Of a stretch of DNA of 64,000 nucleotides, positions 1-64,000 are shown one piece after another. The number at the start of each line of letters is the position of its first letter. Position 1 is the stretch's first letter. A program made the position numbers and the translations under genes. This stretch comes from Ruegeria sp. A3M17 (GTDB taxonomy: Bacteria > Pseudomonadota > Alphaproteobacteria > Rhodobacterales > Rhodobacteraceae). The notes under the pieces are model-generated. The model was not told the DNA's origin. It made no database searches and saw nothing but the letters and a program-made list of their open reading frames with translations. The DNA lies in assembly GCF_003318255.1 (NCBI RefSeq), contig NZ_QOCF01000004.1, positions 124,001 to 188,000 on the forward strand, read 5' to 3'.

Positions 1-845
1 GCGATGGCGGCGCCATATCCCATGCGGAAGCCGTATTCTGACAGCGCGACTTCGAACATGTAATAGGCCAGCACACGGGATGAACCGAACGGGCCCCCCT
101 GGGTCATGATCGAGATCAGATCGAAAGACCGAAGCGCGCCGATGATGGTGACAACGAAAGCAATGAAGGTGGCGGGGCGTAGTTGCGGCAGGATGATGTG
201 CCATAGCATACGCCCTCCTTTTGCACCGTCCAGACGTCCGGCCTCGATCTGTTCTGGATCCACGGCGTTCAGGCCAGTGAGATACAGGATCATGCAATAG
301 GCGGTTTGCGGCCAGAGACCGGCAAAGATGATGCCGTAGGTGACGAAACGCTCATCCCCCAGAACATTCAGCGGGCCGAAGCCGAAGAAGCCCAGGAATT
401 CGTTCAACAGGCCGAAAGTAGGGTCATAGAACCACGTGAAAACGAGTCCGACGACGACCTGAGAGATCACAAAGGGGAAGAAGAACAGCGACTTATAGAG
501 TCGAATGCCCCAGACGGTTTGATTCAGGAACAGAGCAATGAACAGACCAGCGGGGATTGCCAACAGATACATGATCAACCAGATCAGGTTGTTCTTCAGC
601 GATATGTAAAACGCGTCGCGATCGGCCAATTCCCAATACAGGTCTTCGTAGTTGCGAAAACCCACATATTCCGCAGCGCCAAGCCCATCCCATTCGTACA
701 AAGACAAGTTGAACGATTGGAACACTGGAATGATCACATAGACCATGAAGAACAGCAGACCCGGGGCCAAAAATAGCCAGGGCGCTATGCGCTGTTGATT
801 TCTGTGGAACCAGCTTTCTTGTTCAGGGACATCGACGGCTGACAT
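1..845 (-). CDS. Sugar-type (CUT1) ABC transporter permease, 3'-truncated by window edge
   Basis: Inner-membrane permease subunit of a CUT1/MalF-UgpA-like ABC importer. The reading frame starts at the ATG at 845 and is open to the left edge, so the last residues are missing. Visible are a hydrophobic first helix (about residues 22-45, ending VYVIIPVF), several further membrane segments, and the ATPase-docking EAA loop containing EAGRLDGAKGG and LPQLRP. It lies downstream of the solute-binding protein on the same strand, separated by a strong stem-loop. A second permease probably follows outside the window. The matching ATPase seems to be the UgpC-like gene at 3155, on the divergent arm. The family is secure; the substrate is inferred from context only. 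Confidence 0.9.
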   Translation of the reverse strand, partial: MSAVDVPEQESWFHRNQQRIAPWLFLAPGLLFFMVYVIIPVFQSFNLSLYEWDGLGAAEYVGFRNYEDLYWELADRDAFYISLKNNLIWLIMYLLAIPAGLFIALFLNQTVWGIRLYKSLFFFPFVISQVVVGLVFTWFYDPTFGLLNEFLGFFGFGPLNVLGDERFVTYGIIFAGLWPQTAYCMILYLTGLNAVDPEQIEAGRLDGAKGGRMLWHIILPQLRPATFIAFVVTIIGALRSFDLISIMTQGGPFGSSRVLAYYMFEVALSEYGFRMGYGAAI

Positions 846-913
846 GCGCTCACTCGGTTTTGGATCAAAGGAGTAAGCCGGGTATGCACCCGCCTTACGC
901 ACGAAGTGGTGCA

Positions 914-933
914 GGCCGGGCAAAAGCCCGGCC
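914..933. other. Intra-operon stem-loop between binding protein and permease
   Basis: Perfect 8-bp inverted repeat GGCCGGGC-aaaa-GCCCGGCC, 9 nt past the binding-protein stop. A second smaller repeat, GCAC-gaagtg-GTGC, abuts it at 899-912. No T-run follows, so an mRNA-stabilising or partial-attenuation role is more likely than full termination. Such hairpins are common after binding-protein genes in ABC operons, where the binding protein is needed in excess over the permease. Confidence 0.6.
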
Positions 934-941
934 CGACCGGT

Positions 942-2201
942 TTAGTTTTCGTAGATACGCTGACGTGCGCGTTCCAGTTTGGACAGGATACGGTCAGCAT
1001 TGTCCGGCTTGACCATGAATTCCTGGAACCCTTCCATCGACACCTTCGCCATTTCCGCAGGTGCGTCACGATCCCAGAACTGGGCGACGCCACCGGGGCT
1101 GTTGGCGGACAGCATCTCAAAGCCTTGCTGCAGGAACTTGTCGGCATCGACGGACGACTGAGCGTTCACAGGCAGCTGGCCCAGGTTTGCGCCGTTGTTG
1201 ATCTGAGTTTGCTCATCCGCGGAAACGGCAAAGCGCAGGAACTCACGCGCGGCTTCTTTATTCGATGCGTTGGCCGGGATGTGGAACGTATCAGTTGGCG
1301 CATCTTCCGCCAATTCTACATCCGGGTTGATAGAAACGAACTGATAGAAATCCAATTGGTCGTCGGTCAGCCCCGCTTCGCGCAGCGGAGCAACGGCAAA
1401 GTTACCCATCAGGTACGCGGCGGCTTCGCCGTTCACCATGAAGGGCAGGGCCTCTTGCCAGCTGTACGTCTGATGATTGTCGACGAACGCGCCCATGTCG
1501 ATCAACTGTTTCCAGTTGGCGAAGGTCTGCTTGACCCGGTCGTCTTCCCAGCTGATTTCGCCATTGGCAAGTTGGTTGTGGAAGTCGAACCCGTTGGTGC
1601 GCATGTTCAGGTAGTCGAACCAGCCGCCAGCGGTCCACAGGAACTTGGTGCCGATCGTATAGCAGGCGCGACCGGAATCGACGATCTTCTGGCAGTTCGC
1701 CAGCTCTTCTTCCCAAGTCGTTGGCTCGGTCAGGCCCAGCTCGTCAAAGATGTCTTTGCGATAGTAAACACCCCACTGATAGTAGGTGTAGGGTACACCC
1801 CACTGCTTGCCGTCGATGGTCATCGCACCCTTGGTCGACGCCAGATTTTCGGCGATCTCAGGTTCGGCCCACAAATCCGATACATCTTCGAACAGGCCCG
1901 CTTCGACGTAGGGCTTCATGCGGTTCGCCGCATACCACGTCGCCACGTCCGGCGTATCCGCAGTCAGGAAGTTGCGGATCTGGGTCTTGTACGCCTCGCG
2001 GTCGATTACTGTTGTTTCGATCTCCAGTCCCGGATGCTGTTCCGCAAAACGGTCGATCATTGCCTCCATCGTCGCGCGTGGCGCCGGGTTGGAGGTATCG
2101 AGAAAGATTCGCAGCTCGCCGGTCAGTTCGGCGGCGACAGGTGCGGCAAGTGCGACACTGGCTGCCAAAGCGGCGGCAGTGCGCTTGTACATGGAATGCA
2201 T
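942..2201 (-). CDS. Periplasmic extracellular solute-binding protein, sugar (CUT1) type
   Basis: About 419 aa, the usual size of family 1 ABC solute-binding proteins. A Sec signal peptide is clear (MHSMYKRTAAALAASVALAA, cleavage likely after APVAA). The mature protein starts with ELRIFLD and has the family feature MIDRFAEQHPGLEIE. The ATG at 2201 is chosen because GGAGGAAACC precedes it; the frame extends further upstream but without a ribosome site. First gene of the leftward arm, divergent from an IclR regulator and the hydroxyproline enzymes. The fold is typical of sugar binding, yet every nearby enzyme acts on hydroxyproline-type compounds, so the ligand is uncertain: either a hydroxyproline derivative or a sugar transporter that happens to be adjacent. 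Confidence 0.9.
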   Translation of the reverse strand: MHSMYKRTAAALAASVALAAPVAAELTGELRIFLDTSNPAPRATMEAMIDRFAEQHPGLEIETTVIDREAYKTQIRNFLTADTPDVATWYAANRMKPYVEAGLFEDVSDLWAEPEIAENLASTKGAMTIDGKQWGVPYTYYQWGVYYRKDIFDELGLTEPTTWEEELANCQKIVDSGRACYTIGTKFLWTAGGWFDYLNMRTNGFDFHNQLANGEISWEDDRVKQTFANWKQLIDMGAFVDNHQTYSWQEALPFMVNGEAAAYLMGNFAVAPLREAGLTDDQLDFYQFVSINPDVELAEDAPTDTFHIPANASNKEAAREFLRFAVSADEQTQINNGANLGQLPVNAQSSVDADKFLQQGFEMLSANSPGGVAQFWDRDAPAEMAKVSMEGFQEFMVKPDNADRILSKLERARQRIYEN

Positions 2202-2237
2202 GGTTTCCTCCCTTAGCTTCCATTTTATTCTTTTGTA

Positions 2238-2275
2238 GTTCCAAATAATGAAACTGAGTTTTATATATTGAAAAC
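2238..2275. promoter_or_regulatory. Tandem palindromic motifs in divergent promoter region (candidate IclR operator)
   Basis: Two similar imperfect palindromes start exactly 20 bp apart: GTTCCAAATAATGAAAC at 2238-2254 and GTTTTATATATTGAAAAC at 2258-2275. They lie between the leftward binding-protein gene and the rightward IclR gene, in a locally AT-rich stretch. The two-helical-turn spacing would place two regulator dimers on one DNA face. Assignment to the adjacent IclR protein is inference. Confidence 0.4.
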
Positions 2276-2351
2276 TACACATCAACTCGGTTAGTCTTGT
2301 CAAGACCCTCGTGCCGATCGCGATGGGTTAATTGGAGGAGAGCAGGCATCC

Positions 2352-3158
2352 GTGGCTGGTGACGGAACAATAGGAAAAGCATGTGATGTGCTGGATCAGG
2401 TGGCTGCGTTCGCGCGCCCGGTCCGATTCGCAGAGCTGTTGGAAAGCAGCAATTTCCCCAAGGCGACCCTGTATCGGTTCCTGCAAACGCTGACCAATCA
2501 GGGAATGCTGTCATATGATCCGGACCGACAGACATATACGCCTGGGTTGCGATTGGTTCGGCTGGCGCATGCGGCGTGGACACAAAGCTCGCTCGCGCCA
2601 ATTGCGCGACCGTTTCTGGATGCATTGAGCCGGGAAACCGGGGAAACGGTGCATCTGGCGCAGCTCGATTCAAATCAGGTGCTGTATGTGGATAAACGCA
2701 ATGCGGCCCAGCCAATTGAGATGTATTCTCAAGCTGGCAAGGTAGGTCCGGCCTATTGCACCGGCGTCGGTAAGGCCATGATGGCGTTTTTGGATGAGGC
2801 CGCACTGGACCGCGCCGTGTCTCAGCAAAGCTACCACCGCTTTACCGACAAAACACTGACATCCGAGGCGGCGTTGCGCGCTGATCTCCACCTGATCCGC
2901 AGCCGTGGCTATGCCGTCGATGACGAAGAGCATGAGCCCGGCATCATCTGCATTGCCTGTCCTATCCTCACCTCGGGCGGGCGGATGTTGGGGGCGATTT
3001 CCGTGACCGGATCGACCGAACGGATGAATTTCGACCAATTGGAAACCTGGGTTCCCCGTGTTCGCCGTGTGGCCGAACAAATTGGAGCCGAAGCACAGGC
3101 CTGGCGGTTCCCCGAGACCCGCCCAAGCGCCGACACAGACAGGATGCAAGCAACATGA
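2352..3158 (+). CDS. IclR-family transcriptional regulator
   Basis: 268 aa, normal for IclR regulators. The N-terminal winged helix-turn-helix is visible around residues 25-50 (FAELLESSNFPKATLYRFLQ), followed by the IclR effector domain (residues about 75-255, with GKAMMAFL and an SVTGSTERM strand near the end). The start is a GTG preceded by GGAGGAG. The gene ends in an ATGA overlap with the ATPase gene, so they are co-transcribed. It probably controls both divergent arms of the hydroxyproline locus through the 2238-2275 motifs. Hydroxyproline loci elsewhere often use GntR or AraC regulators, so an IclR protein here is a local variation. Confidence 0.92.
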   Translation: MAGDGTIGKACDVLDQVAAFARPVRFAELLESSNFPKATLYRFLQTLTNQGMLSYDPDRQTYTPGLRLVRLAHAAWTQSSLAPIARPFLDALSRETGETVHLAQLDSNQVLYVDKRNAAQPIEMYSQAGKVGPAYCTGVGKAMMAFLDEAALDRAVSQQSYHRFTDKTLTSEAALRADLHLIRSRGYAVDDEEHEPGIICIACPILTSGGRMLGAISVTGSTERMNFDQLETWVPRVRRVAEQIGAEAQAWRFPETRPSADTDRMQAT

Positions 3159-4213
3159 CAGGTGTGACTCTGAACCAGGCGATCAAGCGGTATGGCGAGA
3201 CGCAGGTTATTCACGGCATTGATCTGGAAATCGAAGATGGAGAGTTCTGTGTCTTCGTCGGCCCTTCGGGCTGTGGTAAATCCACTTTGCTGCGGATGAT
3301 CGCGGGCCTTGAGGAAACAACTGAAGGGCAAGTCCATATAGGCGCACGCGACGTGACCCATATGGACCCGGCTAAGCGCGGCGTGGCTATGGTGTTCCAG
3401 ACCTATGCCCTTTATCCGCACATGACCGTGGCCGAGAACATGGGCTTTGGTTTGCGCATGAATGGTGTACCCAAGCCCGAGATCAACAAGAAAGTGCAAG
3501 ACGCTTCGAACATCCTCAAGTTGGATCAATACCTTAAGCGCAAACCCAAGGCCCTGTCCGGCGGGCAACGCCAGCGGGTCGCCATTGGGCGTGCCATTGT
3601 GCGGGGCCCCGAAGTGTTTTTGTTCGACGAGCCCCTGTCCAACCTCGATGCGGAATTGCGGGTTGAAATGAGGGTCGAGATCGCTCGGCTGCACAATGAA
3701 ATTGGCGCGACGATGATCTATGTGACCCACGATCAGGTCGAAGCGATGACTATGGCCGACAAGATCGTGGTGCTGCGTGATGGCCGAATTGAACAGGTCG
3801 GCGCGCCGATGGACTTGTATCGGGACCCGGACAATCGGTTTGTAGCGGGGTTCATCGGATCGCCTGCCATGAACTTTCTTGACTGCGATATTGTCGATGC
3901 GAAGGTCTCGCACCCAGCCCTTAGCGAACCGTTGGATGTGCCTGTAAACGTACCGGCTGGGATGAACAAAGTGACCCTTGGCATACGTCCGGAACACATC
4001 ACAGTGGATCGCGCAGGCGATATCTGCACGGTTGATCTGACCGAAGCGCTTGGTGGTGTCAGCTATACGTATCTGCTGACGCCCAATGGCGATAAGCTGA
4101 TTGTCGAGGAGCGAGAGGATCAGCGCAGCAAACAGGGTGAACGCATCGGGCTGTCGGTGCGACCGGAACGCGCGATGTTGTTTGATCCCGAAACAGGTCA
4201 CAGGCTTCGCTGA
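3155..4213 (+). CDS. ABC transporter ATP-binding protein, UgpC/MsmK-like
   Basis: 352 aa ATPase of the CUT1 class. Complete motif set: Walker A GPSGCGKSTLL (about residues 36-46), signature LSGGQRQRVAIGRA, Walker B VFLFDEPLSNLDAELR and H-loop YVTHDQVEAM. A C-terminal TOBE-type regulatory domain with LGIRPEHI follows. It overlaps the IclR gene by ATGA. It presumably energises the permease and binding protein encoded on the opposite strand at 1-2201, so the transporter is split across the two divergent arms. A 135-nt gap separates it from the DapA-like gene. Confidence 0.93.
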   Translation: MTGVTLNQAIKRYGETQVIHGIDLEIEDGEFCVFVGPSGCGKSTLLRMIAGLEETTEGQVHIGARDVTHMDPAKRGVAMVFQTYALYPHMTVAENMGFGLRMNGVPKPEINKKVQDASNILKLDQYLKRKPKALSGGQRQRVAIGRAIVRGPEVFLFDEPLSNLDAELRVEMRVEIARLHNEIGATMIYVTHDQVEAMTMADKIVVLRDGRIEQVGAPMDLYRDPDNRFVAGFIGSPAMNFLDCDIVDAKVSHPALSEPLDVPVNVPAGMNKVTLGIRPEHITVDRAGDICTVDLTEALGGVSYTYLLTPNGDKLIVEEREDQRSKQGERIGLSVRPERAMLFDPETGHRLR

Positions 4214-4348
4214 AAAACCCATTTTGTAATTTGAGCGCGCCCGATCATCGATTTGGCGCGTTTTCAATTTTTCTGGATTTTGTATCCAATATCCGTTATG
4301 GCGATTCCAAAAGCGTGTGTAACCGCCCAGCCATCGAGGAATTTACCA

Positions 4349-5308
4349 ATGTCGACCAATGTGTTCACCGGCACGATGCCCGCTCTGATGACGCCATGCA
4401 AACCCGACCGGACACCTGACTTTGATGCCTTGGTGCACAAAGGAAAGCAGATGATCGAGGCGGGTATGTCCGCGGTAGTCTACTGCGGTTCGATGGGGGA
4501 TTGGCCCTTGTTGACCGATGCACAGCGGATGGAAGGAGTCGAGCGTTTGGTCGACGCGGGTTTGCCCGTTGTGGTCGGGACCGGAGCCATCAACACCAAA
4601 TCCGCCGTGACCCATGCGGCGCATGCGCAAAAGATAGGTGCAGTCGGCCTGATGGTCATTCCACGCGTTCTGTCTCGCGGCAGTTCACCTGCCGCACAGA
4701 AGAACCACTTCAAAGCGATCTTGTCAGCCGCCCCCGATGTTCCGGCGATCATCTACAACAGTCCGTATTATGGCTTTGCTACGCGGGCTGACCTTTTCTT
4801 TGCTCTGCGCGCAGAACATTCAAACCTGATCGGCTTCAAGGAATTCGGGGGCAAAGACGACCTGCGATATGCGGCCGAAAACATTACCAGCCAGGATGAG
4901 CAAGTCACTCTGATGGTAGGTGTTGATACCGAGGTCTTCCACGGTTTCGTAAACTGCGGCGCAACCGGGTCGATTACCGGGATCGGCACAGCATTGCCAC
5001 GCGAAGCGCTGTTGCTGGCTGCTCTGTCCAAAAAAGCGGCGCAAGGCCATGCTGAGGCCCGCCAACGCGCGCTGGAACTGACCGAGGCGATTCAGGTGCT
5101 TTCCAGCTTTGACGAAGGCCCGGATCTAGTGCTGTATTACAAGCACTTGCTGGTCCTGAATGGGGAACAGGAATACCGATTGCACTTTAACGAAACGGAT
5201 GAGTTGACCGATGCACAACGTAACTATTGCGAACAGCAATATGATCTGTTCCAGACTTGGTATGCCGATTGGTCGAAACAGGGTGGGGTGATCGCTGAAT
5301 GCATGTGA
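4349..5308 (+). CDS. DapA-family aldolase/deaminase, likely 1-pyrroline-4-hydroxy-2-carboxylate deaminase
   Basis: 319 aa class I lyase of the dihydrodipicolinate synthase family. The Schiff-base lysine is K164 in NLIGFKEFGG and the family tyrosine is Y136 in IIYNSPYYG. In hydroxyproline loci this family deaminates the pyrroline product of D-hydroxyproline oxidation to 2-oxoglutarate semialdehyde; that role is inferred from the epimerase and FAD oxidoreductase immediately downstream. The ATG at 4349 is preferred over an in-frame start 96 nt upstream because GAGGA lies just before it and the N-terminus MSTNVFTGTMPALMTP fits the family. Its stop overlaps the next gene by 10 nt. Confidence 0.85.
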   Translation: MSTNVFTGTMPALMTPCKPDRTPDFDALVHKGKQMIEAGMSAVVYCGSMGDWPLLTDAQRMEGVERLVDAGLPVVVGTGAINTKSAVTHAAHAQKIGAVGLMVIPRVLSRGSSPAAQKNHFKAILSAAPDVPAIIYNSPYYGFATRADLFFALRAEHSNLIGFKEFGGKDDLRYAAENITSQDEQVTLMVGVDTEVFHGFVNCGATGSITGIGTALPREALLLAALSKKAAQGHAEARQRALELTEAIQVLSSFDEGPDLVLYYKHLLVLNGEQEYRLHFNETDELTDAQRNYCEQQYDLFQTWYADWSKQGGVIAECM

Positions 5309-6231
5309 TCGACAGTCACACAGGCGGCGAACCGACGCGTGTCATACTGGATGGCGCGCCCGATTTAGGCTCTGGGCCGTTGGCGGAACGAGCACAGCGG
5401 CTGGCGACAGAGCATGAGGCGTTCTATCGCTCTGTCATGTTAGAGCCGCGCGGCCAGCCAGCCATGGTCGCTGCGTTACTGGTCGAGCCGGTTGATCCTA
5501 CATGCGCGACTGGTGTGATTTATTTCGATGTAGATGCCGTTTTGGGCATGTGCGGGCACGGAACCATCGGTCTGGCGGTCACATTGGCTCATCTGGGACG
5601 AATTGGTGTGGGCCAACACCGGATCGAAACGCCCGCTGGTGTGGTGACGGTCAAGTTGCACGATGCAAACACCGTTACCGTGACCAACATTGAAAGCCGC
5701 AGGGTTAATCAGGCCATTACACTGGATGTCGCGGGCTACGGCCGGATCACAGGCGACGTGGCATATGGTGGAAACTGGTTCTTTATCATTGACCCCAGCC
5801 CGATCCCCGTCGAGCCTGCTAACATACGCAAACTAACGGATATGTCGATCGCCATCCGTGAGGCATCGATCGAGGAAGGGGTTGGCGGTGAAAACGGTGA
5901 GCCGATTGACCACGTCATATTACAGGAATCTTCACCGGACCCGGCGGTTCACAGTCGCAATTTCGTTCTGTGCCCCGATGACAATTATGACCGCTCACCA
6001 TGCGGAACGGGCGGCTCGGCTCGGCTGGCCTGTCTGGCGGCCGACGGGCGTTTGGCGCCGGGTCAGGAGATCATCCAGCAAAGTGTGATTGGCAGTTCCT
6101 ATCGGCTGTCCTACCAGCCTGGGTCTAACGGGGGTGTTATCCCCTCGATCACCGGGCAGGCATTCGTCATGGCCGAGGCTACGTTGTTGTTCAACGAAAA
6201 CGATCCTTTCAGAGCCGGGATCGAAACATGA
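5299..6231 (+). CDS. 4-hydroxyproline 2-epimerase (proline racemase family, Cys/Cys type)
   Basis: 310 aa. Both catalytic cysteines of racemases/epimerases in this family are present: C85 in GMCGHGTIGL and C235 in DRSPCGTGG. The opening HVIDSHTGGEPTRV is the typical family start. It would convert trans-4-hydroxy-L-proline to cis-4-hydroxy-D-proline, the substrate of the FAD enzyme whose gene overlaps its stop by ATGA. Proline racemase itself is a less likely alternative given the pathway neighbours. Cytoplasmic. Confidence 0.88.
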   Translation: MHVIDSHTGGEPTRVILDGAPDLGSGPLAERAQRLATEHEAFYRSVMLEPRGQPAMVAALLVEPVDPTCATGVIYFDVDAVLGMCGHGTIGLAVTLAHLGRIGVGQHRIETPAGVVTVKLHDANTVTVTNIESRRVNQAITLDVAGYGRITGDVAYGGNWFFIIDPSPIPVEPANIRKLTDMSIAIREASIEEGVGGENGEPIDHVILQESSPDPAVHSRNFVLCPDDNYDRSPCGTGGSARLACLAADGRLAPGQEIIQQSVIGSSYRLSYQPGSNGGVIPSITGQAFVMAEATLLFNENDPFRAGIET

Positions 6232-7466
6232 CCTCACAAGTCGTTGTCATCGGTGCCGGAGTAATTGGGATTACGACCGCGCTCGAACTGCAACGGCGGG
6301 GCCATTCCGTGCTTATTTTGGACCGCAAGGGCATCGCGGCCGAAACATCAGCCGGTAACGCCGGGGCGTTTGCCTTTTCTGAGGTCGAACCACTGGCCAC
6401 GCCCGGCATCATGCGCAAAGCTCCAAAGTGGTTGTTGGATCCGCTGGGCCCACTGTCTATCCCGCCGGCCCACGCCCTGAAAATTGTGCCATGGATGTAC
6501 CGGTTTTGGCGGGCCAGCCGGCCGGATCGCTATGAAAACTTGCTTGGTGCGCAAGCCAGTTTAATGGCGTTATCTAAAACTGCGCTTGATCAGCTGATAC
6601 CAAACGTCGATGCCGAACACCTGTTGCAACGCAATGGGCAGATGCAGTTGTATGAAAGCGAGGCTGAATATCGCGCCAGTTTGCCGACATGGAACTTGCG
6701 GCGCAAACACGGGATCGAATTCGAACTGCTTGAAAGCCCGGCCGCAATTGCCGAGATGCAGCCGGGCCTCAGCCCTCGTTTCACTCATGCCGGGTTTACG
6801 CCGAACTGGCTGAACACAGTTGATCCGAAGCGTTGGGTCGAACACATCGCTAAGGTCTTTCAAGATCGCGGCGGTCGGATCGAAGGGCAAGACATTCGAA
6901 CTCTGTCACCGCAGGAAAATGGCGTGCGTGTCGCATGCGCGGACGGAACAATAGATGCGGCCAAAGTGGTGATTGCCGCAGGTGCCTGGTCTCATCGCAT
7001 CGCACAATCTTTGGGCGACCGTATCCCGTTAGAAACTGAGCGCGGATACAATACCACCTTGCCGGAAGGCGCATTTGATTTGCATATGCATCTTACATTC
7101 TCGCGCCACGGCTTTGTTGCCAGCAAGATCAATGGCGGCGTGCGCGTAGGGGGGGCTGTCGAGCTGGGTGGATTGACCTTACCGCCAAACTACAAGCGCG
7201 CCGATATTTTGTTGGAAAAGGCGGCGGCGTTTCTGCCTGGACTAAAAACCGAAGGTGGCACGCAATGGATGGGGTTCCGTCCATCCTTGCCGGACAGCAT
7301 TCCGGTGATTGGCGCGTCTCGTAATTCGGCGGACGTCGTTTATGCCTTCGGGCACGGGCATTTGGGCCTGACTCAATCTGCGGGAACTGCGGAACTCGTC
7401 GGGGCGCTGGTCGATGGGCAAGACCCACCAATATCATTGTCGCCTTACGCCGCCATCCGATTTTAA
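6228..7466 (+). CDS. FAD-dependent D-amino-acid dehydrogenase, probable D-hydroxyproline dehydrogenase
   Basis: 412 aa DAO-family flavoprotein. The FAD-binding dinucleotide fold is at the very N-terminus (VVVIGAGVIGITTALEL), and the C-terminal FAD-contact region includes WMGFRPSLPDSIPVIG and AFGHGHLGLTQS. Placed between the epimerase and a second proline-racemase-family gene, it most likely oxidises cis-4-hydroxy-D-proline to the pyrroline that the DapA-like protein deaminates. Single-subunit type; no accessory small subunits are encoded beside it. The electron acceptor cannot be read from sequence. Confidence 0.86.
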   Translation: MTSQVVVIGAGVIGITTALELQRRGHSVLILDRKGIAAETSAGNAGAFAFSEVEPLATPGIMRKAPKWLLDPLGPLSIPPAHALKIVPWMYRFWRASRPDRYENLLGAQASLMALSKTALDQLIPNVDAEHLLQRNGQMQLYESEAEYRASLPTWNLRRKHGIEFELLESPAAIAEMQPGLSPRFTHAGFTPNWLNTVDPKRWVEHIAKVFQDRGGRIEGQDIRTLSPQENGVRVACADGTIDAAKVVIAAGAWSHRIAQSLGDRIPLETERGYNTTLPEGAFDLHMHLTFSRHGFVASKINGGVRVGGAVELGGLTLPPNYKRADILLEKAAAFLPGLKTEGGTQWMGFRPSLPDSIPVIGASRNSADVVYAFGHGHLGLTQSAGTAELVGALVDGQDPPISLSPYAAIRF

Positions 7467-7475
7467 GGAGGGGAT

Positions 7476-8501
7476 ATGCGCAGTATCAAAACAATTCATG
7501 TTGTGTCGGCCCATGCCGAAGGCGAAGTCGGCGACGTCATCGTGGGCGGCGTCTCACCGCCGCCCGGTGACACGATCTGGGAACAACGAACGCATATTGC
7601 CAAGGATCAGACACTTAGGAATTTCGTACTGAACGAACCGCGAGGCGGTGTGTTTCGTCATGTCAATCTTCTGGTTCCGCCCAAACACCCGGATGCCGAT
7701 GCCGCCTTTATCATCATGGAGCCCGAGGACACTCCACCCATGTCCGGCTCAAACTCGATCTGTGTTGCCACAGTATTGCTGGATAGCGGGATCATCCCGA
7801 TGCAAGAACCCGAGACCAATCTGACGCTTGAAGCGCCCGGAGGCCTGGTTCGCGTGCGCGCTGTATGCCGGGACGGCAAGGCAGAACGGATCCACGTGCA
7901 GAACCTCCCCAGTTTTGCGGGTAAGCTCTCTGTCCCGTTAGAGGTTCCGGGTCTGGGCACACTGACTGTTGATACGGCTTTTGGAGGCGACAGTTTCGTG
8001 GTTGTAGATGCCGCTAAGCTGGGGTTTGACATAATCGAAGATGAAGCCCGTGAAATCGCCCGGACCGGCGTTACAATTACGAATGCCGCCAATGCCCAAT
8101 TGGGGTTCTCACATCCTGAGAACCCGGATTGGACCCACATTTCTTTTTGCGCTTTTTGTGGCCCGCTTGAAAAAACCCCGACTGGTTGGCGCGGTAAATC
8201 TGCCGTTGCCATTCAGCCCGGAAAGGTGGATCGCTCGCCCACTGGCACAGCGGTATCTGCGCGTATGGCGCTGATGGCGGCCAAAGGGCAGATGACGGTC
8301 GGGCAAACCTTCGAAGCTGTTTCGATCATCGGCTCGCGCTTTACCGGGCGGATTGTTCAGGAAACGCAGGTTGGCGCCCAACCTGCTATCATCCCAGAAA
8401 TCAGCGGGCGCGGCTGGATCACCGGAACCCATCAACACATGCTTGATCCAGACGACCCCTGGCCAAGTGGGTATCGGTTGAGTGACACTTGGGGCGTTTG
8501 A
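7476..8501 (+). CDS. Proline-racemase-family protein with Ser/Thr active-site pair, possible trans-3-hydroxy-L-proline dehydratase
   Basis: 341 aa, about 30 residues longer than the epimerase encoded two genes upstream. Both positions occupied by cysteine in racemases are changed: S90 in [10 protein letters not shown] and T256 in DRSPTGTAV. In this superfamily a Thr at the second position is associated with dehydration of trans-3-hydroxy-L-proline, usually with Cys first. With Ser first and Thr second, racemisation by the two-thiol mechanism is not expected. AAGGAGGGG precedes the ATG. It is the last gene of the hydroxyproline arm, suggesting that 3- as well as 4-hydroxyproline may be used. 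Exact activity uncertain. Confidence 0.75.
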
Positions 8502-8625
8502 TCAATCTCTGCGATAGCGCTTGTGTCTTTTCGGTTTCATTACAGAAATTTAGCGACGCGTTTCCTTGAGTATAGGTTCCGGATTGCCACCTTAAGGTGA
8601 GTGCTTTGAACAGATTGGAGGTGCA

Positions 8626-9801
8626 ATGCACATTCGTCTTGCCGCCCTGGCTATTGTGATCACCACGTTGTTGCTGTCCTTCAATTCACCATCAAAATCC
8701 GGACCAAATTACACGCAGCAGGCCCAGTCATGCCTTGGAAATAAAGGCGGCATGGCACATGTGGTCACGGCCTGCACAACTTTGATGAATGGCGTGGATG
8801 TTTCCCCAGAAAACCGGAACAAATTGCTGAGATCTCGTGGTTGGGCGTACTACAGTGGCAAACAGTACGATAAGGCGATTCTGGATTATACCAGCGCATT
8901 GGCTCTATTCCCGAACGACCCGCAGTCGACTTTGTGGCGTGCTAATGCCTATGACGCGGCAGGCGACGTCCAATCAGCTGAAACAGCGTATGAAAAAGCT
9001 CTGTCGCTTGCCCCAAGCAGCACTGAGGCATTGTTTCACAAGGCCCAGTTCGACAGGGATCAAGGAAACACGTCAGCCGCCATTCAGGGTATGGAGTGGG
9101 TTCTGGAACTCGACCCGAGCTATGGGCGCGCGGGAACAGTACTGATCAATACTCACTACGACGTAAATGGACATGACGCGGTCGAACAGTTTCTGGCACA
9201 AGCTGAACAGCGTTGGCCCGATCAAACATGGGTGTATAGTGCTCGTTTGATCTACGATCTGAATGTCACAGGAGATCATGAAAGCGCTCTTACGGCATCT
9301 GCGACGCTCGCTCGGCTGGAGCCCGGCGAAAATTACGATTTGTTTATGCCAGCTATGATACATCTGAAAATCGGCGACGAAGACAAAGGCATTGAATTTG
9401 TAAACGAATATGCAGATTACGCTGTTCAGCGAGACTTGGCCGAATTGGCTTTCTACAAGCGATGGTATCGCAAAACCTCGAATTGGTATGCTTTGGGTCA
9501 AGATGAAGAGTGGTTGCACCGCTACACGCTGCTTGCTGCCTTTGGCAGGCCGGACCTCGCCATGTCCGTACTCCAAGGTTTCCTTGAGGAAACCGGAGAG
9601 AATGGTCGCTACATTTTGATACTAGTCATGCGAAGATTCGGAACCTCGGTTCCGCGCGAGGCGGACGCCGGTTCTGTTGAGCATTTGAACGCCGCAATCG
9701 CAGATTACCTCGGTCAATTTGAAAAACAAAGCGGCTTCATGGCGAATGGGTTGCCGGAAGAAGTTGCGCCGGTAATGACCCTAACAACCGGTGCTCAGTA
9801 G
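8626..9801 (+). CDS. Exported tetratricopeptide-repeat protein
   Basis: 391 aa. A hydrophobic N-terminus (LAALAIVITTLLLSF) looks like a signal peptide or anchor. At least three TPR-like helical pairs follow around residues 65-175 (for example SRGWAYYSGKQYDKAILDY and LWRANAYDAAGDVQSAETAY). The C-terminal half is helical but not assignable to a known domain. AGGTG lies close before the ATG and GGAGG slightly further upstream. It stands alone between the hydroxyproline arm and the isocitrate dehydrogenase gene. A scaffold role in the envelope is plausible; no specific function can be assigned. Confidence 0.75.
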   Translation: MHIRLAALAIVITTLLLSFNSPSKSGPNYTQQAQSCLGNKGGMAHVVTACTTLMNGVDVSPENRNKLLRSRGWAYYSGKQYDKAILDYTSALALFPNDPQSTLWRANAYDAAGDVQSAETAYEKALSLAPSSTEALFHKAQFDRDQGNTSAAIQGMEWVLELDPSYGRAGTVLINTHYDVNGHDAVEQFLAQAEQRWPDQTWVYSARLIYDLNVTGDHESALTASATLARLEPGENYDLFMPAMIHLKIGDEDKGIEFVNEYADYAVQRDLAELAFYKRWYRKTSNWYALGQDEEWLHRYTLLAAFGRPDLAMSVLQGFLEETGENGRYILILVMRRFGTSVPREADAGSVEHLNAAIADYLGQFEKQSGFMANGLPEEVAPVMTLTTGAQ

Positions 9802-10012
9802 TTTTGGCTATAACTTCTATCCACATTCTCATACCCGTGGCAATTTGCGCCCCGTTTAGACGATTGATCCCAAGCCAATCGTGATTTATGGGAGACGTTG
9901 TCAACACAGAGTCACCGTTGGGCGGTAGGTTAAACACGCCCATCACTAGCCACCCGTTTGTGGCACACTCTGGGATCGCACGCCCCGAAAGGCTTAAAAA
10001 AGGTAAAAGAAT

Positions 10013-12226
10013 ATGGCAGATAACTCAAACTTCGACATATTGTATACCATTGTAGACGAAGCGCCCGAACTGGCCAGCGCCTCGTTCCTGCCCATCATTC
10101 GCAAGTTTGCTAGCGCCGCGGGTGTCAGTGTTGGCACCAAGGATATTTCATTGGCAGGTCGTATTCTCTCGACTTTCCCGGAAAAACTAACCGATGCACA
10201 GCGCATCACCGACGATTTGGCCGCATTGGGCGAGCTGGTGAAAACGCCGGACGCCAACGTGATCAAACTGCCAAACATCTCAGCATCGGTCCCGCAACTT
10301 GTGGCAGCCGTCGAAGAGCTGCAGTCACAGGGCTACGACATTCCGAGCTACCCCGAAGAGCCATCGACCGATGAGGAAAAAGCAATCCGCGCGCGTTACG
10401 ACGCCATCAAAGGCTCGGCTGTGAACCCGGTTCTGCGCGAAGGTAACAGCGACCGCCGTTCCGCCCGCGCCGTGAAGAACTACGCTCAGAAGAACCCGCA
10501 TTCGATGGGAGAGTGGGCGTCGGACAGCAAAACCAAAGTGTCGTCGATGTCTGGCAGTGATTTCTATGCCAACGAGAAGTCGGCCACCATTACCGCCGCT
10601 CAGGCCGGTGACGCCAAGATCGAATTCGTCGGCAAAGACGGCAGCGTCACTGTCCTGAAGGACGCCTGGCCACTGGCCGAGGGCACAGTTGCAGACGCCA
10701 CTTTCATGTCGGTCAAGGCGCTGTCATCCTTCCTGACAGATACGATTGAGGACACCAAGAAAGACGGCACCATGTTCTCGTTGCACATGAAAGCCACGAT
10801 GATGAAGGTCTCGGACCCAATCATCTTTGGCTTTGCGGTCAAAGCATGGCTGGCCCCGGTATTCGAAAAATTCGGCGCGAAACTCGACGCACTGGGTGTG
10901 AACCCGAATTCAGGCTTGGGCGATTTGCTGGAACGTGTTCGGGGCAATGCCGACATCATGTCCGCCATCGACGCGATCAAAGGTGATCGCCCGGCCATGT
11001 ATATGGTCGACAGTGACAAAGGCATAACCAACCTGCACGTGCCGTCAGACGTGATCATCGATGCCTCGATGCCTGCCGTAATCCGGGCAGGCGGCAAAGG
11101 CTGGGACGAGGTCGGTGCCAAGGGCGACACCAACTGTGTGATCCCCGACCGCTGCTATGCATCGGTTTATGATGAGAGCATCAACTTTTTTAAAGCCAAT
11201 GGCGCGCTGAACCCAGCAACTGTCGGTGCTGTCGCCAACGTCGGCCTGATGGCGCAAAAAGCGGAAGAATACGGTTCGCACCCGACGACTTTCCAAGCGC
11301 CGGCCGACGGCACCATCCGTATCGTTTTGGCCAATGGCGAGACGCTGCATTCGCATGACGTTGAAAAGGGCGACATCTGGCGCGCCTGCACTGTGAAGAA
11401 AGCTCCGATCGAAAACTGGATCCAGTTGGCCATGGACCGTCAGCGTTTGACCGGGTCCGAAGCGATCTTCTGGTTGGACGCAAACCGCGCCCACGATGCG
11501 GAACTGATCAAATGCGTCAAACCAGCGCTTGAGGCGGCTGGTGTGGCCGACAAGTTCCTGATCATGGCTCCGCGCGAGGCGACCCGCCAGTCGTTGGAAA
11601 CCATCACGGCAGGTAAGGACAGCATCGCTATCACGGGCAACGTGTTGCGCGACTACCTGACTGACCTGTTCCCGATCCTGGAACTGGGCACGTCGGCCAA
11701 GATGCTGTCGATTGTGAAGCTGATGAATGGCGGTGGTCTGTTCGAAACCGGCGCGGGTGGGTCCGCTCCGAAACACGTGCAGCAATTGGTTGAGGAAAAC
11801 CACCTGCGCTGGGACTCGATGGGTGAGTTCTGTGCCTTGGGTGAATCGCTGAACTTCCTAGCCGACAATAATGGCAACGCCAAAGCGGGTGTTCTGGGTG
11901 CCGCGGCCGAAGCGGCCACGCAAGGCATCCTGGACAACAATAAATCGCCCAGCCGTAAAGTTGGGCAGCCAGATAACCGTGACAGCCACTATTGGTTCGC
12001 ACGCTATTGGGCTGAGGCTCTGGCCGCGCAATCGGGTGATGCTGAATTGTCAGCAGAATTTGCGCCGATTGCAAAAGAGCTGGCGGATAAAGAAGATCAG
12101 ATACTGTCTGAGCTGGCGACCGCTCAGGGTGCTGCCGCGGATCTCGGTGGATATTATCACACCGATCCTGCCAAGACCGCAGCAGTAATGCGCCCCAGCG
12201 CGACACTGAACGCGATCATCGGCTGA
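10013..12226 (+). CDS. icd: Monomeric NADP-dependent isocitrate dehydrogenase
   Basis: 737 aa, matching the roughly 740-aa monomeric (IDH-II) class rather than the 400-aa dimeric enzyme. Recognisable family stretches include [38 protein letters not shown] and the C-terminal [17 protein letters not shown]. It catalyses oxidative decarboxylation of isocitrate to 2-oxoglutarate in the cytoplasm, producing NADPH. Monocistronic: about 210 nt of non-coding DNA upstream and a clear hairpin terminator directly downstream. Confidence 0.97.
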
Positions 12227-12233
12227 TAAACAG

Positions 12234-12260
12234 TACCCACGTTTAGCGGCGTGGGTATTT
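12234..12260 (+). terminator. Rho-independent terminator of isocitrate dehydrogenase gene
   Basis: Perfect 8-bp stem TACCCACG / CGTGGGTA with an 8-nt loop, followed by TTTTC, beginning about 8 nt after the stop codon. Confidence 0.8.
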
Positions 12261-12281
12261 TCGGATTGGTGAGATCAATAG

Positions 12282-12316
12282 AAAAAAGGGCCGACCCCCA
12301 AAGTCGGCCCTTTTTT
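12282..12316. terminator. Bidirectional Rho-independent terminator
   Basis: A6, then GGGCCGAC, loop ccccaaa, GTCGGCCC, then T6. The A-run and T-run flanks let it work on both strands, as a second barrier for isocitrate dehydrogenase transcripts and a backup for the leftward cluster converging here. Confidence 0.85.
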
Positions 12317-12453
12317 GAGTGAGTGGTCAGGCCGAAGCCTCACCGGTGTAGTTGATTTCACGTTAACTAATCCACGAGTTTTGGAAATTAGGGGATTCCC
12401 GTACTTTTGGGAATTTTGGGTTCAACCTGTAGCTAAACCACCTGTTTAAAACG

Positions 12454-12480
12454 AAAAAGGGCCGGTCAAATGACCGGCCC
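12454..12480 (-). terminator. Rho-independent terminator of the leftward signalling cluster
   Basis: Perfect 10-bp stem GGGCCGGTCA / TGACCGGCCC with a 2-nt minimal loop, followed on the minus strand by a run of five T (AAAAA at 12454-12458 on the plus strand). It sits 23 nt past the stop of the last LysM protein. Confidence 0.85.
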
Positions 12481-12503
12481 AATTCGCGCGAAAAGTCGAA
12501 TGA

Positions 12504-13610
12504 TTAGTTAGATGCTGCGTTCAGCTTTTCGTTTTGTTCGCGAAGGGTGTCCGAGATAATCGCGTACCACTCGCCGGACTGACGCATTTCGTTCAGGCCC
12601 TTGTTCATCATCGCAATGTACTCACGTGCGAACGGGTTGGTGCGGTGTGCAAGAAAGCTCATCGAGGACAAGGTCGACACATAGGGGTTTTCGACCAGGT
12701 CAGTCGAAGTCAATCCCATGTCATTCATGGTCGAAGCGAACAGATCGACTTCAAACGCGGCGACATCCGCTGTGCCGGTCAGAACGGCATCAAGGCATTC
12801 GCGAGCAGAGTTAGGTTGGACCACATTGGTATTTTCGCGGTTCAGTCCGACTTCTTCCAGGACCACCATGCTCCAACCTGACATGCGGCAAATGGTTGAA
12901 CCTTCAAAGTCTTCGAACTTTGTCGCGCTTGCATAGTCGCTTTCAGGCAGAGTGAAGAAGCCACCTACGATGTCGTATACGGGGACAGAAGCCACGAATT
13001 GCGTACACCGCGCTTCAGTTTCGGACGACCATTCGTATGTGCGGTTCGTACAATCCGGGACGGTCCAGGCGATTGAAATATCGAACGCGCCCAGCGGCAA
13101 CAAAGTGTCCAGATGCGAGCTCCAGTCGTCGACAAAGCTGACGGAGTAATCGCGGCTGTTGCCAGCACGCTGAAGGCTGGTTGTTGCCAGACGGGTCATA
13201 ATACCGCCGCCACCCAGCGCTTCACTCGTGAAGGGTTCCCAACCGTTACCCGCCACCATTTTGATTGGCGGTGCATAGACATTTGATCGCTTGACGCTTG
13301 CCGCGCGTTGCTCTTCTGCTGCGATCAGTTCCTGCGCGGACTGACCGTTTGGCAGGCTACCATCCTCACAGGGCAAGGCCAGAACCAGGCCTGACTCAAG
13401 TGCATTTGGGTTGGTGATGATGTTGCGGTTTGCGTTAAAGATCGGCTGATAGTTCGACGTACCGTATGCTGCGATCGCAATGGTCGCCATCGTGTCGCCG
13501 TCCGCAACTGTATAATTGGTACAAGCTTCTTGCGCAGCGGCGGCGCCGGCGCTCAGAGCGGTAACGGCGGTGGCCGACAGTGCAACTTTCTTCAGGTTCA
13601 ATTCAAACAT
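12504..13610 (-). CDS. Secreted LysM plus solute-binding-domain protein (short form)
   Basis: 368 aa. A signal peptide (VALSATAVTALSAGAAAAQ) is followed by a LysM domain (about residues 30-75, YTVADGDTMATIA to GLVLALPC), a short linker, and a periplasmic binding-protein fold (about 110-365) resembling amino-acid-type family 3 proteins, with WSSHLDTLLPLGAFDIS and a C-terminal MNKGLNEMRQSGEWY. The ATG at 13610 is chosen over a GTG 6 nt upstream because GGAGGAA then has normal spacing. LysM suggests tethering to peptidoglycan. Paralogous to the adjacent gene. No ABC permease is nearby, so a sensing role is more likely than import. Last gene of the cluster. Confidence 0.82.
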   Translation of the reverse strand: MFELNLKKVALSATAVTALSAGAAAAQEACTNYTVADGDTMATIAIAAYGTSNYQPIFNANRNIITNPNALESGLVLALPCEDGSLPNGQSAQELIAAEEQRAASVKRSNVYAPPIKMVAGNGWEPFTSEALGGGGIMTRLATTSLQRAGNSRDYSVSFVDDWSSHLDTLLPLGAFDISIAWTVPDCTNRTYEWSSETEARCTQFVASVPVYDIVGGFFTLPESDYASATKFEDFEGSTICRMSGWSMVVLEEVGLNRENTNVVQPNSARECLDAVLTGTADVAAFEVDLFASTMNDMGLTSTDLVENPYVSTLSSMSFLAHRTNPFAREYIAMMNKGLNEMRQSGEWYAIISDTLREQNEKLNAASN

Positions 13611-13655
13611 GTCCACTTCCTCCAGACTTTTCTTCTAGTTAGGCCACATGGGGCC

Positions 13656-14918
13656 TTAGCCATTTTCCATTTGATGACGCAGAGCGGTTGAAACGATGTC
13701 TCGCCACTCTCCGGATTGCTGCATGATGTCCAAACCCTGATTGAGCGTCTCAAGGATCGCTTCCCCATCCGGATTATCTTTATGGGTCATGACGTTAAGC
13801 GACTTGATCGCCGCCAGATTGGGGTTTTCTACAATGCGGTGTTCGTACCCCAGCCGTCCAATTGCTTCGAAAGCCAGATGAGCTTCGATCGCGACGATAT
13901 CGGCTGTCCCGTTCATAAGCGCGTGAAAGCAATCATCGGGTGAAACTGGGCGCATTAGCGAGATCGCCGGTGCGTACAGTCCGACCGCGTCCATGTGCGA
14001 CAGCGACCAACCTTCGGGGCGACAGATTGTTGTCCCGGCAAAGTCCGCATAAGTCAGTGTTTGCTCATAGCCCGAGCCTTCGCGGGCAAAGAACGTGTCC
14101 ACAACTTCATAGAACGGGTTAGAGAAGTTGTATGTATCGCACCGCGCGCGGTCTTTTTCAGAAAGCGCCTCAGCATCTTCGCAGTTTGGACGCGACCAGG
14201 GGAAGGTGGCATCGAAAGCAAGTGTCGGCATCAAAAGGTCCAGATGCGACGACCAGTCGTTGACGAACTGGATCTTATAGGACTGTTCGGGCGCGGCGCG
14301 CAGCATCGCTGTTTCGACAAGGTAGGTGTAGAGCCCGCGATTGGGTAGGGCCTCGTCGGTGAAAGGCGCATAGTTACCGCCAGTGATAAGCAACAACTGA
14401 CGGTCGCGGATCTCCGGGCGTTCGCCGGCGTCTGCATTACGGATCAGCGCTGCGGCTTCTGCCCGCGCGGATTCGATCTCATCCTTGGCAGCCGATTTTG
14501 CAGCGATCACTGCATCTTCGCTTGCCTTTTTGGCTTCAGCTTCGGCTTCGGCAACGCGGGCTTCCGCCTCTGCGATGGCTTTCGCCGCGCGATTCTCGGC
14601 TGCCTTGACCAGCTCGGCTGCCATTTCGGCGGCCATAGCTTCGGCTTCAGTCTGCGGCACGGCCGGTGCACGCCCGATCTCTTCCAAACAAGGCATGCTC
14701 AGAACGTCGCCTACCCGAATGATGTTCGGATTGTTTCCGATCACGTCCCGGTTTGCATCGTAAATGATACGAAAGTCTTCGGTCGAATAAACTTCGATGG
14801 ATAACTCGCGCAGGCTGTCGCCGCGTTGAATTTCGTAGGTTGAGCATGCCTGTTGTGCCGAGGCGGTACCCGCAGCGGCAGCAAGTGCCAGGCTTGATAT
14901 GATCAGATGGTTTCTCAT
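13656..14918 (-). CDS. Secreted LysM, coiled-coil and solute-binding-domain protein (long form)
   Basis: 420 aa. Signal peptide (LIISSLALAAAAGTASAQ), LysM domain (about residues 24-77, YEIQRGDSLRELSIEVY to GDVLSMPC), an alanine/glutamate-rich predicted coiled coil (about 85-155), then a periplasmic binding fold (about 165-415) with FVNDWSSHLDLLMP, closely related to the short-form paralogue. The ATG at 14918 is taken because the signal peptide begins there. The helical spacer between peptidoglycan-binding and ligand-binding parts distinguishes it from its neighbour. It follows the phosphatase gene by 22 nt, so it is probably co-transcribed with the kinase module. Ligand unknown. Confidence 0.82.
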   Translation of the reverse strand: MRNHLIISSLALAAAAGTASAQQACSTYEIQRGDSLRELSIEVYSTEDFRIIYDANRDVIGNNPNIIRVGDVLSMPCLEEIGRAPAVPQTEAEAMAAEMAAELVKAAENRAAKAIAEAEARVAEAEAEAKKASEDAVIAAKSAAKDEIESARAEAAALIRNADAGERPEIRDRQLLLITGGNYAPFTDEALPNRGLYTYLVETAMLRAAPEQSYKIQFVNDWSSHLDLLMPTLAFDATFPWSRPNCEDAEALSEKDRARCDTYNFSNPFYEVVDTFFAREGSGYEQTLTYADFAGTTICRPEGWSLSHMDAVGLYAPAISLMRPVSPDDCFHALMNGTADIVAIEAHLAFEAIGRLGYEHRIVENPNLAAIKSLNVMTHKDNPDGEAILETLNQGLDIMQQSGEWRDIVSTALRHQMENG

Positions 14919-14940
14919 GGGTCCTGTTGCTTTGCCTTGT

Positions 14941-15726
14941 TTAGTTTTTTGTAAGTTTGACAACACCGATTGAGATGTTGTCCTGATCTGGGTCGCCCTT
15001 AGCGTTCAGCGCGGCCTGCAGCGCCCCGGCTATGTCTTGTGCAAGCCCGCTGGCATTGGATTGAAGAATGGACTGAATTTCAGCGTTGCTGAGATATTGG
15101 AGGCCGTCGCTTCCCAGAACCAAAACATCCGAAGGTGTCAGGTCCAGCGGGGTTTCCGGGCAATCGACCTTTGGAATTGCCGCACCCATGATGACCGAAG
15201 TCAGTTGGTTGCGGTCAGGATGCGCCAGGGCTTCGGCCTCGGTCAAAGTCCCTTCGGCCAATTGTGCATCAATCATAGGAGCCATCGAGTGATCTTCGTT
15301 GATCTGCGACAGCTCTCCGTCCCGGAACAGGTAAAGCGGGCTGTCGCCGATCGAAATCCAGAACAGCCGCTGGCCCAACAACAAAGTGCCCAACATGGTT
15401 GAGCCCATGTTGAATCCAGTACCTTGTTCCTCGGAATAACCGGCAATGGACGCATTGGCGTGCATTGCCGCAAGGGGCAACGCGTCGATCAATGCGGACT
15501 CGGGTGTCGTTGAACCTTCAAGCTCGGCATCTAACGCGTCACGCCAGGCCTGGATCACAAGGTCCGAGGCGACTTCACCTGCCGCATGCCCGCCCATGCC
15601 GTCAGCGACGACGACATAGCTTGCATTCGTCGCATCGAACATGCGCGAAGCAACCGCGTCCTCCTGCGTGTCACGCTGGCCCTTGTCCAGGATCAGCGCA
15701 ATATCATATGCCGGTGTCGCCAGCAT
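14941..15726 (-). CDS. PP2C-family Ser/Thr protein phosphatase
   Basis: 261 aa cytoplasmic phosphatase. The metal-binding PP2C motifs appear in order: RDTQEDA, VVADGMGGHAAGEVAS, GSTMLGTLLL, WISIGDSPLYLFRDG, LGSDGL and DQDNISIGV. It would reverse phosphorylation by the kinase encoded upstream in the same direction. It follows the FHA gene by 3 nt. Kinase, FHA and PP2C together resemble the PpkA-Fha-PppA switch of type VI secretion loci, but no T6SS structural gene is present here. Confidence 0.92.
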   Translation of the reverse strand: MLATPAYDIALILDKGQRDTQEDAVASRMFDATNASYVVVADGMGGHAAGEVASDLVIQAWRDALDAELEGSTTPESALIDALPLAAMHANASIAGYSEEQGTGFNMGSTMLGTLLLGQRLFWISIGDSPLYLFRDGELSQINEDHSMAPMIDAQLAEGTLTEAEALAHPDRNQLTSVIMGAAIPKVDCPETPLDLTPSDVLVLGSDGLQYLSNAEIQSILQSNASGLAQDIAGALQAALNAKGDPDQDNISIGVVKLTKN

Positions 15727-15729
15727 CTA

Positions 15730-16719
15730 TTAGGAATCCCGCCAGTCAAAGCCATCGTCACAGAAAGCGGCAAAGCGGACTGATGTTTCGCTGATGCGGA
15801 TCAGATCCCCGCTGGACAGTGGGACGGTGCTGAGGACCGGCTTGCCGTTCAGACGCACCAGGTTGGCCTTGCCGCCGTGTCCCAGATAACATTTGCGGTC
15901 CTCGGGATCATAGGCAATCACCGCATGGTTGCTGCGGGAAATGCCAGTGTCGCCAAAGTCCAGCTGAATGGCTTGATCGTCGTTGCGGCCAATCTGCATC
16001 AAGCCCTCGGTCAGCGTTACGCTCGCACCCCGGCCCGGACCGCCAGTGATGACCAGCCAACCAACCGGGAAAGACTGTTCGGCATTGTCTGTCTTGGCTG
16101 CAGGTTCTGCTGTCTCGATGAGGTCCTGCACATGCGTGTCGGCGCGTTCGAAACCCAGGAAGGTTGTCTTGACGCGACCACGACGATCTTCGGCAGCCGC
16201 GGGCTGCGGAACCGGTGCAACCTCAACCAGTGGTTCTTCGGCGACCGGTGCTTCTGGCACCGGTTCTGCGACGGGTTCGTCAGCGACAACCTCGATGATC
16301 TGTTCCGGCTCGGATTCCTCTACTTCAAGTACCTCGTGCTCGACAACCTCTTCGACTTCTTCCTCAACTGCCGAGTGCAGCGTCAACACGGTTTCTGCTT
16401 CGGGCGCAGGTACTTCGTCTGCCACGTCCTGAACTTCTGCGATAACTTCTGCGACGACGACATCATCTTCAGCCTCAGTTGCATCTGCTACGTCTTTCTC
16501 AGAGAATTCCGGCATTTTCTCTTCGGGAACCAACTCATCGGCTTCTTCGTAGCTGTCTGAGGACATATTACCGCCTGCCAGTGCCTCGCGAAGGGCATTG
16601 AAATCGGCGATCGGTTCGGCCTTTTCCGCCTCTGGCGCTACCGCTTCTTCGGCTTCGTTTTCTTTCGGTTTGCCGGCACCTTCGAGAAGCCGGCTAAGAG
16701 GGCTTTTGTATTTGAACAT
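15730..16719 (-). CDS. FHA-domain phosphothreonine-binding protein
   Basis: 329 aa. The N-terminal two-thirds (about residues 20-190) is acidic, Glu/Ala/Pro-rich and probably disordered. The C-terminal FHA domain (about 220-320) carries GLMQIGRNDD, the SRSNHAVI motif (the Ser/His pair of the FHA signature) and LNGKPV. The ATG at 16719 is chosen (MFKYKSPLSRLLEG); an upstream in-frame start has no support. Likely reads out phosphorylation by the adjacent kinase. The acidic tail resembles that of the GTPase at 24137, so these proteins may share a binding partner. Confidence 0.88.
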   Translation of the reverse strand: MFKYKSPLSRLLEGAGKPKENEAEEAVAPEAEKAEPIADFNALREALAGGNMSSDSYEEADELVPEEKMPEFSEKDVADATEAEDDVVVAEVIAEVQDVADEVPAPEAETVLTLHSAVEEEVEEVVEHEVLEVEESEPEQIIEVVADEPVAEPVPEAPVAEEPLVEVAPVPQPAAAEDRRGRVKTTFLGFERADTHVQDLIETAEPAAKTDNAEQSFPVGWLVITGGPGRGASVTLTEGLMQIGRNDDQAIQLDFGDTGISRSNHAVIAYDPEDRKCYLGHGGKANLVRLNGKPVLSTVPLSSGDLIRISETSVRFAAFCDDGFDWRDS

Positions 16720-16925
16720 GGTGTCGACACCTTTATTCCTTGGCACAGGACAACGGTCCTATGGGGCTGCTTCTTACCTCTGTGCGCGGTTGCACAACGG
16801 CACGGATGTTTGTGACAACAAGGTCACTTTCTATTTCCGCGACGGGCCGGTTCCCGTCAGGGGTGCCGAATTTGGCGCTACCCTCAGCAAATACATACTG
16901 GCAGATCACTTACGAACCGGTCAGA

Positions 16926-19088
16926 TCAATCCTGCGCTAATGGCATGTCAGCGTCCGTCTCGACGCCACTGCGTAAAACGCTGAAACGGGCCTGCGGCTG
17001 GTTTTCGGATACAAGCTTGGCCAACAAAGCATCCAGGCTTTCTGATTCCTCAATATTCGTTCCGGAATTTGCCTCTGAGACCAAGACATCTCCCTTTTGC
17101 AAGCTGCCCATAGTCTCAGGCGGAACTGCGGTTAGAACTGCTTTCCACCCTGCGCCGCCTGTGTTCTGAATTGTAAATACGTATCCGTTTTCCAGACCCA
17201 ACACGCGCATCGCGGGCAGTGCCAACAACCCGTTTTGAGGGCGGGTTTCACCCAATGTACGATACCGGGCAGAAACACGGATGTAGCCGTCCGGGTCCAC
17301 TTTCAGATCGTTCAGCACTTGTGCAGCAAAAGTCGATTCTGCCTGTACGGGTTTGCCGTTCAGAGTAAAGATCGTGGCACCACGCTTGACCCATTCACCT
17401 ACAATTGACGTGTCAAGATCCTGATCAACGCCGGTAATTGCAATCACGTTGCCGGTCGAAGCCCGACGTCGCGATGTTTGAAACGGAATCTCCACATCCC
17501 AATGCGAAAATGCGACCTGTTGTTCCATCAGGTTCACCGGTTCCGCCGGAACGAGCGGCGTCGGCTCGACGGTCGCGGCTTCAGCCGTTTCCGTCGCCGC
17601 AGCTTCTTCCTGCTCCGTGGCAACCGGATTTTCTTGCGCCTGCTCGACAGGCTCTGGAGTGGATGCGACCTCGGCCTGCGTGGGCTCTATTGGTTCTGGT
17701 GCCGGCTCCACTTCGGTTGCGGTCACTTGCTCGACCGGTTCCTGCTCGGATGTTTCGACTGTGGCCGTTTCTTCCACCGTTTCTGTCGCTACGGGCGCTT
17801 GCGTCGATGCAGTGTCTTCGGCCGGAGTTTCCTCACCAGGCATTAGGAAGAACCCGCCTGCCGCCAAAGCGGCGACCACGGCCACACCCGCAACAATTTT
17901 GCCTGCACCACTGGATCCGCTTTTGACCACGGTATCCACCGCGACCGGAACTTCATCCTTCGATGTGAACGTGGCGAGCCCGTCGTCGTTCTTGTCTTCA
18001 TTGCCCAGTGCAATGTCTGTGTTTCCGGCAAGCAATGCGGTGACAACGGCTTCGGCGTTTTCACTTTCAGCCTTGATCCGGGCCTTTTCTTCTGCTTCGT
18101 CTTTCTGGTCCATCGCCACGATCACCGACACCGGCCGGTAGTCAAAGCTGTCGAACATCACGCTGGGGCCACGGAACATGCGCAACCAGTCCAACGCGGT
18201 CTGCAGACGATCTGTCGCGTGAACTTCCATCGCCTTGTCGATGGCCTGCAGGAACCCGTTGGGATAGCCCTCAAAGCGCCCGGCCAGCGGTGTGTAGGGG
18301 TCTGTCTGACCATTGTTGAACGCGTTCAGGCGGGTTTGACCGTCGATCGGACGTTCGCCGCTGATGGCGTGATACAGTGTTGCCGCAAGAACATAGAGGT
18401 CACTGCTTGGCCCTTGTTCCGCGCCGCGTACATAAAACTCATGCGGCGAATACCCGTCCTTGATGACCCGCAGCGTCATCAGCGCAGCGGATTGGTGCGC
18501 AGCCTGTTCACGCGCAGCACCAAAGTCGATCAGGACCGGATCGCCATTTTCATCAATCAGGATATTGTCGGGCGAAATATCGCGGTGCAGCATGCCGCTT
18601 TGATGGATGAAAGACACCGCCGACAGCATTTTCTCGGTGACCTGAACGATAAAGTCAGGGCCAGCTTTGTTCTTGGAGTCCTCAACATAGTCCAGCAGAT
18701 CGCAGCCACGGATGAAATCCATCGCGATATAAGCGGTCTCGTTGTCTTCGAACACCTGATGAACGTCGACGATATTGGGGTGAACCAAGCGGGCGTGATT
18801 ACGTGCTTCAAGGATAAACAGGTCGATGATCGCGCGTAGATCGTCCTCGCAACCCGGCTCGCCCGGTTCAACCATATCGCCGTTACGGCGGCAAAGGGCA
18901 CCGGGATAGCACTCTTTGATCACAACTTCGCGTTCCAGACTGTCCCGCGCAAGATAGGTGATCCCAAATCCGCCATTGCTGATAAAGCGCAGGATCTCGT
19001 ACTGCCCGCGCAACAGCTTGGCGCCGGGTTGAAGACCTTCAATTTTCGGTTCGTCGTGCGTTTCGCCGACGGCCTGGTTGTGGCTCAT
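16926..19088 (-). CDS. Transmembrane Ser/Thr protein kinase with periplasmic C-terminal domain
   Basis: 720 aa. Cytoplasmic Hanks-type kinase domain at about residues 28-310: glycine loop NGGFGITY (38-45), catalytic lysine K58 in VVIKECYP, HRD at 168-170 in HRDISPDNIL, DFG at 188-190. A single membrane helix spans about 397-417 (VAGVAVVAALAAGGFFLMPG). Beyond it is a long Glu/Pro/Thr-rich stalk (about 420-520), then a folded C-terminus (525-715) with two PDZ-like segments (VKRGATIFTLNGKPV and LQKGDVLV). GGAAAGAA precedes the ATG. It probably heads the kinase-FHA-PP2C-LysM transcription unit and could link periplasmic sensing to the cytoplasmic GTPases. Confidence 0.92.
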   Translation of the reverse strand: MSHNQAVGETHDEPKIEGLQPGAKLLRGQYEILRFISNGGFGITYLARDSLEREVVIKECYPGALCRRNGDMVEPGEPGCEDDLRAIIDLFILEARNHARLVHPNIVDVHQVFEDNETAYIAMDFIRGCDLLDYVEDSKNKAGPDFIVQVTEKMLSAVSFIHQSGMLHRDISPDNILIDENGDPVLIDFGAAREQAAHQSAALMTLRVIKDGYSPHEFYVRGAEQGPSSDLYVLAATLYHAISGERPIDGQTRLNAFNNGQTDPYTPLAGRFEGYPNGFLQAIDKAMEVHATDRLQTALDWLRMFRGPSVMFDSFDYRPVSVIVAMDQKDEAEEKARIKAESENAEAVVTALLAGNTDIALGNEDKNDDGLATFTSKDEVPVAVDTVVKSGSSGAGKIVAGVAVVAALAAGGFFLMPGEETPAEDTASTQAPVATETVEETATVETSEQEPVEQVTATEVEPAPEPIEPTQAEVASTPEPVEQAQENPVATEQEEAAATETAEAATVEPTPLVPAEPVNLMEQQVAFSHWDVEIPFQTSRRRASTGNVIAITGVDQDLDTSIVGEWVKRGATIFTLNGKPVQAESTFAAQVLNDLKVDPDGYIRVSARYRTLGETRPQNGLLALPAMRVLGLENGYVFTIQNTGGAGWKAVLTAVPPETMGSLQKGDVLVSEANSGTNIEESESLDALLAKLVSENQPQARFSVLRSGVETDADMPLAQD

Positions 19089-19426
19089 TTCTTTCCGCCC
19101 GTTCTAATCGTTTTGCGGCTTACTTAACTGGGCTTTCAGCCCGCGAACTCACAACCAAACACAACCGCAGGACACTCATGTACGTTAGACGTTTCAAATT
19201 TGACTTTATTGGGGCCGCCTGATGGCTTCACTAAGAACCCAGCGCAAAGAAAATCTATATATGGTGACCTTGCCCATACGGAAATCTAAATGTTGATTTT
19301 TTAGCGGCATCACTTGCGGACTGAGTGTCTGTTTTCTGCGGATTGGTCACTAAATCCGAAACAATAAACGCGCGATTCTGAGGGCTTCGAATCGCTGCGT
19401 TGCGGCTCAATTAAAACGGGTAGGCA
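19089..19426. other. Non-coding gap between GTPase and kinase genes
   Basis: 338 bases without a credible gene on either strand. This is the only large gap inside the minus-strand cluster, so it probably holds the promoter of the kinase unit. A small inverted repeat GGGCT-ttc-AGCCC lies at 19130-19142, about 40 nt before the kinase start. No terminator with a T-run was found after the GTPase gene, so readthrough from the upstream unit is possible. Confidence 0.5.
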
Positions 19427-20713
19427 TCAGGTTCCGGTTTTTGCCTGAACGGAATCGACGCGGCTGCCGGCCCAGGCGAGGTTGTCGCTGAGCTGGGCGA
19501 GGATGCTGATAGCGTCCTTCAGTGGCGCGTCACCGCTTTCGAATTGCAGTAGCAAAAGAAGATCAGTGGCCTTTTCAAACTCACCGGGAATCCAGTCAGC
19601 TTCGGTGGCGATTTCGCCCCCTTGCTCCAGACGCTCTGCAAAATCTTCGACGATTTCCTGACAGCTATTCAGGAATGCGGCCGGTTCGATATCCGATGTC
19701 TCGCGCAAGTCGTCATAGATGCTGGCGATTGCCGCCAGCCAGTCTTCAAGGATCGGGTTTTCAAGCGGGGGAAGGGCGGATTCCAGCGTGGCGTGAATCG
19801 AGGGTGCTTCGACCTGCGCTGGTTCAGCTTCTGCGATGTTCAGGCTGGTCAGAAAGGGAAGAAATTCCTGCTTGATGTCAATTTGGGCAGCTTCCAAATC
19901 CTTCAAACGCCGCTCGGATGCGACTTGCAGGACCTGTTCGGCCAGATTTTGACCGCCACAGGTCTCCCACAGATCAAAATCAGGCTCGGGTTCTTGCGCC
20001 ATGGCCTTGACGGCGACCGGTGTGCCGATGGGCACGACAGACCGAAAGAATTTACCTTTTTCTTTTTGCAACCGGTGCAGAACACGGTCCAGAGCATCCC
20101 GAACCGGGGGGAGATCCGTGTGGGTTACGGCCAGCAAGCTGTTCGAGCGCAATTCTTGCGGAACTTGTGCCCACAGGTGGCGCTCGGTCTCACGCCAGGC
20201 ATTGGTTCCGTTCGTGCACCAGATGGCACAATCGACATAGGACAACAGTTCCAGAGTGGACTTGTAGGTGTCATCCAGTGCGCCGGTTCCCGGCAGATCG
20301 AACAATGAGATCTCTTGCAGGGCAGGGGTATTCAACCCGACTGAAATAAAATCAGGACTATCAGCTGCGGCTTTTTCCAGCGCAATGCCGGAATAAACTT
20401 TGGGCTCTTTGTCCCACCAGCCAACCGTGGTTTCCGGTGCATCCGCGTATGCCACGATAACTAATGGCAGTTTCAGATGCTGCGGACCCGTCGGCAGAAT
20501 GTCCGCCCCGGCAAGCATGTTTGCGAGGCTGGATTTCCCGGCCCCAAATTCCCCGGCAAAACCGATATTGACCGCATTCGAAAGCCGTTCGGCATGAAAC
20601 AAGGCGCGCTCGCGCATCTTGTCCAGACCTGCCTCTGACGGCAGGTTTTCGGTGGCGGTCAGGAAGCGTTCAAGCTTGCGTACTTCCTGTTCGGTTCCGG
20701 GAAATTCAATCAT
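19427..20713 (-). CDS. Dynamin-superfamily-like small partner GTPase (second pair)
   Basis: 428 aa. GTPase domain at about residues 48-250: P-loop GEFGAGKSS (54-62), G3 DLPG (139-142), G4 THTD (197-200). The C-terminal part is helical and acidic. It shares AWRETER (172-178), followed by a similar NSLL-VT block, with the GTPase at 24137, showing the two are paralogues. Its ATG overlaps the stop of the large dynamin-like gene by ATGA, implying coupled translation and probably a complex. The P-loop replaces the common GxxxxGK-T with Ser and has an unusual G4, so nucleotide specificity needs testing. Function unknown. Confidence 0.82.
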   Translation of the reverse strand: MIEFPGTEQEVRKLERFLTATENLPSEAGLDKMRERALFHAERLSNAVNIGFAGEFGAGKSSLANMLAGADILPTGPQHLKLPLVIVAYADAPETTVGWWDKEPKVYSGIALEKAAADSPDFISVGLNTPALQEISLFDLPGTGALDDTYKSTLELLSYVDCAIWCTNGTNAWRETERHLWAQVPQELRSNSLLAVTHTDLPPVRDALDRVLHRLQKEKGKFFRSVVPIGTPVAVKAMAQEPEPDFDLWETCGGQNLAEQVLQVASERRLKDLEAAQIDIKQEFLPFLTSLNIAEAEPAQVEAPSIHATLESALPPLENPILEDWLAAIASIYDDLRETSDIEPAAFLNSCQEIVEDFAERLEQGGEIATEADWIPGEFEKATDLLLLLQFESGDAPLKDAISILAQLSDNLAWAGSRVDSVQAKTGT

Positions 20714-22752
20714 TCCGCAGCCTCTGCTAATTTCTTGTCGGCGCTATTGCCGCCGAATACCGCATCCAGATCATCGGCAACACGTTGCGCCTGATCGAAT
20801 GCTGCCTGTGCTTCTGCACGAACATTGGTTTGGCCGGTTCCGACCCGTAGTTCAAGATGTCCGGCCAACAATGCCAGATAATGGTCAAGAACGGTGTTCA
20901 GACGCTCAAGCAGATCGGCGCGCGCTGTGTCCACCAGATCGTCCCCGATCATTTCGAATTCCTGAACGATCATCCGCTCGGCCCGAGCGACCACACTTTT
21001 ACGCGAAATCAGACGGGACAGCCAGCTTACGCGCAATTCTACGGTAATGCCCCGCGTCAGTGCGGTGGTATCCGGGCGGAACCACCGAACCGCGCTGGTG
21101 TTCATCCGACTGTCGGTCGGGTCTTGCCAGCCGGGCAGGGCGCGAAGCGCCGCATTGCTGTTCATGTCGACGGCATAAAGTTCGCTCAGCATTCTCTGCC
21201 GCACCACTTGTGTTGCACCTTGAACCAGTTCGCGCATGCGATCCCGCAGCGGCGAAAAGTTCAATTCGGTGTCTCCGCCCTTGGCCAACAAGGGGGAATC
21301 GCCATTCGGTCCGCGGACAACGGCGGAAACGGCCTCGGATACAGTGTCATCCATGACGCCGCGAAGATTGGCCAACACATCATCCATATCGTCAATGATC
21401 TGTGTGGTTTTTTGCGAAACCAGCGCGCGCAGCTCGGCCAGTGTTTTGTCGTTTTCGTCGCCGTCGGTCATGTCGGCGGAGTTTTCGTCGTCAATTACGC
21501 GCAGATGGGCCTTGGACCGTTCCAGTTCACCTTGCGCAAAACTGTTAAGATGCTGCCAGGCCATCTTGAGCTGTTCGTCACGGGGCCCTTGGGTCAAGGC
21601 GTGCGTAACATGGCGGCGCAGATCGGGCAGACCCGAGGCGATCATTGCGGCAAAGCGCAAAACGCCCTCACGGCTGATTGGGCCGGGACCCTGTTTGATC
21701 TCTTCTACACCGTCCAGATATTGCCTCATCTGCTCGGGATGGGCGCGCAGCCAAGCCAGAACGTGATCGTGGTTCACGCCGGTATCGTCACCGGTTAAGG
21801 CATAATGGGCCCATTGGGCACTGCCCATCAGTACATCAATGTCCGAGTTGCCCAGGGCTTTTTCCAGGCCATCCAAAACGTCCGCCCGGACTTTTCCGGC
21901 ATCCTCGGCGCCACCGCCCAATTCGTCAACGCGGTTGATGAAGACGACGATCTGCCCCAGTTCCAGCGCCTGCATCAGGCGGAACAGCTTCAGATCCGCC
22001 CGCGACAAAGCCTGATGCGCGGACAATACAACAACAAAGAAATCGGATTCTTTGAGATATTGGCGCGAGATTTCTTCGCGGATCAACAGCGGGTCGTTGA
22101 CGCCGGGCGTATCCGTGACCGTCAGCGGGAACGGAAAATGGCCGATGTCAAAGTAGACCTCGGCCTTGCGTGTGATGTCACTATACAGTCCCCGATCTGA
22201 ACCGGGGTCGTATTCTTCGCTGTCGGTCGGATCGTCACCCGCACAAACATAACGGGCCAGATCGTCCGAGTTCAGATGCTCCAGATCGTGATGCTGACCC
22301 AGCAACTGCTCGTAGCTGTCGCCCAATCGCAGTTGGGCACGGGTTTTCATCGCGTCGACCTGCTCTTCGATCATCTCGCGCTTATAACTGTCCTCGTCAT
22401 CGGGGAACATGTTGCGCAGCTCTTCGCCCTCGGCGATCAGCGCCTGCCACTGACGGTTATCGAAGAAATGAAACTCCGCCCCTCGGGTTCGACCCGAGGG
22501 GTGACCGAAATGCATGTCGGTGATCACGGTCGTCCACGGATTAACATCCGAGGGCAGGTATTCGGCCTGCCCCGTAAACCCGTTGATAAGGCGGGACTTA
22601 CCAGCCTTGATCTGCCCGACAAATGCAATTGACGGTTTCAGATTTGATAGATCGCCTACAATGCGTGAAATAAACTGGCGGGTCTCGTCGTTGCTGACCC
22701 CGTTCATGTCTTCGGCGATTCGAATTAACTCACGACGGTTATTTTCACTCAT
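20710..22752 (-). CDS. Large dynamin-like GTPase (second pair)
   Basis: 680 aa. GTPase domain at about residues 40-300: P-loop GQIKAGKS (46-53), G2 threonines in NPWTTVIT, G3 DTPG (214-217), G4 NRVD (273-276). A long helical region follows, with a segment SWLSRLISRKS near residues 590-600 that could be a membrane-touching paddle. The P-loop, NPWT and G4 motifs match the other large GTPase at 25867, so the two are paralogues. The ATG at 22752 is chosen (CAGGG precedes it); a GTG 27 nt upstream is less likely. Bacterial dynamin-like proteins often work as pairs on membranes; membrane remodelling is inferred. Confidence 0.87.
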   Translation of the reverse strand: MSENNRRELIRIAEDMNGVSNDETRQFISRIVGDLSNLKPSIAFVGQIKAGKSRLINGFTGQAEYLPSDVNPWTTVITDMHFGHPSGRTRGAEFHFFDNRQWQALIAEGEELRNMFPDDEDSYKREMIEEQVDAMKTRAQLRLGDSYEQLLGQHHDLEHLNSDDLARYVCAGDDPTDSEEYDPGSDRGLYSDITRKAEVYFDIGHFPFPLTVTDTPGVNDPLLIREEISRQYLKESDFFVVVLSAHQALSRADLKLFRLMQALELGQIVVFINRVDELGGGAEDAGKVRADVLDGLEKALGNSDIDVLMGSAQWAHYALTGDDTGVNHDHVLAWLRAHPEQMRQYLDGVEEIKQGPGPISREGVLRFAAMIASGLPDLRRHVTHALTQGPRDEQLKMAWQHLNSFAQGELERSKAHLRVIDDENSADMTDGDENDKTLAELRALVSQKTTQIIDDMDDVLANLRGVMDDTVSEAVSAVVRGPNGDSPLLAKGGDTELNFSPLRDRMRELVQGATQVVRQRMLSELYAVDMNSNAALRALPGWQDPTDSRMNTSAVRWFRPDTTALTRGITVELRVSWLSRLISRKSVVARAERMIVQEFEMIGDDLVDTARADLLERLNTVLDHYLALLAGHLELRVGTGQTNVRAEAQAAFDQAQRVADDLDAVFGGNSADKKLAEAAE

Positions 22753-22818
22753 ACTGTTACCCTGGGTACTTGCAATCACAGATTGAAATAGTCGAAAAAT
22801 TGAATATTACGGGCGCTA

Positions 22819-23679
22819 TCATTCGGAACGCTCCGTCAGAGATGTCCACAGATTCACAATGGCGCCTAGCTTGCGCGCCTCGTGAACGACCATGGAGAAT
22901 TCCTTGCCGTCATTCAGGACGGCCAAACCAGAACCTTTACCGCCGGACGGACGTATGACGATCAGTTGCGGATGATCCAGCGCCGCGGCCGTGTCATCAT
23001 CCCAGCCCGACAAGTCACGCGCGAACTGCGCCAGCAAAGTTTGATCTGCCTGTAATGGCTGATCTTCACTACAATCGCCGTCAGACTGAACCATTTCCCC
23101 GCCTTCAGCTTTGACCTGGATGCGACCAACAGCCAAACGCTGGCTGCCAAGATAGAACTGGTTGGCCAAATCGCTGGTTTCGTCTGCTGGTTCCACGTCA
23201 TTTTCGGGCTCGGCAGAGTTCGGAACGACCGCTATGACGGGTTCAGCGGGCATTTCGATCATCGTGCAAGCACTAGCGATTTCGCTAAAAGTGATTCCGA
23301 CATCGTCCGCTTCCAGCGTGGCGTCCGGCCGCAGGGATATCAGGCTGAGCGGTGCAGGCGCGACGGCAATATCGGTTACCAGCTGCGCCAATTGACCCGC
23401 CAGCGTATCGCGCTCTTCGGTCTCAAAATCAGGCGCAACGCCGGACCGGACACGGAAGACATCAGTAACCCGAGAGCTATTGACCTCAATCGCAAGGCAA
23501 TCGCCATTGGCAGCCGTAAACTCTAACCGGCGCGGCAAAACAGTGCCACGGATGGACTGCAACACCTTTTCGCGACGCTCAAGCGCAGTGTCACCAGCAA
23601 GCGCGATGGCTGGTTCCAGCCGCGCGACCGATGATCGCCCAATATCCTCGAGCAAATCGAGTATGTTTGTATCCATCAT
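22819..23679 (-). CDS. Conserved-looking hypothetical protein of GTPase cluster (286 aa)
   Basis: 286 aa, no signal peptide or membrane helix, acidic (central PNSAEPENDVEPADETSD linker near residue 160). The N-terminal half (1-150) and C-terminal half (165-286) look like separate small alpha/beta domains; the latter includes LAQFARDLSGWDDDTA and GSGLAVLNDGKEFSMVVH. I do not recognise the family. GGGGG precedes the ATG at 23679. It lies between the roadblock-like gene and a large dynamin-like gene with short gaps, so it is probably an accessory or regulator of the GTPases. Confidence 0.7.
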   Translation of the reverse strand: MMDTNILDLLEDIGRSSVARLEPAIALAGDTALERREKVLQSIRGTVLPRRLEFTAANGDCLAIEVNSSRVTDVFRVRSGVAPDFETEERDTLAGQLAQLVTDIAVAPAPLSLISLRPDATLEADDVGITFSEIASACTMIEMPAEPVIAVVPNSAEPENDVEPADETSDLANQFYLGSQRLAVGRIQVKAEGGEMVQSDGDCSEDQPLQADQTLLAQFARDLSGWDDDTAAALDHPQLIVIRPSGGKGSGLAVLNDGKEFSMVVHEARKLGAIVNLWTSLTERSE

Positions 23680-23702
23680 GCCGTGACCCCCTCTGGTCCC
23701 GT

Positions 23703-24104
23703 CTAAACTGCAGCCGCGACGGGCCCCAAGCTGAGATGCGATTTTGTCAGTGCCAACCCTACATTCGCGCTGTTGCGACAGATGTAGCAGACCACATGAT
23801 CCGGATAGGCCTGCGTCCGCAAGAAAATGTTCAACCGATCCTTTGAAAACACCGCGATTTCCCCAAATCCCGGGTTTTCGGTATCAGCATTACCCGATTG
23901 CCGCAGCAATGCTTCAAAAGCACCCACGCCGCCACCCTGAAACAGGTTCGCCACTGCAAGCGCGAGACTGTCCAGCACTTCGGCGTCCTCTTGATCGTGG
24001 ACACTGGTCCCCAATAACATCCCTGTTTCCATGTCGATATACCCGGCTGCAACGCAGTCGGGTATCGTTTCCATCGCAGATTTCAGTGCGGCTTCGATAG
24101 ACAT
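23703..24104 (-). CDS. Roadblock/LC7-like protein
   Basis: 133 aa, the size of a single roadblock/LC7 domain. The pattern fits: a helix (EAALKSAMETIPDCVAAGYI), a strand pair with MLLGTSV, a long helix (DSLALAVANLFQG), then strands EIAVFSKDRLNIFLR and DHVVCYICRNSANVGLAL. Roadblock proteins act as regulators or scaffolds of small GTPases (MglB for MglA, conservon CvnB). Its place among four GTPase genes supports that role here. Assignment is by eye from fold pattern, not by alignment. Confidence 0.65.
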   Translation of the reverse strand: MSIEAALKSAMETIPDCVAAGYIDMETGMLLGTSVHDQEDAEVLDSLALAVANLFQGGGVGAFEALLRQSGNADTENPGFGEIAVFSKDRLNIFLRTQAYPDHVVCYICRNSANVGLALTKSHLSLGPVAAAV

Positions 24105-24136
24105 CGGGCTTCCCGTCCTTCTACCTTGGTTTCACG

Positions 24137-25858
24137 TTATAAAACATGCCATTCAGCCCCGCCCTTGTTCCCAGCTTTCGGAAGCGTTGAAACGTCTTTT
24201 TTTGCGTCGCGGGCGCCGTGTTCAGCGGCGATCTTGTCGAACTCTTCCAGGAAGGCCACAAAAACCTTTTTCAGGCCTTCTGAGTCTTCGGGAAGATCCT
24301 CACCAGCGGTGATCTCGCGCCACATCGCCGATGCGCTGAGTGTTGATCCGGCCTCCACATTCAGCAGTTGCTCAAGCGATCCAGACTCGGCCTCCGCCTC
24401 GGACGACGTGCCGTTCGGCATATGCACGATCTGTGTTTCCATCAGGCCGCTGGTTTCAGGTTCCGGTTCGAATTCATCCGCCGCACCATCCGATTGCTCG
24501 GCGAGCAAGGCGGCAATGGAGGAGACTGACACATCAGCGCTTTGCGCGTCTGCGCCGGGTTTGTCGGTCTCAACAGTTTCAGGCACGTCGGCCAGCTTGT
24601 CTCCAAGCGACGCCACAAAGGGATCCTGACCATCGGCGCTGAAGTCAGATTGCTCTGCTTCGGCTTCGACTTCGGCTTCCAGTTCCAGGGGCTCTTCTTC
24701 GTCGAAATCCTCGTCATCCAGTTCAAGAAACGCGTTTTCTTCCGAAGGGATCTCGGCAACATCCGCCAAATTCAGAGGCTGACTTGGCGTTTCCCGGAAG
24801 AAAGAGCGTAGTTCGTCCTGATCTGTTTCGGGCGTGGTCTCTTCCGAGATCGCGGTCATTTCGGCTCGCAACCGTTCGGCCTCATCCGCGTCAATGCGGG
24901 GTGCGCGTTCAGTGTCGCCAGAACGCGCCTCGACCCGGGCAGGACGGATCGGAAAACTCGTTACGACTTCGTCCTGCGGGTTTTCGTCCTGAACGGGATT
25001 GACCAGCTTTAGCGGAGCAGGCTGCTCTGCGCTCTCACCAGGTTTGCGTAGGCGGATAGGTTGCACACTGGGCATATGGGCAAGGCTGTTGTCGATCTGG
25101 TAACGCGCCAGCATGTCTGCTCGGTTGTCCATGATCTGTTCGGTGATCTCAAGAAAGCTGTCCACCATCTTGCCGCCGCCACTGCGTCCCCACATTTCGG
25201 CGTCGCCGCTCTTGTCGCGTGCGGTAATCGCATCGCGGGCAGAGAACAAAATCGATCGATTGAACAGATGCCCGGCCTCGCGGTTTACACGGCGCAACAC
25301 CTTCTGGCGGTCCTTCGTGCCCAGTGTATCCGCGCGGGTGACCAACAAAAGCGAGTTGTGTTGCAACCGTTCCGGCAGCGCGACCCATGTCGCCCGTTCG
25401 GTCTCGCGCCAAGCCTGGGTGGCGTGTGTGCACCACAGCACCCCATTGGCCTGACCCACGGCGCGACGCCAGACATCCGTTGAAATCTTGGGGTCCGAGA
25501 TGCCGGGCGTATCGATCAGATCGACCGCCTCGAGAATGTCGGATTCAAGAAAAATACGAACGAATTGGGCGTCGTTGACGCCGACAGACTCCAACGCATC
25601 CAATTCGATGTTTTCGCGTGTGCCGTCATGGCGCTGCACATACGCAGATTTCTTGCCCCAGCTGAACCAGACGGGCGGTAACTGGGTCGCAGTCACCTGA
25701 GTCGGCAGCGTGTGCGACCGAAGCAGAAAGTTGATCAGCGTGGATTTGCCAGCGCTGAACTCTCCCATAAGAGCAAAGATCGGCTTGCGGCGGGACCACT
25801 GCTCAATGCGTTCCCATGCTTTGGGCGAGACGAAACGGGTTTGTGAGTCTTTTGCCAT
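24137..25858 (-). CDS. Partner GTPase with long acidic C-terminal tail (first pair)
   Basis: 573 aa. GTPase domain at about residues 25-250: P-loop GEFSAGKST (32-40), G3 DTPG (116-119), G4 TRAD (174-177), plus AWRETER at 149-155 shared with the paralogue at 19427. From about residue 255 the chain is low-complexity; residues 370-500 are strongly acidic (DDEDFDEEEPLELEAEVEAE), ending in a short helical segment (530-550). The gap from the large dynamin-like gene is 8 nt. The tail may recruit partners such as the FHA or roadblock protein; this is speculation from composition only. Confidence 0.82.
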   Translation of the reverse strand: MAKDSQTRFVSPKAWERIEQWSRRKPIFALMGEFSAGKSTLINFLLRSHTLPTQVTATQLPPVWFSWGKKSAYVQRHDGTRENIELDALESVGVNDAQFVRIFLESDILEAVDLIDTPGISDPKISTDVWRRAVGQANGVLWCTHATQAWRETERATWVALPERLQHNSLLLVTRADTLGTKDRQKVLRRVNREAGHLFNRSILFSARDAITARDKSGDAEMWGRSGGGKMVDSFLEITEQIMDNRADMLARYQIDNSLAHMPSVQPIRLRKPGESAEQPAPLKLVNPVQDENPQDEVVTSFPIRPARVEARSGDTERAPRIDADEAERLRAEMTAISEETTPETDQDELRSFFRETPSQPLNLADVAEIPSEENAFLELDDEDFDEEEPLELEAEVEAEAEQSDFSADGQDPFVASLGDKLADVPETVETDKPGADAQSADVSVSSIAALLAEQSDGAADEFEPEPETSGLMETQIVHMPNGTSSEAEAESGSLEQLLNVEAGSTLSASAMWREITAGEDLPEDSEGLKKVFVAFLEEFDKIAAEHGARDAKKDVSTLPKAGNKGGAEWHVL

Positions 25859-25866
25859 ATCGCTAC

Positions 25867-27879
25867 TTATGCTGCCTCGTTACTAAGATCTTTCAGGATG
25901 TCGCCCAGAATATCGTCACGCGATTTCTGTGGTGTCAGTCCTGCCATCAGAGCTGCGTTGCGGCTTGGGTCATTCTCGGCCGATGCCGAAATGCTAAGCA
26001 ACGTCTCTTTCTGCTCGCGCATGAAATCCGACAGGATCGCGCGAACGTTTTCCAACACGGCTGCAACCTGATTTTCCTCGATATCCTTGGTGATCGAATT
26101 CGCCTCAGACGCGATCAGGCGCGTATAGTCTGCTGCATAAGCTTCGAACCCTTTGCGGCGTTGCCACCAGCGACGCCACCAGGTGCTTTGCAAGTCCAAT
26201 GCGATTGTTCGTCCAATTCCGAGTGGGGGTGGGACACGCGGAACAATGGGTGCTTCGATACTGAACTCACCCAGGTGGTTGCCCAGTATCTTTTGATACA
26301 GCGTCTCAATATCTGCGGCCGCCGTATTGTACAGCGCACCTGCTTCTTTGCGCATTGATCGCGCAAAGCTGAAATACGCGGCCTTTTGCAAGGTGCGCAG
26401 ACCTGCTGGGTCATACTGCCATGTGCCTTGTTCGCCGTTCAGCTCGAGGTGGGCAATCAGCGAATCCGTTGCACGTTTGACAAAGTTGGTTTCCGCTGAA
26501 TTTAGTCTCTCCAACACCTTCGCACGCAAGGATGCGGTCAGTTCAGCTACTTTCTTTTCGTATTGATCCGAGAGTGTGGCAATCGCTTCCTCTGGCGATA
26601 CACCATCCAGATCACGCACAAGACCTTCGCCGCCTGAAAGGGTCTTGGCAACAGCCGTGGCGCGGATTTGACTGGCGATATTGCGGGCGCGGTGGCGGAC
26701 GCGATCCAGCAAACGGGTGCCTGCGCCTTCGGCGATGCGCTCGTTCATGGCCAACAGCAAATCGGGCAGGCCGGACAGCGCCCAGATCTTGTCGAGCGAG
26801 GGCGCCTGATCACCAAAACCGGCAGCCAGATAGAACGTGTTCAACGCCTCGCGGGATTCATCGGACAGAATCTCGGGGTTGCCCGTCAACGCGGCCTCGG
26901 CCCACAAGGCGCTGCCAAAGACAACGCTGGTATTGGCATCGATATTGTTCTGCTTGAGCGTGTCCTGAATACGGTCACGGATTTCCGGGACCTGATTGAC
27001 CGGATCAGCCAATTCGTCAATTCGGTTCACAAACAGGATGATCTGCCGGTTCTCGAACTGGGCGATAATCCGCATCAGCGCCATGTCCATGGTTGTAAGC
27101 GCCTGGCTGGCAGCCAGAACAACAACGCAGACCTCAGATCCGCGCAAGCTGCGCAGGGTGATCTGTTCGCGGACCATAAAGGTATCGTTGACACCCGGCG
27201 TGTCGCACAGTTTGAGCGCAATCGGGTATTGCGGGATGTCCATGTACAGCTCTGCCGACTTCGTCACATCGGCGAACCGCCCGGTCTTGGGATTGATGTC
27301 CGGGTCTTCTTCGTCACCCAAACAGACATAGCGCTGAATCAGCTCTTCGTCGAAGTAATCATATTGATGGCTCTGCCCCAGAAACAGGTCGAAATGCTGG
27401 CCCAATCTGGATTCGGATTTAGCCTTCATCTCGCCGATTTGGCGGCGAATGTCATCCATCTCGTCATCGGCGCCGGCGCGGTTTGCCAGTTCACCCAGAC
27501 GGCCGCCGCCGACCATCAGGTTGTCCCATTCTTCTTGTTCAAAGAAAGTAAACTTGGCGCGTTTGTCGCCTTCGGTGCGGGTGTTGATATTCAGCGTGGT
27601 CACCACCGACGTCCATGGGTTTACATCCGATGGCAGCAGGGCAGGGCGCCCGGCCAAGATGTTCACAATCGAAGACTTGCCAGCCTTGACCTGCCCGACC
27701 ATCGTAACGCTGGCTGAGAAATTCTCCATCCGGGTCTTGAGCGTGGCAAGACGGGCGGACGAACGTGCATCCGCCACCTCTGTCAATTGATCAATCTGTG
27801 CGGTCAGTGAGTTCATCGCTGACGTCATAGGCGTCAGTGCCTCATTGCCAACTGACAAAAGATGGTCGTTGCGCGCCAT
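25867..27879 (-). CDS. Large dynamin-like GTPase (first pair)
   Basis: 670 aa. GTPase domain at about residues 55-310: P-loop GQVKAGKSS (62-70), G2 in NPWTSVVT, G3 DTPG (226-229), G4 NRID (285-288). Long helical regions follow. A tryptophan/arginine patch WWRRWWQRRK (567-576) next to a proline-rich turn is a strong candidate for a membrane-inserting paddle. GGAGG with 6-nt spacing precedes the ATG. It begins 2 nt after the upstream 134-aa gene. Family assignment is firm at the superfamily level; whether it tubulates or fuses membranes is unknown. Confidence 0.88.
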   Translation of the reverse strand: MARNDHLLSVGNEALTPMTSAMNSLTAQIDQLTEVADARSSARLATLKTRMENFSASVTMVGQVKAGKSSIVNILAGRPALLPSDVNPWTSVVTTLNINTRTEGDKRAKFTFFEQEEWDNLMVGGGRLGELANRAGADDEMDDIRRQIGEMKAKSESRLGQHFDLFLGQSHQYDYFDEELIQRYVCLGDEEDPDINPKTGRFADVTKSAELYMDIPQYPIALKLCDTPGVNDTFMVREQITLRSLRGSEVCVVVLAASQALTTMDMALMRIIAQFENRQIILFVNRIDELADPVNQVPEIRDRIQDTLKQNNIDANTSVVFGSALWAEAALTGNPEILSDESREALNTFYLAAGFGDQAPSLDKIWALSGLPDLLLAMNERIAEGAGTRLLDRVRHRARNIASQIRATAVAKTLSGGEGLVRDLDGVSPEEAIATLSDQYEKKVAELTASLRAKVLERLNSAETNFVKRATDSLIAHLELNGEQGTWQYDPAGLRTLQKAAYFSFARSMRKEAGALYNTAAADIETLYQKILGNHLGEFSIEAPIVPRVPPPLGIGRTIALDLQSTWWRRWWQRRKGFEAYAADYTRLIASEANSITKDIEENQVAAVLENVRAILSDFMREQKETLLSISASAENDPSRNAALMAGLTPQKSRDDILGDILKDLSNEAA

Positions 27880-27881
27880 GT

Positions 27882-28286
27882 TCAGCCTCCGGTTCCTGTC
27901 GCGGCCAACGTGTCAGTTGGCGTGCTGGTCATGGTGTCGATTCGGGCGATCAGATTCAGCGCATTGCCCAGGATCGCAGCTTCGGCCCCCGGCGAAATCG
28001 ATTCGAAGGTGTGGCAATCCGCCAAAACTTCGATCGAGCTGAAGCGCTCGCTGTTTTCAAGGCGGGCAAGACGACGCCCGGTCGGAAAGCCCTCGGATTT
28101 GGTTTCGGGCAGCGGCATACGCGAGTTTGCAAGCAAGTATCGCCGCCCCGAGCGCGTGCGCAACGATACGCCAAACCCTGTGTTCGGATGATCGCGGTTC
28201 AGGGATTTGAGTTCGCCAAGAAAACTTTCACGCGCAAGACCAACGGCTTCTTGCTCGGCGGCAGCGGAGTTCATCATATTGGTCAC
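27882..28286 (-). CDS. Small hypothetical protein, first gene of GTPase cluster
   Basis: 134 aa, soluble, no signal peptide. The start is taken as GTG at 28286 because AAGGG lies 8 nt upstream; ATG codons at 28277 and 28274 are alternatives without a good ribosome site. Visible segments: an alpha/beta stretch GFGVSLRTRSGRRYLLANSR, FSSIEVLADCHTFESI, and a C-terminal helix. I do not recognise the family. Only 2 nt separate it from the large dynamin-like gene, so it is almost certainly co-translated and functionally linked with it. Confidence 0.7.
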   Translation of the reverse strand: MTNMMNSAAAEQEAVGLARESFLGELKSLNRDHPNTGFGVSLRTRSGRRYLLANSRMPLPETKSEGFPTGRRLARLENSERFSSIEVLADCHTFESISPGAEAAILGNALNLIARIDTMTSTPTDTLAATGTGG

Positions 28287-28299
28287 GTTTCAGACCCTT

Positions 28300-28329
28300 G
28301 TACTGGAGTTGAGCGAAAAAAACTCGTAC
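28300..28329 (-). other. Leader stem-loop just upstream of the first GTPase-cluster gene
   Basis: On the minus strand GTACGAGTT and AACTC-ca-GTAC pair around a roughly 10-nt T-rich loop, with a 2-nt bulge. The hairpin ends just before AAGGG and the GTG start at 28286, so it could influence translation of the whole cluster. Short and imperfect; chance is possible. Confidence 0.3.
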
Positions 28330-28640
28330 AGCGCCCGAAGGCAAAAAAGACTCATTAACTCCTTCTGCCTATAAGCAGCTTTCAAGGCGGTCTTATTTTG
28401 ACGCGAATAAGATTTTTTGGCGTTTGAATTGTGTCGCAATTGTGTTTGGTGGCATTTTTCAACCACAACCTACGAGCGTATTTTCGTCATCAATGTAAAC
28501 AGCGTCATTTGCCGTTCGCAGCCTTCAAGAGCGGAATCTTAGCAACAATGCTCGCGCGAAAAATTGTTGGTGATGCATCTAGTATATTATTAATAAAACA
28601 AAAATACCTATCTCTTGAAATTAACCCAACACCAAATCCA

Positions 28641-28687
28641 CCCAGAGGACGTCTGCAAAATATATGTTTGCTGCAGTCGTCTTTGGG
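28641..28687. repeat. Long imperfect inverted repeat in AT-rich gap
   Basis: Left arm CCCAGAGGACGTCTGCA (28641-28657) and right arm TGCAGTCGTCTTTGGG (28672-28687) pair over 16 positions with about two mismatches and one bulge, around a 14-nt AT-rich loop. No T-run follows on either strand, so it is not a standard terminator. It could be a small RNA, a relic of a mobile element end, or a protein-binding cruciform. Confidence 0.5.
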
Positions 28688-29064
28688 TTCTCATCATTGC
28701 CGGATCTTAGATGAGGAGCTATTTACTCAACGTAAGATAGTTTTCAAATGCTCACCAAAGGGACTAGAATGTTGCTAAATACAAAACAATAAAATTAATC
28801 AAATTTGACCTGGGAATCTATTTTATCTGCTCGGAGAACGCCAAAAATCAGACTGCTTTCCTGCCGCGAACAGCAACACATGAGAATAGCCCGCATCCCG
28901 CTTAGCAGCGGCGTCCAGCACACATCATATGTGCACGGCGGTCAGTTCAGAAGCATATTCCTCCGATGTCATCAATAATCTTGCACACAACTCAATTTTC
29001 CCTCTCGCACTCCGCAGCAAGCTTTGCTATTCACGCCGACATTCTGGCACTGAGTGCTTGGGTT

Positions 29065-29149
29065 GCGGGTGTGGCGAAATTGGTAGACGCACCAGATTTA
29101 GGTTCTGGCGCCGCAAGGCGTGGGGGTTCAAGTCCCTCCACCCGCACCA
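29065..29149 (+). tRNA. tRNA-Leu (anticodon UAG)
   Basis: 85 nt including an encoded CCA end. Acceptor arm GCGGGTG pairs with CACCCGC; D-arm contains AATTGGTAGACGC; anticodon stem CCAGA/TCTGG encloses loop TTTAGGT, giving anticodon TAG; a long class II variable arm (GCGCCGCAAGGCGT) and T-arm loop TTCAAGT follow. Reads CUN leucine codons. It stands alone. No repeat of its 3' end was noticed nearby that would mark an integrated element. Confidence 0.97.
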
Positions 29150-29325
29150 TATCGTTTCAGAGAATTTTCCACTTCGGATCGCCTTTGCGGGCTTTCAGGC
29201 AATCGCAAAAGTTTTATACTGGACAGCCGACTGGATTTTGACACCTGAACAGTCGGGTGCGCTCGCTAAGCGAACGATTGGGTGACTGCGTCCATAGGGA
29301 AAACATCGGACTCCATGTCTTGGAA

Positions 29326-29347
29326 AGGCTGGTTACACGACCAGCCT
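29326..29347 (-). terminator. Stem-loop terminator after small membrane-protein gene
   Basis: On the minus strand AGGCTGGT, a 6-nt loop, ACCAGCCT, then TTCC: a perfect 8-bp stem with a short T tract, starting 15 nt past the stop at 29362. Its placement supports the small upstream gene being real. Confidence 0.65.
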
Positions 29348-29361
29348 GTCGGAGCGTGGTG

Positions 29362-29559
29362 TCAGGAGAACAGGTAATACGTCGTTGGAGACGTGGCCAA
29401 AATAGCCAACGCAGCGACAAGCCAAACCAAAACACAAACCCAGTATGTGCCCGGATTTTCGGCACGGGTTACCCGTTCCCACAAGTAGGTCGAACCAAAT
29501 ACCAAGTCTCTGATAGCCCATATCAACAAGCCAAGCCCCACATAGAACCAAACATCCAT
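29362..29559 (-). CDS. Small two-helix inner-membrane protein
   Basis: 65 aa. Two hydrophobic helices are visible: about residues 4-25 (WFYVGLGLLIWAIRDLVFG) and 40-57 (WVCVLVWLVAALAILATS), joined by a charged loop (WERVTRAENPG). The N-terminus lacks a cleavable signal. GAGGGA stands just before the ATG, and a stem-loop terminator follows the stop. I do not recognise the family; such small proteins are often uncharacterised membrane proteins. It is separate from the acyl-CoA dehydrogenase gene upstream (168-nt gap). Confidence 0.6.
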   Translation of the reverse strand: MDVWFYVGLGLLIWAIRDLVFGSTYLWERVTRAENPGTYWVCVLVWLVAALAILATSPTTYYLFS

Positions 29560-29727
29560 AATTCCCTCGCGTGATAAGTTTGGCGCAACTTAGGTTGTCA
29601 TAAATGATTGCGCAATTGTGCATTGATCATTTACGGGCAATTGCCGGGCAGAGAATTTGTCAAAAGCTGTCCTATCGGCCACCTCTTCTCGTTCATAGCA
29701 CGCGCATGCGGACCCATAACGTCGCCA

Positions 29728-30885
29728 CTATTGCCCAGCCAATCCCATCTGGCGCACAGCCAGTTCGCGCATTATCTCTTCGGATCCGCCGCCAATTGCC
29801 ATTATTTTGATTTCGCGCCATACACGCTCGACCGGGTTACCCAGCATGTATGCGGCACCGCCAAAGATCTGCATCGCCTCGGAAGCAACAAATTGCAGTG
29901 ACGTCGTGGCCTGAACCTTGGCCTTGGCAATTTCGGCGACAGGCATCAGGCCCTGCTCAATCGCCCAGCAGATCCGTTCGATATATGCCTCATTCATATC
30001 AAGCCGGGCGGACATTTCTGCAAACTTGTGGCCAATGACCTGATGTTCGACCAGTCGCTTGCCGAATGTCTCGCGTTCCCGTGCCCAGTCCAGCGCATTA
30101 TCGTAGCATAGTTTCATCATACCCAGCGAAGCGGATGTCAGGCCAAGCCGTTCAAAGTTGAAATTGTTCATGATCGCGATGAAGCCCCTGTTCTCAGGCC
30201 CCAACAGCGCAGTTGAATCCAGCTCGCAATCATCGAAATGCAGCGTCGCTTGCTGTGAACTGTGCCAGCCCATCTTGCCACCCAACGGTGTGCGGCTGAA
30301 CCCGGGCGCGTCATGAGGGACCAAGAACAACGAAATGCCGGTCAATCCGGGGCCGCCAGTGCGGGCACCAACCACAAACCATTCGGCATCCATCCCCCCG
30401 GTGATATAGGTCTTTTCCCCGGTCAGTATCCATTTGCCGCCTTTGCGCTCGGCCTTTGTTTGAATATTGGCAACGTCCGACCCTGCGCCCGGTTCGGTGA
30501 TCCCAAGTGCTGACATCATGCGCCCCGAGATGATCTCGGGCAGCACTTTCTGTTTGAACTCCTCGGAAGCGAACTTCGCAATTGGGCTGATTGAAATCGT
30601 ACGTCCCCCTACGGCGGCTCCGATACCGGATGCCCCACAGCCGAACAGGATTTCGCTGTAGTCATGGCGCATGAAGGCGTTGTCGAAACCCAGACCGCCA
30701 TATTTCTCATCAATCCCAAAGCCAAATACGCCGAACTCAGAGATTGCTGCATGCAGTTCCCATGGGACGCTGCGATCCGCCTCCCATTGCTCAATATGCG
30801 GTTTGATTTCGGCATCGACAAAGCGCTGGAAATTCCCGCGGAAAGCTTCGCGTTCCGGGGTCATAAAAGGGGATGGCAGGGTCAT
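29728..30885 (-). CDS. Acyl-CoA dehydrogenase
   Basis: 385 aa flavoenzyme of the standard acyl-CoA dehydrogenase length. Signature regions include ALGITEPGAGSDVANIQT and the C-terminal FGGAAYMLGNPVERVWRE and IGGGSEEIMREL. GGAGG is 5 nt before the ATG at 30885, which overlaps the TetR stop by ATGA. In this setting (AtuA-like protein and biotin carboxylase divergently encoded) it may act on a citronellyl-CoA- or isovaleryl-CoA-like branched substrate, feeding the carboxylase; substrate assignment is inference. Confidence 0.9.
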   Translation of the reverse strand: MTLPSPFMTPEREAFRGNFQRFVDAEIKPHIEQWEADRSVPWELHAAISEFGVFGFGIDEKYGGLGFDNAFMRHDYSEILFGCGASGIGAAVGGRTISISPIAKFASEEFKQKVLPEIISGRMMSALGITEPGAGSDVANIQTKAERKGGKWILTGEKTYITGGMDAEWFVVGARTGGPGLTGISLFLVPHDAPGFSRTPLGGKMGWHSSQQATLHFDDCELDSTALLGPENRGFIAIMNNFNFERLGLTSASLGMMKLCYDNALDWARERETFGKRLVEHQVIGHKFAEMSARLDMNEAYIERICWAIEQGLMPVAEIAKAKVQATTSLQFVASEAMQIFGGAAYMLGNPVERVWREIKIMAIGGGSEEIMRELAVRQMGLAGQ

Positions 30886-31517
30886 TCGACCTCCTCAACG
30901 TCATTTTCGGGCAAGACCTGAAGCTGGCTTTCCATCATGCGGGCAAAGCGATCCATCATCTGCGTAAGGTATTCTGGCGACGAAACGAATTTCTCATGCA
31001 ACAACAAACCACGCAGGAAGTTCCGGGCGATACTCCACAACAATTCAGTGTCGTCACGGTTGCCTGTTGCGCTGACATACCGGGCTGAGATCAGGCTAAG
31101 GTTCGATTTGTCCCAATCTCTAAGGCTCTGTTCAAGCATTCCGAACAGTGCCGGGTCGGTTCGGCAAGCAACCAGAATCTCGACTATGGCGCGCCCGCCT
31201 GCGGAATTTACGATATTGGCCCAGGCGGACATAATCAGATCATAGACGGGCTGAGGGGCGCGATCATGTGGCCAGAGCGGGTTTTGCGCATTGCCCAGCA
31301 GTCGCATCGCGGTAGCTGCGACCAGGGCCTGTTTCGTGGGGAAGTGATGCGTAATTGCCCCGCGTGAGATGCCCGCCTTGGCTTGCACCTTGGCAAAGGT
31401 AGTCTCGGCATACCCAAGCTGATCCAGACAAGTGACCGTCGCATTGCAGATTTTGGCCTGCATATCCCGGGACCTTTGATCCTGGACCGAGGGTTTCTTT
31501 GGCATCGTTTCCGTCAT
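30882..31517 (-). CDS. TetR-family transcriptional regulator
   Basis: About 211 aa. The N-terminal helix-turn-helix is clear (TTFAKVQAKAGISRGAITHHFPTK region, about residues 35-60), followed by a helical ligand-binding domain. Two ATG starts are possible, 31517 and 31505; the latter gives MPKKPSVQD and has GGAAACG just before it. Transcribed with the acyl-CoA dehydrogenase gene and divergent from the AtuA-like operon, with palindromes in between. Probably senses an acyl-CoA of the pathway, by analogy with AtuR, LiuR and FadR-type TetR proteins. Confidence 0.9.
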   Translation of the reverse strand: MTETMPKKPSVQDQRSRDMQAKICNATVTCLDQLGYAETTFAKVQAKAGISRGAITHHFPTKQALVAATAMRLLGNAQNPLWPHDRAPQPVYDLIMSAWANIVNSAGGRAIVEILVACRTDPALFGMLEQSLRDWDKSNLSLISARYVSATGNRDDTELLWSIARNFLRGLLLHEKFVSSPEYLTQMMDRFARMMESQLQVLPENDVEEVE

Positions 31518-31548
31518 CTTCCGTAGCGTCGCAGTGGCAAATCATCGT

Positions 31549-31594
31549 TGACCAAGGTGGTCAGTGAATCATAAAAACAGAACAGTCGGTCTGT
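31549..31594. promoter_or_regulatory. Palindromes in TetR/AtuA-like divergent promoter
   Basis: A perfect inverted repeat TGACCA-agg-TGGTCA at 31549-31563 and a second shorter one, ACAG-tcggt-CTGT, at about 31582-31594. They lie in the 113-bp gap between the TetR and AtuA-like genes and are candidate TetR operators. The second contains the GACCGAC half-element (reverse strand) seen in several acyl-CoA-responsive TetR sites. Confidence 0.45.
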
Positions 31595-31630
31595 AAACTG
31601 CAGATCGCACCCAAGCGGGAGAGACGTGGC

Positions 31631-33415
31631 GTGACACATTCTCTGCGGATCGGAGGAGCAAGTGGATTTTGGGGGGATGCCCCCCATGCGACACAGCAAT
31701 TGCTGCGTGCCCAAGGGCTCGATTTTCTGGTCTACGATTACCTCGCCGAAATCACCATGTCGATCATGGCCCGCGCCCGCCTTAAAGACCCCCAAAAGGG
31801 ATATGCGGTGGATTTCGTCTCTGACGTTATGGCCAACAATTTAACCCAGATCGCCAAGCTGGGCGTCAAGGTGTTGTCAAATGCAGGTGGGGTCAACCCA
31901 GTGACCTGTGCTGATGCATTGCGTCGCAAATCTGCAGAATTGGGATTGAACTTGAAAGTTGCAGTGGTCGAAGGCGACGACCTGCTGCCACGAGTGGCCG
32001 AGTTCGTCGACCGGACCGAGATGTTTTCCGGTACGCCGATGCCACCGACCGAAAAGATCGCCTCGGTGAATGCTTATATTGGGGCAGGGCCGATATTGGC
32101 GGCGCTACACGCCGGGGCTGACATCGTCATCACAGGCCGCTGCGTCGACAGTGCGCTGACGTTGGCGGCGTGCATGTATCATTTTGGATGGCGACAAGAA
32201 AACCACGACCTAATGGCTGCCGGGTCGCTTGCGGGGCATCTGCTGGAATGTGGACCCCAAGCCACTGGCGGGAATTTCACGGATTGGGATATGGCGGGGG
32301 ATATCGCCCAAATCGGCTATCCAATTATCGAGGTAAACGCCGATGGCGGGCTGGTCCTGACCAAGCCGCAGGGCACGACGGGATGTGTAACCCCGGCTTC
32401 GGTCTGCGAGCAGATGCTGTATGAGATCGGCGACCCGCAGTCCTATATTCTGCCTGACGTGATTTGCGACTTTTCCAATGTCAGGATTGAGCAATCCGTG
32501 GCGGACCATGTAAATGTCTCGGGCGCTAAAGGCCGCGCGCCGACCGGGCAGCTCAAAGTGTCCGCCACCTGGGCGGATGGCTATCGTGCGGGCATGACTT
32601 TTCTGATCAACGGACGCGAGCCACGACAAAAGGCGGATGCTTTTGCCCAAGCGGGACTGAAACGCGCGCGCGCTGTCCTGCGCCGGATCGGCGCCCCAGA
32701 CTATCGCGAGGTGTCATTTGAAGCCTTCGGCGGTCGGCCCGGCGACGGTGAATACGAAGAAATCTCGTTCAAGGCAGCCGTGAAACACGACGACCCTCGC
32801 GCGGTTAGCGTATTCCTCCGTGAGATGACCGGGTGCGCACTGGCCGCACCGCCAGGGTTACACATCTTTACCGGCGGAGGGCGGCCAAAACCCTCACCAG
32901 TCGTTGCCCTGTTTTCCTTCTTGGTGCCAAACGACACGCTGACCTATTGCGTAACGATGGATGGGGACAATATCGCATACATTCCGCCGAAAACGTCCCC
33001 ACAAGACCCAGAACCTGTCCCGGCAAAAGCCCCAGGAATAGCCGGTGAAAAGGTGACCGAGTGGATCACATGCCCTTTGGAAGATTTGGCCTGGGCAAGA
33101 TCTGGGGACAAAGGCGACACCGCAAACATTGGGGTCATTGCACGTCATGCTACCTTTTTGCCCTACATTTGGGCAGCGCTAACTTCAGAGACTCTGGCAG
33201 ATGTTTTTTCTAACTACTTATCTGGCAGGGTCGAACGGTTCTATCTTCCAGGAACACATTCCATGAACATTCTGCTGCACAATGCGCTGGGTGGCGGTGG
33301 CGTCGCCTCGTTGCGCAACGACGCGCAAGGCAAGAGTTATGCCCAGATATTGCTGGCCACACCGATCAGGATTCCTGCAGAGTTATCCTCATATCCCGAG
33401 CGAGGAGAAAACTGA
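31631..33415 (+). CDS. AtuA-like protein (DUF1446 plus AtuA ferredoxin-fold domain)
   Basis: 594 aa. N-terminal DUF1446 domain (about residues 3-440; RIGGASGFWGDAPHA and TGRCVDSALTLAACMYHFGW) and a C-terminal AtuA-like domain (about 470-590; DLAWARSGDKGDTANIG, HNALGGGG). The start is a GTG with GGGAGAG upstream. Its stop overlaps the carboxyltransferase ATG (TGATG). AtuA is needed for acyclic terpene (citronellol) use in Pseudomonas, but its biochemical role is unknown. The gene order here, AtuA-like then two carboxylase subunits, resembles atu loci without the dehydrogenases atuB/atuG, the hydratase atuE or the ligase atuH. Confidence 0.88.
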   Translation: MTHSLRIGGASGFWGDAPHATQQLLRAQGLDFLVYDYLAEITMSIMARARLKDPQKGYAVDFVSDVMANNLTQIAKLGVKVLSNAGGVNPVTCADALRRKSAELGLNLKVAVVEGDDLLPRVAEFVDRTEMFSGTPMPPTEKIASVNAYIGAGPILAALHAGADIVITGRCVDSALTLAACMYHFGWRQENHDLMAAGSLAGHLLECGPQATGGNFTDWDMAGDIAQIGYPIIEVNADGGLVLTKPQGTTGCVTPASVCEQMLYEIGDPQSYILPDVICDFSNVRIEQSVADHVNVSGAKGRAPTGQLKVSATWADGYRAGMTFLINGREPRQKADAFAQAGLKRARAVLRRIGAPDYREVSFEAFGGRPGDGEYEEISFKAAVKHDDPRAVSVFLREMTGCALAAPPGLHIFTGGGRPKPSPVVALFSFLVPNDTLTYCVTMDGDNIAYIPPKTSPQDPEPVPAKAPGIAGEKVTEWITCPLEDLAWARSGDKGDTANIGVIARHATFLPYIWAALTSETLADVFSNYLSGRVERFYLPGTHSMNILLHNALGGGGVASLRNDAQGKSYAQILLATPIRIPAELSSYPERGEN

Positions 33416-35034
33416 TGGGTTTTGTCAGTAAAGTCGTCCGCGATTCTGACGCCTTTGCCAAGAACCGAGCCGATATGCTGGCTCTTGTCGACGAGATGCG
33501 CGCGCTTGAAGCGCGTCCTGTCGCCCTATCAGAGAAACGGCGCGAACGGATGGAGGCCCGGGGGCAGATCACACCCCGTGACCGTTTGGCCCAACTGTTG
33601 GATCCTGGCATGCCTTTTCTGCAACTGCACGGGTTGGCGGGTTACTGCGTCGATACAGACGATCCTGAGCAATCTGTTCCGGGCGCGTCATTAGTCATCG
33701 GCATTGGTTTCATCTCGGGCGTGCGCTGCATGATCATCGTCGACGATGCAGGGATCAAGGCCGGCGCGATGGTCGAGATGTCAGCTGCGGCCTTCCTGAG
33801 TGCGCAAGACATGGCTTTGAAACAGAACGTCCCATTTGTACATCTTGTCGAAAGCGCCGGTGCAAACCTGATGGAATACAAGGTCGAATTCTGGGCCAAT
33901 GGCGGCAAACTGTTCCGCAATCTGGCGCGCCATTCGGCCGCGGGGCTGCCCAACATCGCAGTGCTGCATGGCCCATCAACCGCAGGCGGGGCCTATATGC
34001 CCGGCCTTGCGGACTATGTTGTTGGCGTGAAGAACAATGGTATGGCCGCCTTGGCCGGTGCCGCCTTGGTTCACGCGGCGACGGGCGAAAAGGCCAATGA
34101 CCGCGATCTGGGCGGGTCCGAGATGCATGCCACTACATCCGGGCTAGTAGACTATCTGGCCGAGGACGATGCGCACGGTATCAAAATGGCGCGGAACGTG
34201 ATGGCACGGCTAGATTGGAACAAATCCCTGCCTGTGCGTCGCAGCAAAGAAGTGCAGCCACCGAAATATGATGCGGATGAGATCGCAGGCGTTGTTCCAA
34301 CCGATTACCGTGTCCCCTATGACGTCCGCGAGGTCGTGGCCCGCGTAGTAGACGGCTCGGATTTTGAGGATTTTAAACCCGACTATGGCTCGGCGACTGT
34401 CTGTTTGCAGGCCGCAATCAATGGTATCGCTGTGGGAATTCTTGGAAACAACGGACCACTGGACCCTGCAGGCGCGAACAAAGCCGCGCAATTTATTCAG
34501 TTATGTGGTCAGGCTGACATTCCCCTGATATTTCTGAACAACATTACAGGGTTCATGGTCGGCACCCAATATGAACAAAGCGGCATGATCAAACATGGGG
34601 CCAAGATGATCCAGGCCGTTACGTCAGTCGATGTGCCCAAGATCACACTCTATGTCGGGGCAAGTTTCGGGGCGGGCAATTACGGGATGTGCGGCTACGC
34701 CTATGATCCGGATTTTCTGTTTGCCTGGCCCAATGCGGCAACGGGCGTGATGGGAGGTGAGCAAGCCGCCGGGACGATGGAGCTGGTCGCGCGCGCAGGG
34801 TTTAAACGCAAAGAGATCGACCCCGACGAAGCCAAACTGGCAGCGCAGAAGGCAGCGATCACAGCGAATTTCACACGACAGGAGAATGCGTTTTACACCT
34901 CGGGCCGGTGTATCGATCATGGCGTCATTGACCCCCGCGACACGCGGCGTGTGCTAGGTTTTTGCCTTGAAACTTGCCTTGAGGGCCGTTCGCGAACGGT
35001 CAAACCCAGTTCGTACGGGGTGCACAGGTTCTGA
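33415..35034 (+). CDS. Acyl-CoA carboxylase, carboxyltransferase (beta) subunit
   Basis: 539 aa, the size of methylcrotonoyl-/geranyl-CoA carboxylase beta subunits (LiuB/AtuC). Typical stretches: GRSHP-like basic N-terminal region with GQITPRDRLAQLLDPG, ESAGANL, GPSTAGGAYMPGL, and the C-terminal ATGVMGGEQAAGTM. It transfers carboxyl from carboxybiotin to the acyl-CoA in a complex with the alpha subunit encoded 55 nt downstream. Whether the substrate is geranyl-CoA, 3-methylcrotonoyl-CoA or another branched enoyl-CoA cannot be decided by eye. Confidence 0.92.
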   Translation: MGFVSKVVRDSDAFAKNRADMLALVDEMRALEARPVALSEKRRERMEARGQITPRDRLAQLLDPGMPFLQLHGLAGYCVDTDDPEQSVPGASLVIGIGFISGVRCMIIVDDAGIKAGAMVEMSAAAFLSAQDMALKQNVPFVHLVESAGANLMEYKVEFWANGGKLFRNLARHSAAGLPNIAVLHGPSTAGGAYMPGLADYVVGVKNNGMAALAGAALVHAATGEKANDRDLGGSEMHATTSGLVDYLAEDDAHGIKMARNVMARLDWNKSLPVRRSKEVQPPKYDADEIAGVVPTDYRVPYDVREVVARVVDGSDFEDFKPDYGSATVCLQAAINGIAVGILGNNGPLDPAGANKAAQFIQLCGQADIPLIFLNNITGFMVGTQYEQSGMIKHGAKMIQAVTSVDVPKITLYVGASFGAGNYGMCGYAYDPDFLFAWPNAATGVMGGEQAAGTMELVARAGFKRKEIDPDEAKLAAQKAAITANFTRQENAFYTSGRCIDHGVIDPRDTRRVLGFCLETCLEGRSRTVKPSSYGVHRF

Positions 35035-35089
35035 CCATGCTGCATTACCCACCAGATCCACATCCAAGACAGATAACAGAGGCTGAGGC

Positions 35090-37063
35090 ATGACATTCGA
35101 CACGCTTCTCGTTGCCAATCGTGGGGAAATCGCCGCGCGTGTCATGCGAACCGCCCGGTCGCTTGGGCTGCGCACAGTGGCCGTTTTTACAACCGTTGAC
35201 GAACGGGCACCCCATGTCGAACTTGCTGATGAGGCGGTTTGGATCGGTGAAGGGCCTATAGGTGACAGCTATCTGAACGCAGAAAAGATCATTGCCGCTG
35301 CTCAGAAAGCTGGGGCAGAGGTGATCCACCCGGGCTATGGGTTTTTGTCCGAAAATGCGGATTTTGCAGCGGCAGTCGAGGCCGCGGGTCTGACTTTTAT
35401 CGGACCCGATCCCGAAGCGATCCGGCTGATGGGCGACAAAGCCGTCGCCAAACGACTTGTGATCGGCGCGGGCGTTCCCTGCGTTCCGGGGTATGAAGGC
35501 GATGATCAATCGGATGCTGCACTGGTCGCCGAAGCGAGCAAAATCGGTTTTCCCATCATGGTCAAAGCCGCAGCTGGTGGCGGTGGACGCGGAATGCGCG
35601 TGGTCCAATCCGCCGACGCTCTTTCTGAGGCGATCGCGCTTGCCAGATCCGAGGCCGAGAACGCTTTTGGATCCGGCGAACTGATCCTTGAGAAAGCGAT
35701 CGGTGATGCGCGCCATATCGAATTTCAGATTTTTGCCGATGGGTACGGGAACGTAATTCATCTGGGCGAAAGGGAATGCTCGGTTCAGCGTCGCCACCAA
35801 AAAGTTATCGAAGAAGCCCCAAGCCCGGCCATGACGCCAGAGTTGCGCGCAATAATGGGGGCTGTAGCGATTGAGGCGGCCCGTGCGGTGAACTATCGCG
35901 GTGCAGGAACCGTGGAGTTTCTATTGGAACCGTCCGGCGCATTCTATTTCCTTGAAATGAACACCCGACTGCAGGTTGAGCATCCTGTGACCGAGATGGT
36001 CACTGGCATCGACCTAGTGGCGCTACAGATCGCTGTCGCGCGGGGTGACGCCCTTCCAATCTCTCAAGAAGACGTCACCATGAACGGCCACGCCATCGAG
36101 GCGCGGCTTTACGCCGAAGATCCTGCTAACGGATATCTGCCGGCAACCGGTCCAATTGATTTCTGGCAGGCTGCGACTGGACCCGGAGTGCGTGTGGATT
36201 CAGGCATTCAACACGGGCAAGAGGTATCGCCATTCTATGACGCCATGCTTGCAAAGATCATCGCGCATGGTCCAACCCGCGAAACTGCACGTGCGCGGCT
36301 GATCAAGGCTGTGCATGAAACTATTCTGCTGGGAACGGTGATAAATTCGCGGTTTCTTGCAGATGTTCTGCAGCAAAGAGACTTTATTGCCGGCGATGCA
36401 ACGACAACATTTCTGGATCGGACTTACCCCCGGGGCTTTCCTGCGTACCGAGTAACTGCGCCGGACATCGCTTTAGCGGCTGCGCTGTTGTTGGATGCGG
36501 ATCAGGCCCGCGCAAGGGCTGCGGCGGGCTATGTCTCAGCCGAACAGTTGGGTTGGTCCAGCGCGGCGTTGCCGCTGTTCGCCGTGATGCTTGCCTATGG
36601 TGACGAAGAGATACAAACGCGCGCACTCGCCCGCCCCGATGGATGGACGGTATGGGTTGAGGGCAACGCGTATGATGTCTCGTTTATCAAGCGCAGCAGC
36701 GGGAAGGTCCGGGCACGCATAAATGACAACACCGTCGACGCCACCGTACACATAACCCGCGACACAGCCCAGATCGCCATCGGCGCCGAGCGCCTGACGT
36801 TTCGACGCCTGCGTCCCGGTGCATTGGATGCGGGAACGATCGCTAGCGGTCGCGTCACCGCCCCCATGCCGGGCGCCCTGGTCGAGGTGGCGGCAAGACC
36901 TGGTCAAAGCGTTTCGATTGGCGACTGTCTGGCCGTTCTCGAAGCCATGAAGATGCAACACCAGATCACTGCTGCCGTTGCAGGCGTCGTGACCTCTGTC
37001 CATGTTGAGGTCGGGCAGCAGCTAAGCGCGGGGGATGTGATGATCGAGATTGACGAAACATAG
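35090..37063 (+). CDS. Acyl-CoA carboxylase, biotin carboxylase and biotin carrier (alpha) subunit
   Basis: 657 aa. Biotin carboxylase with ATP-grasp features (VKAAAGGGGRGMRV near residue 160, EMNTRLQVEHPVTEM near 290) and a C-terminal biotinyl domain in which the modified lysine lies in EAMKMQH (about residue 622). Partner of the beta subunit just upstream; resembles AtuF/LiuD. A complete biotin operon lies 4.5 kb downstream in the same window. Cytoplasmic, ATP- and bicarbonate-dependent. Confidence 0.93.
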   Translation: MTFDTLLVANRGEIAARVMRTARSLGLRTVAVFTTVDERAPHVELADEAVWIGEGPIGDSYLNAEKIIAAAQKAGAEVIHPGYGFLSENADFAAAVEAAGLTFIGPDPEAIRLMGDKAVAKRLVIGAGVPCVPGYEGDDQSDAALVAEASKIGFPIMVKAAAGGGGRGMRVVQSADALSEAIALARSEAENAFGSGELILEKAIGDARHIEFQIFADGYGNVIHLGERECSVQRRHQKVIEEAPSPAMTPELRAIMGAVAIEAARAVNYRGAGTVEFLLEPSGAFYFLEMNTRLQVEHPVTEMVTGIDLVALQIAVARGDALPISQEDVTMNGHAIEARLYAEDPANGYLPATGPIDFWQAATGPGVRVDSGIQHGQEVSPFYDAMLAKIIAHGPTRETARARLIKAVHETILLGTVINSRFLADVLQQRDFIAGDATTTFLDRTYPRGFPAYRVTAPDIALAAALLLDADQARARAAAGYVSAEQLGWSSAALPLFAVMLAYGDEEIQTRALARPDGWTVWVEGNAYDVSFIKRSSGKVRARINDNTVDATVHITRDTAQIAIGAERLTFRRLRPGALDAGTIASGRVTAPMPGALVEVAARPGQSVSIGDCLAVLEAMKMQHQITAAVAGVVTSVHVEVGQQLSAGDVMIEIDET

Positions 37064-37151
37064 ATAGAATTGGGTGTGTGTCGACCACCGCCGCTCAGAC
37101 GCTGCATCCGGGGACATCGAATAGGCAATCACGAAATCGAGGAAAAAAGCA

Positions 37152-37955
37152 GTGCAACAGGCAACGGATTTTCTGCAAGAAAGCGAGGCATTGTTTGCCA
37201 TTCTGGCCGATGTTTCGGGCGATCAGTGGAACAGCCAGACGCAGTTCAAGGGATGGACGCTGAACGATGTTCTGGTGCATCTGCACTATTGGAACCAGAT
37301 GGCCGATCTGTCGCTTCAGGACCCCGACGCGTTCGCTGCGCGCATTGGCGCATTGTTTGTCAAAGCTCAGGCCGAAGGGCTGCGCGCAGCCGAGAACGAA
37401 GCGATCTTGCTGCGCGGGAACGAGTTGCGCCAAGCCTGGCGGACACTTTACACAGATATTGCCACGCGTTGGGCCGATCTCGATCCCAAGCACCGGGTGA
37501 AATGGGCCGGTCCGGACATGTCTGTACGCTCATCAATTACGGCCCGCCAGATGGAGACTTGGGCACACGGGCAAGAGGTTTTTGACGTTCTTGGTATCGA
37601 GCGCGTCGAACAGGACCGGGTCAAGAACATCGTCATTCTGGGTGTGAACACCTTTGGCTGGGCTTATCAGGTCAACGGCAAACCTGTGCCTGAGGCGATG
37701 CCGAGGCTTGAACTGACCGCGCCATCCGGAGCCTTGTGGGAGTTCGGTGAGCCGAGGGGCAATCGGATAACAGGCCCTGCGGTAGAGTTTGCACAAGTCT
37801 CAGCCCAAACCCGTAACATCGCGGATACATCGCTGAAGGTGGAAGGGCCGGTTGCTGCCGAATGGATGTCAATCGCGCAGTGTTTTGCCGGTGGTCGCGA
37901 AACGCCTCCGGCACCGGGTAGCCGTCACCGCGCTCGGGGCGCGCAGATCGCGTGA
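37152..37955 (+). CDS. TIGR03084-type, DinB/maleylpyruvate-isomerase-fold protein
   Basis: 267 aa. The N-terminal helical bundle (residues 1-140) matches the DinB/MDMPI-like metal-binding fold, with TQFKGWTLNDVLVHLHYWN and METWAHGQEVFD supplying likely metal-binding histidines. The C-terminal domain (about 150-250) resembles SCP2-like modules. GTG start with GAGG about 11 nt upstream. Members of this family regularly sit next to AtuA-like and acyl-CoA carboxylase genes, but their role is not known. It follows the alpha subunit by 88 nt. Confidence 0.8.
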   Translation: MQQATDFLQESEALFAILADVSGDQWNSQTQFKGWTLNDVLVHLHYWNQMADLSLQDPDAFAARIGALFVKAQAEGLRAAENEAILLRGNELRQAWRTLYTDIATRWADLDPKHRVKWAGPDMSVRSSITARQMETWAHGQEVFDVLGIERVEQDRVKNIVILGVNTFGWAYQVNGKPVPEAMPRLELTAPSGALWEFGEPRGNRITGPAVEFAQVSAQTRNIADTSLKVEGPVAAEWMSIAQCFAGGRETPPAPGSRHRARGAQIA

Positions 37956-37961
37956 AAGAAG

Positions 37962-39071
37962 TTGAATAAAAGCCTTGAACCCGGCACAAAAGGAACCACC
38001 CGCCCGACCGAAAGCGAAGATATGCTGCTGTTTAATGTGACAAAACTTGCATCTGGCCTGATCGTCGCTGTTGTCATCGGCTGGCTGCTGGTGCTGGGTA
38101 AAAGCATCCTTCTTCCGGTGCTTTTGGGCATAATCGGAATATACATTCTGGACTCGACCGCCTCGACAATCGGCCGTGTTCCGGGGTTGCGCCACATACC
38201 ACGCCGCGGGCGCCGTTTGCTTGCGCTGCTTGCCATATTTCTAACGCTGGTTCTGATAGGGGTTTTTCTTGAGGCAAACGCACAAGCGGTCGCCCAGAAT
38301 ATCCCGCGTTACCAAACCAATTTAAAAGCGCTGATTGACTCGGCAATGGCGATGTTGGGCGTTAAAAAACTGCCAGATTGGTCCACGATCGAGCAGACGA
38401 TTGCTGGCAAGTTCGATATTTTGGGTTTTGTGCAGGGGACGCTTTCCACAGTGCAGGGTTTCGGCACGGTCATGTTGATGACGATCCTTTACATCGTGTT
38501 CATTCTGTCCGATCTAGACGATATGCCGGAAAAAGTTCGAAAGGCTTTGGGTGATGCCGAAACAGCTGACCGGTCGCTGCAAATCGTCGCCCAGATCAAC
38601 CAGAAAATTGGCAGCTACCTAAGCGCAAAGACCCTGATCAACGTCATTTTAGCTGTGCTCTCATATGCGATCATGTTGTTGCTTGGGATCGAGTTCGCAA
38701 TGTTCTGGGCCATATTGATCGGGCTTTTGAACTATATCCCATACCTAGGTTCCATTGTTGGCGTTCTGTTTCCCGTAATGCTGAGCCTCGTGCAATTCGG
38801 CGGCATCTGGCACGCCGGTGTCGCGCTGATCGCGCTGATGGCCGCTCAGCTGTTTGTCGGAAACTTCCTTGAACCACGGCTTGTCGGAAACTCGGTGAAT
38901 CTGAGCGGATTTATGGTGCTGTTTTCGCTTACGATCTGGACCGCGATGTGGGGTCTGGCAGGCACCATATTGGCGATACCGTTGACTGCCGTGGTGATGA
39001 TCATCTTGTCGCAAATCCATTCAACGCGACCGCTAGCGATTTTGATGTCAGAAAGCGGCGAACTTGACTGA
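37962..39071 (+). CDS. AI-2E family (PerM/TqsA-like) inner-membrane transporter
   Basis: 369 aa, about eight membrane helices. Family signatures: two N-terminal helices (LIVAVVIGWLLVLGKSILLP), a central amphipathic region (QIVAQINQKIGSYLSAKTLIN) and the C-terminal LLNYIPYLGSIVGVLFP. The start is uncertain: TTG at 37962, 6 nt after the previous stop, gives an N-terminal extension; ATG at 38022 is the alternative. Neither has a strong ribosome site. Known members export autoinducer-2 or act in ion efflux; the substrate here is unknown. The tight spacing suggests co-transcription with the preceding operon. Confidence 0.85.
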   Translation: MNKSLEPGTKGTTRPTESEDMLLFNVTKLASGLIVAVVIGWLLVLGKSILLPVLLGIIGIYILDSTASTIGRVPGLRHIPRRGRRLLALLAIFLTLVLIGVFLEANAQAVAQNIPRYQTNLKALIDSAMAMLGVKKLPDWSTIEQTIAGKFDILGFVQGTLSTVQGFGTVMLMTILYIVFILSDLDDMPEKVRKALGDAETADRSLQIVAQINQKIGSYLSAKTLINVILAVLSYAIMLLLGIEFAMFWAILIGLLNYIPYLGSIVGVLFPVMLSLVQFGGIWHAGVALIALMAAQLFVGNFLEPRLVGNSVNLSGFMVLFSLTIWTAMWGLAGTILAIPLTAVVMIILSQIHSTRPLAILMSESGELD

Positions 39072-39173
39072 TTTCTTCAAAGCCCAGCTTCAAGTGTTCG
39101 AAAAATTCGTCATCTTTGGTGCGCGACCGCCACCTACTGGTCGGGGCGACGGTCGGCCTAAAAGCTCTGGCGT

Positions 39174-41153
39174 TTAAAGCTTGATGCGGAACGCTGCGAA
39201 ACCATCGGTGGCTTCGCCTGCGTCTTCGATCACCACTCCTTTGACGTCGCTCATATAGTCGCGCGCCTTGGGGCCGGTTTCGAAAAGCACCGTGGTATCT
39301 GCCAGCGGGGCGAAGGACCAGTTGGCGTCCGCTTTTGGATCGATTGTACCCTGCTCAACAATATAGCGCACGATGACGTCGCGGTTGGTGTCTGGGGCCT
39401 CGAAAACAATCGTGTCGCCCAATGCGCCCGGGAAGGACCCGCCGCCAGATGCGCGGTAATTGTTGGTGGCGATGATAAACTCCATATCATCCGTAACTGG
39501 CGTGCCGTTGAAGGACAGGTTTACAATCCGAGCCGCATCTGGGTTAACCTCTTCACCTTTTGGTCCAAATCGCGAGGGCTGGGACAGGTCGATCTGATAG
39601 GTCACGCCGTCCATCACATCAAAGTTGTAGGATGGGAACTCTGGGTTCAGCAGGATTGCATCGGCCGAGCCCGGCTCAACCTGATTGAACATACCTGCAG
39701 AACGCTCCAGCCAACCCCGGACCTGCGCGCCGTTCACGCGAACCGCCCGGACAGTGTTTGGATAGAGGTACAGGTCAGCCACGTTTTTGATGGCCACATC
39801 GCCCACTGGAACATCGGTATAATACTCTGGCCCACCACGGCCACCGGCCTTGAACGGGGCGGCGGCTGATAGGATGGGCAGCCCTTCGTGCTCGGTGCCC
39901 TTCATCATCTCTTCAATATACCATTTTTGTGCGATCGACACGATTTGAACCGACGGATCATCTGCGACGAGCGCGAAATAGCTGTGTAACGGCGCGGACG
40001 TCTTCCCAACGGCGCGGCGAACATATGCCAGTGTTTCGTCGTGATCTTTGGCGACCGAATCCAGCACGGTCTGGTCGTCGCCCACCAGCGCGGTGATCGT
40101 ACGATCTTCGTTGCGCTTTGAGATAGGGCGCGCCTCGGACGTCGTTGTTACAACGCGCCATTCATTCCCGTCGCGTTCCAGCAGCAGGTCCAGCAGACCC
40201 AGATGCGATCCCCAGAAACCGCCCATGACCGCTGGTTTCCCCATAAGCGTGCCTTTTTCGATGTCGATACCCGGGCGATCCGCGAATGTAGCCGAGGGAA
40301 AGACCAGGTGATTGTGGCCTGTGACCAGCGCGTCGATGCCCTCAACACCGGCCAGCACGACTGAGGCGTTCTCCATCCCATCAGTGTGATCGGCCTCACC
40401 GATGCCCGAATGAGAGAGGGCGATGATCAGATCACAGCCTTGCTCTTGCATCTCGGGCACATAGGCTTGCGCCGTTTCAACGATGTCGCGGGCCTGAACG
40501 TTACCTTCCAGATGCTTGCGGTCCCAATTCATAATCTGCGGCGGCGTAAACCCAATGACGCCAACCTTGATCGGATGCTTGGTGCCGTCGCCCATTTCTA
40601 TTTCGCGGTCGAGAATTGCGTAAGGCTTGACCAGGGTCTTATCATCGCGTGGCCCCGCGCCTTGTTCCTTGGCGATATTAGCCAAAACGACCGGGAAATC
40701 CGCACCGGCGAGTGACTTTTCCAGAAAATCCAAACCGTAATTGAACTCGTGGTTGCCCAAAGTAGCGGCGTCATAGCCCACGGTGTTGAATGCGGCGATG
40801 ATCGGATGGCTGTCGCCTTCTTTCATGCCGCGCTCATAGGCGATGTAGTCACCCATTGGATTGCCCTGCAAAAAGTCGCCATTGTCCACAAGCAACGAGT
40901 TGGTTGCCTCTGACCGAATGTCATTGATGATCGAGGCGGTGCGCGACAGGCCTACTGTGTCGCGCGGCTTGTCTGCGTAGTAATCATAAGGGAAGACATG
41001 CACATGGATATCGGTGGTTTCCATGATCCGAAGATGCGCCTGATTGTCGGCAGCAGCGGCCGAAAACGGGTGCAGGGTGATTGCGGCGGCGCTGGCCGTG
41101 GTTGTGGCAAGGAACTGGCGGCGAGACATCGAAAAATGGCTGGAGGAGGTCAT
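39174..41153 (-). CDS. cpdB: Tat-exported 2',3'-cyclic-nucleotide 2'-phosphodiesterase/3'-nucleotidase
   Basis: 659 aa. A twin-arginine signal is visible ([20 protein letters not shown]). The metallophosphatase domain (about residues 40-330) has the dimetal motifs [25 protein letters not shown] and GHNH. The C-terminal 5'-nucleotidase domain (370-620) includes [13 protein letters not shown], the substrate-recognition loop. The ATG at 41153 is chosen since AAAGG lies 6 nt upstream; the frame extends further but lacks a ribosome site. It would release phosphate or nucleosides from extracellular nucleotides in the periplasm. Convergent with the AI-2E gene. Confidence 0.9.
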
Positions 41154-41490
41154 TCGGAACCTTTCAATATGTTTGCTAAAGCGCCTTCTGCATGACTTAC
41201 AAAACAATCGTGTGACACTGGTATCCAACGCGTTTGCAGCGGCGCGGCGCATGCGGGAATGTTTGGTACTGATGCCCATTGTGATCTGCTTGCTCAATCA
41301 TGGCAATATATGTCGAATTGAGACGGAGGATTATCGCGCGTCGCATATTGTGGAAATGGCGGCAGCCGCATTGGGGCAGAATGCTCCGCATCGTTTGCTA
41401 AAGCGGCGCTGGTACGCTGGGCTATCGCAAGCATCCGCGTTTTTCCGCCTGAGTGACGTAGATGGTAGAAACTGGTTGTGATAACGATCT

Positions 41491-41500
41491 TTATCTATAA
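41491..41500. promoter_or_regulatory. BioR operator, exact match
   Basis: TTATCTATAA matches the alphaproteobacterial BioR consensus TTATMTATAA exactly. It is 42 bp upstream of the bioB ATG, where a bound GntR-type BioR would block the promoter when biotin is plentiful. No bioR gene is in the window. Confidence 0.85.
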
Positions 41501-41531
41501 AAGAACGGGTAGCCATGAGAGTTCTCGAAAA

Positions 41532-41541
41532 GTATCTATAA
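41532..41541. promoter_or_regulatory. Second BioR-type box abutting the bioB start
   Basis: GTATCTATAA differs from the BioR consensus at one position and ends one base before the bioB ATG, 41 bp (about four helical turns) from the first box. It occupies the place where a ribosome site would be; only a weak CGAAAAG lies before it. Confidence 0.65.
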
Positions 41542-41542
41542 A

Positions 41543-42523
41543 ATGAAAAATACCTCCCCGATATGGTCCCGCGACGCTGCCCAAGCTCTGTATGACCTTC
41601 CGCTGATGGATTTGCTGTTTCGCGCGCAGACAGTGCACCGCGAAAACTTTGATCCCAACAAGGTCCAGACATCGAAACTGCTGTCGATCAAAACGGGTGG
41701 TTGTGCCGAAGATTGCGCCTATTGCTCACAATCAGCACGGAACGGATCAAAGCTGTCAGCCTCAAAACTAATTGAGGTTCAGCGCGTTCTGACCGAAGCC
41801 CGCAAGGCCTGCGACGGCGGGGCGACCCGTTTCTGCATGGGCGCTGCGTGGCGCGAACCCAAAGATCGGGATATGGATGCGCTTGTTGCCATGGTCGAAG
41901 GTGTGCGCGAGATGGGGATGGAAACCTGCATGACCCTTGGCATGCTGGACGATAATCAGGTGATCCGTTTGCGTGATGCCGGGCTCGACTATTACAACCA
42001 CAACATAGACACGTCCGAGCGTTACTATCCCGAAGTCATCACCACACGCACCTTTGCGGACCGCATTGACACGATGAACCGCGTGCAGGAAGCGGGTATA
42101 AAGGTCTGTTCCGGCGGTATCCTCGGGATGGGGGAAGAGGTTCAGGACCGTGTCGATATGCTGGTCACATTGGCCAATATGAACCCGGCACCGGATTCGG
42201 TGCCGATCAACATGCTGATGCCGCAAGAAGACACGCCTTTGGCAGACGCCAAGCCGATCGATCCGATCGACTTTGTAAGGGTCATAGCCGTGGCACGGAT
42301 CATGATGCCACAGTCTTATGTAAGGCTTTCCGCCGGGCGCAGCGATATGAGCGAGGAATTGCAAGCCATGTGCTTCTTCGCAGGTGCGAATTCCATATTT
42401 GTTGGCGAAACTCTTCTGACGGCAGAAAACCCCGAAGAAGACACCGATGCCATTTTGTTCGCAAAGCTTGGGCTGCAGGCGGAAACATCGGCCGAAAAAT
42501 CCTGCCTGGATGCTGCTGAATGA
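41543..42523 (+). CDS. bioB: Biotin synthase
   Basis: 326 aa radical-SAM enzyme converting dethiobiotin to biotin. The 4Fe-4S cluster motif is CAEDCAYC (C54, C58, C61), followed by SQSARNGS. N-terminal [17 protein letters not shown] and [16 protein letters not shown] are typical. First gene of bioBFDAGC, with two BioR boxes directly upstream. Its stop overlaps the bioF ATG by ATGA. Confidence 0.97.
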
Positions 42524-43653
42524 AGGCACTGAGTCGGTTGAACTCGATGCTTGAACTGTTGGACACCCGGCACCGCCGCCGGGTGTTGACACCGCCGCGC
42601 GGTCTGGATTTTGCGTCCAATGACTACCTTGGTCTGGCGCAATCGTCACTCCTGCGCGATGCCGCGCAAACGGCATTGGCGCAGGGCGTGCCGCTGGGAT
42701 CTGGTGGTTCCCGTTTGTTGCGGGGCAATCATCCCGAACATGAGGCGCTTGAAAACGAGGCCGCCGCCTTTTTTGATGCTGAGGCTGCTTTGTTCATGGG
42801 TGGAGGTTTCCAAGCCAATCAGGCGATTTTCTCGACCCTTCCTGCCGCCGATGATCTGATCCTTTACGATGCTTTGGTTCACGCAAGCGCGCTTGAAGGC
42901 ATGCGGATGGGACGCGCCCAAACATGTGCTTTTGCTCATAATGATGTGGCCGCAGCGCGTCTGGCCATTGAGGCGTGGTTGGCAGAAGGCGGGCCTGGCC
43001 AAATCTGGATCGCAGTAGAAAGCATCTATTCCATGGAGGGCGACATTGCGCCCTTGGCCGCGCTGTCTGATCTGGCCTGTGAACACGGTGCCATTTTGGT
43101 CGTGGATGAAGCTCATGCGACCGGAGTATTTGGCACTAATGGTAAAGGTCTGGCGCATGGCCTAAAGGCTGAGTTGTTGACGCTGCACACTTGCGGCAAA
43201 GGGTTGGGGGTTTCGGGCGGATTGATTTGCGGCCGCCGGGTGATGATCGAAACACTGATTAACCGCGCGCGCCCGTTTATCTTTGCCACGGCCCCATCGC
43301 CCTTCAACGCGGCCCTTGTTCGCGCTGTTCTGCAGCATCTTCAAGCAGATAGTTTGCTAGCCCAGAGTGCCCTGTCCCGAATTCGCCACGCGCATGCCGT
43401 TGCACGTCAGATCGGAACACCCCAAGAGGCACTGAACAGCCAGATTATCCCCATTATTCTGAGCGATGATGCCAAAACCATGGAAATGGCCGCAACGTTG
43501 CAGGCCAAAGGTTTTGACGTCCGTGGTATCCGGCCGCCGACCGTGCCACGCGGCACATCGCGTCTAAGGGTGTCGATCACCGGCAACGTAGGAGCTGATG
43601 ACATCAGCGCTCTGTTCGAAACACTGTCGCATCAACAGGCGGAGGCGGCATGA
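42520..43653 (+). CDS. bioF: 8-amino-7-oxononanoate synthase
   Basis: 377 aa PLP-dependent enzyme joining pimeloyl-ACP (or -CoA) and alanine. Seen: [17 protein letters not shown], the aspartate in [12 protein letters not shown], and the PLP lysine in [12 protein letters not shown]. Overlaps bioB and bioD by 4 nt each, consistent with coupled translation. Confidence 0.96.
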
Positions 43654-44270
43654 GCGCTGTAATCGTAACAGGTACCGACACCGGTGTCGGGAAAACGGTT
43701 TTTGCTGCGGGCCTAACGGCCGCGCTTGGCGCAACCTATTGGAAACCGGTGCAATCCGGGCTTGAGGATGCAACGGACACAGAAACCGTCGCGACGCTTT
43801 CCGGTGCTGAAATTTTGCCGGAAGCCTATCGCCTGAACATGCCAGCCTCACCCCATTTGTCGGCCGAGGACATGGGCGTCGAGATTTCGCCGGATCGGCT
43901 TGCGCTGCCGCAAGTCAACGGGCCCTTGGTCGTCGAGGGGGCAGGCGGGATCATGGTGCCGCTGAACCGCAAGACCTTTTTCCTTGATGTTATCTCGGTG
44001 TGGCAGGCACCCGTGGTTCTTGTGGCGCGGACCGCATTGGGCACGATCAACCACACAAGCCTGTCCCTGATGGCCTTGCGGGGCGCAGGTTGCAACGTCG
44101 TCGGTGTAGCGTTCGTAGGCGACGCTGAGCCGGAGGTTGAACAGACCATCGCCGAGATGTGTCAGGTTACCCATTTGGGACGCTTGCCGTATCTTGAAAC
44201 CCTGACGCGAGAAACGCTGTCGGCTGCCTTCCATGCGATCGACACCGCAACAATTCGGAGGGTTCTGTGA
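43650..44270 (+). CDS. bioD: Dethiobiotin synthetase
   Basis: 206 aa, normal length. The P-loop TGTDTGVGKTVFAAGL is at residues 7-22 and the substrate-facing KPVQSG follows; VVEGAGGIMVPL is the family core. ATP-dependent carboxylation of diaminopelargonic acid to dethiobiotin. Overlaps bioA by ATGA-type junction. Confidence 0.96.
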   Translation: MSAVIVTGTDTGVGKTVFAAGLTAALGATYWKPVQSGLEDATDTETVATLSGAEILPEAYRLNMPASPHLSAEDMGVEISPDRLALPQVNGPLVVEGAGGIMVPLNRKTFFLDVISVWQAPVVLVARTALGTINHTSLSLMALRGAGCNVVGVAFVGDAEPEVEQTIAEMCQVTHLGRLPYLETLTRETLSAAFHAIDTATIRRVL

Positions 44271-45553
44271 CCGCTCTGGAGTTTGACGCTCGCCACCTGT
44301 GGCATCCCTATACGAATGTTCTGAACCCCGGCCCGATGCATCTGATCACCGAGGCCGAAGGGGTGTGGCTGACCCGAGACGACGGCACACGGATGATCGA
44401 CGCAATGTCGTCGTGGTGGTGTGCGGTGCACGGGCATCGTCATCCGGCCATTACGGCTGCGATGCAGGAACAGCTGCAGCAAATGCCCCATGTCATGTTC
44501 GGTGGCCTGACGCATCAACCCGCGATTGAACTCGGTCGCAAGCTGGTCGGGCTGTTGCCTGACGGGCTGGATCGCATTTTCTATAGTGACAGCGGGTCGG
44601 TCGCGATTGAAGTCGCATTGAAAATGGCCGTGCAGTATCAGATGGCGCTGGGTCACACGCGGCGCACGCAATTTGCGACCGTTCGCGGCGGCTATCACGG
44701 GGACACATGGAAAGCGATGAGCGTTTGCGACCCCGAGAATGGGATGCATGGGCTGTTCAGCGGCGCGCTGTCGATCCAACATTTCCTGCCACGCCCGCCG
44801 ATATCGTTCGATCAGGAATGGACGGATGATCCAACCCTGAATGGGCTGGATGCATTAGCAGAGCTGCTGGAAACCAAAGCCGATCAAATCGCGGCCCTGA
44901 TCCTTGAGCCAGTGATCCAGGGCGCGGGTGGTATGTATTTCTATCACCCCAAGTGGCTAAAAGGCGCGCAAGACCTGTGTAAATCGCACGGAATTCTTGT
45001 GATTTTTGACGAAATCGCGACCGGGTTTGGCCGCACGGGCGAACTGTTCGCGATGCATCATGCTGAAGTGGTTCCGGACATCATCTGCCTGGGCAAAGCG
45101 CTGACAGGTGGCCATATTACTCTGGCCGCGACCGCCACGACTGAGGATGTCGCGCGTCGAATTGGTGAAAGCAAAGCCAGCGTTCTGATGCATGGCCCGA
45201 CCTATATGGCCAACCCGCTGGCCTGTTCTGCCGCAGTGGCCAGTTTGGACCAACTATCGGTTAGAGATTGGCGCGCCGAAGTGCACGCGATCGCCGACCA
45301 GATGAAGCAAGAGCTTGCCCCCGCACGTGAATTGCCAGGCGTTGCCGATGTGCGCGTGCTTGGCGCGATCGGGGTCATCGAAATGGAGCAATGGGTTGAT
45401 CCCGCGGTTGCGCATGCGCTGGCACCCGATACCGGAATTTGGTTGCGCCCGTTTGCCCGCAACATCTATTGCATGCCGCCTTACATCATCTCCGCCGACG
45501 AATTGAGCCGCGTAACATCGGCCATGATCTCCCTGGTCCGAGGCCTGTCATGA
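44267..45553 (+). CDS. bioA: Adenosylmethionine-8-amino-7-oxononanoate aminotransferase
   Basis: 428 aa class III aminotransferase. LWHPYTNV at the start and SSWWCAVHGHRHP are typical of BioA; the PLP lysine is in CLGKALTGGHITLAAT and the PLP aspartate in VIFDEIATGFGRTG. GTG start overlapping the bioD stop. Makes diaminopelargonic acid using S-adenosylmethionine as amino donor. Confidence 0.96.
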   Translation: MTALEFDARHLWHPYTNVLNPGPMHLITEAEGVWLTRDDGTRMIDAMSSWWCAVHGHRHPAITAAMQEQLQQMPHVMFGGLTHQPAIELGRKLVGLLPDGLDRIFYSDSGSVAIEVALKMAVQYQMALGHTRRTQFATVRGGYHGDTWKAMSVCDPENGMHGLFSGALSIQHFLPRPPISFDQEWTDDPTLNGLDALAELLETKADQIAALILEPVIQGAGGMYFYHPKWLKGAQDLCKSHGILVIFDEIATGFGRTGELFAMHHAEVVPDIICLGKALTGGHITLAATATTEDVARRIGESKASVLMHGPTYMANPLACSAAVASLDQLSVRDWRAEVHAIADQMKQELAPARELPGVADVRVLGAIGVIEMEQWVDPAVAHALAPDTGIWLRPFARNIYCMPPYIISADELSRVTSAMISLVRGLS

Positions 45554-46170
45554 AACAGCAGTGGCTATCGCGGTCGGGAACGGAAGAATTGATCCTGATT
45601 TTTGGCGGTTGGGCGCTGGGGGCTGCGCCTTTTGCTGGCCTTTCAGGGCGCGGTGATGTGCTATTAGTCGACGACTTCCGCCACCTTGACGATCCTCTGC
45701 CTGACATTGCGCAATATGATCGCGTCAATTTGATTGCCTTTTCTTTCGGCGTCGCATCTGCGGGCCATTGGCTGGCGCAAACCGGATATTTCCCTGATCG
45801 GCTGATTGCTATCAGTGGCACGCTATGCCCTGCTGACCCCGAGCGTGGCATCGCGCCGGATATGATCCGCGCCACGGCGGATAACCTGACCGAAGCCAGT
45901 TTAGCAAAGTTCTGTCGCCGCGCCGGATTGAATGGACCGGTTCCCGAAATTGACATGGAGGCCGCGCAGGCAGAGCTTCACGCCGTGATCGACCGTGGTG
46001 GCGCACCCGAGGTGGCATTTGACCGGATTTGGATCCCCCAGCGGGACCGTATTATCCCGCCCCCCGCGCAAGAGGCGGCATGGGCGCATCAACAGTCTGC
46101 CGCGCGTGACATAGCCACCCCGCATGTCCCGTTTCGCGATGGTCAGAACTGGCAGGAGTGGGTCGCATGA
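45550..46170 (+). CDS. bioG: Pimeloyl-ACP methyl ester esterase, BioG type
   Basis: 206 aa alpha/beta-hydrolase of the BioG family, the esterase that ends the BioC-initiated pimeloyl-ACP pathway in many bacteria lacking BioH. Nucleophile serine in LIAFSFGVASAG, likely aspartate in PQRDRIIPP and histidine in TPHVPFRDG. The true start is the ATG at 45550, overlapping the bioA stop; a longer in-frame extension upstream lies inside bioA. It pairs with bioC directly downstream. Confidence 0.9.
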   Translation: MKQQWLSRSGTEELILIFGGWALGAAPFAGLSGRGDVLLVDDFRHLDDPLPDIAQYDRVNLIAFSFGVASAGHWLAQTGYFPDRLIAISGTLCPADPERGIAPDMIRATADNLTEASLAKFCRRAGLNGPVPEIDMEAAQAELHAVIDRGGAPEVAFDRIWIPQRDRIIPPPAQEAAWAHQQSAARDIATPHVPFRDGQNWQEWVA

Positions 46171-46925
46171 ACGTGCAGATCGCGGACCGCGTCCAGCGCA
46201 GTTTCAGTCGCAGTTTCCGCAGCTATCACGGCTCGGCCAGCCAGCAAGCCAAAATCGCGGATCGGCTGGTCGATGAGATGCGGGCCGGCGGCGCGCCGCA
46301 TCATTTCGCGACCGGATTGGAATTTGGGTGTGGTACCGGCCACCTCACGCATCGGATGTGTAGCGCATTCGATATTTGTCAGTTGACGGTCAATGACCTG
46401 TCGCCCGAAGCAGCTGAGACCGCAACATCGGTCGGCGCGGATTTTTTATGTGGTGATGCCAAAACTGTTGAATGGCCATCTCAGCCCAATTTGGTCATGT
46501 CCGCATCCATGATCCAATGGCTGTTCGATCCCGTAGCCTTTTTGCAAAAGGCGGCCAACGCATTGGCTCCTGGCGGGTGGTTGGCGGTTTCAGGCTTTGG
46601 ACCGGAACAATACCGGGAACTGGTGAAAGTCGGCTCCACTGCCAAGGCGCCGGGCTTGTGCCGATCTGAAGATCTGGCCGCGGCGATCAAAGGCCAGTTA
46701 GAGATAATCAGTTGCGGTGAAAACCTTTCTGAACTGCACTTTGATACGCCCCGAGGCGTTCTCAATCATCTTCGAAAAACTGGGGTCAACGGGCGCGCGC
46801 AGAAGGTCTGGACCAAAACCAGTCTTGCCCAATTCACGGAACAATATGTCCGTCACTTTGGCGGCGATAATGGCGTGTCCCTGACATATAACCCGATATG
46901 GATTGTGGCCCGCAAACAAGGTTGA
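46167..46925 (+). CDS. bioC: Malonyl-ACP O-methyltransferase
   Basis: 252 aa SAM-dependent methyltransferase that primes pimelate synthesis. The SAM-binding motif I is GLEFGCGTGHLTH, preceded by the BioC-type N-terminus (RVQRSFSRSFRSYHGSASQQ); MSASMIQWLFDP follows. The ATG at 46167 is chosen (AGGAG 9 nt upstream, ATGA overlap with bioG); a GTG 9 nt earlier would sit on the ribosome site. Last gene of the operon; it converges with the giant surface-protein gene only 6 nt away. Confidence 0.92.
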   Translation: MNVQIADRVQRSFSRSFRSYHGSASQQAKIADRLVDEMRAGGAPHHFATGLEFGCGTGHLTHRMCSAFDICQLTVNDLSPEAAETATSVGADFLCGDAKTVEWPSQPNLVMSASMIQWLFDPVAFLQKAANALAPGGWLAVSGFGPEQYRELVKVGSTAKAPGLCRSEDLAAAIKGQLEIISCGENLSELHFDTPRGVLNHLRKTGVNGRAQKVWTKTSLAQFTEQYVRHFGGDNGVSLTYNPIWIVARKQG

Positions 46926-46931
46926 ATGCTG

Positions 46932-49900
46932 CTACCAATCAATGCGCTCATAGGCTTCGGTCTCGATACACGAGATCTCAGAGCCCGGGTTGGTCAATAC
47001 CGCTTCGGCCATGACATCACTGTCGGTTTCCCCGTCACTTTGCGCAAAATCCAAGTGCCACAGCGCCGGCGGTTCAACCTGTATTGTCGCAGCAAGCGTT
47101 TCGGACAGATCAGGGGCAAGGTCCTTTGCAATTTCATCTGTCTGCCCGACGTCCAGCGCAAAGGGAATCTCTGAGGACAATTGCGCCCCGTTAAATCCGG
47201 TGTCCGTCACCGCGATTTCCCCTTCGATTGCGCCTTCAAATCCAGGGGGTGGAGATATCTCAAGAAAGTCGAGATCCCAGCCAGACAGATCCGCCGAACC
47301 GCCATCTGTCATCAGTGAATTCTCACCGCTGATCAGCAGCGTATTTGGTGGCAGCCCTTCCAGAGATACGGCAGCATGATCGCTTGCTTGGTCCAACTCG
47401 ATTGCGACTTCGACCGTCCCGTTTTCGTCGACTGTTGGTCGTGGGTCAGCCTGCAAAAGCTCGCGCCCCGTTGTGTCCGGCCCGTCCCATTCCAATTTCA
47501 GCCCCGCACGGCCGTAATTCTCAAAATATCGGACTTCGATATCATAAGTACCCGGTTCCAGGTCGATTTCTCCGGACCGCGTTCGGAACCCATGCAGACC
47601 ATCATTGTCCACGATCCTTATTCCGTTGACAAAGACGGCTACGCCATCGTCCGCACCGGCAAAAAACGTGTAGGAACCGCCTTCTTCTATTGTGATTTGA
47701 CCTTCGAGTTTTGCCCCAAACGTATCCCCTGAACCGCCTTCCCAGAATGAGCTGCGACTGTTTTCATAGTTGATTTCAGGCACAAATTCCTGATGTGTCG
47801 GCTCAGCGGACCAGTCGATGTCGTCCAACTCTGACAACCTGCTGTCCATGTCAAAATAACTGGCACGGAATCCGCCCACCATTTTGGCATCTGGTGCGGG
47901 CAAGTCAGCCTGAGTTACTTCGAAAGTCAGGTATTGTACGCCGTCGTGACTGCTGTTTTCACCGGTTGGCGTAGAATGATGCAGGGCTGCTTCGACCGTT
48001 CCCTCAAATTCTGGCGGCGGTGTTACTGTGATCATTCCACCTTGCCAGCCTCCCATCTCTGCGATCCCGTCCGCGTTTGCCGCGAATGCGGTTCCGCCAG
48101 TCTCGATAATTGTCCCGGTGGGCAGACCTGTCAGTTCGAACGTGGTTTCCTCGGTCACGCTGAGCGTTCCCATATCCACATCAATGGCCAGCGGCATGCC
48201 GGATACGGTTTGGGCCTCGGACATGTCCGGGGCTGTAACCCTCTCTCGCCCATCAAGACCTGGGCCTTCCCATTCAAGTTTCAGTCCAGCCCGTCCGTAA
48301 TTTTCGAAGTATCGGATTTCGATCGAATGTGTTCCCGGTTCAAGCTCAATTTCACCTGTTCGAGTTCGAAACCCGTGCAGCCCGTCATTTTCAACGACGG
48401 GTTTGCCGTTGATTACCAACATCGCACCATCATCGGCGCCCAGAAAAAAAGTGAATGTTCCGCCTTGCTCAACCTCGATACTGCCATTGATCTGGACGCC
48501 GAACGTGTCTTTCGCGCCTCCATCCCAGAATGTGTCGTGACTGTTTGCGTAGTTGATTTCGGACGTAACCTCTTCATGGGTCGGTTCTGCGGTCCAGTTG
48601 ATGTCTTCCAGTTTGGAAAGACGATGATCAACGTCGAAGTGTTTGGCGTGAAACCCTGACGAAAACGTCATCTCGTACGTATCCGCCACATTGACAGTAA
48701 AGCTTTCGGTCTGACGCAACCCGCCGTCGTCGATCACTGTGACATCAACAGTGACCGAGGGTGCCACTTCATAATCCAACGCAACACCGGGTTTCAGACG
48801 CAGTTCACCACCGATGACTTCGAACCGGTCATCCGAGATTTGGAACCTATGGGTATCGCGCTGATCCGGATCCTCGAAACTGAGCCGCCCCACGACTGCA
48901 CCGTCGACATTTTCGGCCACGGTCTGCTCTGCGGCGGTCAGTGTGATGTTATCAACCAGGGCGTCGTAGGTATCATTATGGCCCTCAGGTTCGCGCAGTT
49001 TCAGCGTATCCTGTCCTGTTCCAACGACCTGCAGTTGGAACGTTTCCCAAACTGCGGATTGCGGGTCCAGTTCCGCCACCAGATTGCCGTTCCAATAGAC
49101 CTCGACTGTATCGGTTCCACCTGCGAGGCGCTCACGCAGGTCAATGCCCAGATCATAGAGCTGACCATCCTCTGTTTGGACGACCTGGGAAATACTGTCG
49201 ACGCCCCGTCCATGATCCATCTCAAGCAGCTGATCGCCATCGGACGCTTTCGTACCGCCTAGATGATCCCAAATTTCCAATCCGTGCGCGTCTTGCCAGG
49301 ACCCGCTTTCATCCGAGCCAAAGCCTTTCCACTTGCCCATATCCAAATCAAATTCTTCGAAACTGCCATTCTGAATGAGGTTTTTAGCACTGTGGCCCAG
49401 CACCAGACCCGTCGGACCCTCGTTCACATCCTGAACGTCCACGATGAAACGCTCGGTCAGGGTGGCCCCGCCAGCATCCGTGACGGTGACGTCGACCTCT
49501 ATCTGTGCCGCTTCCTCATGATTCAGCGCAATGCCAGGCTTTAGCTGCAACTTGCCGTCCACGATTTCAAAACGGTCGTCCGAAATGTCAAAGCTGTGCG
49601 TGTCCGACGCGTCCGGGTCTACGATGGAAATGTTCCCGATCACCGCACCATTGGCGTTCTCGGCAACAGAAGTGTTGTCCAGCTCCAGATCTGCCGGACC
49701 CTCGTTCACATCCTGAACGTCCACGATGAAACGCTCGGTCAGGGTGGACTCGCCAGCGTCCGTCACGGTGACGTCGACCTCTATCTGCGCCGCTTCTTCA
49801 TGATCCAACGCAATGCCGGGCTTTAGCTGCAACTTGCCGTCCACGATTTCAAAACGGTCGTCCGAGATGTCAAAGCTGTGCGTGTCCGACGCATCCGCGT

Positions 49901-50492
49901 CCACGATCGAGATGTTTCCGATCAATGCCCCATTGGCGTTCTCGGCAACAGAAGTGTTATCCAGGGTGACCTCTTGCGGAGCATTGTTCTCGGTCTGCGT
50001 GTCGGTTGGTATTGCCGGGGCTGCATCCAGACTGGGTACGCTTGGCAGCTCTGGACGAGAGACCGGGCCGCTTACATGGGTATTTCCCACACCTTCTGTT
50101 GTTTGGGGCGTTGAAATTGCGACTCTGAATGCTTCCACCCCAGCCGCGCTTTCGGCAATTTCCATCGCCTCTGCCTTGGTGTTCTGTGCAATTGACCCAG
50201 CCAACGTGTTCGTTGAATTAAAGGTATGGGCGACGGGATCAGTGTTTGTGACGTTGCCGGACTGTTGCGCATGCACGGTGCGAGGGCTCAACTCGTCCGG
50301 GGCACCCTCGTTCCGAATATTCCGCGCCAATGTCCCAGAGAATTGTTGGCCTGTGTGTAACGAACTGCGCGTCGGATCTTCGCTTGGCCCGACAACATTG
50401 CGGGAAAGATGAGAGGCGATCTCGTGTAGTTCGTCCATATCGGCCTGTGCAGACCCTGCGTGAAAATTCAGGTCGTTCTCTAGTTTACCCAT
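46932..50492 (-). CDS. Giant cadherin-like/PA14 repeat protein, putative secreted adhesin
   Basis: 1186 aa. Order of parts: low-complexity N-terminus (1-170, no Sec signal); two nearly identical cadherin-like repeats (about 175-365, each with SVAENANG, DISDDRFEIVDGKLQLKPG); a jelly-roll-like carbohydrate-binding segment (370-520, NLIQNGSFEEFDLDMGKWKG); a diverged cadherin-like repeat (525-605); PA14 domain (about 610-745, FLGADDGAMLVINGKPVVEN); PA14 domain (about 865-1000, FFAGADDGVAVFVNGIR). Acidic, calcium-binding in character. No RTX nonapeptides. ATG at 50492 with GGGGAA upstream. Divergent from the ABC/HlyD cassette, which probably exports it. Glycan-binding adhesion is inferred. Confidence 0.85.
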   Translation of the reverse strand: MGKLENDLNFHAGSAQADMDELHEIASHLSRNVVGPSEDPTRSSLHTGQQFSGTLARNIRNEGAPDELSPRTVHAQQSGNVTNTDPVAHTFNSTNTLAGSIAQNTKAEAMEIAESAAGVEAFRVAISTPQTTEGVGNTHVSGPVSRPELPSVPSLDAAPAIPTDTQTENNAPQEVTLDNTSVAENANGALIGNISIVDADASDTHSFDISDDRFEIVDGKLQLKPGIALDHEEAAQIEVDVTVTDAGESTLTERFIVDVQDVNEGPADLELDNTSVAENANGAVIGNISIVDPDASDTHSFDISDDRFEIVDGKLQLKPGIALNHEEAAQIEVDVTVTDAGGATLTERFIVDVQDVNEGPTGLVLGHSAKNLIQNGSFEEFDLDMGKWKGFGSDESGSWQDAHGLEIWDHLGGTKASDGDQLLEMDHGRGVDSISQVVQTEDGQLYDLGIDLRERLAGGTDTVEVYWNGNLVAELDPQSAVWETFQLQVVGTGQDTLKLREPEGHNDTYDALVDNITLTAAEQTVAENVDGAVVGRLSFEDPDQRDTHRFQISDDRFEVIGGELRLKPGVALDYEVAPSVTVDVTVIDDGGLRQTESFTVNVADTYEMTFSSGFHAKHFDVDHRLSKLEDINWTAEPTHEEVTSEINYANSHDTFWDGGAKDTFGVQINGSIEVEQGGTFTFFLGADDGAMLVINGKPVVENDGLHGFRTRTGEIELEPGTHSIEIRYFENYGRAGLKLEWEGPGLDGRERVTAPDMSEAQTVSGMPLAIDVDMGTLSVTEETTFELTGLPTGTIIETGGTAFAANADGIAEMGGWQGGMITVTPPPEFEGTVEAALHHSTPTGENSSHDGVQYLTFEVTQADLPAPDAKMVGGFRASYFDMDSRLSELDDIDWSAEPTHQEFVPEINYENSRSSFWEGGSGDTFGAKLEGQITIEEGGSYTFFAGADDGVAVFVNGIRIVDNDGLHGFRTRSGEIDLEPGTYDIEVRYFENYGRAGLKLEWDGPDTTGRELLQADPRPTVDENGTVEVAIELDQASDHAAVSLEGLPPNTLLISGENSLMTDGGSADLSGWDLDFLEISPPPGFEGAIEGEIAVTDTGFNGAQLSSEIPFALDVGQTDEIAKDLAPDLSETLAATIQVEPPALWHLDFAQSDGETDSDVMAEAVLTNPGSEISCIETEAYERIDW
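49415..49978. repeat. Tandem 282-bp repeat within the surface-protein gene
   Basis: Two nearly identical 282-bp (94-codon) units lie head to tail, about 49415-49696 and 49697-49978. The phase is set by CGTTCACATCCTGAACGTCC, which begins at 49421 and again at 49703. Base-level similarity indicates a recent duplication or gene conversion of a cadherin-like repeat. Confidence 0.85.
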
Positions 50493-50647
50493 CGCACAAT
50501 TCCCCAAACAACAGCTGATTCATCGTATTTGGTAACACGCGCCCGCCGATAACGGGCAACTAAACGCCTAAATTTAAAAGTAAATCTTAGGAATGATGCG
50601 CCGGGGAGTTAACGGGTCGTAAACGGAAACTGACCACTCCTGCTGAA

Positions 50648-52375
50648 ATGACCAAGGGGGTGAAAAGCATCATGGAACCGCGTGGATTTGTTGGTCGCAT
50701 TTCGACACCTCACTTTGATATCCCGCTTTGGGTTGCCTCTTTGACTATGAATATTCTGTCGCTTTTGATGCCGATTTCCATCTTGCTGATATTTGATCGG
50801 GTCATCCCATTTCAGTCTACAGACACGCTGCGCGTATTGACGGTGGCACTGGTTATCGGTGCCGGTATGGAGCTGATACTGAGACAGTGCCGTGCCGTCC
50901 TTTTGACAACCACGGCTGAAGGGGCAGCGGTCTGGAATTACCGCCGCTTTATGACCAAAGTTCTGAACGCGAATTCATTGGCCTTCTCGCGTGAACCCGC
51001 CAGCAACTATGCGGAACGCTACGCAGCTATCGGCCAGTTGCGGGACTACCATTCGGGGCAGGGGCAAACACTCTCGATTGATCTGCCCTTTACGGTCTTG
51101 TTTGCGATTCTGATCGGATTGATCGGGGGGTGGCTGATTTTGGTGCCACTGGGCGCGTTTGGCGTCGTGATTGTCTTCGCGGCAGCCATGAAACGGGCGC
51201 AGTGGGCCCTGTTCAAGCGCCGCAAGTCCCTGGACACACGCCGATACGCGTTTTTGGCCGAGATTTTGTCAAATATGCCCACGGCCAAGGCAAACCGGAT
51301 GGAGCCACAATTGGCCCGCCGCTTTGAATTGCTTGAAGATCAGACCGTCGATATCAGCAAAAAGCTGATCCATTTCTCGGGCTTTGCACAAAGCTTTGGA
51401 GCCATTTTCTCGCAGGTGACTGTTGCTGCGATGGGGCTGCTGGGGGCCTACCTGGTGATCATCAACCTGATCGGTATCGCCGAATTGGCTGCCTGCATGC
51501 TGTTGAATGGCCGAATTATCCAGCCTTTGACCAAACTCATGGCGATGTGGGTTCAGTCGGAAAATTCTGCCATTTCACAAGCACGATTGAACGAAATGGA
51601 ACAGCTTGAAACCGGGCAAAGTGTAGGGCTTTCCTACGATCACTTGGGTCAGATCCGGGTATCCGGTTTGTCCATGCGCCGTTTGAAAGGAGAGGGAAGA
51701 GCTTTCTTGCCCCTCAACTTTCAGGTGGAGCAAGGGCAGGGCGTTTTGATTGAGCCCGAAGAAAGTTGGATGGTCGAAGTTTTGTTTGACGCAATGATGG
51801 GGCAGCGAGAACCCGATGAAGGCGGGTTGTTCATTGGCGGCTTGGGGGCATCACAACTGATCGGGTGGCGAGGGCAGGACGCGCTGGTTGCGCTCGAAGC
51901 CGAGCCAGCGATCCTGTCGGGAACACTGCTTGAAAACATCAGCGCTTTTGGTGACGCCGAGTCCGTTGATCGCGCCAAGCAAGTTGCCGTCGCACTTGGG
52001 CTAGAGAAGCGCATTCACCGTTTGCCCATGGGTAATGCAACCCAGCTTAACACCGGAACCGGGTTTGAGGCCGACCCGGTGAACCGTCATCTCATTGCAT
52101 TGACACGGGCCTTGGCGCTGCGGCCGCGAGTGCTTTTGATGAATGAACCAACAGCGGTTTTAGATACAACGGAACGCCAAGCTCTGGCGGATTACCTCCA
52201 ATCCGTTTCACCGCGGCCTACGATGTTTGTGGCAAGCCCGGACCCTCGGATGAGGCAGATTACGGACAGGTGCGTTCGCTTAAGTTTGTCAAACGCCCTG
52301 GATCTGGCGGCATGGGCGATGGACGCAGATCTTGAACGGACTGCCGCAGAAGCCTGGAAAAAGGGTGCCGCATGA
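50648..52375 (+). CDS. Type-I-secretion-like ABC protein with degenerate nucleotide-binding domain
   Basis: 575 aa, architecture of PrtD/HlyB-type exporters: six-helix membrane domain (about residues 25-310) then an ABC domain. The ABC domain is recognisable by position but lacks its motifs: Walker A site reads EPEESWMVEVL, no Q-loop glutamine (LVALEAEPAILSGTLLENI), signature replaced by NTGTGFEADPVNRH, Walker B LLMNEPTAVLD (Asp to Asn), H-loop ASPDP (no His). ATG at 50648 or, with AAGGGGG 11 nt upstream, at 50672. Overlaps the second ABC gene by ATGA; presumably forms a heterodimer with it. Export of the adjacent giant protein is inferred. Confidence 0.82.
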   Translation: MTKGVKSIMEPRGFVGRISTPHFDIPLWVASLTMNILSLLMPISILLIFDRVIPFQSTDTLRVLTVALVIGAGMELILRQCRAVLLTTTAEGAAVWNYRRFMTKVLNANSLAFSREPASNYAERYAAIGQLRDYHSGQGQTLSIDLPFTVLFAILIGLIGGWLILVPLGAFGVVIVFAAAMKRAQWALFKRRKSLDTRRYAFLAEILSNMPTAKANRMEPQLARRFELLEDQTVDISKKLIHFSGFAQSFGAIFSQVTVAAMGLLGAYLVIINLIGIAELAACMLLNGRIIQPLTKLMAMWVQSENSAISQARLNEMEQLETGQSVGLSYDHLGQIRVSGLSMRRLKGEGRAFLPLNFQVEQGQGVLIEPEESWMVEVLFDAMMGQREPDEGGLFIGGLGASQLIGWRGQDALVALEAEPAILSGTLLENISAFGDAESVDRAKQVAVALGLEKRIHRLPMGNATQLNTGTGFEADPVNRHLIALTRALALRPRVLLMNEPTAVLDTTERQALADYLQSVSPRPTMFVASPDPRMRQITDRCVRLSLSNALDLAAWAMDADLERTAAEAWKKGAA

Positions 52376-54468
52376 CCGCAATGAACACTCAGATTGTAAG
52401 CGGGTTGCTGTTTAGATTGCTATTGGCGGGTGGCTGGCGCAATAATGAAGACCGGCTGCTTGAGGCGTTTCCGCACGTGCTGGATCGGCTCCGCCCGGAC
52501 GACATTTTCGAGACGTTGGAAAACCTCGATATCCCATACACGCAGATCAGATGTCGTGAACGCGAGATCACGGATCACGAATGCCCGGCATTGATCATAC
52601 CGGACAATGGTGCCTGCTTCCTGGCGTTGGCTCGGATAGGTGGCACGCTGCAAATCAGCGACGATCTGAACCCAGATCTGAACCACCTCAAGCCCGGTCG
52701 CCAATGGTGCACCGTCATCCGGATAGACCGCTTCACACATCAACAAGCAGACAGGCGGTTCACATCTGTCCGCTCGGCATTCGCAGAATTTGGCCCGATG
52801 CTGCCTTGGCTGCTGACCGCCTCGCTACTGTCTAACATTCTGGGACTCATGGCACCCTTGTTGATCATGGGCATCTACGAACGTGTCATCCCGTCGGGTT
52901 CTGTCAGTTTGCTGGTTTCGCTGATGATCGGTGTGGTGATTGTTGGGGCGTCTGACCTGTGCTTCCGCCAAGCGCGCACGCGGGCGCTGGCATATGTTGG
53001 CTGGCGTGGAGAGCGTCAGTTGATGATTGCGCTGTTTCGCAAACTGATGTCACTGCCGCTGAGCCAGCTCGGAAAAACGGATGTAAACCAACAGCTATCT
53101 CGTTTTCGCCAATTCGAATCCTTGCGCGATGCATTTACCGGGCAGGTCATGACGACCCTTTTGGATCTGCCATTCGTGGTGATTTTCTTTGCGGTCCTTG
53201 CATGTCTCGCACCGCAGGTCGGGCTGCTGACGCTCGGCTTGGCGGTCTTTCTTGTCTTGCTCGGCGCAATAATCATCCCACACCAAAAAAGGTTGGATCA
53301 AAAAACGGCAGAGGCCGCAGCCGCCAGCCAGTCGGCCGTTCAGGACGCTATTCTTAACCAGCGGACCATTGCAAATCTGGGGATGCAAAACCAATGGTTG
53401 GATCGCTGTATGCCTCTTGCACAGCGCGCAGAAGCGGCCGCGCGCCGCAGCCGTCAGTTTCAGGCGCTTGCGCAATCATTGGCTCAATCCGTTACGGCAC
53501 TTGCGACGATGGGGGCCATCATCTTGTGCGCGCATGGTGCGTTGCGCGGTGATATCAGTTTTGGTGCGTTGATCGCCTCGATTGCGTTGGTGTCCAAAAT
53601 TCTGGCGCCGATTCAGTCTCTGTATTCCAGCTTCCCCCAGATCCTTTCCTTCCGAAGCAGTCGAAATCAGGCGGATCGCGTCCTTGATCTTGGCGAGGAG
53701 ATCGAGGTGGGCCTGGAACAAACGCACCAAAAGACTTTGAGCGGCGCGATTTCGTTTTGCTCTGCCACGTACCGGCCGGACCCTTTGAACGCGCCTGTCC
53801 TTTCGCAAGCCAGTTTCAACTGTGATCCGGGCGAAGTGGTACTGGTCATGGGCAGCGATGCGGCCGGTCGCACAGCGGTGCTGGATCTGATCGATGGCCT
53901 TTACGCGCCTCTGGCAGGTACGATTGAACATGACGGCATCGACATTCGTCAGATTGCCAGGGACGAATTGCGTAAATCCATAACCTACGCCACTTACGAC
54001 ATGTCGATGTTCTACGGCACTGTTGCCCAGAACTTTCGATTGGCCTCGCCGTCTCTCACTGACGACAACATTATGGCTGCTTTGACCGATATGGATTTGC
54101 TGGATGACCAAGGCCTTCTGCCAAAGGGCATCGATACTCGTTTGACCTACGGTGACCTGGCGCAGATGCCATCGGCAACCTTAAAGTCGCTGGTCCTTGC
54201 ACGCAGCATGGCGCGCCCTTCTTCAGTCTATCTGTTTTCCGATCCAACCAACGGCCTTTCCGACCATCGACGGGCGTGTTTCAGAAACTGGAGCCGCGCG
54301 CAGCAAGGGCGCAGGACTGTGGTCATAGCAACGGCGGATCGCTCATTCATGCAGATCGCCGACCGCTTCATCTTTCTGAATGGCGACAAGGTTGTCGTGA
54401 ACAGCACAGGTGATGCGGGGCGCAAGAAACTTCAGGCCGTGTTGAAAACGCTTGGGAGGGCACAGTGA
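52372..54468 (+). CDS. Type-I-secretion-like ABC protein with C39-like N-domain and degenerate ABC motifs
   Basis: 698 aa. An N-terminal C39-peptidase-like domain without the catalytic Cys (about 1-125), a membrane domain (about 140-430), and an ABC domain. Here also motifs are damaged: Walker A VMGSDAAGRTAVL has Arg for the essential Lys, the signature site reads LAQMPSATLK, Walker B YLFSDPTNGLS lacks both acidic residues in register, and the H-loop is ATADRS. The membrane domain is intact with ERVIPSGSVSLLV. Overlaps both neighbours by 4 nt. If both ABC proteins are dead, the energy source of this exporter is unexplained. Confidence 0.82.
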   Translation: MTAMNTQIVSGLLFRLLLAGGWRNNEDRLLEAFPHVLDRLRPDDIFETLENLDIPYTQIRCREREITDHECPALIIPDNGACFLALARIGGTLQISDDLNPDLNHLKPGRQWCTVIRIDRFTHQQADRRFTSVRSAFAEFGPMLPWLLTASLLSNILGLMAPLLIMGIYERVIPSGSVSLLVSLMIGVVIVGASDLCFRQARTRALAYVGWRGERQLMIALFRKLMSLPLSQLGKTDVNQQLSRFRQFESLRDAFTGQVMTTLLDLPFVVIFFAVLACLAPQVGLLTLGLAVFLVLLGAIIIPHQKRLDQKTAEAAAASQSAVQDAILNQRTIANLGMQNQWLDRCMPLAQRAEAAARRSRQFQALAQSLAQSVTALATMGAIILCAHGALRGDISFGALIASIALVSKILAPIQSLYSSFPQILSFRSSRNQADRVLDLGEEIEVGLEQTHQKTLSGAISFCSATYRPDPLNAPVLSQASFNCDPGEVVLVMGSDAAGRTAVLDLIDGLYAPLAGTIEHDGIDIRQIARDELRKSITYATYDMSMFYGTVAQNFRLASPSLTDDNIMAALTDMDLLDDQGLLPKGIDTRLTYGDLAQMPSATLKSLVLARSMARPSSVYLFSDPTNGLSDHRRACFRNWSRAQQGRRTVVIATADRSFMQIADRFIFLNGDKVVVNSTGDAGRKKLQAVLKTLGRAQ

Positions 54469-55793
54469 AATCAGGTTCAAAGAAAAGTGACACGTCCAGT
54501 CCAATGGAACGCGCCAATTGGAGGCGTCGAATGCGGCGGCCACGATTTGCGGCTTTCCTGTCGCTTGCGGTTTCGGCCATGGTTGGTTGCCTGGTGGTTC
54601 TGGCAGGGCAAACTGCTGTTCCCCAGGTCACCCGCGCCCCTGGAACCATCCTGCCAGTTGGCGCGTATCCACAAATCGAAACGATGCTCGGCGGCATTGT
54701 TCGGGCTGTTCACGTTCGCGACGGCCAGTTGGTTGAGGCGGGGGATTTGCTGGTTGAACTGCATCACCCGGATCTGACGCGGGAAAGAGATGTCACGTCG
54801 GGCCAGCATGCTGCGGTTCAGCGAGACTTGGCCACAGCGTCCGCTGTACTGGCGGTATTGGATCGCGAAGCGGTGCCTGACAAGGCGGAAATTGATGCGC
54901 TCAAAGGCAAGGGCCTGATTTCTGCAGCCGCAAGGTTGGACCTTTATGCTGAAAGCCAACGCATTCAGCTGGCCACAATCAAACAGCACGAGGGGACATT
55001 GGATATCCTGACACGGGCCACGCAGTTCGCACAGGACCGCGTTCGAAAGAAAGAGGAGATTCTGGAGAGATACGCGCAGCTGCGGACGCAGGGTCTAAAA
55101 TCCCTGAGCGATTTCCTTGAGGAAGAGGATGAAGTGGACTCAGTACGGGCGGCTGCTTCAGACGCCCGGGTGCGCCTTGCCGAAGCCCAGAGCGCATTGA
55201 TGCTGGCCCGCGCAGCCAAAGTTGAAGAAACCTTGGCGCTGCGAGATGAGGTGCTGACCCGATGGGCCGAACTTGAGCAAAGGCGCTTGGAGTTGGAGAT
55301 ATCGCTGGACATCGTAAATTCCAAATTGGCGGCACTGCGTATTTCTGCCCCAGCACGTGGAATTATTCAGGCGGTAACATATCCTAACCCAGGGGAAGTC
55401 ATCGCGCCGGGCGAAGTGATTTTTGAGATTTTGCCAACCCGTCGCGCCTTGGTCGTAGAAGCACGTATCGCAAATTCCGAGGTCGGCCATGTTGAGGTGG
55501 ATCAGCCGGTTTCAGTAAGCGTAGACACGTTTGATGCCCGGCGTTTCGGTAAGGTCGAAGGACGCCTGCAATCCATCTATCCTGTGCCTCTGACGGATGA
55601 ACAAACCGGTGAAACCTATTTCAGGGCCTCGTTTAAACTGGCCGAAGCCAAGGTCGGCACGGGCCCGTGGGAGCGTCCGCTTCAGGCTGGGATGACTGTT
55701 GTTGCGGAAATGACGACGGGTGAACAGACGCTGCTTTCCTACCTGTTGAAGCCGGTGCAGATGACAATGGAACGCGCATTCAGCGAGCGTTAG
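54465..55793 (+). CDS. HlyD-family membrane fusion protein
   Basis: 442 aa periplasmic adaptor of type I secretion. One N-terminal membrane helix (about residues 30-50, FLSLAVSAMVGCLVVLAG), a biotinyl-lipoyl-like first half (GGIVRAVHVRDGQLVEAGD), a long coiled coil (about 110-270) and a second lipoyl half with PARGIIQAVTYPNPGEVIAPGE, then a beta-barrel domain. GTG start overlapping the preceding stop. No TolC-like outer-membrane gene is nearby, so a shared TolC is presumed. A 12-bp palindrome TTACAGCTGTAA lies at 55795-55806, right after the stop. Confidence 0.9.
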   Translation: MKSGSKKSDTSSPMERANWRRRMRRPRFAAFLSLAVSAMVGCLVVLAGQTAVPQVTRAPGTILPVGAYPQIETMLGGIVRAVHVRDGQLVEAGDLLVELHHPDLTRERDVTSGQHAAVQRDLATASAVLAVLDREAVPDKAEIDALKGKGLISAAARLDLYAESQRIQLATIKQHEGTLDILTRATQFAQDRVRKKEEILERYAQLRTQGLKSLSDFLEEEDEVDSVRAAASDARVRLAEAQSALMLARAAKVEETLALRDEVLTRWAELEQRRLELEISLDIVNSKLAALRISAPARGIIQAVTYPNPGEVIAPGEVIFEILPTRRALVVEARIANSEVGHVEVDQPVSVSVDTFDARRFGKVEGRLQSIYPVPLTDEQTGETYFRASFKLAEAKVGTGPWERPLQAGMTVVAEMTTGEQTLLSYLLKPVQMTMERAFSER

Positions 55794-55846
55794 TTTACAG
55801 CTGTAAGGCCTTGCAATCATGGACCCATTCCTGCTTGCCGAAACGG

Positions 55847-57739
55847 TCAGTACAGCAGATTGAGCATAAGGAGTGAAACAACAAGAAACAGGATGGTCAT
55901 AACCCCCCCTGAGCGTACAAAGTCCATGACTTTATACCCTGCAGGACCCATAATCAGGGCGTTTACCTGATGGGTCGGGATTATGAAGCTGTTCGATGTT
56001 GATATGGCAACTGTCAGGGCAAAAACAGCCGGATTTCCTCCAGCCGCCACGGCAATGGAAACGGCCAATGGCACCAGCAGGACGGTGGCCCCGACATTGG
56101 ACATCACCAGGGAAAACGCCGTGGCCAAAATCGCAACGCCGGCCTGAAGTGACCAGATCGGCCAGCCGTCCAGAATGACCATGATCTGTTGTGCAATCCA
56201 TGCAGCCGTGCCGGTATTCTGTACCGCCTGACCCAATGGAATAAGGCATGCGAGCAGAAAGACTGTGTTCCATCCAACCGCACGGTAGGCTTCATCGACA
56301 CTCAATACACGTGTCAACATCATTCCCGCGGCTCCGGTCAACAAACAGAGTGAGAGCCGAATGTCGGTGAACAGGATCATCGACAAGGAAACGGCGAAAA
56401 ACGCCAGCGCCCAACCTACCTTTTGCGGGCGCAGTTCGTCTTGGGGGAAGTCGGTGGTGACGACCACAAAATCGGGATCGCGCTTGATCCGCATCAGGTT
56501 GTCCCAGCGTGTATGGGCCACAAGCATGTCGCCTGCGTGAAACTCCTCAAGCCCGATTTGAGTGGACTCGTGCGTTTCGGATTCAACATGGCTGAGCGTT
56601 TCCTCGCCGCGATGGATGGCAAGCAACGACATGCCGTATGTCTTGCGGAACAATAGCTCACGTGGGCATTTCCCGATCAGTTTGCTGTCGGGTGTTATGA
56701 CAACTTCAGCGATCCCTGCATTGGTTGGCGCAAATTCTTCGACAAAGATGTCCAACGCCGGCAGCACGGTCAGCCCGTATTTCTGAGCAAACTCCTCCAC
56801 GACCCAGCGCCGACCTATGATCGCCAATCGGCAAGGCGCGGCAATTTCGGCCGTCAGGACCTGAACCATCGAGGTTTTGCCGCGATAGAATGTCGAAATG
56901 ATGTACAGGTGGTTTTCGTGGTTTATGTCGGCCAAAATCTGCCCGACCAAAGGGCTTTCGGCTGGAACGATTACTTCGAAAACATCGGCTTTCAAGCCGT
57001 AAACACGTTGCAGATACTCCTGCGTTCCCTGCCCGGTCCCGGTGTTTTCCGATCCCTCATCACCGGGTAAAACCCACCGACCCAGCAGCAGAAAGTAGGC
57101 GATGCCGGTCAGGATCAGAACAATCCCGATCGGCGTCACAGAAAACAGGCCGAACTGCTCCATTTTCTGACCTTCGGGCAGGCCATTGTTGGCCGACTGG
57201 ATCAGATCGTTCAGCAGGATAAGAGGCGAAGATCCGACCATCGTCATTGTGCCGCCAAGGATGGCGCAGAACCCCATCGGCATCAGCAAACGCGACAACG
57301 GGATGCCTGATCGGGAAGATATTCGGCTGACGACCGGAAGGAATAGCGCGGCGGCCCCAACGTTTTGCATGAACGAGGAAATGACCCCCACGGTACCCGA
57401 AATAATCGGCAGCACGCGTTTCTCGGACGTACCGCCATATTTCAGAATAACGGCGGCGACTTTGTTCATTATGCCAGTCTTGTCGAGGCCCGCGCCAACG
57501 ATCATGACAGCGATAATGGAAATCACCGCATTGGATGCAAATCCATCAAACAGGTGCGGCACGTCCGCGAGTTTCTCGAGCCCGGGCGCGTAACTGAGAA
57601 GGCCGATTAGGACCAGAACAAGTATGGCAGAAAGGTCAATTCTGACGATTTCGGATACAAAGAGAAATACGGTGAAGGCAAGAAGAGCGCAAACGACACC
57701 CATCTCAAAATTAAAGGCCACCTGTTCCACAATCGTCAC
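55847..57739 (-). CDS. SLC13-family anion/sodium symporter with two RCK_C (TrkA-C) domains
   Basis: 630 aa inner-membrane transporter. About five helices (1-205), a cytoplasmic insert with two TrkA-C-like domains (about 240-320, DVFEVIVPAESPLVGQIL; 325-410, AEVVITPDSKLIGKCP), then further helices with the conserved SNVGATVLLVPLAVS and STSNSFIIPTHQVNALI. Members carry dicarboxylates, sulfate or other anions; the substrate is unknown. The start is a GTG at 57739 or ATG at 57703; neither has a good ribosome site. Convergent with the HlyD gene. Confidence 0.87.
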   Translation of the reverse strand: MTIVEQVAFNFEMGVVCALLAFTVFLFVSEIVRIDLSAILVLVLIGLLSYAPGLEKLADVPHLFDGFASNAVISIIAVMIVGAGLDKTGIMNKVAAVILKYGGTSEKRVLPIISGTVGVISSFMQNVGAAALFLPVVSRISSRSGIPLSRLLMPMGFCAILGGTMTMVGSSPLILLNDLIQSANNGLPEGQKMEQFGLFSVTPIGIVLILTGIAYFLLLGRWVLPGDEGSENTGTGQGTQEYLQRVYGLKADVFEVIVPAESPLVGQILADINHENHLYIISTFYRGKTSMVQVLTAEIAAPCRLAIIGRRWVVEEFAQKYGLTVLPALDIFVEEFAPTNAGIAEVVITPDSKLIGKCPRELLFRKTYGMSLLAIHRGEETLSHVESETHESTQIGLEEFHAGDMLVAHTRWDNLMRIKRDPDFVVVTTDFPQDELRPQKVGWALAFFAVSLSMILFTDIRLSLCLLTGAAGMMLTRVLSVDEAYRAVGWNTVFLLACLIPLGQAVQNTGTAAWIAQQIMVILDGWPIWSLQAGVAILATAFSLVMSNVGATVLLVPLAVSIAVAAGGNPAVFALTVAISTSNSFIIPTHQVNALIMGPAGYKVMDFVRSGGVMTILFLVVSLLMLNLLY

Positions 57740-57928
57740 CAGGAATTTGTTCTTACATTAAAAAAACATCTAACCCATCAGTGTTGGATTGTCATGATGT
57801 TTCAAAACCGCAAGCTTGGGCGAAACAAAATTACCACCACTGCCAAAACGTCACGTTTCGAACCGGTGCGTGGGGCCCCTTTGATTGCTTGTCAGGCTGG
57901 GGCCTTCACGCCTCTCAAATCATCGGGG

Positions 57929-58393
57929 TCAACCACGCCCACGGTAAGGCGGCACACCCTGATCCGGGATCCAGACGCCTTCAGGCGTTGGGCCAGTTTG
58001 CCAGAACACGTCGATCGGAATGCCCCCGCGCGGATACCAATAGCCTCCGATACGCAGCCACCTTGGCTCCAGAAACTCCTGCAGTCGGCGGGCAATCGAG
58101 ATGGTGCAATCTTCGTGAAAGGCGCCATGATTGCGGAACGAGCCCAGAAACAACTTGAGCGCCTTGCTTTCCACCAACCACTGATCGGGCACGTAATCTA
58201 TCACCAGATGGGCAAAATCCGGTTGGCCGGTCATTGGGCAAAGCGAAGTGAACTCGGGCGCAGTAAAGCGCACGTTGTAATCCACATCAGCCTGCGGGTT
58301 CTGCACGCGTTCCAGAACCGCCTCTTCCGGGCTGGCTGGCATTCTGGTGTCTCCGCCCAACTGGGTGAGGTTACTGTAGATACTATCGGTCAT
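57929..58393 (-). CDS. queF: NADPH-dependent 7-cyano-7-deazaguanine reductase
   Basis: 154 aa, unimodular type I QueF. The thioimide cysteine is in [15 protein letters not shown], with [10 protein letters not shown] downstream and [13 protein letters not shown] before it. Reduces preQ0 to preQ1 for queuosine. GGAGAG precedes the ATG at 58393, 16 nt after queE. Last of the queCDEF operon. Confidence 0.95.
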
Positions 58394-58409
58394 GTTATCT
58401 CTCCTGCAG

Positions 58410-59111
58410 TCAGACGCCGTGTTTGTTGCCCCAGATCAGCACGTGGAGCTGGGGCAGAATGCGAGGCGCGAACCAACCGGCATTCAAAGTTTTGTCGATC
58501 AGCCAGTCCATACGGCTGGTGGCATTGGTCAGATCAACCGGGCTGGCCGGATCGGTTTCCGGGTTACCGGGTTGAACGTACAGCGGAAGGTCCGGATGCC
58601 GGTCGGCTACGCTGCGTGCCCAGTTAAAATCCGTGTCGTCAAAGATCACAATCTTGAGGACAGTTTGCGCGGGGCGCACGTTGAGGCAGGCGTCAAACGC
58701 CGTCCAATCCATATCCTCGCCACTGCTGGGCGGTTTCGGGCTGAGAACAAGCATAGCAAGGTCGGCAAACCACGGCTTTGCAATTGACCCTTGGGTTTCG
58801 CATGCAAAGGCATAGCCTTCCGCTTTACCTTGCTGAATCAAAGGGCCAAAATCCTGAATGGCGGGATTGCCGCCAGACAGGGAAACAGTCAGAGGCCGCC
58901 CGCCTGACAAACGCTGGACCTCGGACCAGACGGCCTGCGTTTCCATTGCTGCCCAATCGTGGCGATAGGCGCTGTCGACAGCATGGAGGCTGTCGCACCA
59001 GCTGCACCGGAAATCGCATCCGCCCGAGCGTACAAATACCGTCGGCTGACCGATCAGCGCGCCTTCGCCCTGTACCGTGGGGCCGAAAATTTCGGATATT
59101 TTAAGGGTCAT
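58410..59111 (-). CDS. queE: 7-carboxy-7-deazaguanine synthase
   Basis: 233 aa radical-SAM enzyme. The cluster motif [10 protein letters not shown] follows [11 protein letters not shown], and [18 protein letters not shown] is the typical start. The ATG at 59111 overlaps the queD stop; a longer in-frame extension runs into queD and is rejected. Makes the deazaguanine ring from carboxytetrahydropterin. Confidence 0.95.
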
Positions 59112-59461
59112 GGGCGAAACTCGGCCCATGTCTTGGGCGTTTCGGACACTTTCACCGCAGCGGTTTCGGGCCAGCGGGCCGCGCACCAGTCAAAGAAGTG
59201 CCGCGCAAGGTTTTCGGCGGTCGACACGACATTCAGCACATTGTTCAAGTGCCGGTGGTCAAATTCATCGTCGATATAGGTCTTGAGCGGTTTCAGCTCG
59301 TGGTAATCCCGCACGAACCCATCCGCGTTTAACTCGCGCCGGGCCAATTCGACCACAACGACATAGTTGTGTCCATGCATCCGGGCACACTGATGATCTT
59401 CGGGCAGGTGGGTCAGCTGGTGCGAGGCGGAAAAGTGGAACTCTTTGGTGATCCGGTACAT
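59108..59461 (-). CDS. queD: 6-carboxy-5,6,7,8-tetrahydropterin synthase
   Basis: 117 aa. Zinc-binding histidines in FSASHQL and MHGHNY, catalytic cysteine in [10 protein letters not shown], plus EFDHRHLNN. Converts dihydroneopterin triphosphate to carboxytetrahydropterin. Overlaps queC by one base. Confidence 0.95.
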
Positions 59462-60159
59462 CAGACCTGTGCCCCCGCGATGGCCGATTTCCAGAATTCG
59501 GCGTCTTCGTATTGCGTTGGGTCCGGCACTCCGGCCAGATCAAACGCCTCGCGCCGTTCAACGCATGTTCCGCAACGGCCACAATGCAAATCGCAGCCTT
59601 TGTAGCAGGACCACGTCTGATCGAACGGGGTGTCCACGCGCGCGCCTTCGCGGACAATATCGGCTTTGCTGCGGTGCACGAATGGCACATGCAGCGCCAC
59701 ATCCGCGTAGCCGCCCAACGCTGCGCGCTGCATGGTGTCAAACGCATCGGTGAATGCCGGGCGGCAATCGGGATAGATGAAATGGTCGCCGCCATGAACA
59801 GCAGCAGCCACCGCATCATCCCCCTGCGCTGCTGCCACACCATAAGCGATGGTCAGCATGATCGCATTGCGGTTGGGGACAACCGTGACCTTCATCGTTT
59901 CTTCCGCGTAATGCCCGTCGGGCACGTCCACGTCGTCGGTTAAGGCCGAGCCTGTCAGCGACGCTCCGACAGAACGCAGGTCGATCAGGTGATGAGGCAC
60001 GCTTAGCCGCATTGCACAAAGGGCCGCGAAGGTCAGCTCCTTGGTGTGGCGCTGGCCATAGTCGAAAGACACAAGCCGTGAAAGGTTTCCTTCCGCGGCC
60101 AGCACATGCGCAAGCGACACGGAATCCAGTCCGCCGGAGCAGACCAAAGTAGTTTTCAT
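59461..60159 (-). CDS. queC: 7-cyano-7-deazaguanine synthase
   Basis: 232 aa ATP-dependent preQ0 synthase. N-type PP-loop CSGGLDSVSLAHVL at the start; four zinc cysteines in CYKGCDLHCGRCGTC near the C-terminus. AAGGA lies about 8 nt before the ATG. First gene of the queuosine-precursor operon; the 129-nt leader has a stem-loop but no match to a preQ1 riboswitch that I can see. Confidence 0.95.
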   Translation of the reverse strand: MKTTLVCSGGLDSVSLAHVLAAEGNLSRLVSFDYGQRHTKELTFAALCAMRLSVPHHLIDLRSVGASLTGSALTDDVDVPDGHYAEETMKVTVVPNRNAIMLTIAYGVAAAQGDDAVAAAVHGGDHFIYPDCRPAFTDAFDTMQRAALGGYADVALHVPFVHRSKADIVREGARVDTPFDQTWSCYKGCDLHCGRCGTCVERREAFDLAGVPDPTQYEDAEFWKSAIAGAQV

Positions 60160-60210
60160 GTTTTCAGTCCTTGTTTTGATAACCGGGTAGGCTGCGACCG
60201 GCGGGCGGGA

Positions 60211-60236
60211 CGCTTACGGTCTTTTTCCGGTAAGCG
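60211..60236 (-). other. Stem-loop in queC leader
   Basis: On the minus strand CGCTTAC and GTAAGCG form a perfect 7-bp stem, extended inward by GG/CC, around an A-rich loop. Located about 50-75 nt before the queC start. No T-run follows. It could be a structured leader element or the terminator remnant of the racemase gene upstream. Confidence 0.35.
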
Positions 60237-60288
60237 CAACGCACGAATTGGTGGGCAAAAGAGACTTTAGGCCTGACCGTCGCGCCCT

Positions 60289-61008
60289 TTAGGGATTGGG
60301 AAAGCGCGGCGGCGCAAGCCCGGCTTGAAACCAACTGACCAATGTCACAATGGAAAAGACGGGCAAACCGGTGGCGCGCTGAATATCTGCCGCGTATGGG
60401 CACATATTCGTGCATTCCAGCACGATCGCGCCAAGGTTCGGATTCTCAGACTGCAACGCAAGCGCGGCATCAACGTTATCGGCACGGGCCTTATCAACAT
60501 CCAGGACGAGTTCGTTCCCTAGTATTGCGCGTGTGAATTCGAGCCCGCCTTCGGTGGAACCGATGGGTGTATCGTCCGGAACCTCAGCACAGCGCAGATG
60601 TTCACGGGTCAAAGTGGAAGCAGAAATGGTCAGAACCCCCGCGCGTTTTCCGGCCGGAAGGATACCGTTCACCATCTGCACCTGCATCAAAGATGAGGTC
60701 ACAACCGGAACCGGCACAGCCTCGGACAGCTCTTTCTGAAACAGGGACAGAAACCCGCAATTGGTGGTAATGCCGTCCGCGCCATCCTTGACCAGTTCAC
60801 GCGCGGCATCAATGAATGCGTCCAACATGCCCTCGGCCCGGTGCCGAACGACTAGTTCCGGCGAAGCATCCCGAACAATGCGATAGAGCACCGGAAAAGG
60901 CCATGTCAGCGCATTTCCCATATCACCGGGGATGCGTGGGAATTGGGCGTCCAGCATCAGAATGCCCACCGACGCTCCGTAAATGGATTTACCACCTTGG
61001 GCGATCAT
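60289..61008 (-). CDS. Aspartate/glutamate-racemase-superfamily protein
   Basis: 239 aa. The two catalytic-type cysteines of the superfamily are present: TTNCGFLS (about residue 84) and LECTNMCPYA (about 199). The closest general resemblance is to uncharacterised Asp/Glu/hydantoin racemase-like proteins rather than to cell-wall MurI. It starts in an ATGA overlap with the GntR gene, so they form an operon, divergent from a ThDP-dependent enzyme. The substrate (an amino acid, hydantoin, or maleate-type isomerisation) cannot be told. Confidence 0.82.
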   Translation of the reverse strand: MIAQGGKSIYGASVGILMLDAQFPRIPGDMGNALTWPFPVLYRIVRDASPELVVRHRAEGMLDAFIDAARELVKDGADGITTNCGFLSLFQKELSEAVPVPVVTSSLMQVQMVNGILPAGKRAGVLTISASTLTREHLRCAEVPDDTPIGSTEGGLEFTRAILGNELVLDVDKARADNVDAALALQSENPNLGAIVLECTNMCPYAADIQRATGLPVFSIVTLVSWFQAGLAPPRFPNP

Positions 61009-61709
61009 CCTTGCGCCTCCTCGATAATGCGGGCCGAGATGTCTTCGGACCCTTCCATGTAGATGCTGGATATCCCGTGGCGCACGGCGTCCTGCACCTG
61101 ATCCATTCGCTTGGAGATATGCGCGCCCAGTACGCGCGCGGCCTCATCCGCGTCGCGATCCATCAAAGCCTGCATGACCCGTTTATGTTCGTCTTTCGAG
61201 CGTTGAACCCGATCCAAGCTCATGGAAACCCAGCGGATGTATCGGATGCGTTCGTTGATCCGGGTCAGGGTCTGAACCAGTTCCTCATTGCCCGATAGCC
61301 TGGCAATGCCCAGATGAAAATCCTCGTCCCTGCTGACGGCTTCTTCGACGGTCAGGCCGGCGATGTCGATGCCGGTTGTGTAAAGCTCATCCCGAAGTGT
61401 TTGTAGGTCCTTGTCAGACGCTTTTGTGCAAGCAATGCGCGCGGCGGCGGATTCGATGATCTGGCGCAGCTCGAATAAATCAAACACGCTCTGCGGGTCC
61501 AGCGGGCGGCAGAAAAACCCCAGACCGGGGCGAAAGTCGAACAGGTGTTCGGCCACCAACCGGTTCAGGGCCTCGCGCAGAGGCGTGCGGCTGACGCCCA
61601 ATTCTTTCGACAAAGCCACTTCATTCAACCGATCACCGGGTCGCAGATGAAACGAGACGGCCATCGCCTTTACCTGATCATAGATGTCGTCAACGCGTGG
61701 ACCTGCCAT
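61005..61709 (-). CDS. GntR-family regulator, FadR/FCD subfamily
   Basis: 234 aa. N-terminal winged helix (about residues 10-70, ELGVSRTPLREALNRLV) and C-terminal all-helical FCD domain with metal-site-like RDEDFHLGIARLSGN. ATG at 61709 with AAGG upstream; an extended frame is less likely. Probably represses both its own operon and the divergent ThDP enzyme by binding the palindrome at 61765-61783. Effector likely a carboxylate of the pathway. Confidence 0.9.
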   Translation of the reverse strand: MAGPRVDDIYDQVKAMAVSFHLRPGDRLNEVALSKELGVSRTPLREALNRLVAEHLFDFRPGLGFFCRPLDPQSVFDLFELRQIIESAAARIACTKASDKDLQTLRDELYTTGIDIAGLTVEEAVSRDEDFHLGIARLSGNEELVQTLTRINERIRYIRWVSMSLDRVQRSKDEHKRVMQALMDRDADEAARVLGAHISKRMDQVQDAVRHGISSIYMEGSEDISARIIEEAQG

Positions 61710-61764
61710 AAGTGCCGCCTTTTTCCGTTTGCCAAGGCGTGCCACAGGCTGCACTTGAAATCAA

Positions 61765-61783
61765 TATACAAAACTGTATACAG
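61765..61783. promoter_or_regulatory. GntR (FadR-type) palindromic operator
   Basis: TATACA-aaac-TGTATA (61765-61780) interlocks with the perfect palindrome CTGTATACAG (61774-61783). The core GTATAC with T/C flanks fits FadR-subfamily GntR sites. It lies in the 109-bp gap between the divergent GntR and ThDP-enzyme genes. Confidence 0.6.
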
Positions 61784-61818
61784 TTCTGTGTGCAGAACGA
61801 AACCAAAGGAAACCAGCG

Positions 61819-63513
61819 ATGACCGGGACGAACTATCTGACAGGTGCTGAGGCAATGGTGCGCATGCTGGAAGCACACGGCGTGAAACACATGTTCGGCC
61901 TGTGCGGTGATACAACGCTGCCATTCTATGACGCGTTGGCGCGGATGGATCATGGCATTCAGCACATTCTGACCCGGGATGAACGTCACGCGGCCTATAT
62001 GGCGGATGGATACGCACGCGTCACTGGCAAGCCGGGCGTCTGCGAAGGCCCGTCCGGAGGCGGGGCGACCTACATATTGCCGGGGGTGATCGAGGCCAGC
62101 GAAAGCTCGGTTCCCATTCTGGCGATCACCTCTGACGTGGCAACCACAAGCCGCGGGAAGTATCCGTTGACCGAATTGGATCAGGCTGCGCTGTTCAAGC
62201 CTTTGGCAAAGTGGAATGCGTCACTGGACGACGCCTCGCGTTTGCCTGCGATGGTGCGGGCTGCGTTTCGTGCAATGACGACCGGAACACCGGGCGCAAC
62301 ACATCTGGCGCTGCCCTTTGACACGCAAAAAGGGCCGGTGGACGAAGCCGAGATATGGGCCGACACACGCCACCGCAGCTATCCCGCAGAACGGGCAGGA
62401 CCGGATCTGGATGCGATTGAAGCGGCCGCGGATATCCTGGCCAAAACTAAGTCAGCAGTCATCGTTTGTGGCGGCGGGCCGGTTCTTTCCGGGGCCGAGG
62501 AGGCGTTGCGCCAAGTTGCAACCCTGCTGGATATCCCAGTCGCCACAACAGTTTCCGGTCAGGGTTCCATTGCCGAAACGGATCCGCTGGCCTTGGGCGT
62601 CGTCGGATCGAACGGTGGTGTTACGGCCACGCGCGCCGTTGTGGATCAGGCAGATGTGGTCATGTTTGTCGGTTGCCGCGCTGGGTCGGTCACGACCGAA
62701 CGCTGGCGCAGCCCCGGACGGGATGCCATCATCATCCATATAGACAGCGATCCGATGGTGATCGGCGCAAACTATCAGACAGAGGTGGCCATCTGCGCCG
62801 ACGCCCGGCTAGCGTTAGAGGCCTTGGCGCAGTCACTGAAAACACGACACGATCTGCCAGACTTTGGTGGAGCGGCCCTAGCCCGTGCCGCTTGGGAGGC
62901 CAAGTTGCAAGCGTTCGCTCCGCTTGCGGCAAGTCGCGAAACTCCGATCCGGCCCGAAGCCGTAATGGCGGCTCTTGCAGACATCCTGGATGATGATGCG
63001 ATTGTCGTCGCTGATCCGGGCACCCCGTGCCCTTACTTCAGCGCTCATTACCGCTGGCGCAAACCGGGGCGGCATTTTATCACCAATCGGGCGCATGGCG
63101 CGTTGGGTTATTCGCTGGGTGCCGCTATGGGCGCCCATGTAGGTCGGCCATCGGTCAAGACATTGTCCGTTATGGGGGATGGGTCGTTTGGCTTCACTTG
63201 CGGTGAGTTTGAAACGATGGTGCGGCACAAGATGCCGATTACCTCGATCGTATTCTCGAACTCGGTCTTTGGTTGGATCAAAGCGGGTCAGGATGCAGGC
63301 TTTGGGCAGCGTTACTACAACGTCGATTTCAATCGGACCGATCACGCTGCCGTTGCGTCGGCGTTTGGGGTCAAATCCTGGACGGTGAAGGATCCTGACG
63401 ATCTGCGAAAAGTGTTGAAGCAGGCTGTTGAGCATGATGGCCCGACGCTGGTCGACATCCACTCACAACAGCTTCACGAAGCGGCGGCACCGGTGTCGGA
63501 ATGGGTGGCGTAG
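61819..63513 (+). CDS. Thiamine-diphosphate-dependent enzyme, acetolactate-synthase-like
   Basis: 564 aa, full length for the family. The ThDP-activating glutamate is in LTRDERHAAYMADGYAR, the ThDP/Mg motif is GDGSFGFTCGEFE ending in FSN, and a central domain (about 190-330) follows. AAAGGA precedes the ATG. True acetolactate synthases are slightly longer and pair with a small subunit, absent here, so a decarboxylase or lyase on another 2-oxo acid is likely. The divergent GntR/racemase operon suggests a catabolic pathway. Its end overlaps the convergent LysR gene by 40 nt. Confidence 0.85.
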   Translation: MTGTNYLTGAEAMVRMLEAHGVKHMFGLCGDTTLPFYDALARMDHGIQHILTRDERHAAYMADGYARVTGKPGVCEGPSGGGATYILPGVIEASESSVPILAITSDVATTSRGKYPLTELDQAALFKPLAKWNASLDDASRLPAMVRAAFRAMTTGTPGATHLALPFDTQKGPVDEAEIWADTRHRSYPAERAGPDLDAIEAAADILAKTKSAVIVCGGGPVLSGAEEALRQVATLLDIPVATTVSGQGSIAETDPLALGVVGSNGGVTATRAVVDQADVVMFVGCRAGSVTTERWRSPGRDAIIIHIDSDPMVIGANYQTEVAICADARLALEALAQSLKTRHDLPDFGGAALARAAWEAKLQAFAPLAASRETPIRPEAVMAALADILDDDAIVVADPGTPCPYFSAHYRWRKPGRHFITNRAHGALGYSLGAAMGAHVGRPSVKTLSVMGDGSFGFTCGEFETMVRHKMPITSIVFSNSVFGWIKAGQDAGFGQRYYNVDFNRTDHAAVASAFGVKSWTVKDPDDLRKVLKQAVEHDGPTLVDIHSQQLHEAAAPVSEWVA

Positions 63514-64000
63514 GACGCGATTGACGGGGTCAGCTGGGTCAGAAACTCTTGCGCAATCATCGATAAAGGGCGTCCTTTTGCGGTGATTATCGCAAGATCC
63601 AGCGTGACTGTTGGTGTGAAAGGGCGGGTTTGATACCCGCCCTCTTCGTCGAAAGTAACGGTGAACGGGTCGATCATCGCCACGCCCATGCCCTGTTTGA
63701 CAAAGCTCAGCAGGTTTTCCGACAAGTGTGTGTGTATTCGCGTCTGCCAGGTACGCTCTGCAGTCTGAAAAATGTCACGGGTTCTGCGATGTGTTTGGTG
63801 CTCGGGGCCCATGACAATGAACGGCTCATTCTCAAGCAGCTCAGGGGTCAACTCGTCATAGGCCGCCAATTGGCTACCTTCGGGGAACGTGGCCATCGTT
63901 TCAAAATGGAAGACCTGATAGTTCAGCGTGTCGTGGAGTATTGGCATCTCGACGATGCCAATTTCGAACAAGCCAGAGGTCACCCACTCTTGTATTTTCG
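63474..64000 (-). CDS. LysR-family transcriptional regulator, 3' part only
   Basis: The frame is open from the right edge, giving about 175 residues of the effector-binding domain (WVTSGLFEIGIVEMPIL, FIVMGPEHQTHRRT, FVKQGMGVAMIDPFTV). The DNA-binding N-terminus lies outside the window. It converges on the ThDP-enzyme gene with a 40-nt tail overlap, so it may regulate that pathway or an unseen neighbour. Confidence 0.8.
   Translation of the reverse strand, partial: KIQEWVTSGLFEIGIVEMPILHDTLNYQVFHFETMATFPEGSQLAAYDELTPELLENEPFIVMGPEHQTHRRTRDIFQTAERTWQTRIHTHLSENLLSFVKQGMGVAMIDPFTVTFDEEGGYQTRPFTPTVTLDLAIITAKGRPLSMIAQEFLTQLTPSIASYATHSDTGAAAS

Follow-up and report, generated by a model that had tools for sequence, protein, structure and literature searches.

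How bacteria time the action of their dynamins is, to our knowledge, hardly understood. Several dynamin-like genes stand together in LeoABC (also named Eleos), as in the locus described here. In the excerpt of PMC6104087 used here bacterial dynamins are described mostly as gene pairs; with two of these systems, Cj-DLP1/Cj-DLP2 of Campylobacter and BDLP1 of Nostoc, our locus has Dynamin_N G domains and adjoining dynamin-like genes in common. With MglA/MglB and the actinobacterial conservons it shares predicted MglB/roadblock folds beside GTPases; by the definition in the excerpt of PMC13343842, a conservon operon includes the sensor histidine kinase CvnA. The threonine phosphorylation pathway of type VI secretion (PpkA, PppA and Fha; PMC3953482, in excerpt) has in common a PpkA-like transmembrane kinase, a PP2C phosphatase and an FHA protein. 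The GlnH-GlnX-PknG-OdhI/GarA relay (PMC9769921, in excerpt) has in common a solute-binding protein, a Ser/Thr kinase and an FHA protein with a preceding threonine.

Organization of the locus

In the window, i.e. the whole stretch of 64,000 nt of Ruegeria sp. A3M17 DNA that was analysed, the twelve ORFs at 12504..28286 all lie on the minus strand; a preliminary description, which had reported twelve genes running the same way, is confirmed. They form two gene blocks, a GTPase block and a kinase block. The single larger gap of that description, 338 nt between g7 and g8, is present, but a second one of 179 nt separates the kinase gene g8 from the FHA gene g9; the other nine measure -26 to 39 nt. 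The family assignments made there held for Dynamin_N (four proteins), Pkinase, FHA and PP2C_2, all above the Pfam cut-off; in the two secreted proteins the matches to SBP_bac_3 (Pfam) and to LysM (NCBIfam) stay below the cut-offs of those models.

A 20-bp element stands, on the minus strand, upstream of the GTPase block (28416..28435) and of the kinase block (19185..19204). In 4.44 Mb exact matches to its pattern occur at these two block starts only, and the reversed control pattern gave 0 hits. The two exact hits are there by construction because the pattern was derived from both sites; what is informative is its absence elsewhere and its conservation in relatives. Neither a promoter nor a terminator came up in a simple scan of the 338-nt gap, and the sole Rfam match is a tRNA adjoining the cluster.

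The GTPase block

Dynamin_N matches above the Pfam cut-off (27) in the dynamin-like proteins g2 (25867..27879, 670 aa, 43.8 bits) and g6 (20710..22779, 689 aa, 50.3 bits), and in the small partner GTPases g3 (24137..25858, 40.7 bits) and g7 (19427..20713, 428 aa, 39.7 bits), the latter described also from its conservation. In g3 a G domain of about 250 aa precedes an acidic tail; the N-terminal part is conserved and the tail hardly so. An alignment of 20 dynamin rows (A1, made without the L045 pair) has invariant GQxKxGK, DTPGxND and NRxDE columns, i.e. the G1, G3 and G4 motifs by which the dynamin superfamily is recognized. The profile of alignment A2 (19 rows, A1 less L048) is closest in the PDB to 5owv (1.1e-15) and 2j68 (2.7e-12), which we take to be Campylobacter Cj-DLP1/Cj-DLP2 and Nostoc BDLP1 respectively. 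Judged by their sequences, g2 and g6 are dynamin-like GTPases that likely reshape membranes. The hydropathy of g2 just exceeds 1.6 once (KD 1.71), within its own G domain, and no signal peptide was seen on reading g2 and g6.

Structural models predict an MglB/roadblock fold for g4 (23703..24104, 133 aa) and for the C-terminal domain (residues 173-284) of g5 (22819..23679, 286 aa), a two-domain protein. The first had been presented as roadblock-like, which agrees with the predicted fold but not with Pfam: PF03259 has zero matches in g4, g5 or anywhere in the genome. We therefore call both roadblock-fold proteins and not family members. Compared with PDB sequences, the g4 profile gave four weak rows, with E between 1 and 4.3; Ragulator LAMTOR4 chains account for two of the four. 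Two genes had been described as orphans: for g5 the models now give a roadblock-fold domain, while g1 (27882..28286, 134 aa), the first gene of the block, has zero Pfam matches. Distant relatives of g1 stand before the dynamin in some other genera. The family alignments comprised 24 of 66 listed relatives plus g4, 17 of 49 plus g5, and 13 of 47 plus g1. A common ancestry of g1, g4 and g5 was considered and is unsupported by profile comparison; g4 and the end of g5 are alike in the models only. No single-domain MglA-like frame was found, the PF00025 (Arf-family) matches being confined to frames 839 and 347 aa long.

The kinase block

The protein g8 (16926..19088) matches Pkinase with 100.3 bits and has a clear hydrophobic segment at about residues 392-418 (KD 2.42, peak at residue 398), with a C-terminal part beyond the membrane; its description as a transmembrane Ser/Thr kinase is thus borne out. 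Its closest PDB kinase is PpkA (5hnv, 2.3e-41). The phosphatase g10 (14941..15726; PP2C_2, 49 bits) has PDB relatives that include PstP, Stp1 and, more weakly, PppA. By eye, the catalytic motifs of kinase and phosphatase are conserved.

The FHA domain of g9 (15730..16746) lies at residues 251-318 (34.3 bits). Before it stands T194, which is invariant in the 24 rows of the FHA alignment (23 of 32 relatives plus g9), the surrounding motif being present in 23 of the 24. This sequence context marks T194 as a candidate phosphorylation site of the type that precedes the FHA domain in OdhI/GarA. In the PDB the FHA profile matches no chains other than those of GarA/Rv1827 and Mb1858. The scores for the NCBIfam models OdhI (20.5 of 200 bits) and FhaB (29.9 of 125 bits) lie far below their cut-offs.

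The last two genes, g11 (13656..14966) and g12 (12504..13616), are described as secreted LysM and solute-binding proteins from sub-cut-off models and from signal peptides assigned by eye. SBP_bac_3 scores 20.3 and 13.8 bits respectively (cut-off 26.4). For LysM, the E-values with NF008399 are 9.4e-6 and 3e-9, with neither match coming close to the model cut-off, in an NCBIfam search that covered ten of the twelve proteins (all except g1 and g4). The match of g12 to the PDB LysM protein Kbp has E 5.1e-5. As a putative solute-binding protein g12 has a weak match of its own (E 0.051), backed by its likeness to g11.

Conservation across genomes

Among 148 genomes of the order, 59 have a dynamin match, 58 an FHA match and 55 both, which is more than chance would give (Fisher 7e-32, uncorrected for shared ancestry). 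In 53 of these 55, from 21 genera, they lie within 5 kb of each other. The module is present in 8 of 8 same-genus genomes sampled, the A3M17 genome included. The preliminary description had joined periplasmic parts, a phospho-switch and dynamin-type GTPases into one system and had named a lack of joint conservation as evidence against it; the parts prove to be a conserved unit, kept side by side in Ruegeria and in many members of its family. Nor did a system of this composition emerge from the searches of open-access papers. There are exceptions on both sides: FHA is found without a dynamin match in 3 of 58 genomes (G009, G060 and G132), dynamin without an FHA match in 4 of 59, and 13 of 69 FHA matches are not near a dynamin match.

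The set that recurs across genera consists of a single dynamin together with two small GTPases, two proteins of roadblock type, kinase, FHA and PP2C. The dynamin g6 is an extra copy in the Ruegeria lineage: we saw a second dynamin beside the module in Ruegeria, in Roseovarius albus and in Aliiroseovarius, whereas of the 51 genomes outside the genus that bear a dynamin, 37 match it only once. The earlier proposal of two membrane-GTPase pairs joined to sensing and a phospho-switch therefore stands for the combination but not for the doubling of the pairs, which is not part of the recurrent core.

The order of the blocks varies, but they remain neighbours. In Ruegeria and Frigidibacter the kinase block shares the strand of the GTPase block and follows it; it is on the opposite strand in Actibacterium (L099) and Defluviimonas (L101, L102 and L107), and precedes the GTPase block in Roseovarius aestuarii (L114), Boseongicola, Yoonia and others. 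One genome (G057) has two kinase blocks close to GTPase-roadblock-roadblock trios that lack a dynamin, its dynamins being on another contig; there the kinase block thus stays with the small-GTPase/roadblock unit. Kinase-free versions exist among 111 loci (10 with single dynamin-GTPase pairs and 4 with doubled pairs, some on short contigs), so that dynamins and partner GTPases can work without the kinase relay. Most of the 111 loci were anchored on dynamin; the FHA-anchored survey, which underlies the co-occurrence and adjacency counts above, is the better test. The full twelve-gene order occurs in 5 loci besides the window (L038-L041 and L138), many Ruegeria loci ending before PP2C and the binding proteins. 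The latter were seen in only 13 of the 86 loci that have any gene of the kinase block. Many loci stop short of their position, but those with the order kinase-FHA-PP2C-GTPb-Dyn show none. The gene-order profiles were built partly from the same loci, hence member rows match by construction; one set of relative loci was the best 80 of at least 492, another was 20 stretches picked from a longer list.

A possible control chain for the dynamins

Our preferred reading, to which we give a little less than an even chance, is that in this conserved two-block module the kinase-FHA-phosphatase relay controls the small GTPases and the predicted MglB-fold proteins, which would drive dynamins at the inner membrane. 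What the sequences show are the families of the genes, their linkage in relatives, a conserved threonine ahead of the FHA domain and an element common to both block starts; the two roadblock folds are predictions of models. The trios of G057, the likeness of the kinase to PpkA and of the FHA domain to GarA, and the lack of an MglA-like frame also speak for this reading. Against it count the exceptions to co-occurrence, the kinase-free versions, the scarcity of binding proteins and the missing Pfam roadblock match of g4 and g5. LysM parts would anchor g11 and g12 at the peptidoglycan, from where a ligand, perhaps an amino acid or a wall fragment, would be reported to the outer part of g8. The kinase would then phosphorylate T194 of g9, and g10 would reverse this. 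As in OdhI/GarA, the phosphorylation might cause the FHA domain to engage either the tail of g9 itself or a partner, so that the g3/g4/g5/g7 unit would be released or recruited. GTP hydrolysis by g3 and g7 may be regulated by g4 and g5, which we assign to these small GTPases because an MglA for them was not found. The GTP-loaded unit would finally recruit the dynamins g2 and g6, which would then tether or seal the inner membrane, most likely when the envelope has been damaged; this last role is the weakest part of the chain.

The conserved trio of kinase, phosphatase and FHA, with PpkA as the closest solved kinase of g8, could also be a type VI secretion phosphorylation pathway, relic or stand-alone. 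We consider this very improbable and rejected it: VipB, the sole marker used, occurs in 19 of the 55 genomes with FHA and dynamin but is absent from the other 36 and from the A3M17 genome, and its enrichment with the module is not significant (19/55 vs 21/93, p 0.13). A nutrient relay of the GlnH-GlnX-PknG-OdhI type, in which proteins that bind amino acids would control the kinase and the FHA protein would tune metabolism, with the GTPases as a second output, is unlikely. The types of parts are those of Corynebacterium (excerpt of PMC9769921), the PDB matches of the FHA profile are confined to GarA-type chains, and both Ruegeria and Litoreibacter (L130) have a gene for isocitrate dehydrogenase close to the cluster. 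But this neighbour may be plain synteny, the scores are far below the OdhI and FhaB cut-offs, the loci with the kinase-FHA-PP2C-GTPb-Dyn order show no binding protein, and the tight linkage is to GTPases.

Outer-membrane vesicles, cell division, envelope stress and phage defence had been named in the preliminary description as roles that the cluster could govern, and all are still candidates only. It is quite unlikely that the module is an anti-phage or lysis-delay system, with a kinase that senses infection and dynamins that seal the membrane like Bacillus DynA, which delays phage lysis (PMC8844932, in excerpt). PADLOC, applied to g1 to g10, gave partial matches to PD-T4-6 kinase models and to LeoA/LeoBC models, the best of the latter with 40.8 bits and no stated cut-off, and the DNA beyond tRNA-Leu varies between Ruegeria strains. 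But any Ser/Thr kinase is expected to match kinase models, all eight same-genus genomes have the module, and its GC is like that of its surroundings (0.563 for the cluster, 0.561 for the window). Zero relatives of g2 in 50,697 phage records argue against this system and leave a phage-borne one unsupported. We are equally doubtful of a cell-division or vesicle machine with constitutive dynamins on whose timing the kinase acts, for which the excerpted sources offer precedents: Streptomyces DynA/DynB act in cytokinesis (PMC6104087) and LeoABC is linked to vesicle release (PMC4159319). However, 89 of 148 genomes of the order have no dynamin at the cut-off used, which therefore is not a basic division part there, and the dynamins have no visible signal peptide, which agrees poorly with a role in budding outer-membrane vesicles off from the periplasm.

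Comparison with known systems

Returning to relay control of the dynamins through the small-GTPase unit, the module is quite possibly a new signalling machine: a periplasm-sensing Ser/Thr switch (binding protein, PpkA-like kinase, GarA-like FHA and PP2C) would gate dynamins via small GTPases held by two MglB-fold regulators, one of them hidden as an orphan. This candidate control chain adjoins dynamins over 21 genera and through several rearrangements, and would join bacterial dynamins, MglB-type GTPase control and eukaryotic-like phosphorylation.

Each known system differs in some part. The twelve proteins have no histidine-kinase Pfam match and hence no CvnA as in the definition of conservons. 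Where MglB has MglA, no MglA-like frame was found, and the GTPases here are dynamin-type. The type VI pathway belongs to a secretion system whose VipB this genome lacks. In contrast to GlnH-GlnX-PknG-OdhI, the kinase is itself transmembrane, the binding proteins carry LysM and GTPases are attached. LeoA is periplasmic according to the excerpt of PMC4159319, whereas the Ruegeria dynamins show no signal peptide, and neither a kinase nor a roadblock gene is among the LeoABC components which that excerpt describes. Compared with Cj-DLP1/Cj-DLP2 and BDLP1, finally, the Ruegeria dynamins have short GTPases as partners, and proteins of roadblock type and a kinase relay stand alongside.

Gene cluster and flanks

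The minus strand carries twelve open reading frames (g1–g12) between 28286 and 12504; with their Pfam matches they bear out the twelve same-strand genes of the preliminary description. Dynamin_N in g2, g3, g6 and g7, Pkinase in g8, FHA in g9 and PP2C_2 in g10 score above cut-off; SBP_bac_3 in g11 and g12 is sub-threshold. Two intergenic gaps stand out, at 338 nt (g7-g8) and 179 nt (g8-g9), the others lying between -26 and 39 nt. The announced 338-nt gap is present but is not the only one. The GC content of the cluster (0.563 vs 0.561 for the window) is the same as that of its surroundings. In g3 (24137-25858, minus) a long, poorly conserved acidic tail follows the G domain.

A tRNA-Leu gene (29065-29149, plus) lies just upstream, and on that side of the cluster in six of eight relatives (L138, L060, L061, L065, L067 and L070; not L089 and L091). 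Past it gene content varies between strains, and this flank is possibly an old integration border. The genes at 29728-35034 (acyl-CoA dehydrogenase, TetR, AtuA, carboxyl transferase) look like a terpene/leucine-type degradation cluster. A monomeric isocitrate dehydrogenase gene (10013-12226, plus) is also found near the cluster in Ruegeria loci L039, L041 and L138, and in Litoreibacter L130 (1461-3674), where the arrangement is different.

Dynamin and FHA genes occur together

A single set of 148 genomes drawn from the order, all listed rows of which belong to one family by the tool's label, was searched with both a dynamin and an FHA alignment. They matched in 59 and 58 genomes respectively: both in 55, dynamin only in 4 and FHA only in 3 (Fisher p 7e-32, shared ancestry ignored). 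In 53 of the 55, from 21 genera, the two lie on one contig at most 5 kb apart (maximum 4,920 bp), i.e. the genes are conserved together, the point on which the preliminary description had made the cluster depend. Of 69 FHA hits, 56 are adjacent to a dynamin match and 13 are not. The two exceptions among the 55 genomes are G080, whose 7.2-kb contig stops with the FHA frame and so cuts off the adjacency test, and G057, whose dynamins are on another contig than its two kinase blocks, each of which lies close to a GTPase-roadblock-roadblock trio. In two of the FHA-only genomes, G060 and G132, the kinase, FHA and PP2C genes sit side by side and no GTPase accompanies them; the third, G009, has a kinase-like frame several kb off on the opposite strand.

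Gene orders were read by profile searches in 111 loci, taken from named genomes (best 80 of 492, of which Ruegeria loci are the closest) and further picks. The order g1, dynamin, small GTPase, two roadblock-type genes (g4- and g5-type), dynamin, small GTPase, kinase, FHA is found in 40 loci, the examined stretch stopping after FHA; all twelve genes are visible in 5. Frigidibacter L105 and L106 have a similar order, with the second dynamin absent and g1 not detected. The kinase block is on the opposite strand in Actibacterium L099 and Defluviimonas L101, L102 and L107, and comes first in Roseovarius aestuarii L114. Twelve loci, including Boseongicola L120 and Yoonia L124, read kinase-FHA-PP2C-GTPase-dynamin-GTPase and the two roadblock-type genes, without binding proteins. 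There are also dynamin-GTPase pairs that lack a kinase, 10 loci having a single pair and 4 a doubled one; some of these loci are on short contigs.

In the 86 loci with any kinase-block gene, mostly chosen by their dynamin, we found dynamin in 80, small GTPase in 82, and g4- and g5-type genes in 80 and 78. The recurring core, as read from sequence, is kinase, FHA, PP2C, one dynamin, two small GTPases and two predicted roadblock-type proteins. The linkage of dynamins with a kinase set holds, but the second dynamin is not part of this core: 37 of 51 genomes outside the genus have a single dynamin match. The genes stay together through four or more arrangements, which speaks for function and against drift.

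The tandem doubled pairs of L042-L045 have no detected roadblock gene, and in several of them small conserved unnamed neighbours (families 9 and 12). L159 (G094:C5) has a 988-aa open frame that matches dynamin next to a small-GTPase gene, with no kinase block in the 20 kb examined.

Distribution

A class draw yielded the dynamin subfamily in 2 of 289 genomes, both of the host's family, and a phylum draw in 9 of 398 (8 of that family and G751, another member of the class, with a dynamin-GTPase pair only); the first look passes few candidates per genome, so that distant forms may be missed. Relatives of g2 occur in 18 of 72,556 plasmid records: five Ruegeria replicons (389-811 kb), twelve Leisingera records (33-179 kb) and one of Rhodobacter. 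Gene content was examined in three: Ruegeria AD91A carries all twelve genes in order, Leisingera H8 the kinase-FHA-PP2C version, and Rhodobacter four dynamin-family genes in a row, with no Ser/Thr kinase in the stretch viewed. Phage records searched with g2 gave no match.

A shared upstream element

The g7-g8 gap, 327-358 nt long in 48 sequences, contains a conserved block, as does the region ahead of g1. Common to both blocks is the 20-mer GNCAMAWTTSAAACGYCWAA (19185-19204 and 28416-28435). These are its only exact matches in the 4.44-Mb genome (reversed control pattern: 0), although the pattern was written from the two sites and their matches are not independent evidence; its weight comes from conservation in relatives and absence elsewhere in the genome. 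One more genomic site has two mismatches (G000:C8:491323-491342). With up to three mismatches the window has 3 matches vs 0.39 expected, a number reached by 1 of 100 shuffles. Of 147 loci, overlapping ones counted, 23 carry two copies of a stricter form and 15 carry one; Aliiroseovarius shows a weaker resemblance, judged by eye. The shared 20-mer suggests that the two gene blocks are co-regulated.

A proposed kinase-FHA-phosphatase switch

The top PDB match of the g8 kinase is PpkA (2.3e-41), far ahead of PknB (3.4e-23). The FHA profile matched only four PDB sequences, GarA/Rv1827 and Mb1858 (9e-5 to 1.7e-4). T194 is invariant in 24 FHA proteins, within R(V/T)KT(T/R)(L/F)LGF, a motif strict in 23 and looser in the remaining one; ahead of it conservation is poor, and the Pfam FHA domain begins 57 residues further on. 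The FHA domain of GarA/OdhI binds a threonine that precedes it once this residue is phosphorylated. Published work names Thr14 in OdhI (PMC2784874), describes a Corynebacterium GlnH-GlnX-PknG-OdhI chain starting with a periplasmic binding protein (PMC9769921), and reports that in Agrobacterium TssL phosphorylation requires PpkA and Fha binds the TssL phosphothreonine (PMC3953482).

Discussion

We propose that LysM-anchored binding proteins would signal to kinase g8, that kinase and PP2C would jointly determine the state of the FHA switch, and that this switch would act on the small GTPases, whose GTP state the roadblock pair would set, the dynamins being the membrane output. Judging by the layout of G057, the kinase block would partner the small-GTPase/roadblock unit directly, and not the dynamin. 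No MglA was found to account for the roadblock-type proteins. No signal peptide was seen in the dynamins; most have a Trp-rich stretch near the C-terminus (consensus LDLQxxWWKxWW, from which g6 differs), a possible membrane-contact site. We favour a role in responding to envelope damage, which agrees with the membrane repair speculated for Cj-DLP1/2 and Bacillus DynA (PMC6104087, PMC8844932). We infer the whole scheme, from sensing to dynamin output, together with this role.

With PADLOC, genes g1 to g10 give only partial matches to LeoA/LeoBC and only generic kinase matches. In text searches of open-access papers this gene combination was not found described, nor was a published system of exactly this composition, the other outcome that would have spoken against the preliminary description; the related papers listed mostly concern MglB, roadblock proteins and conservons and, separately, dynamins at large. 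The module belongs with bacterial dynamin gene sets, for which its control layer was not found described in open-access papers; proof of the wiring would make it a new kind of system.
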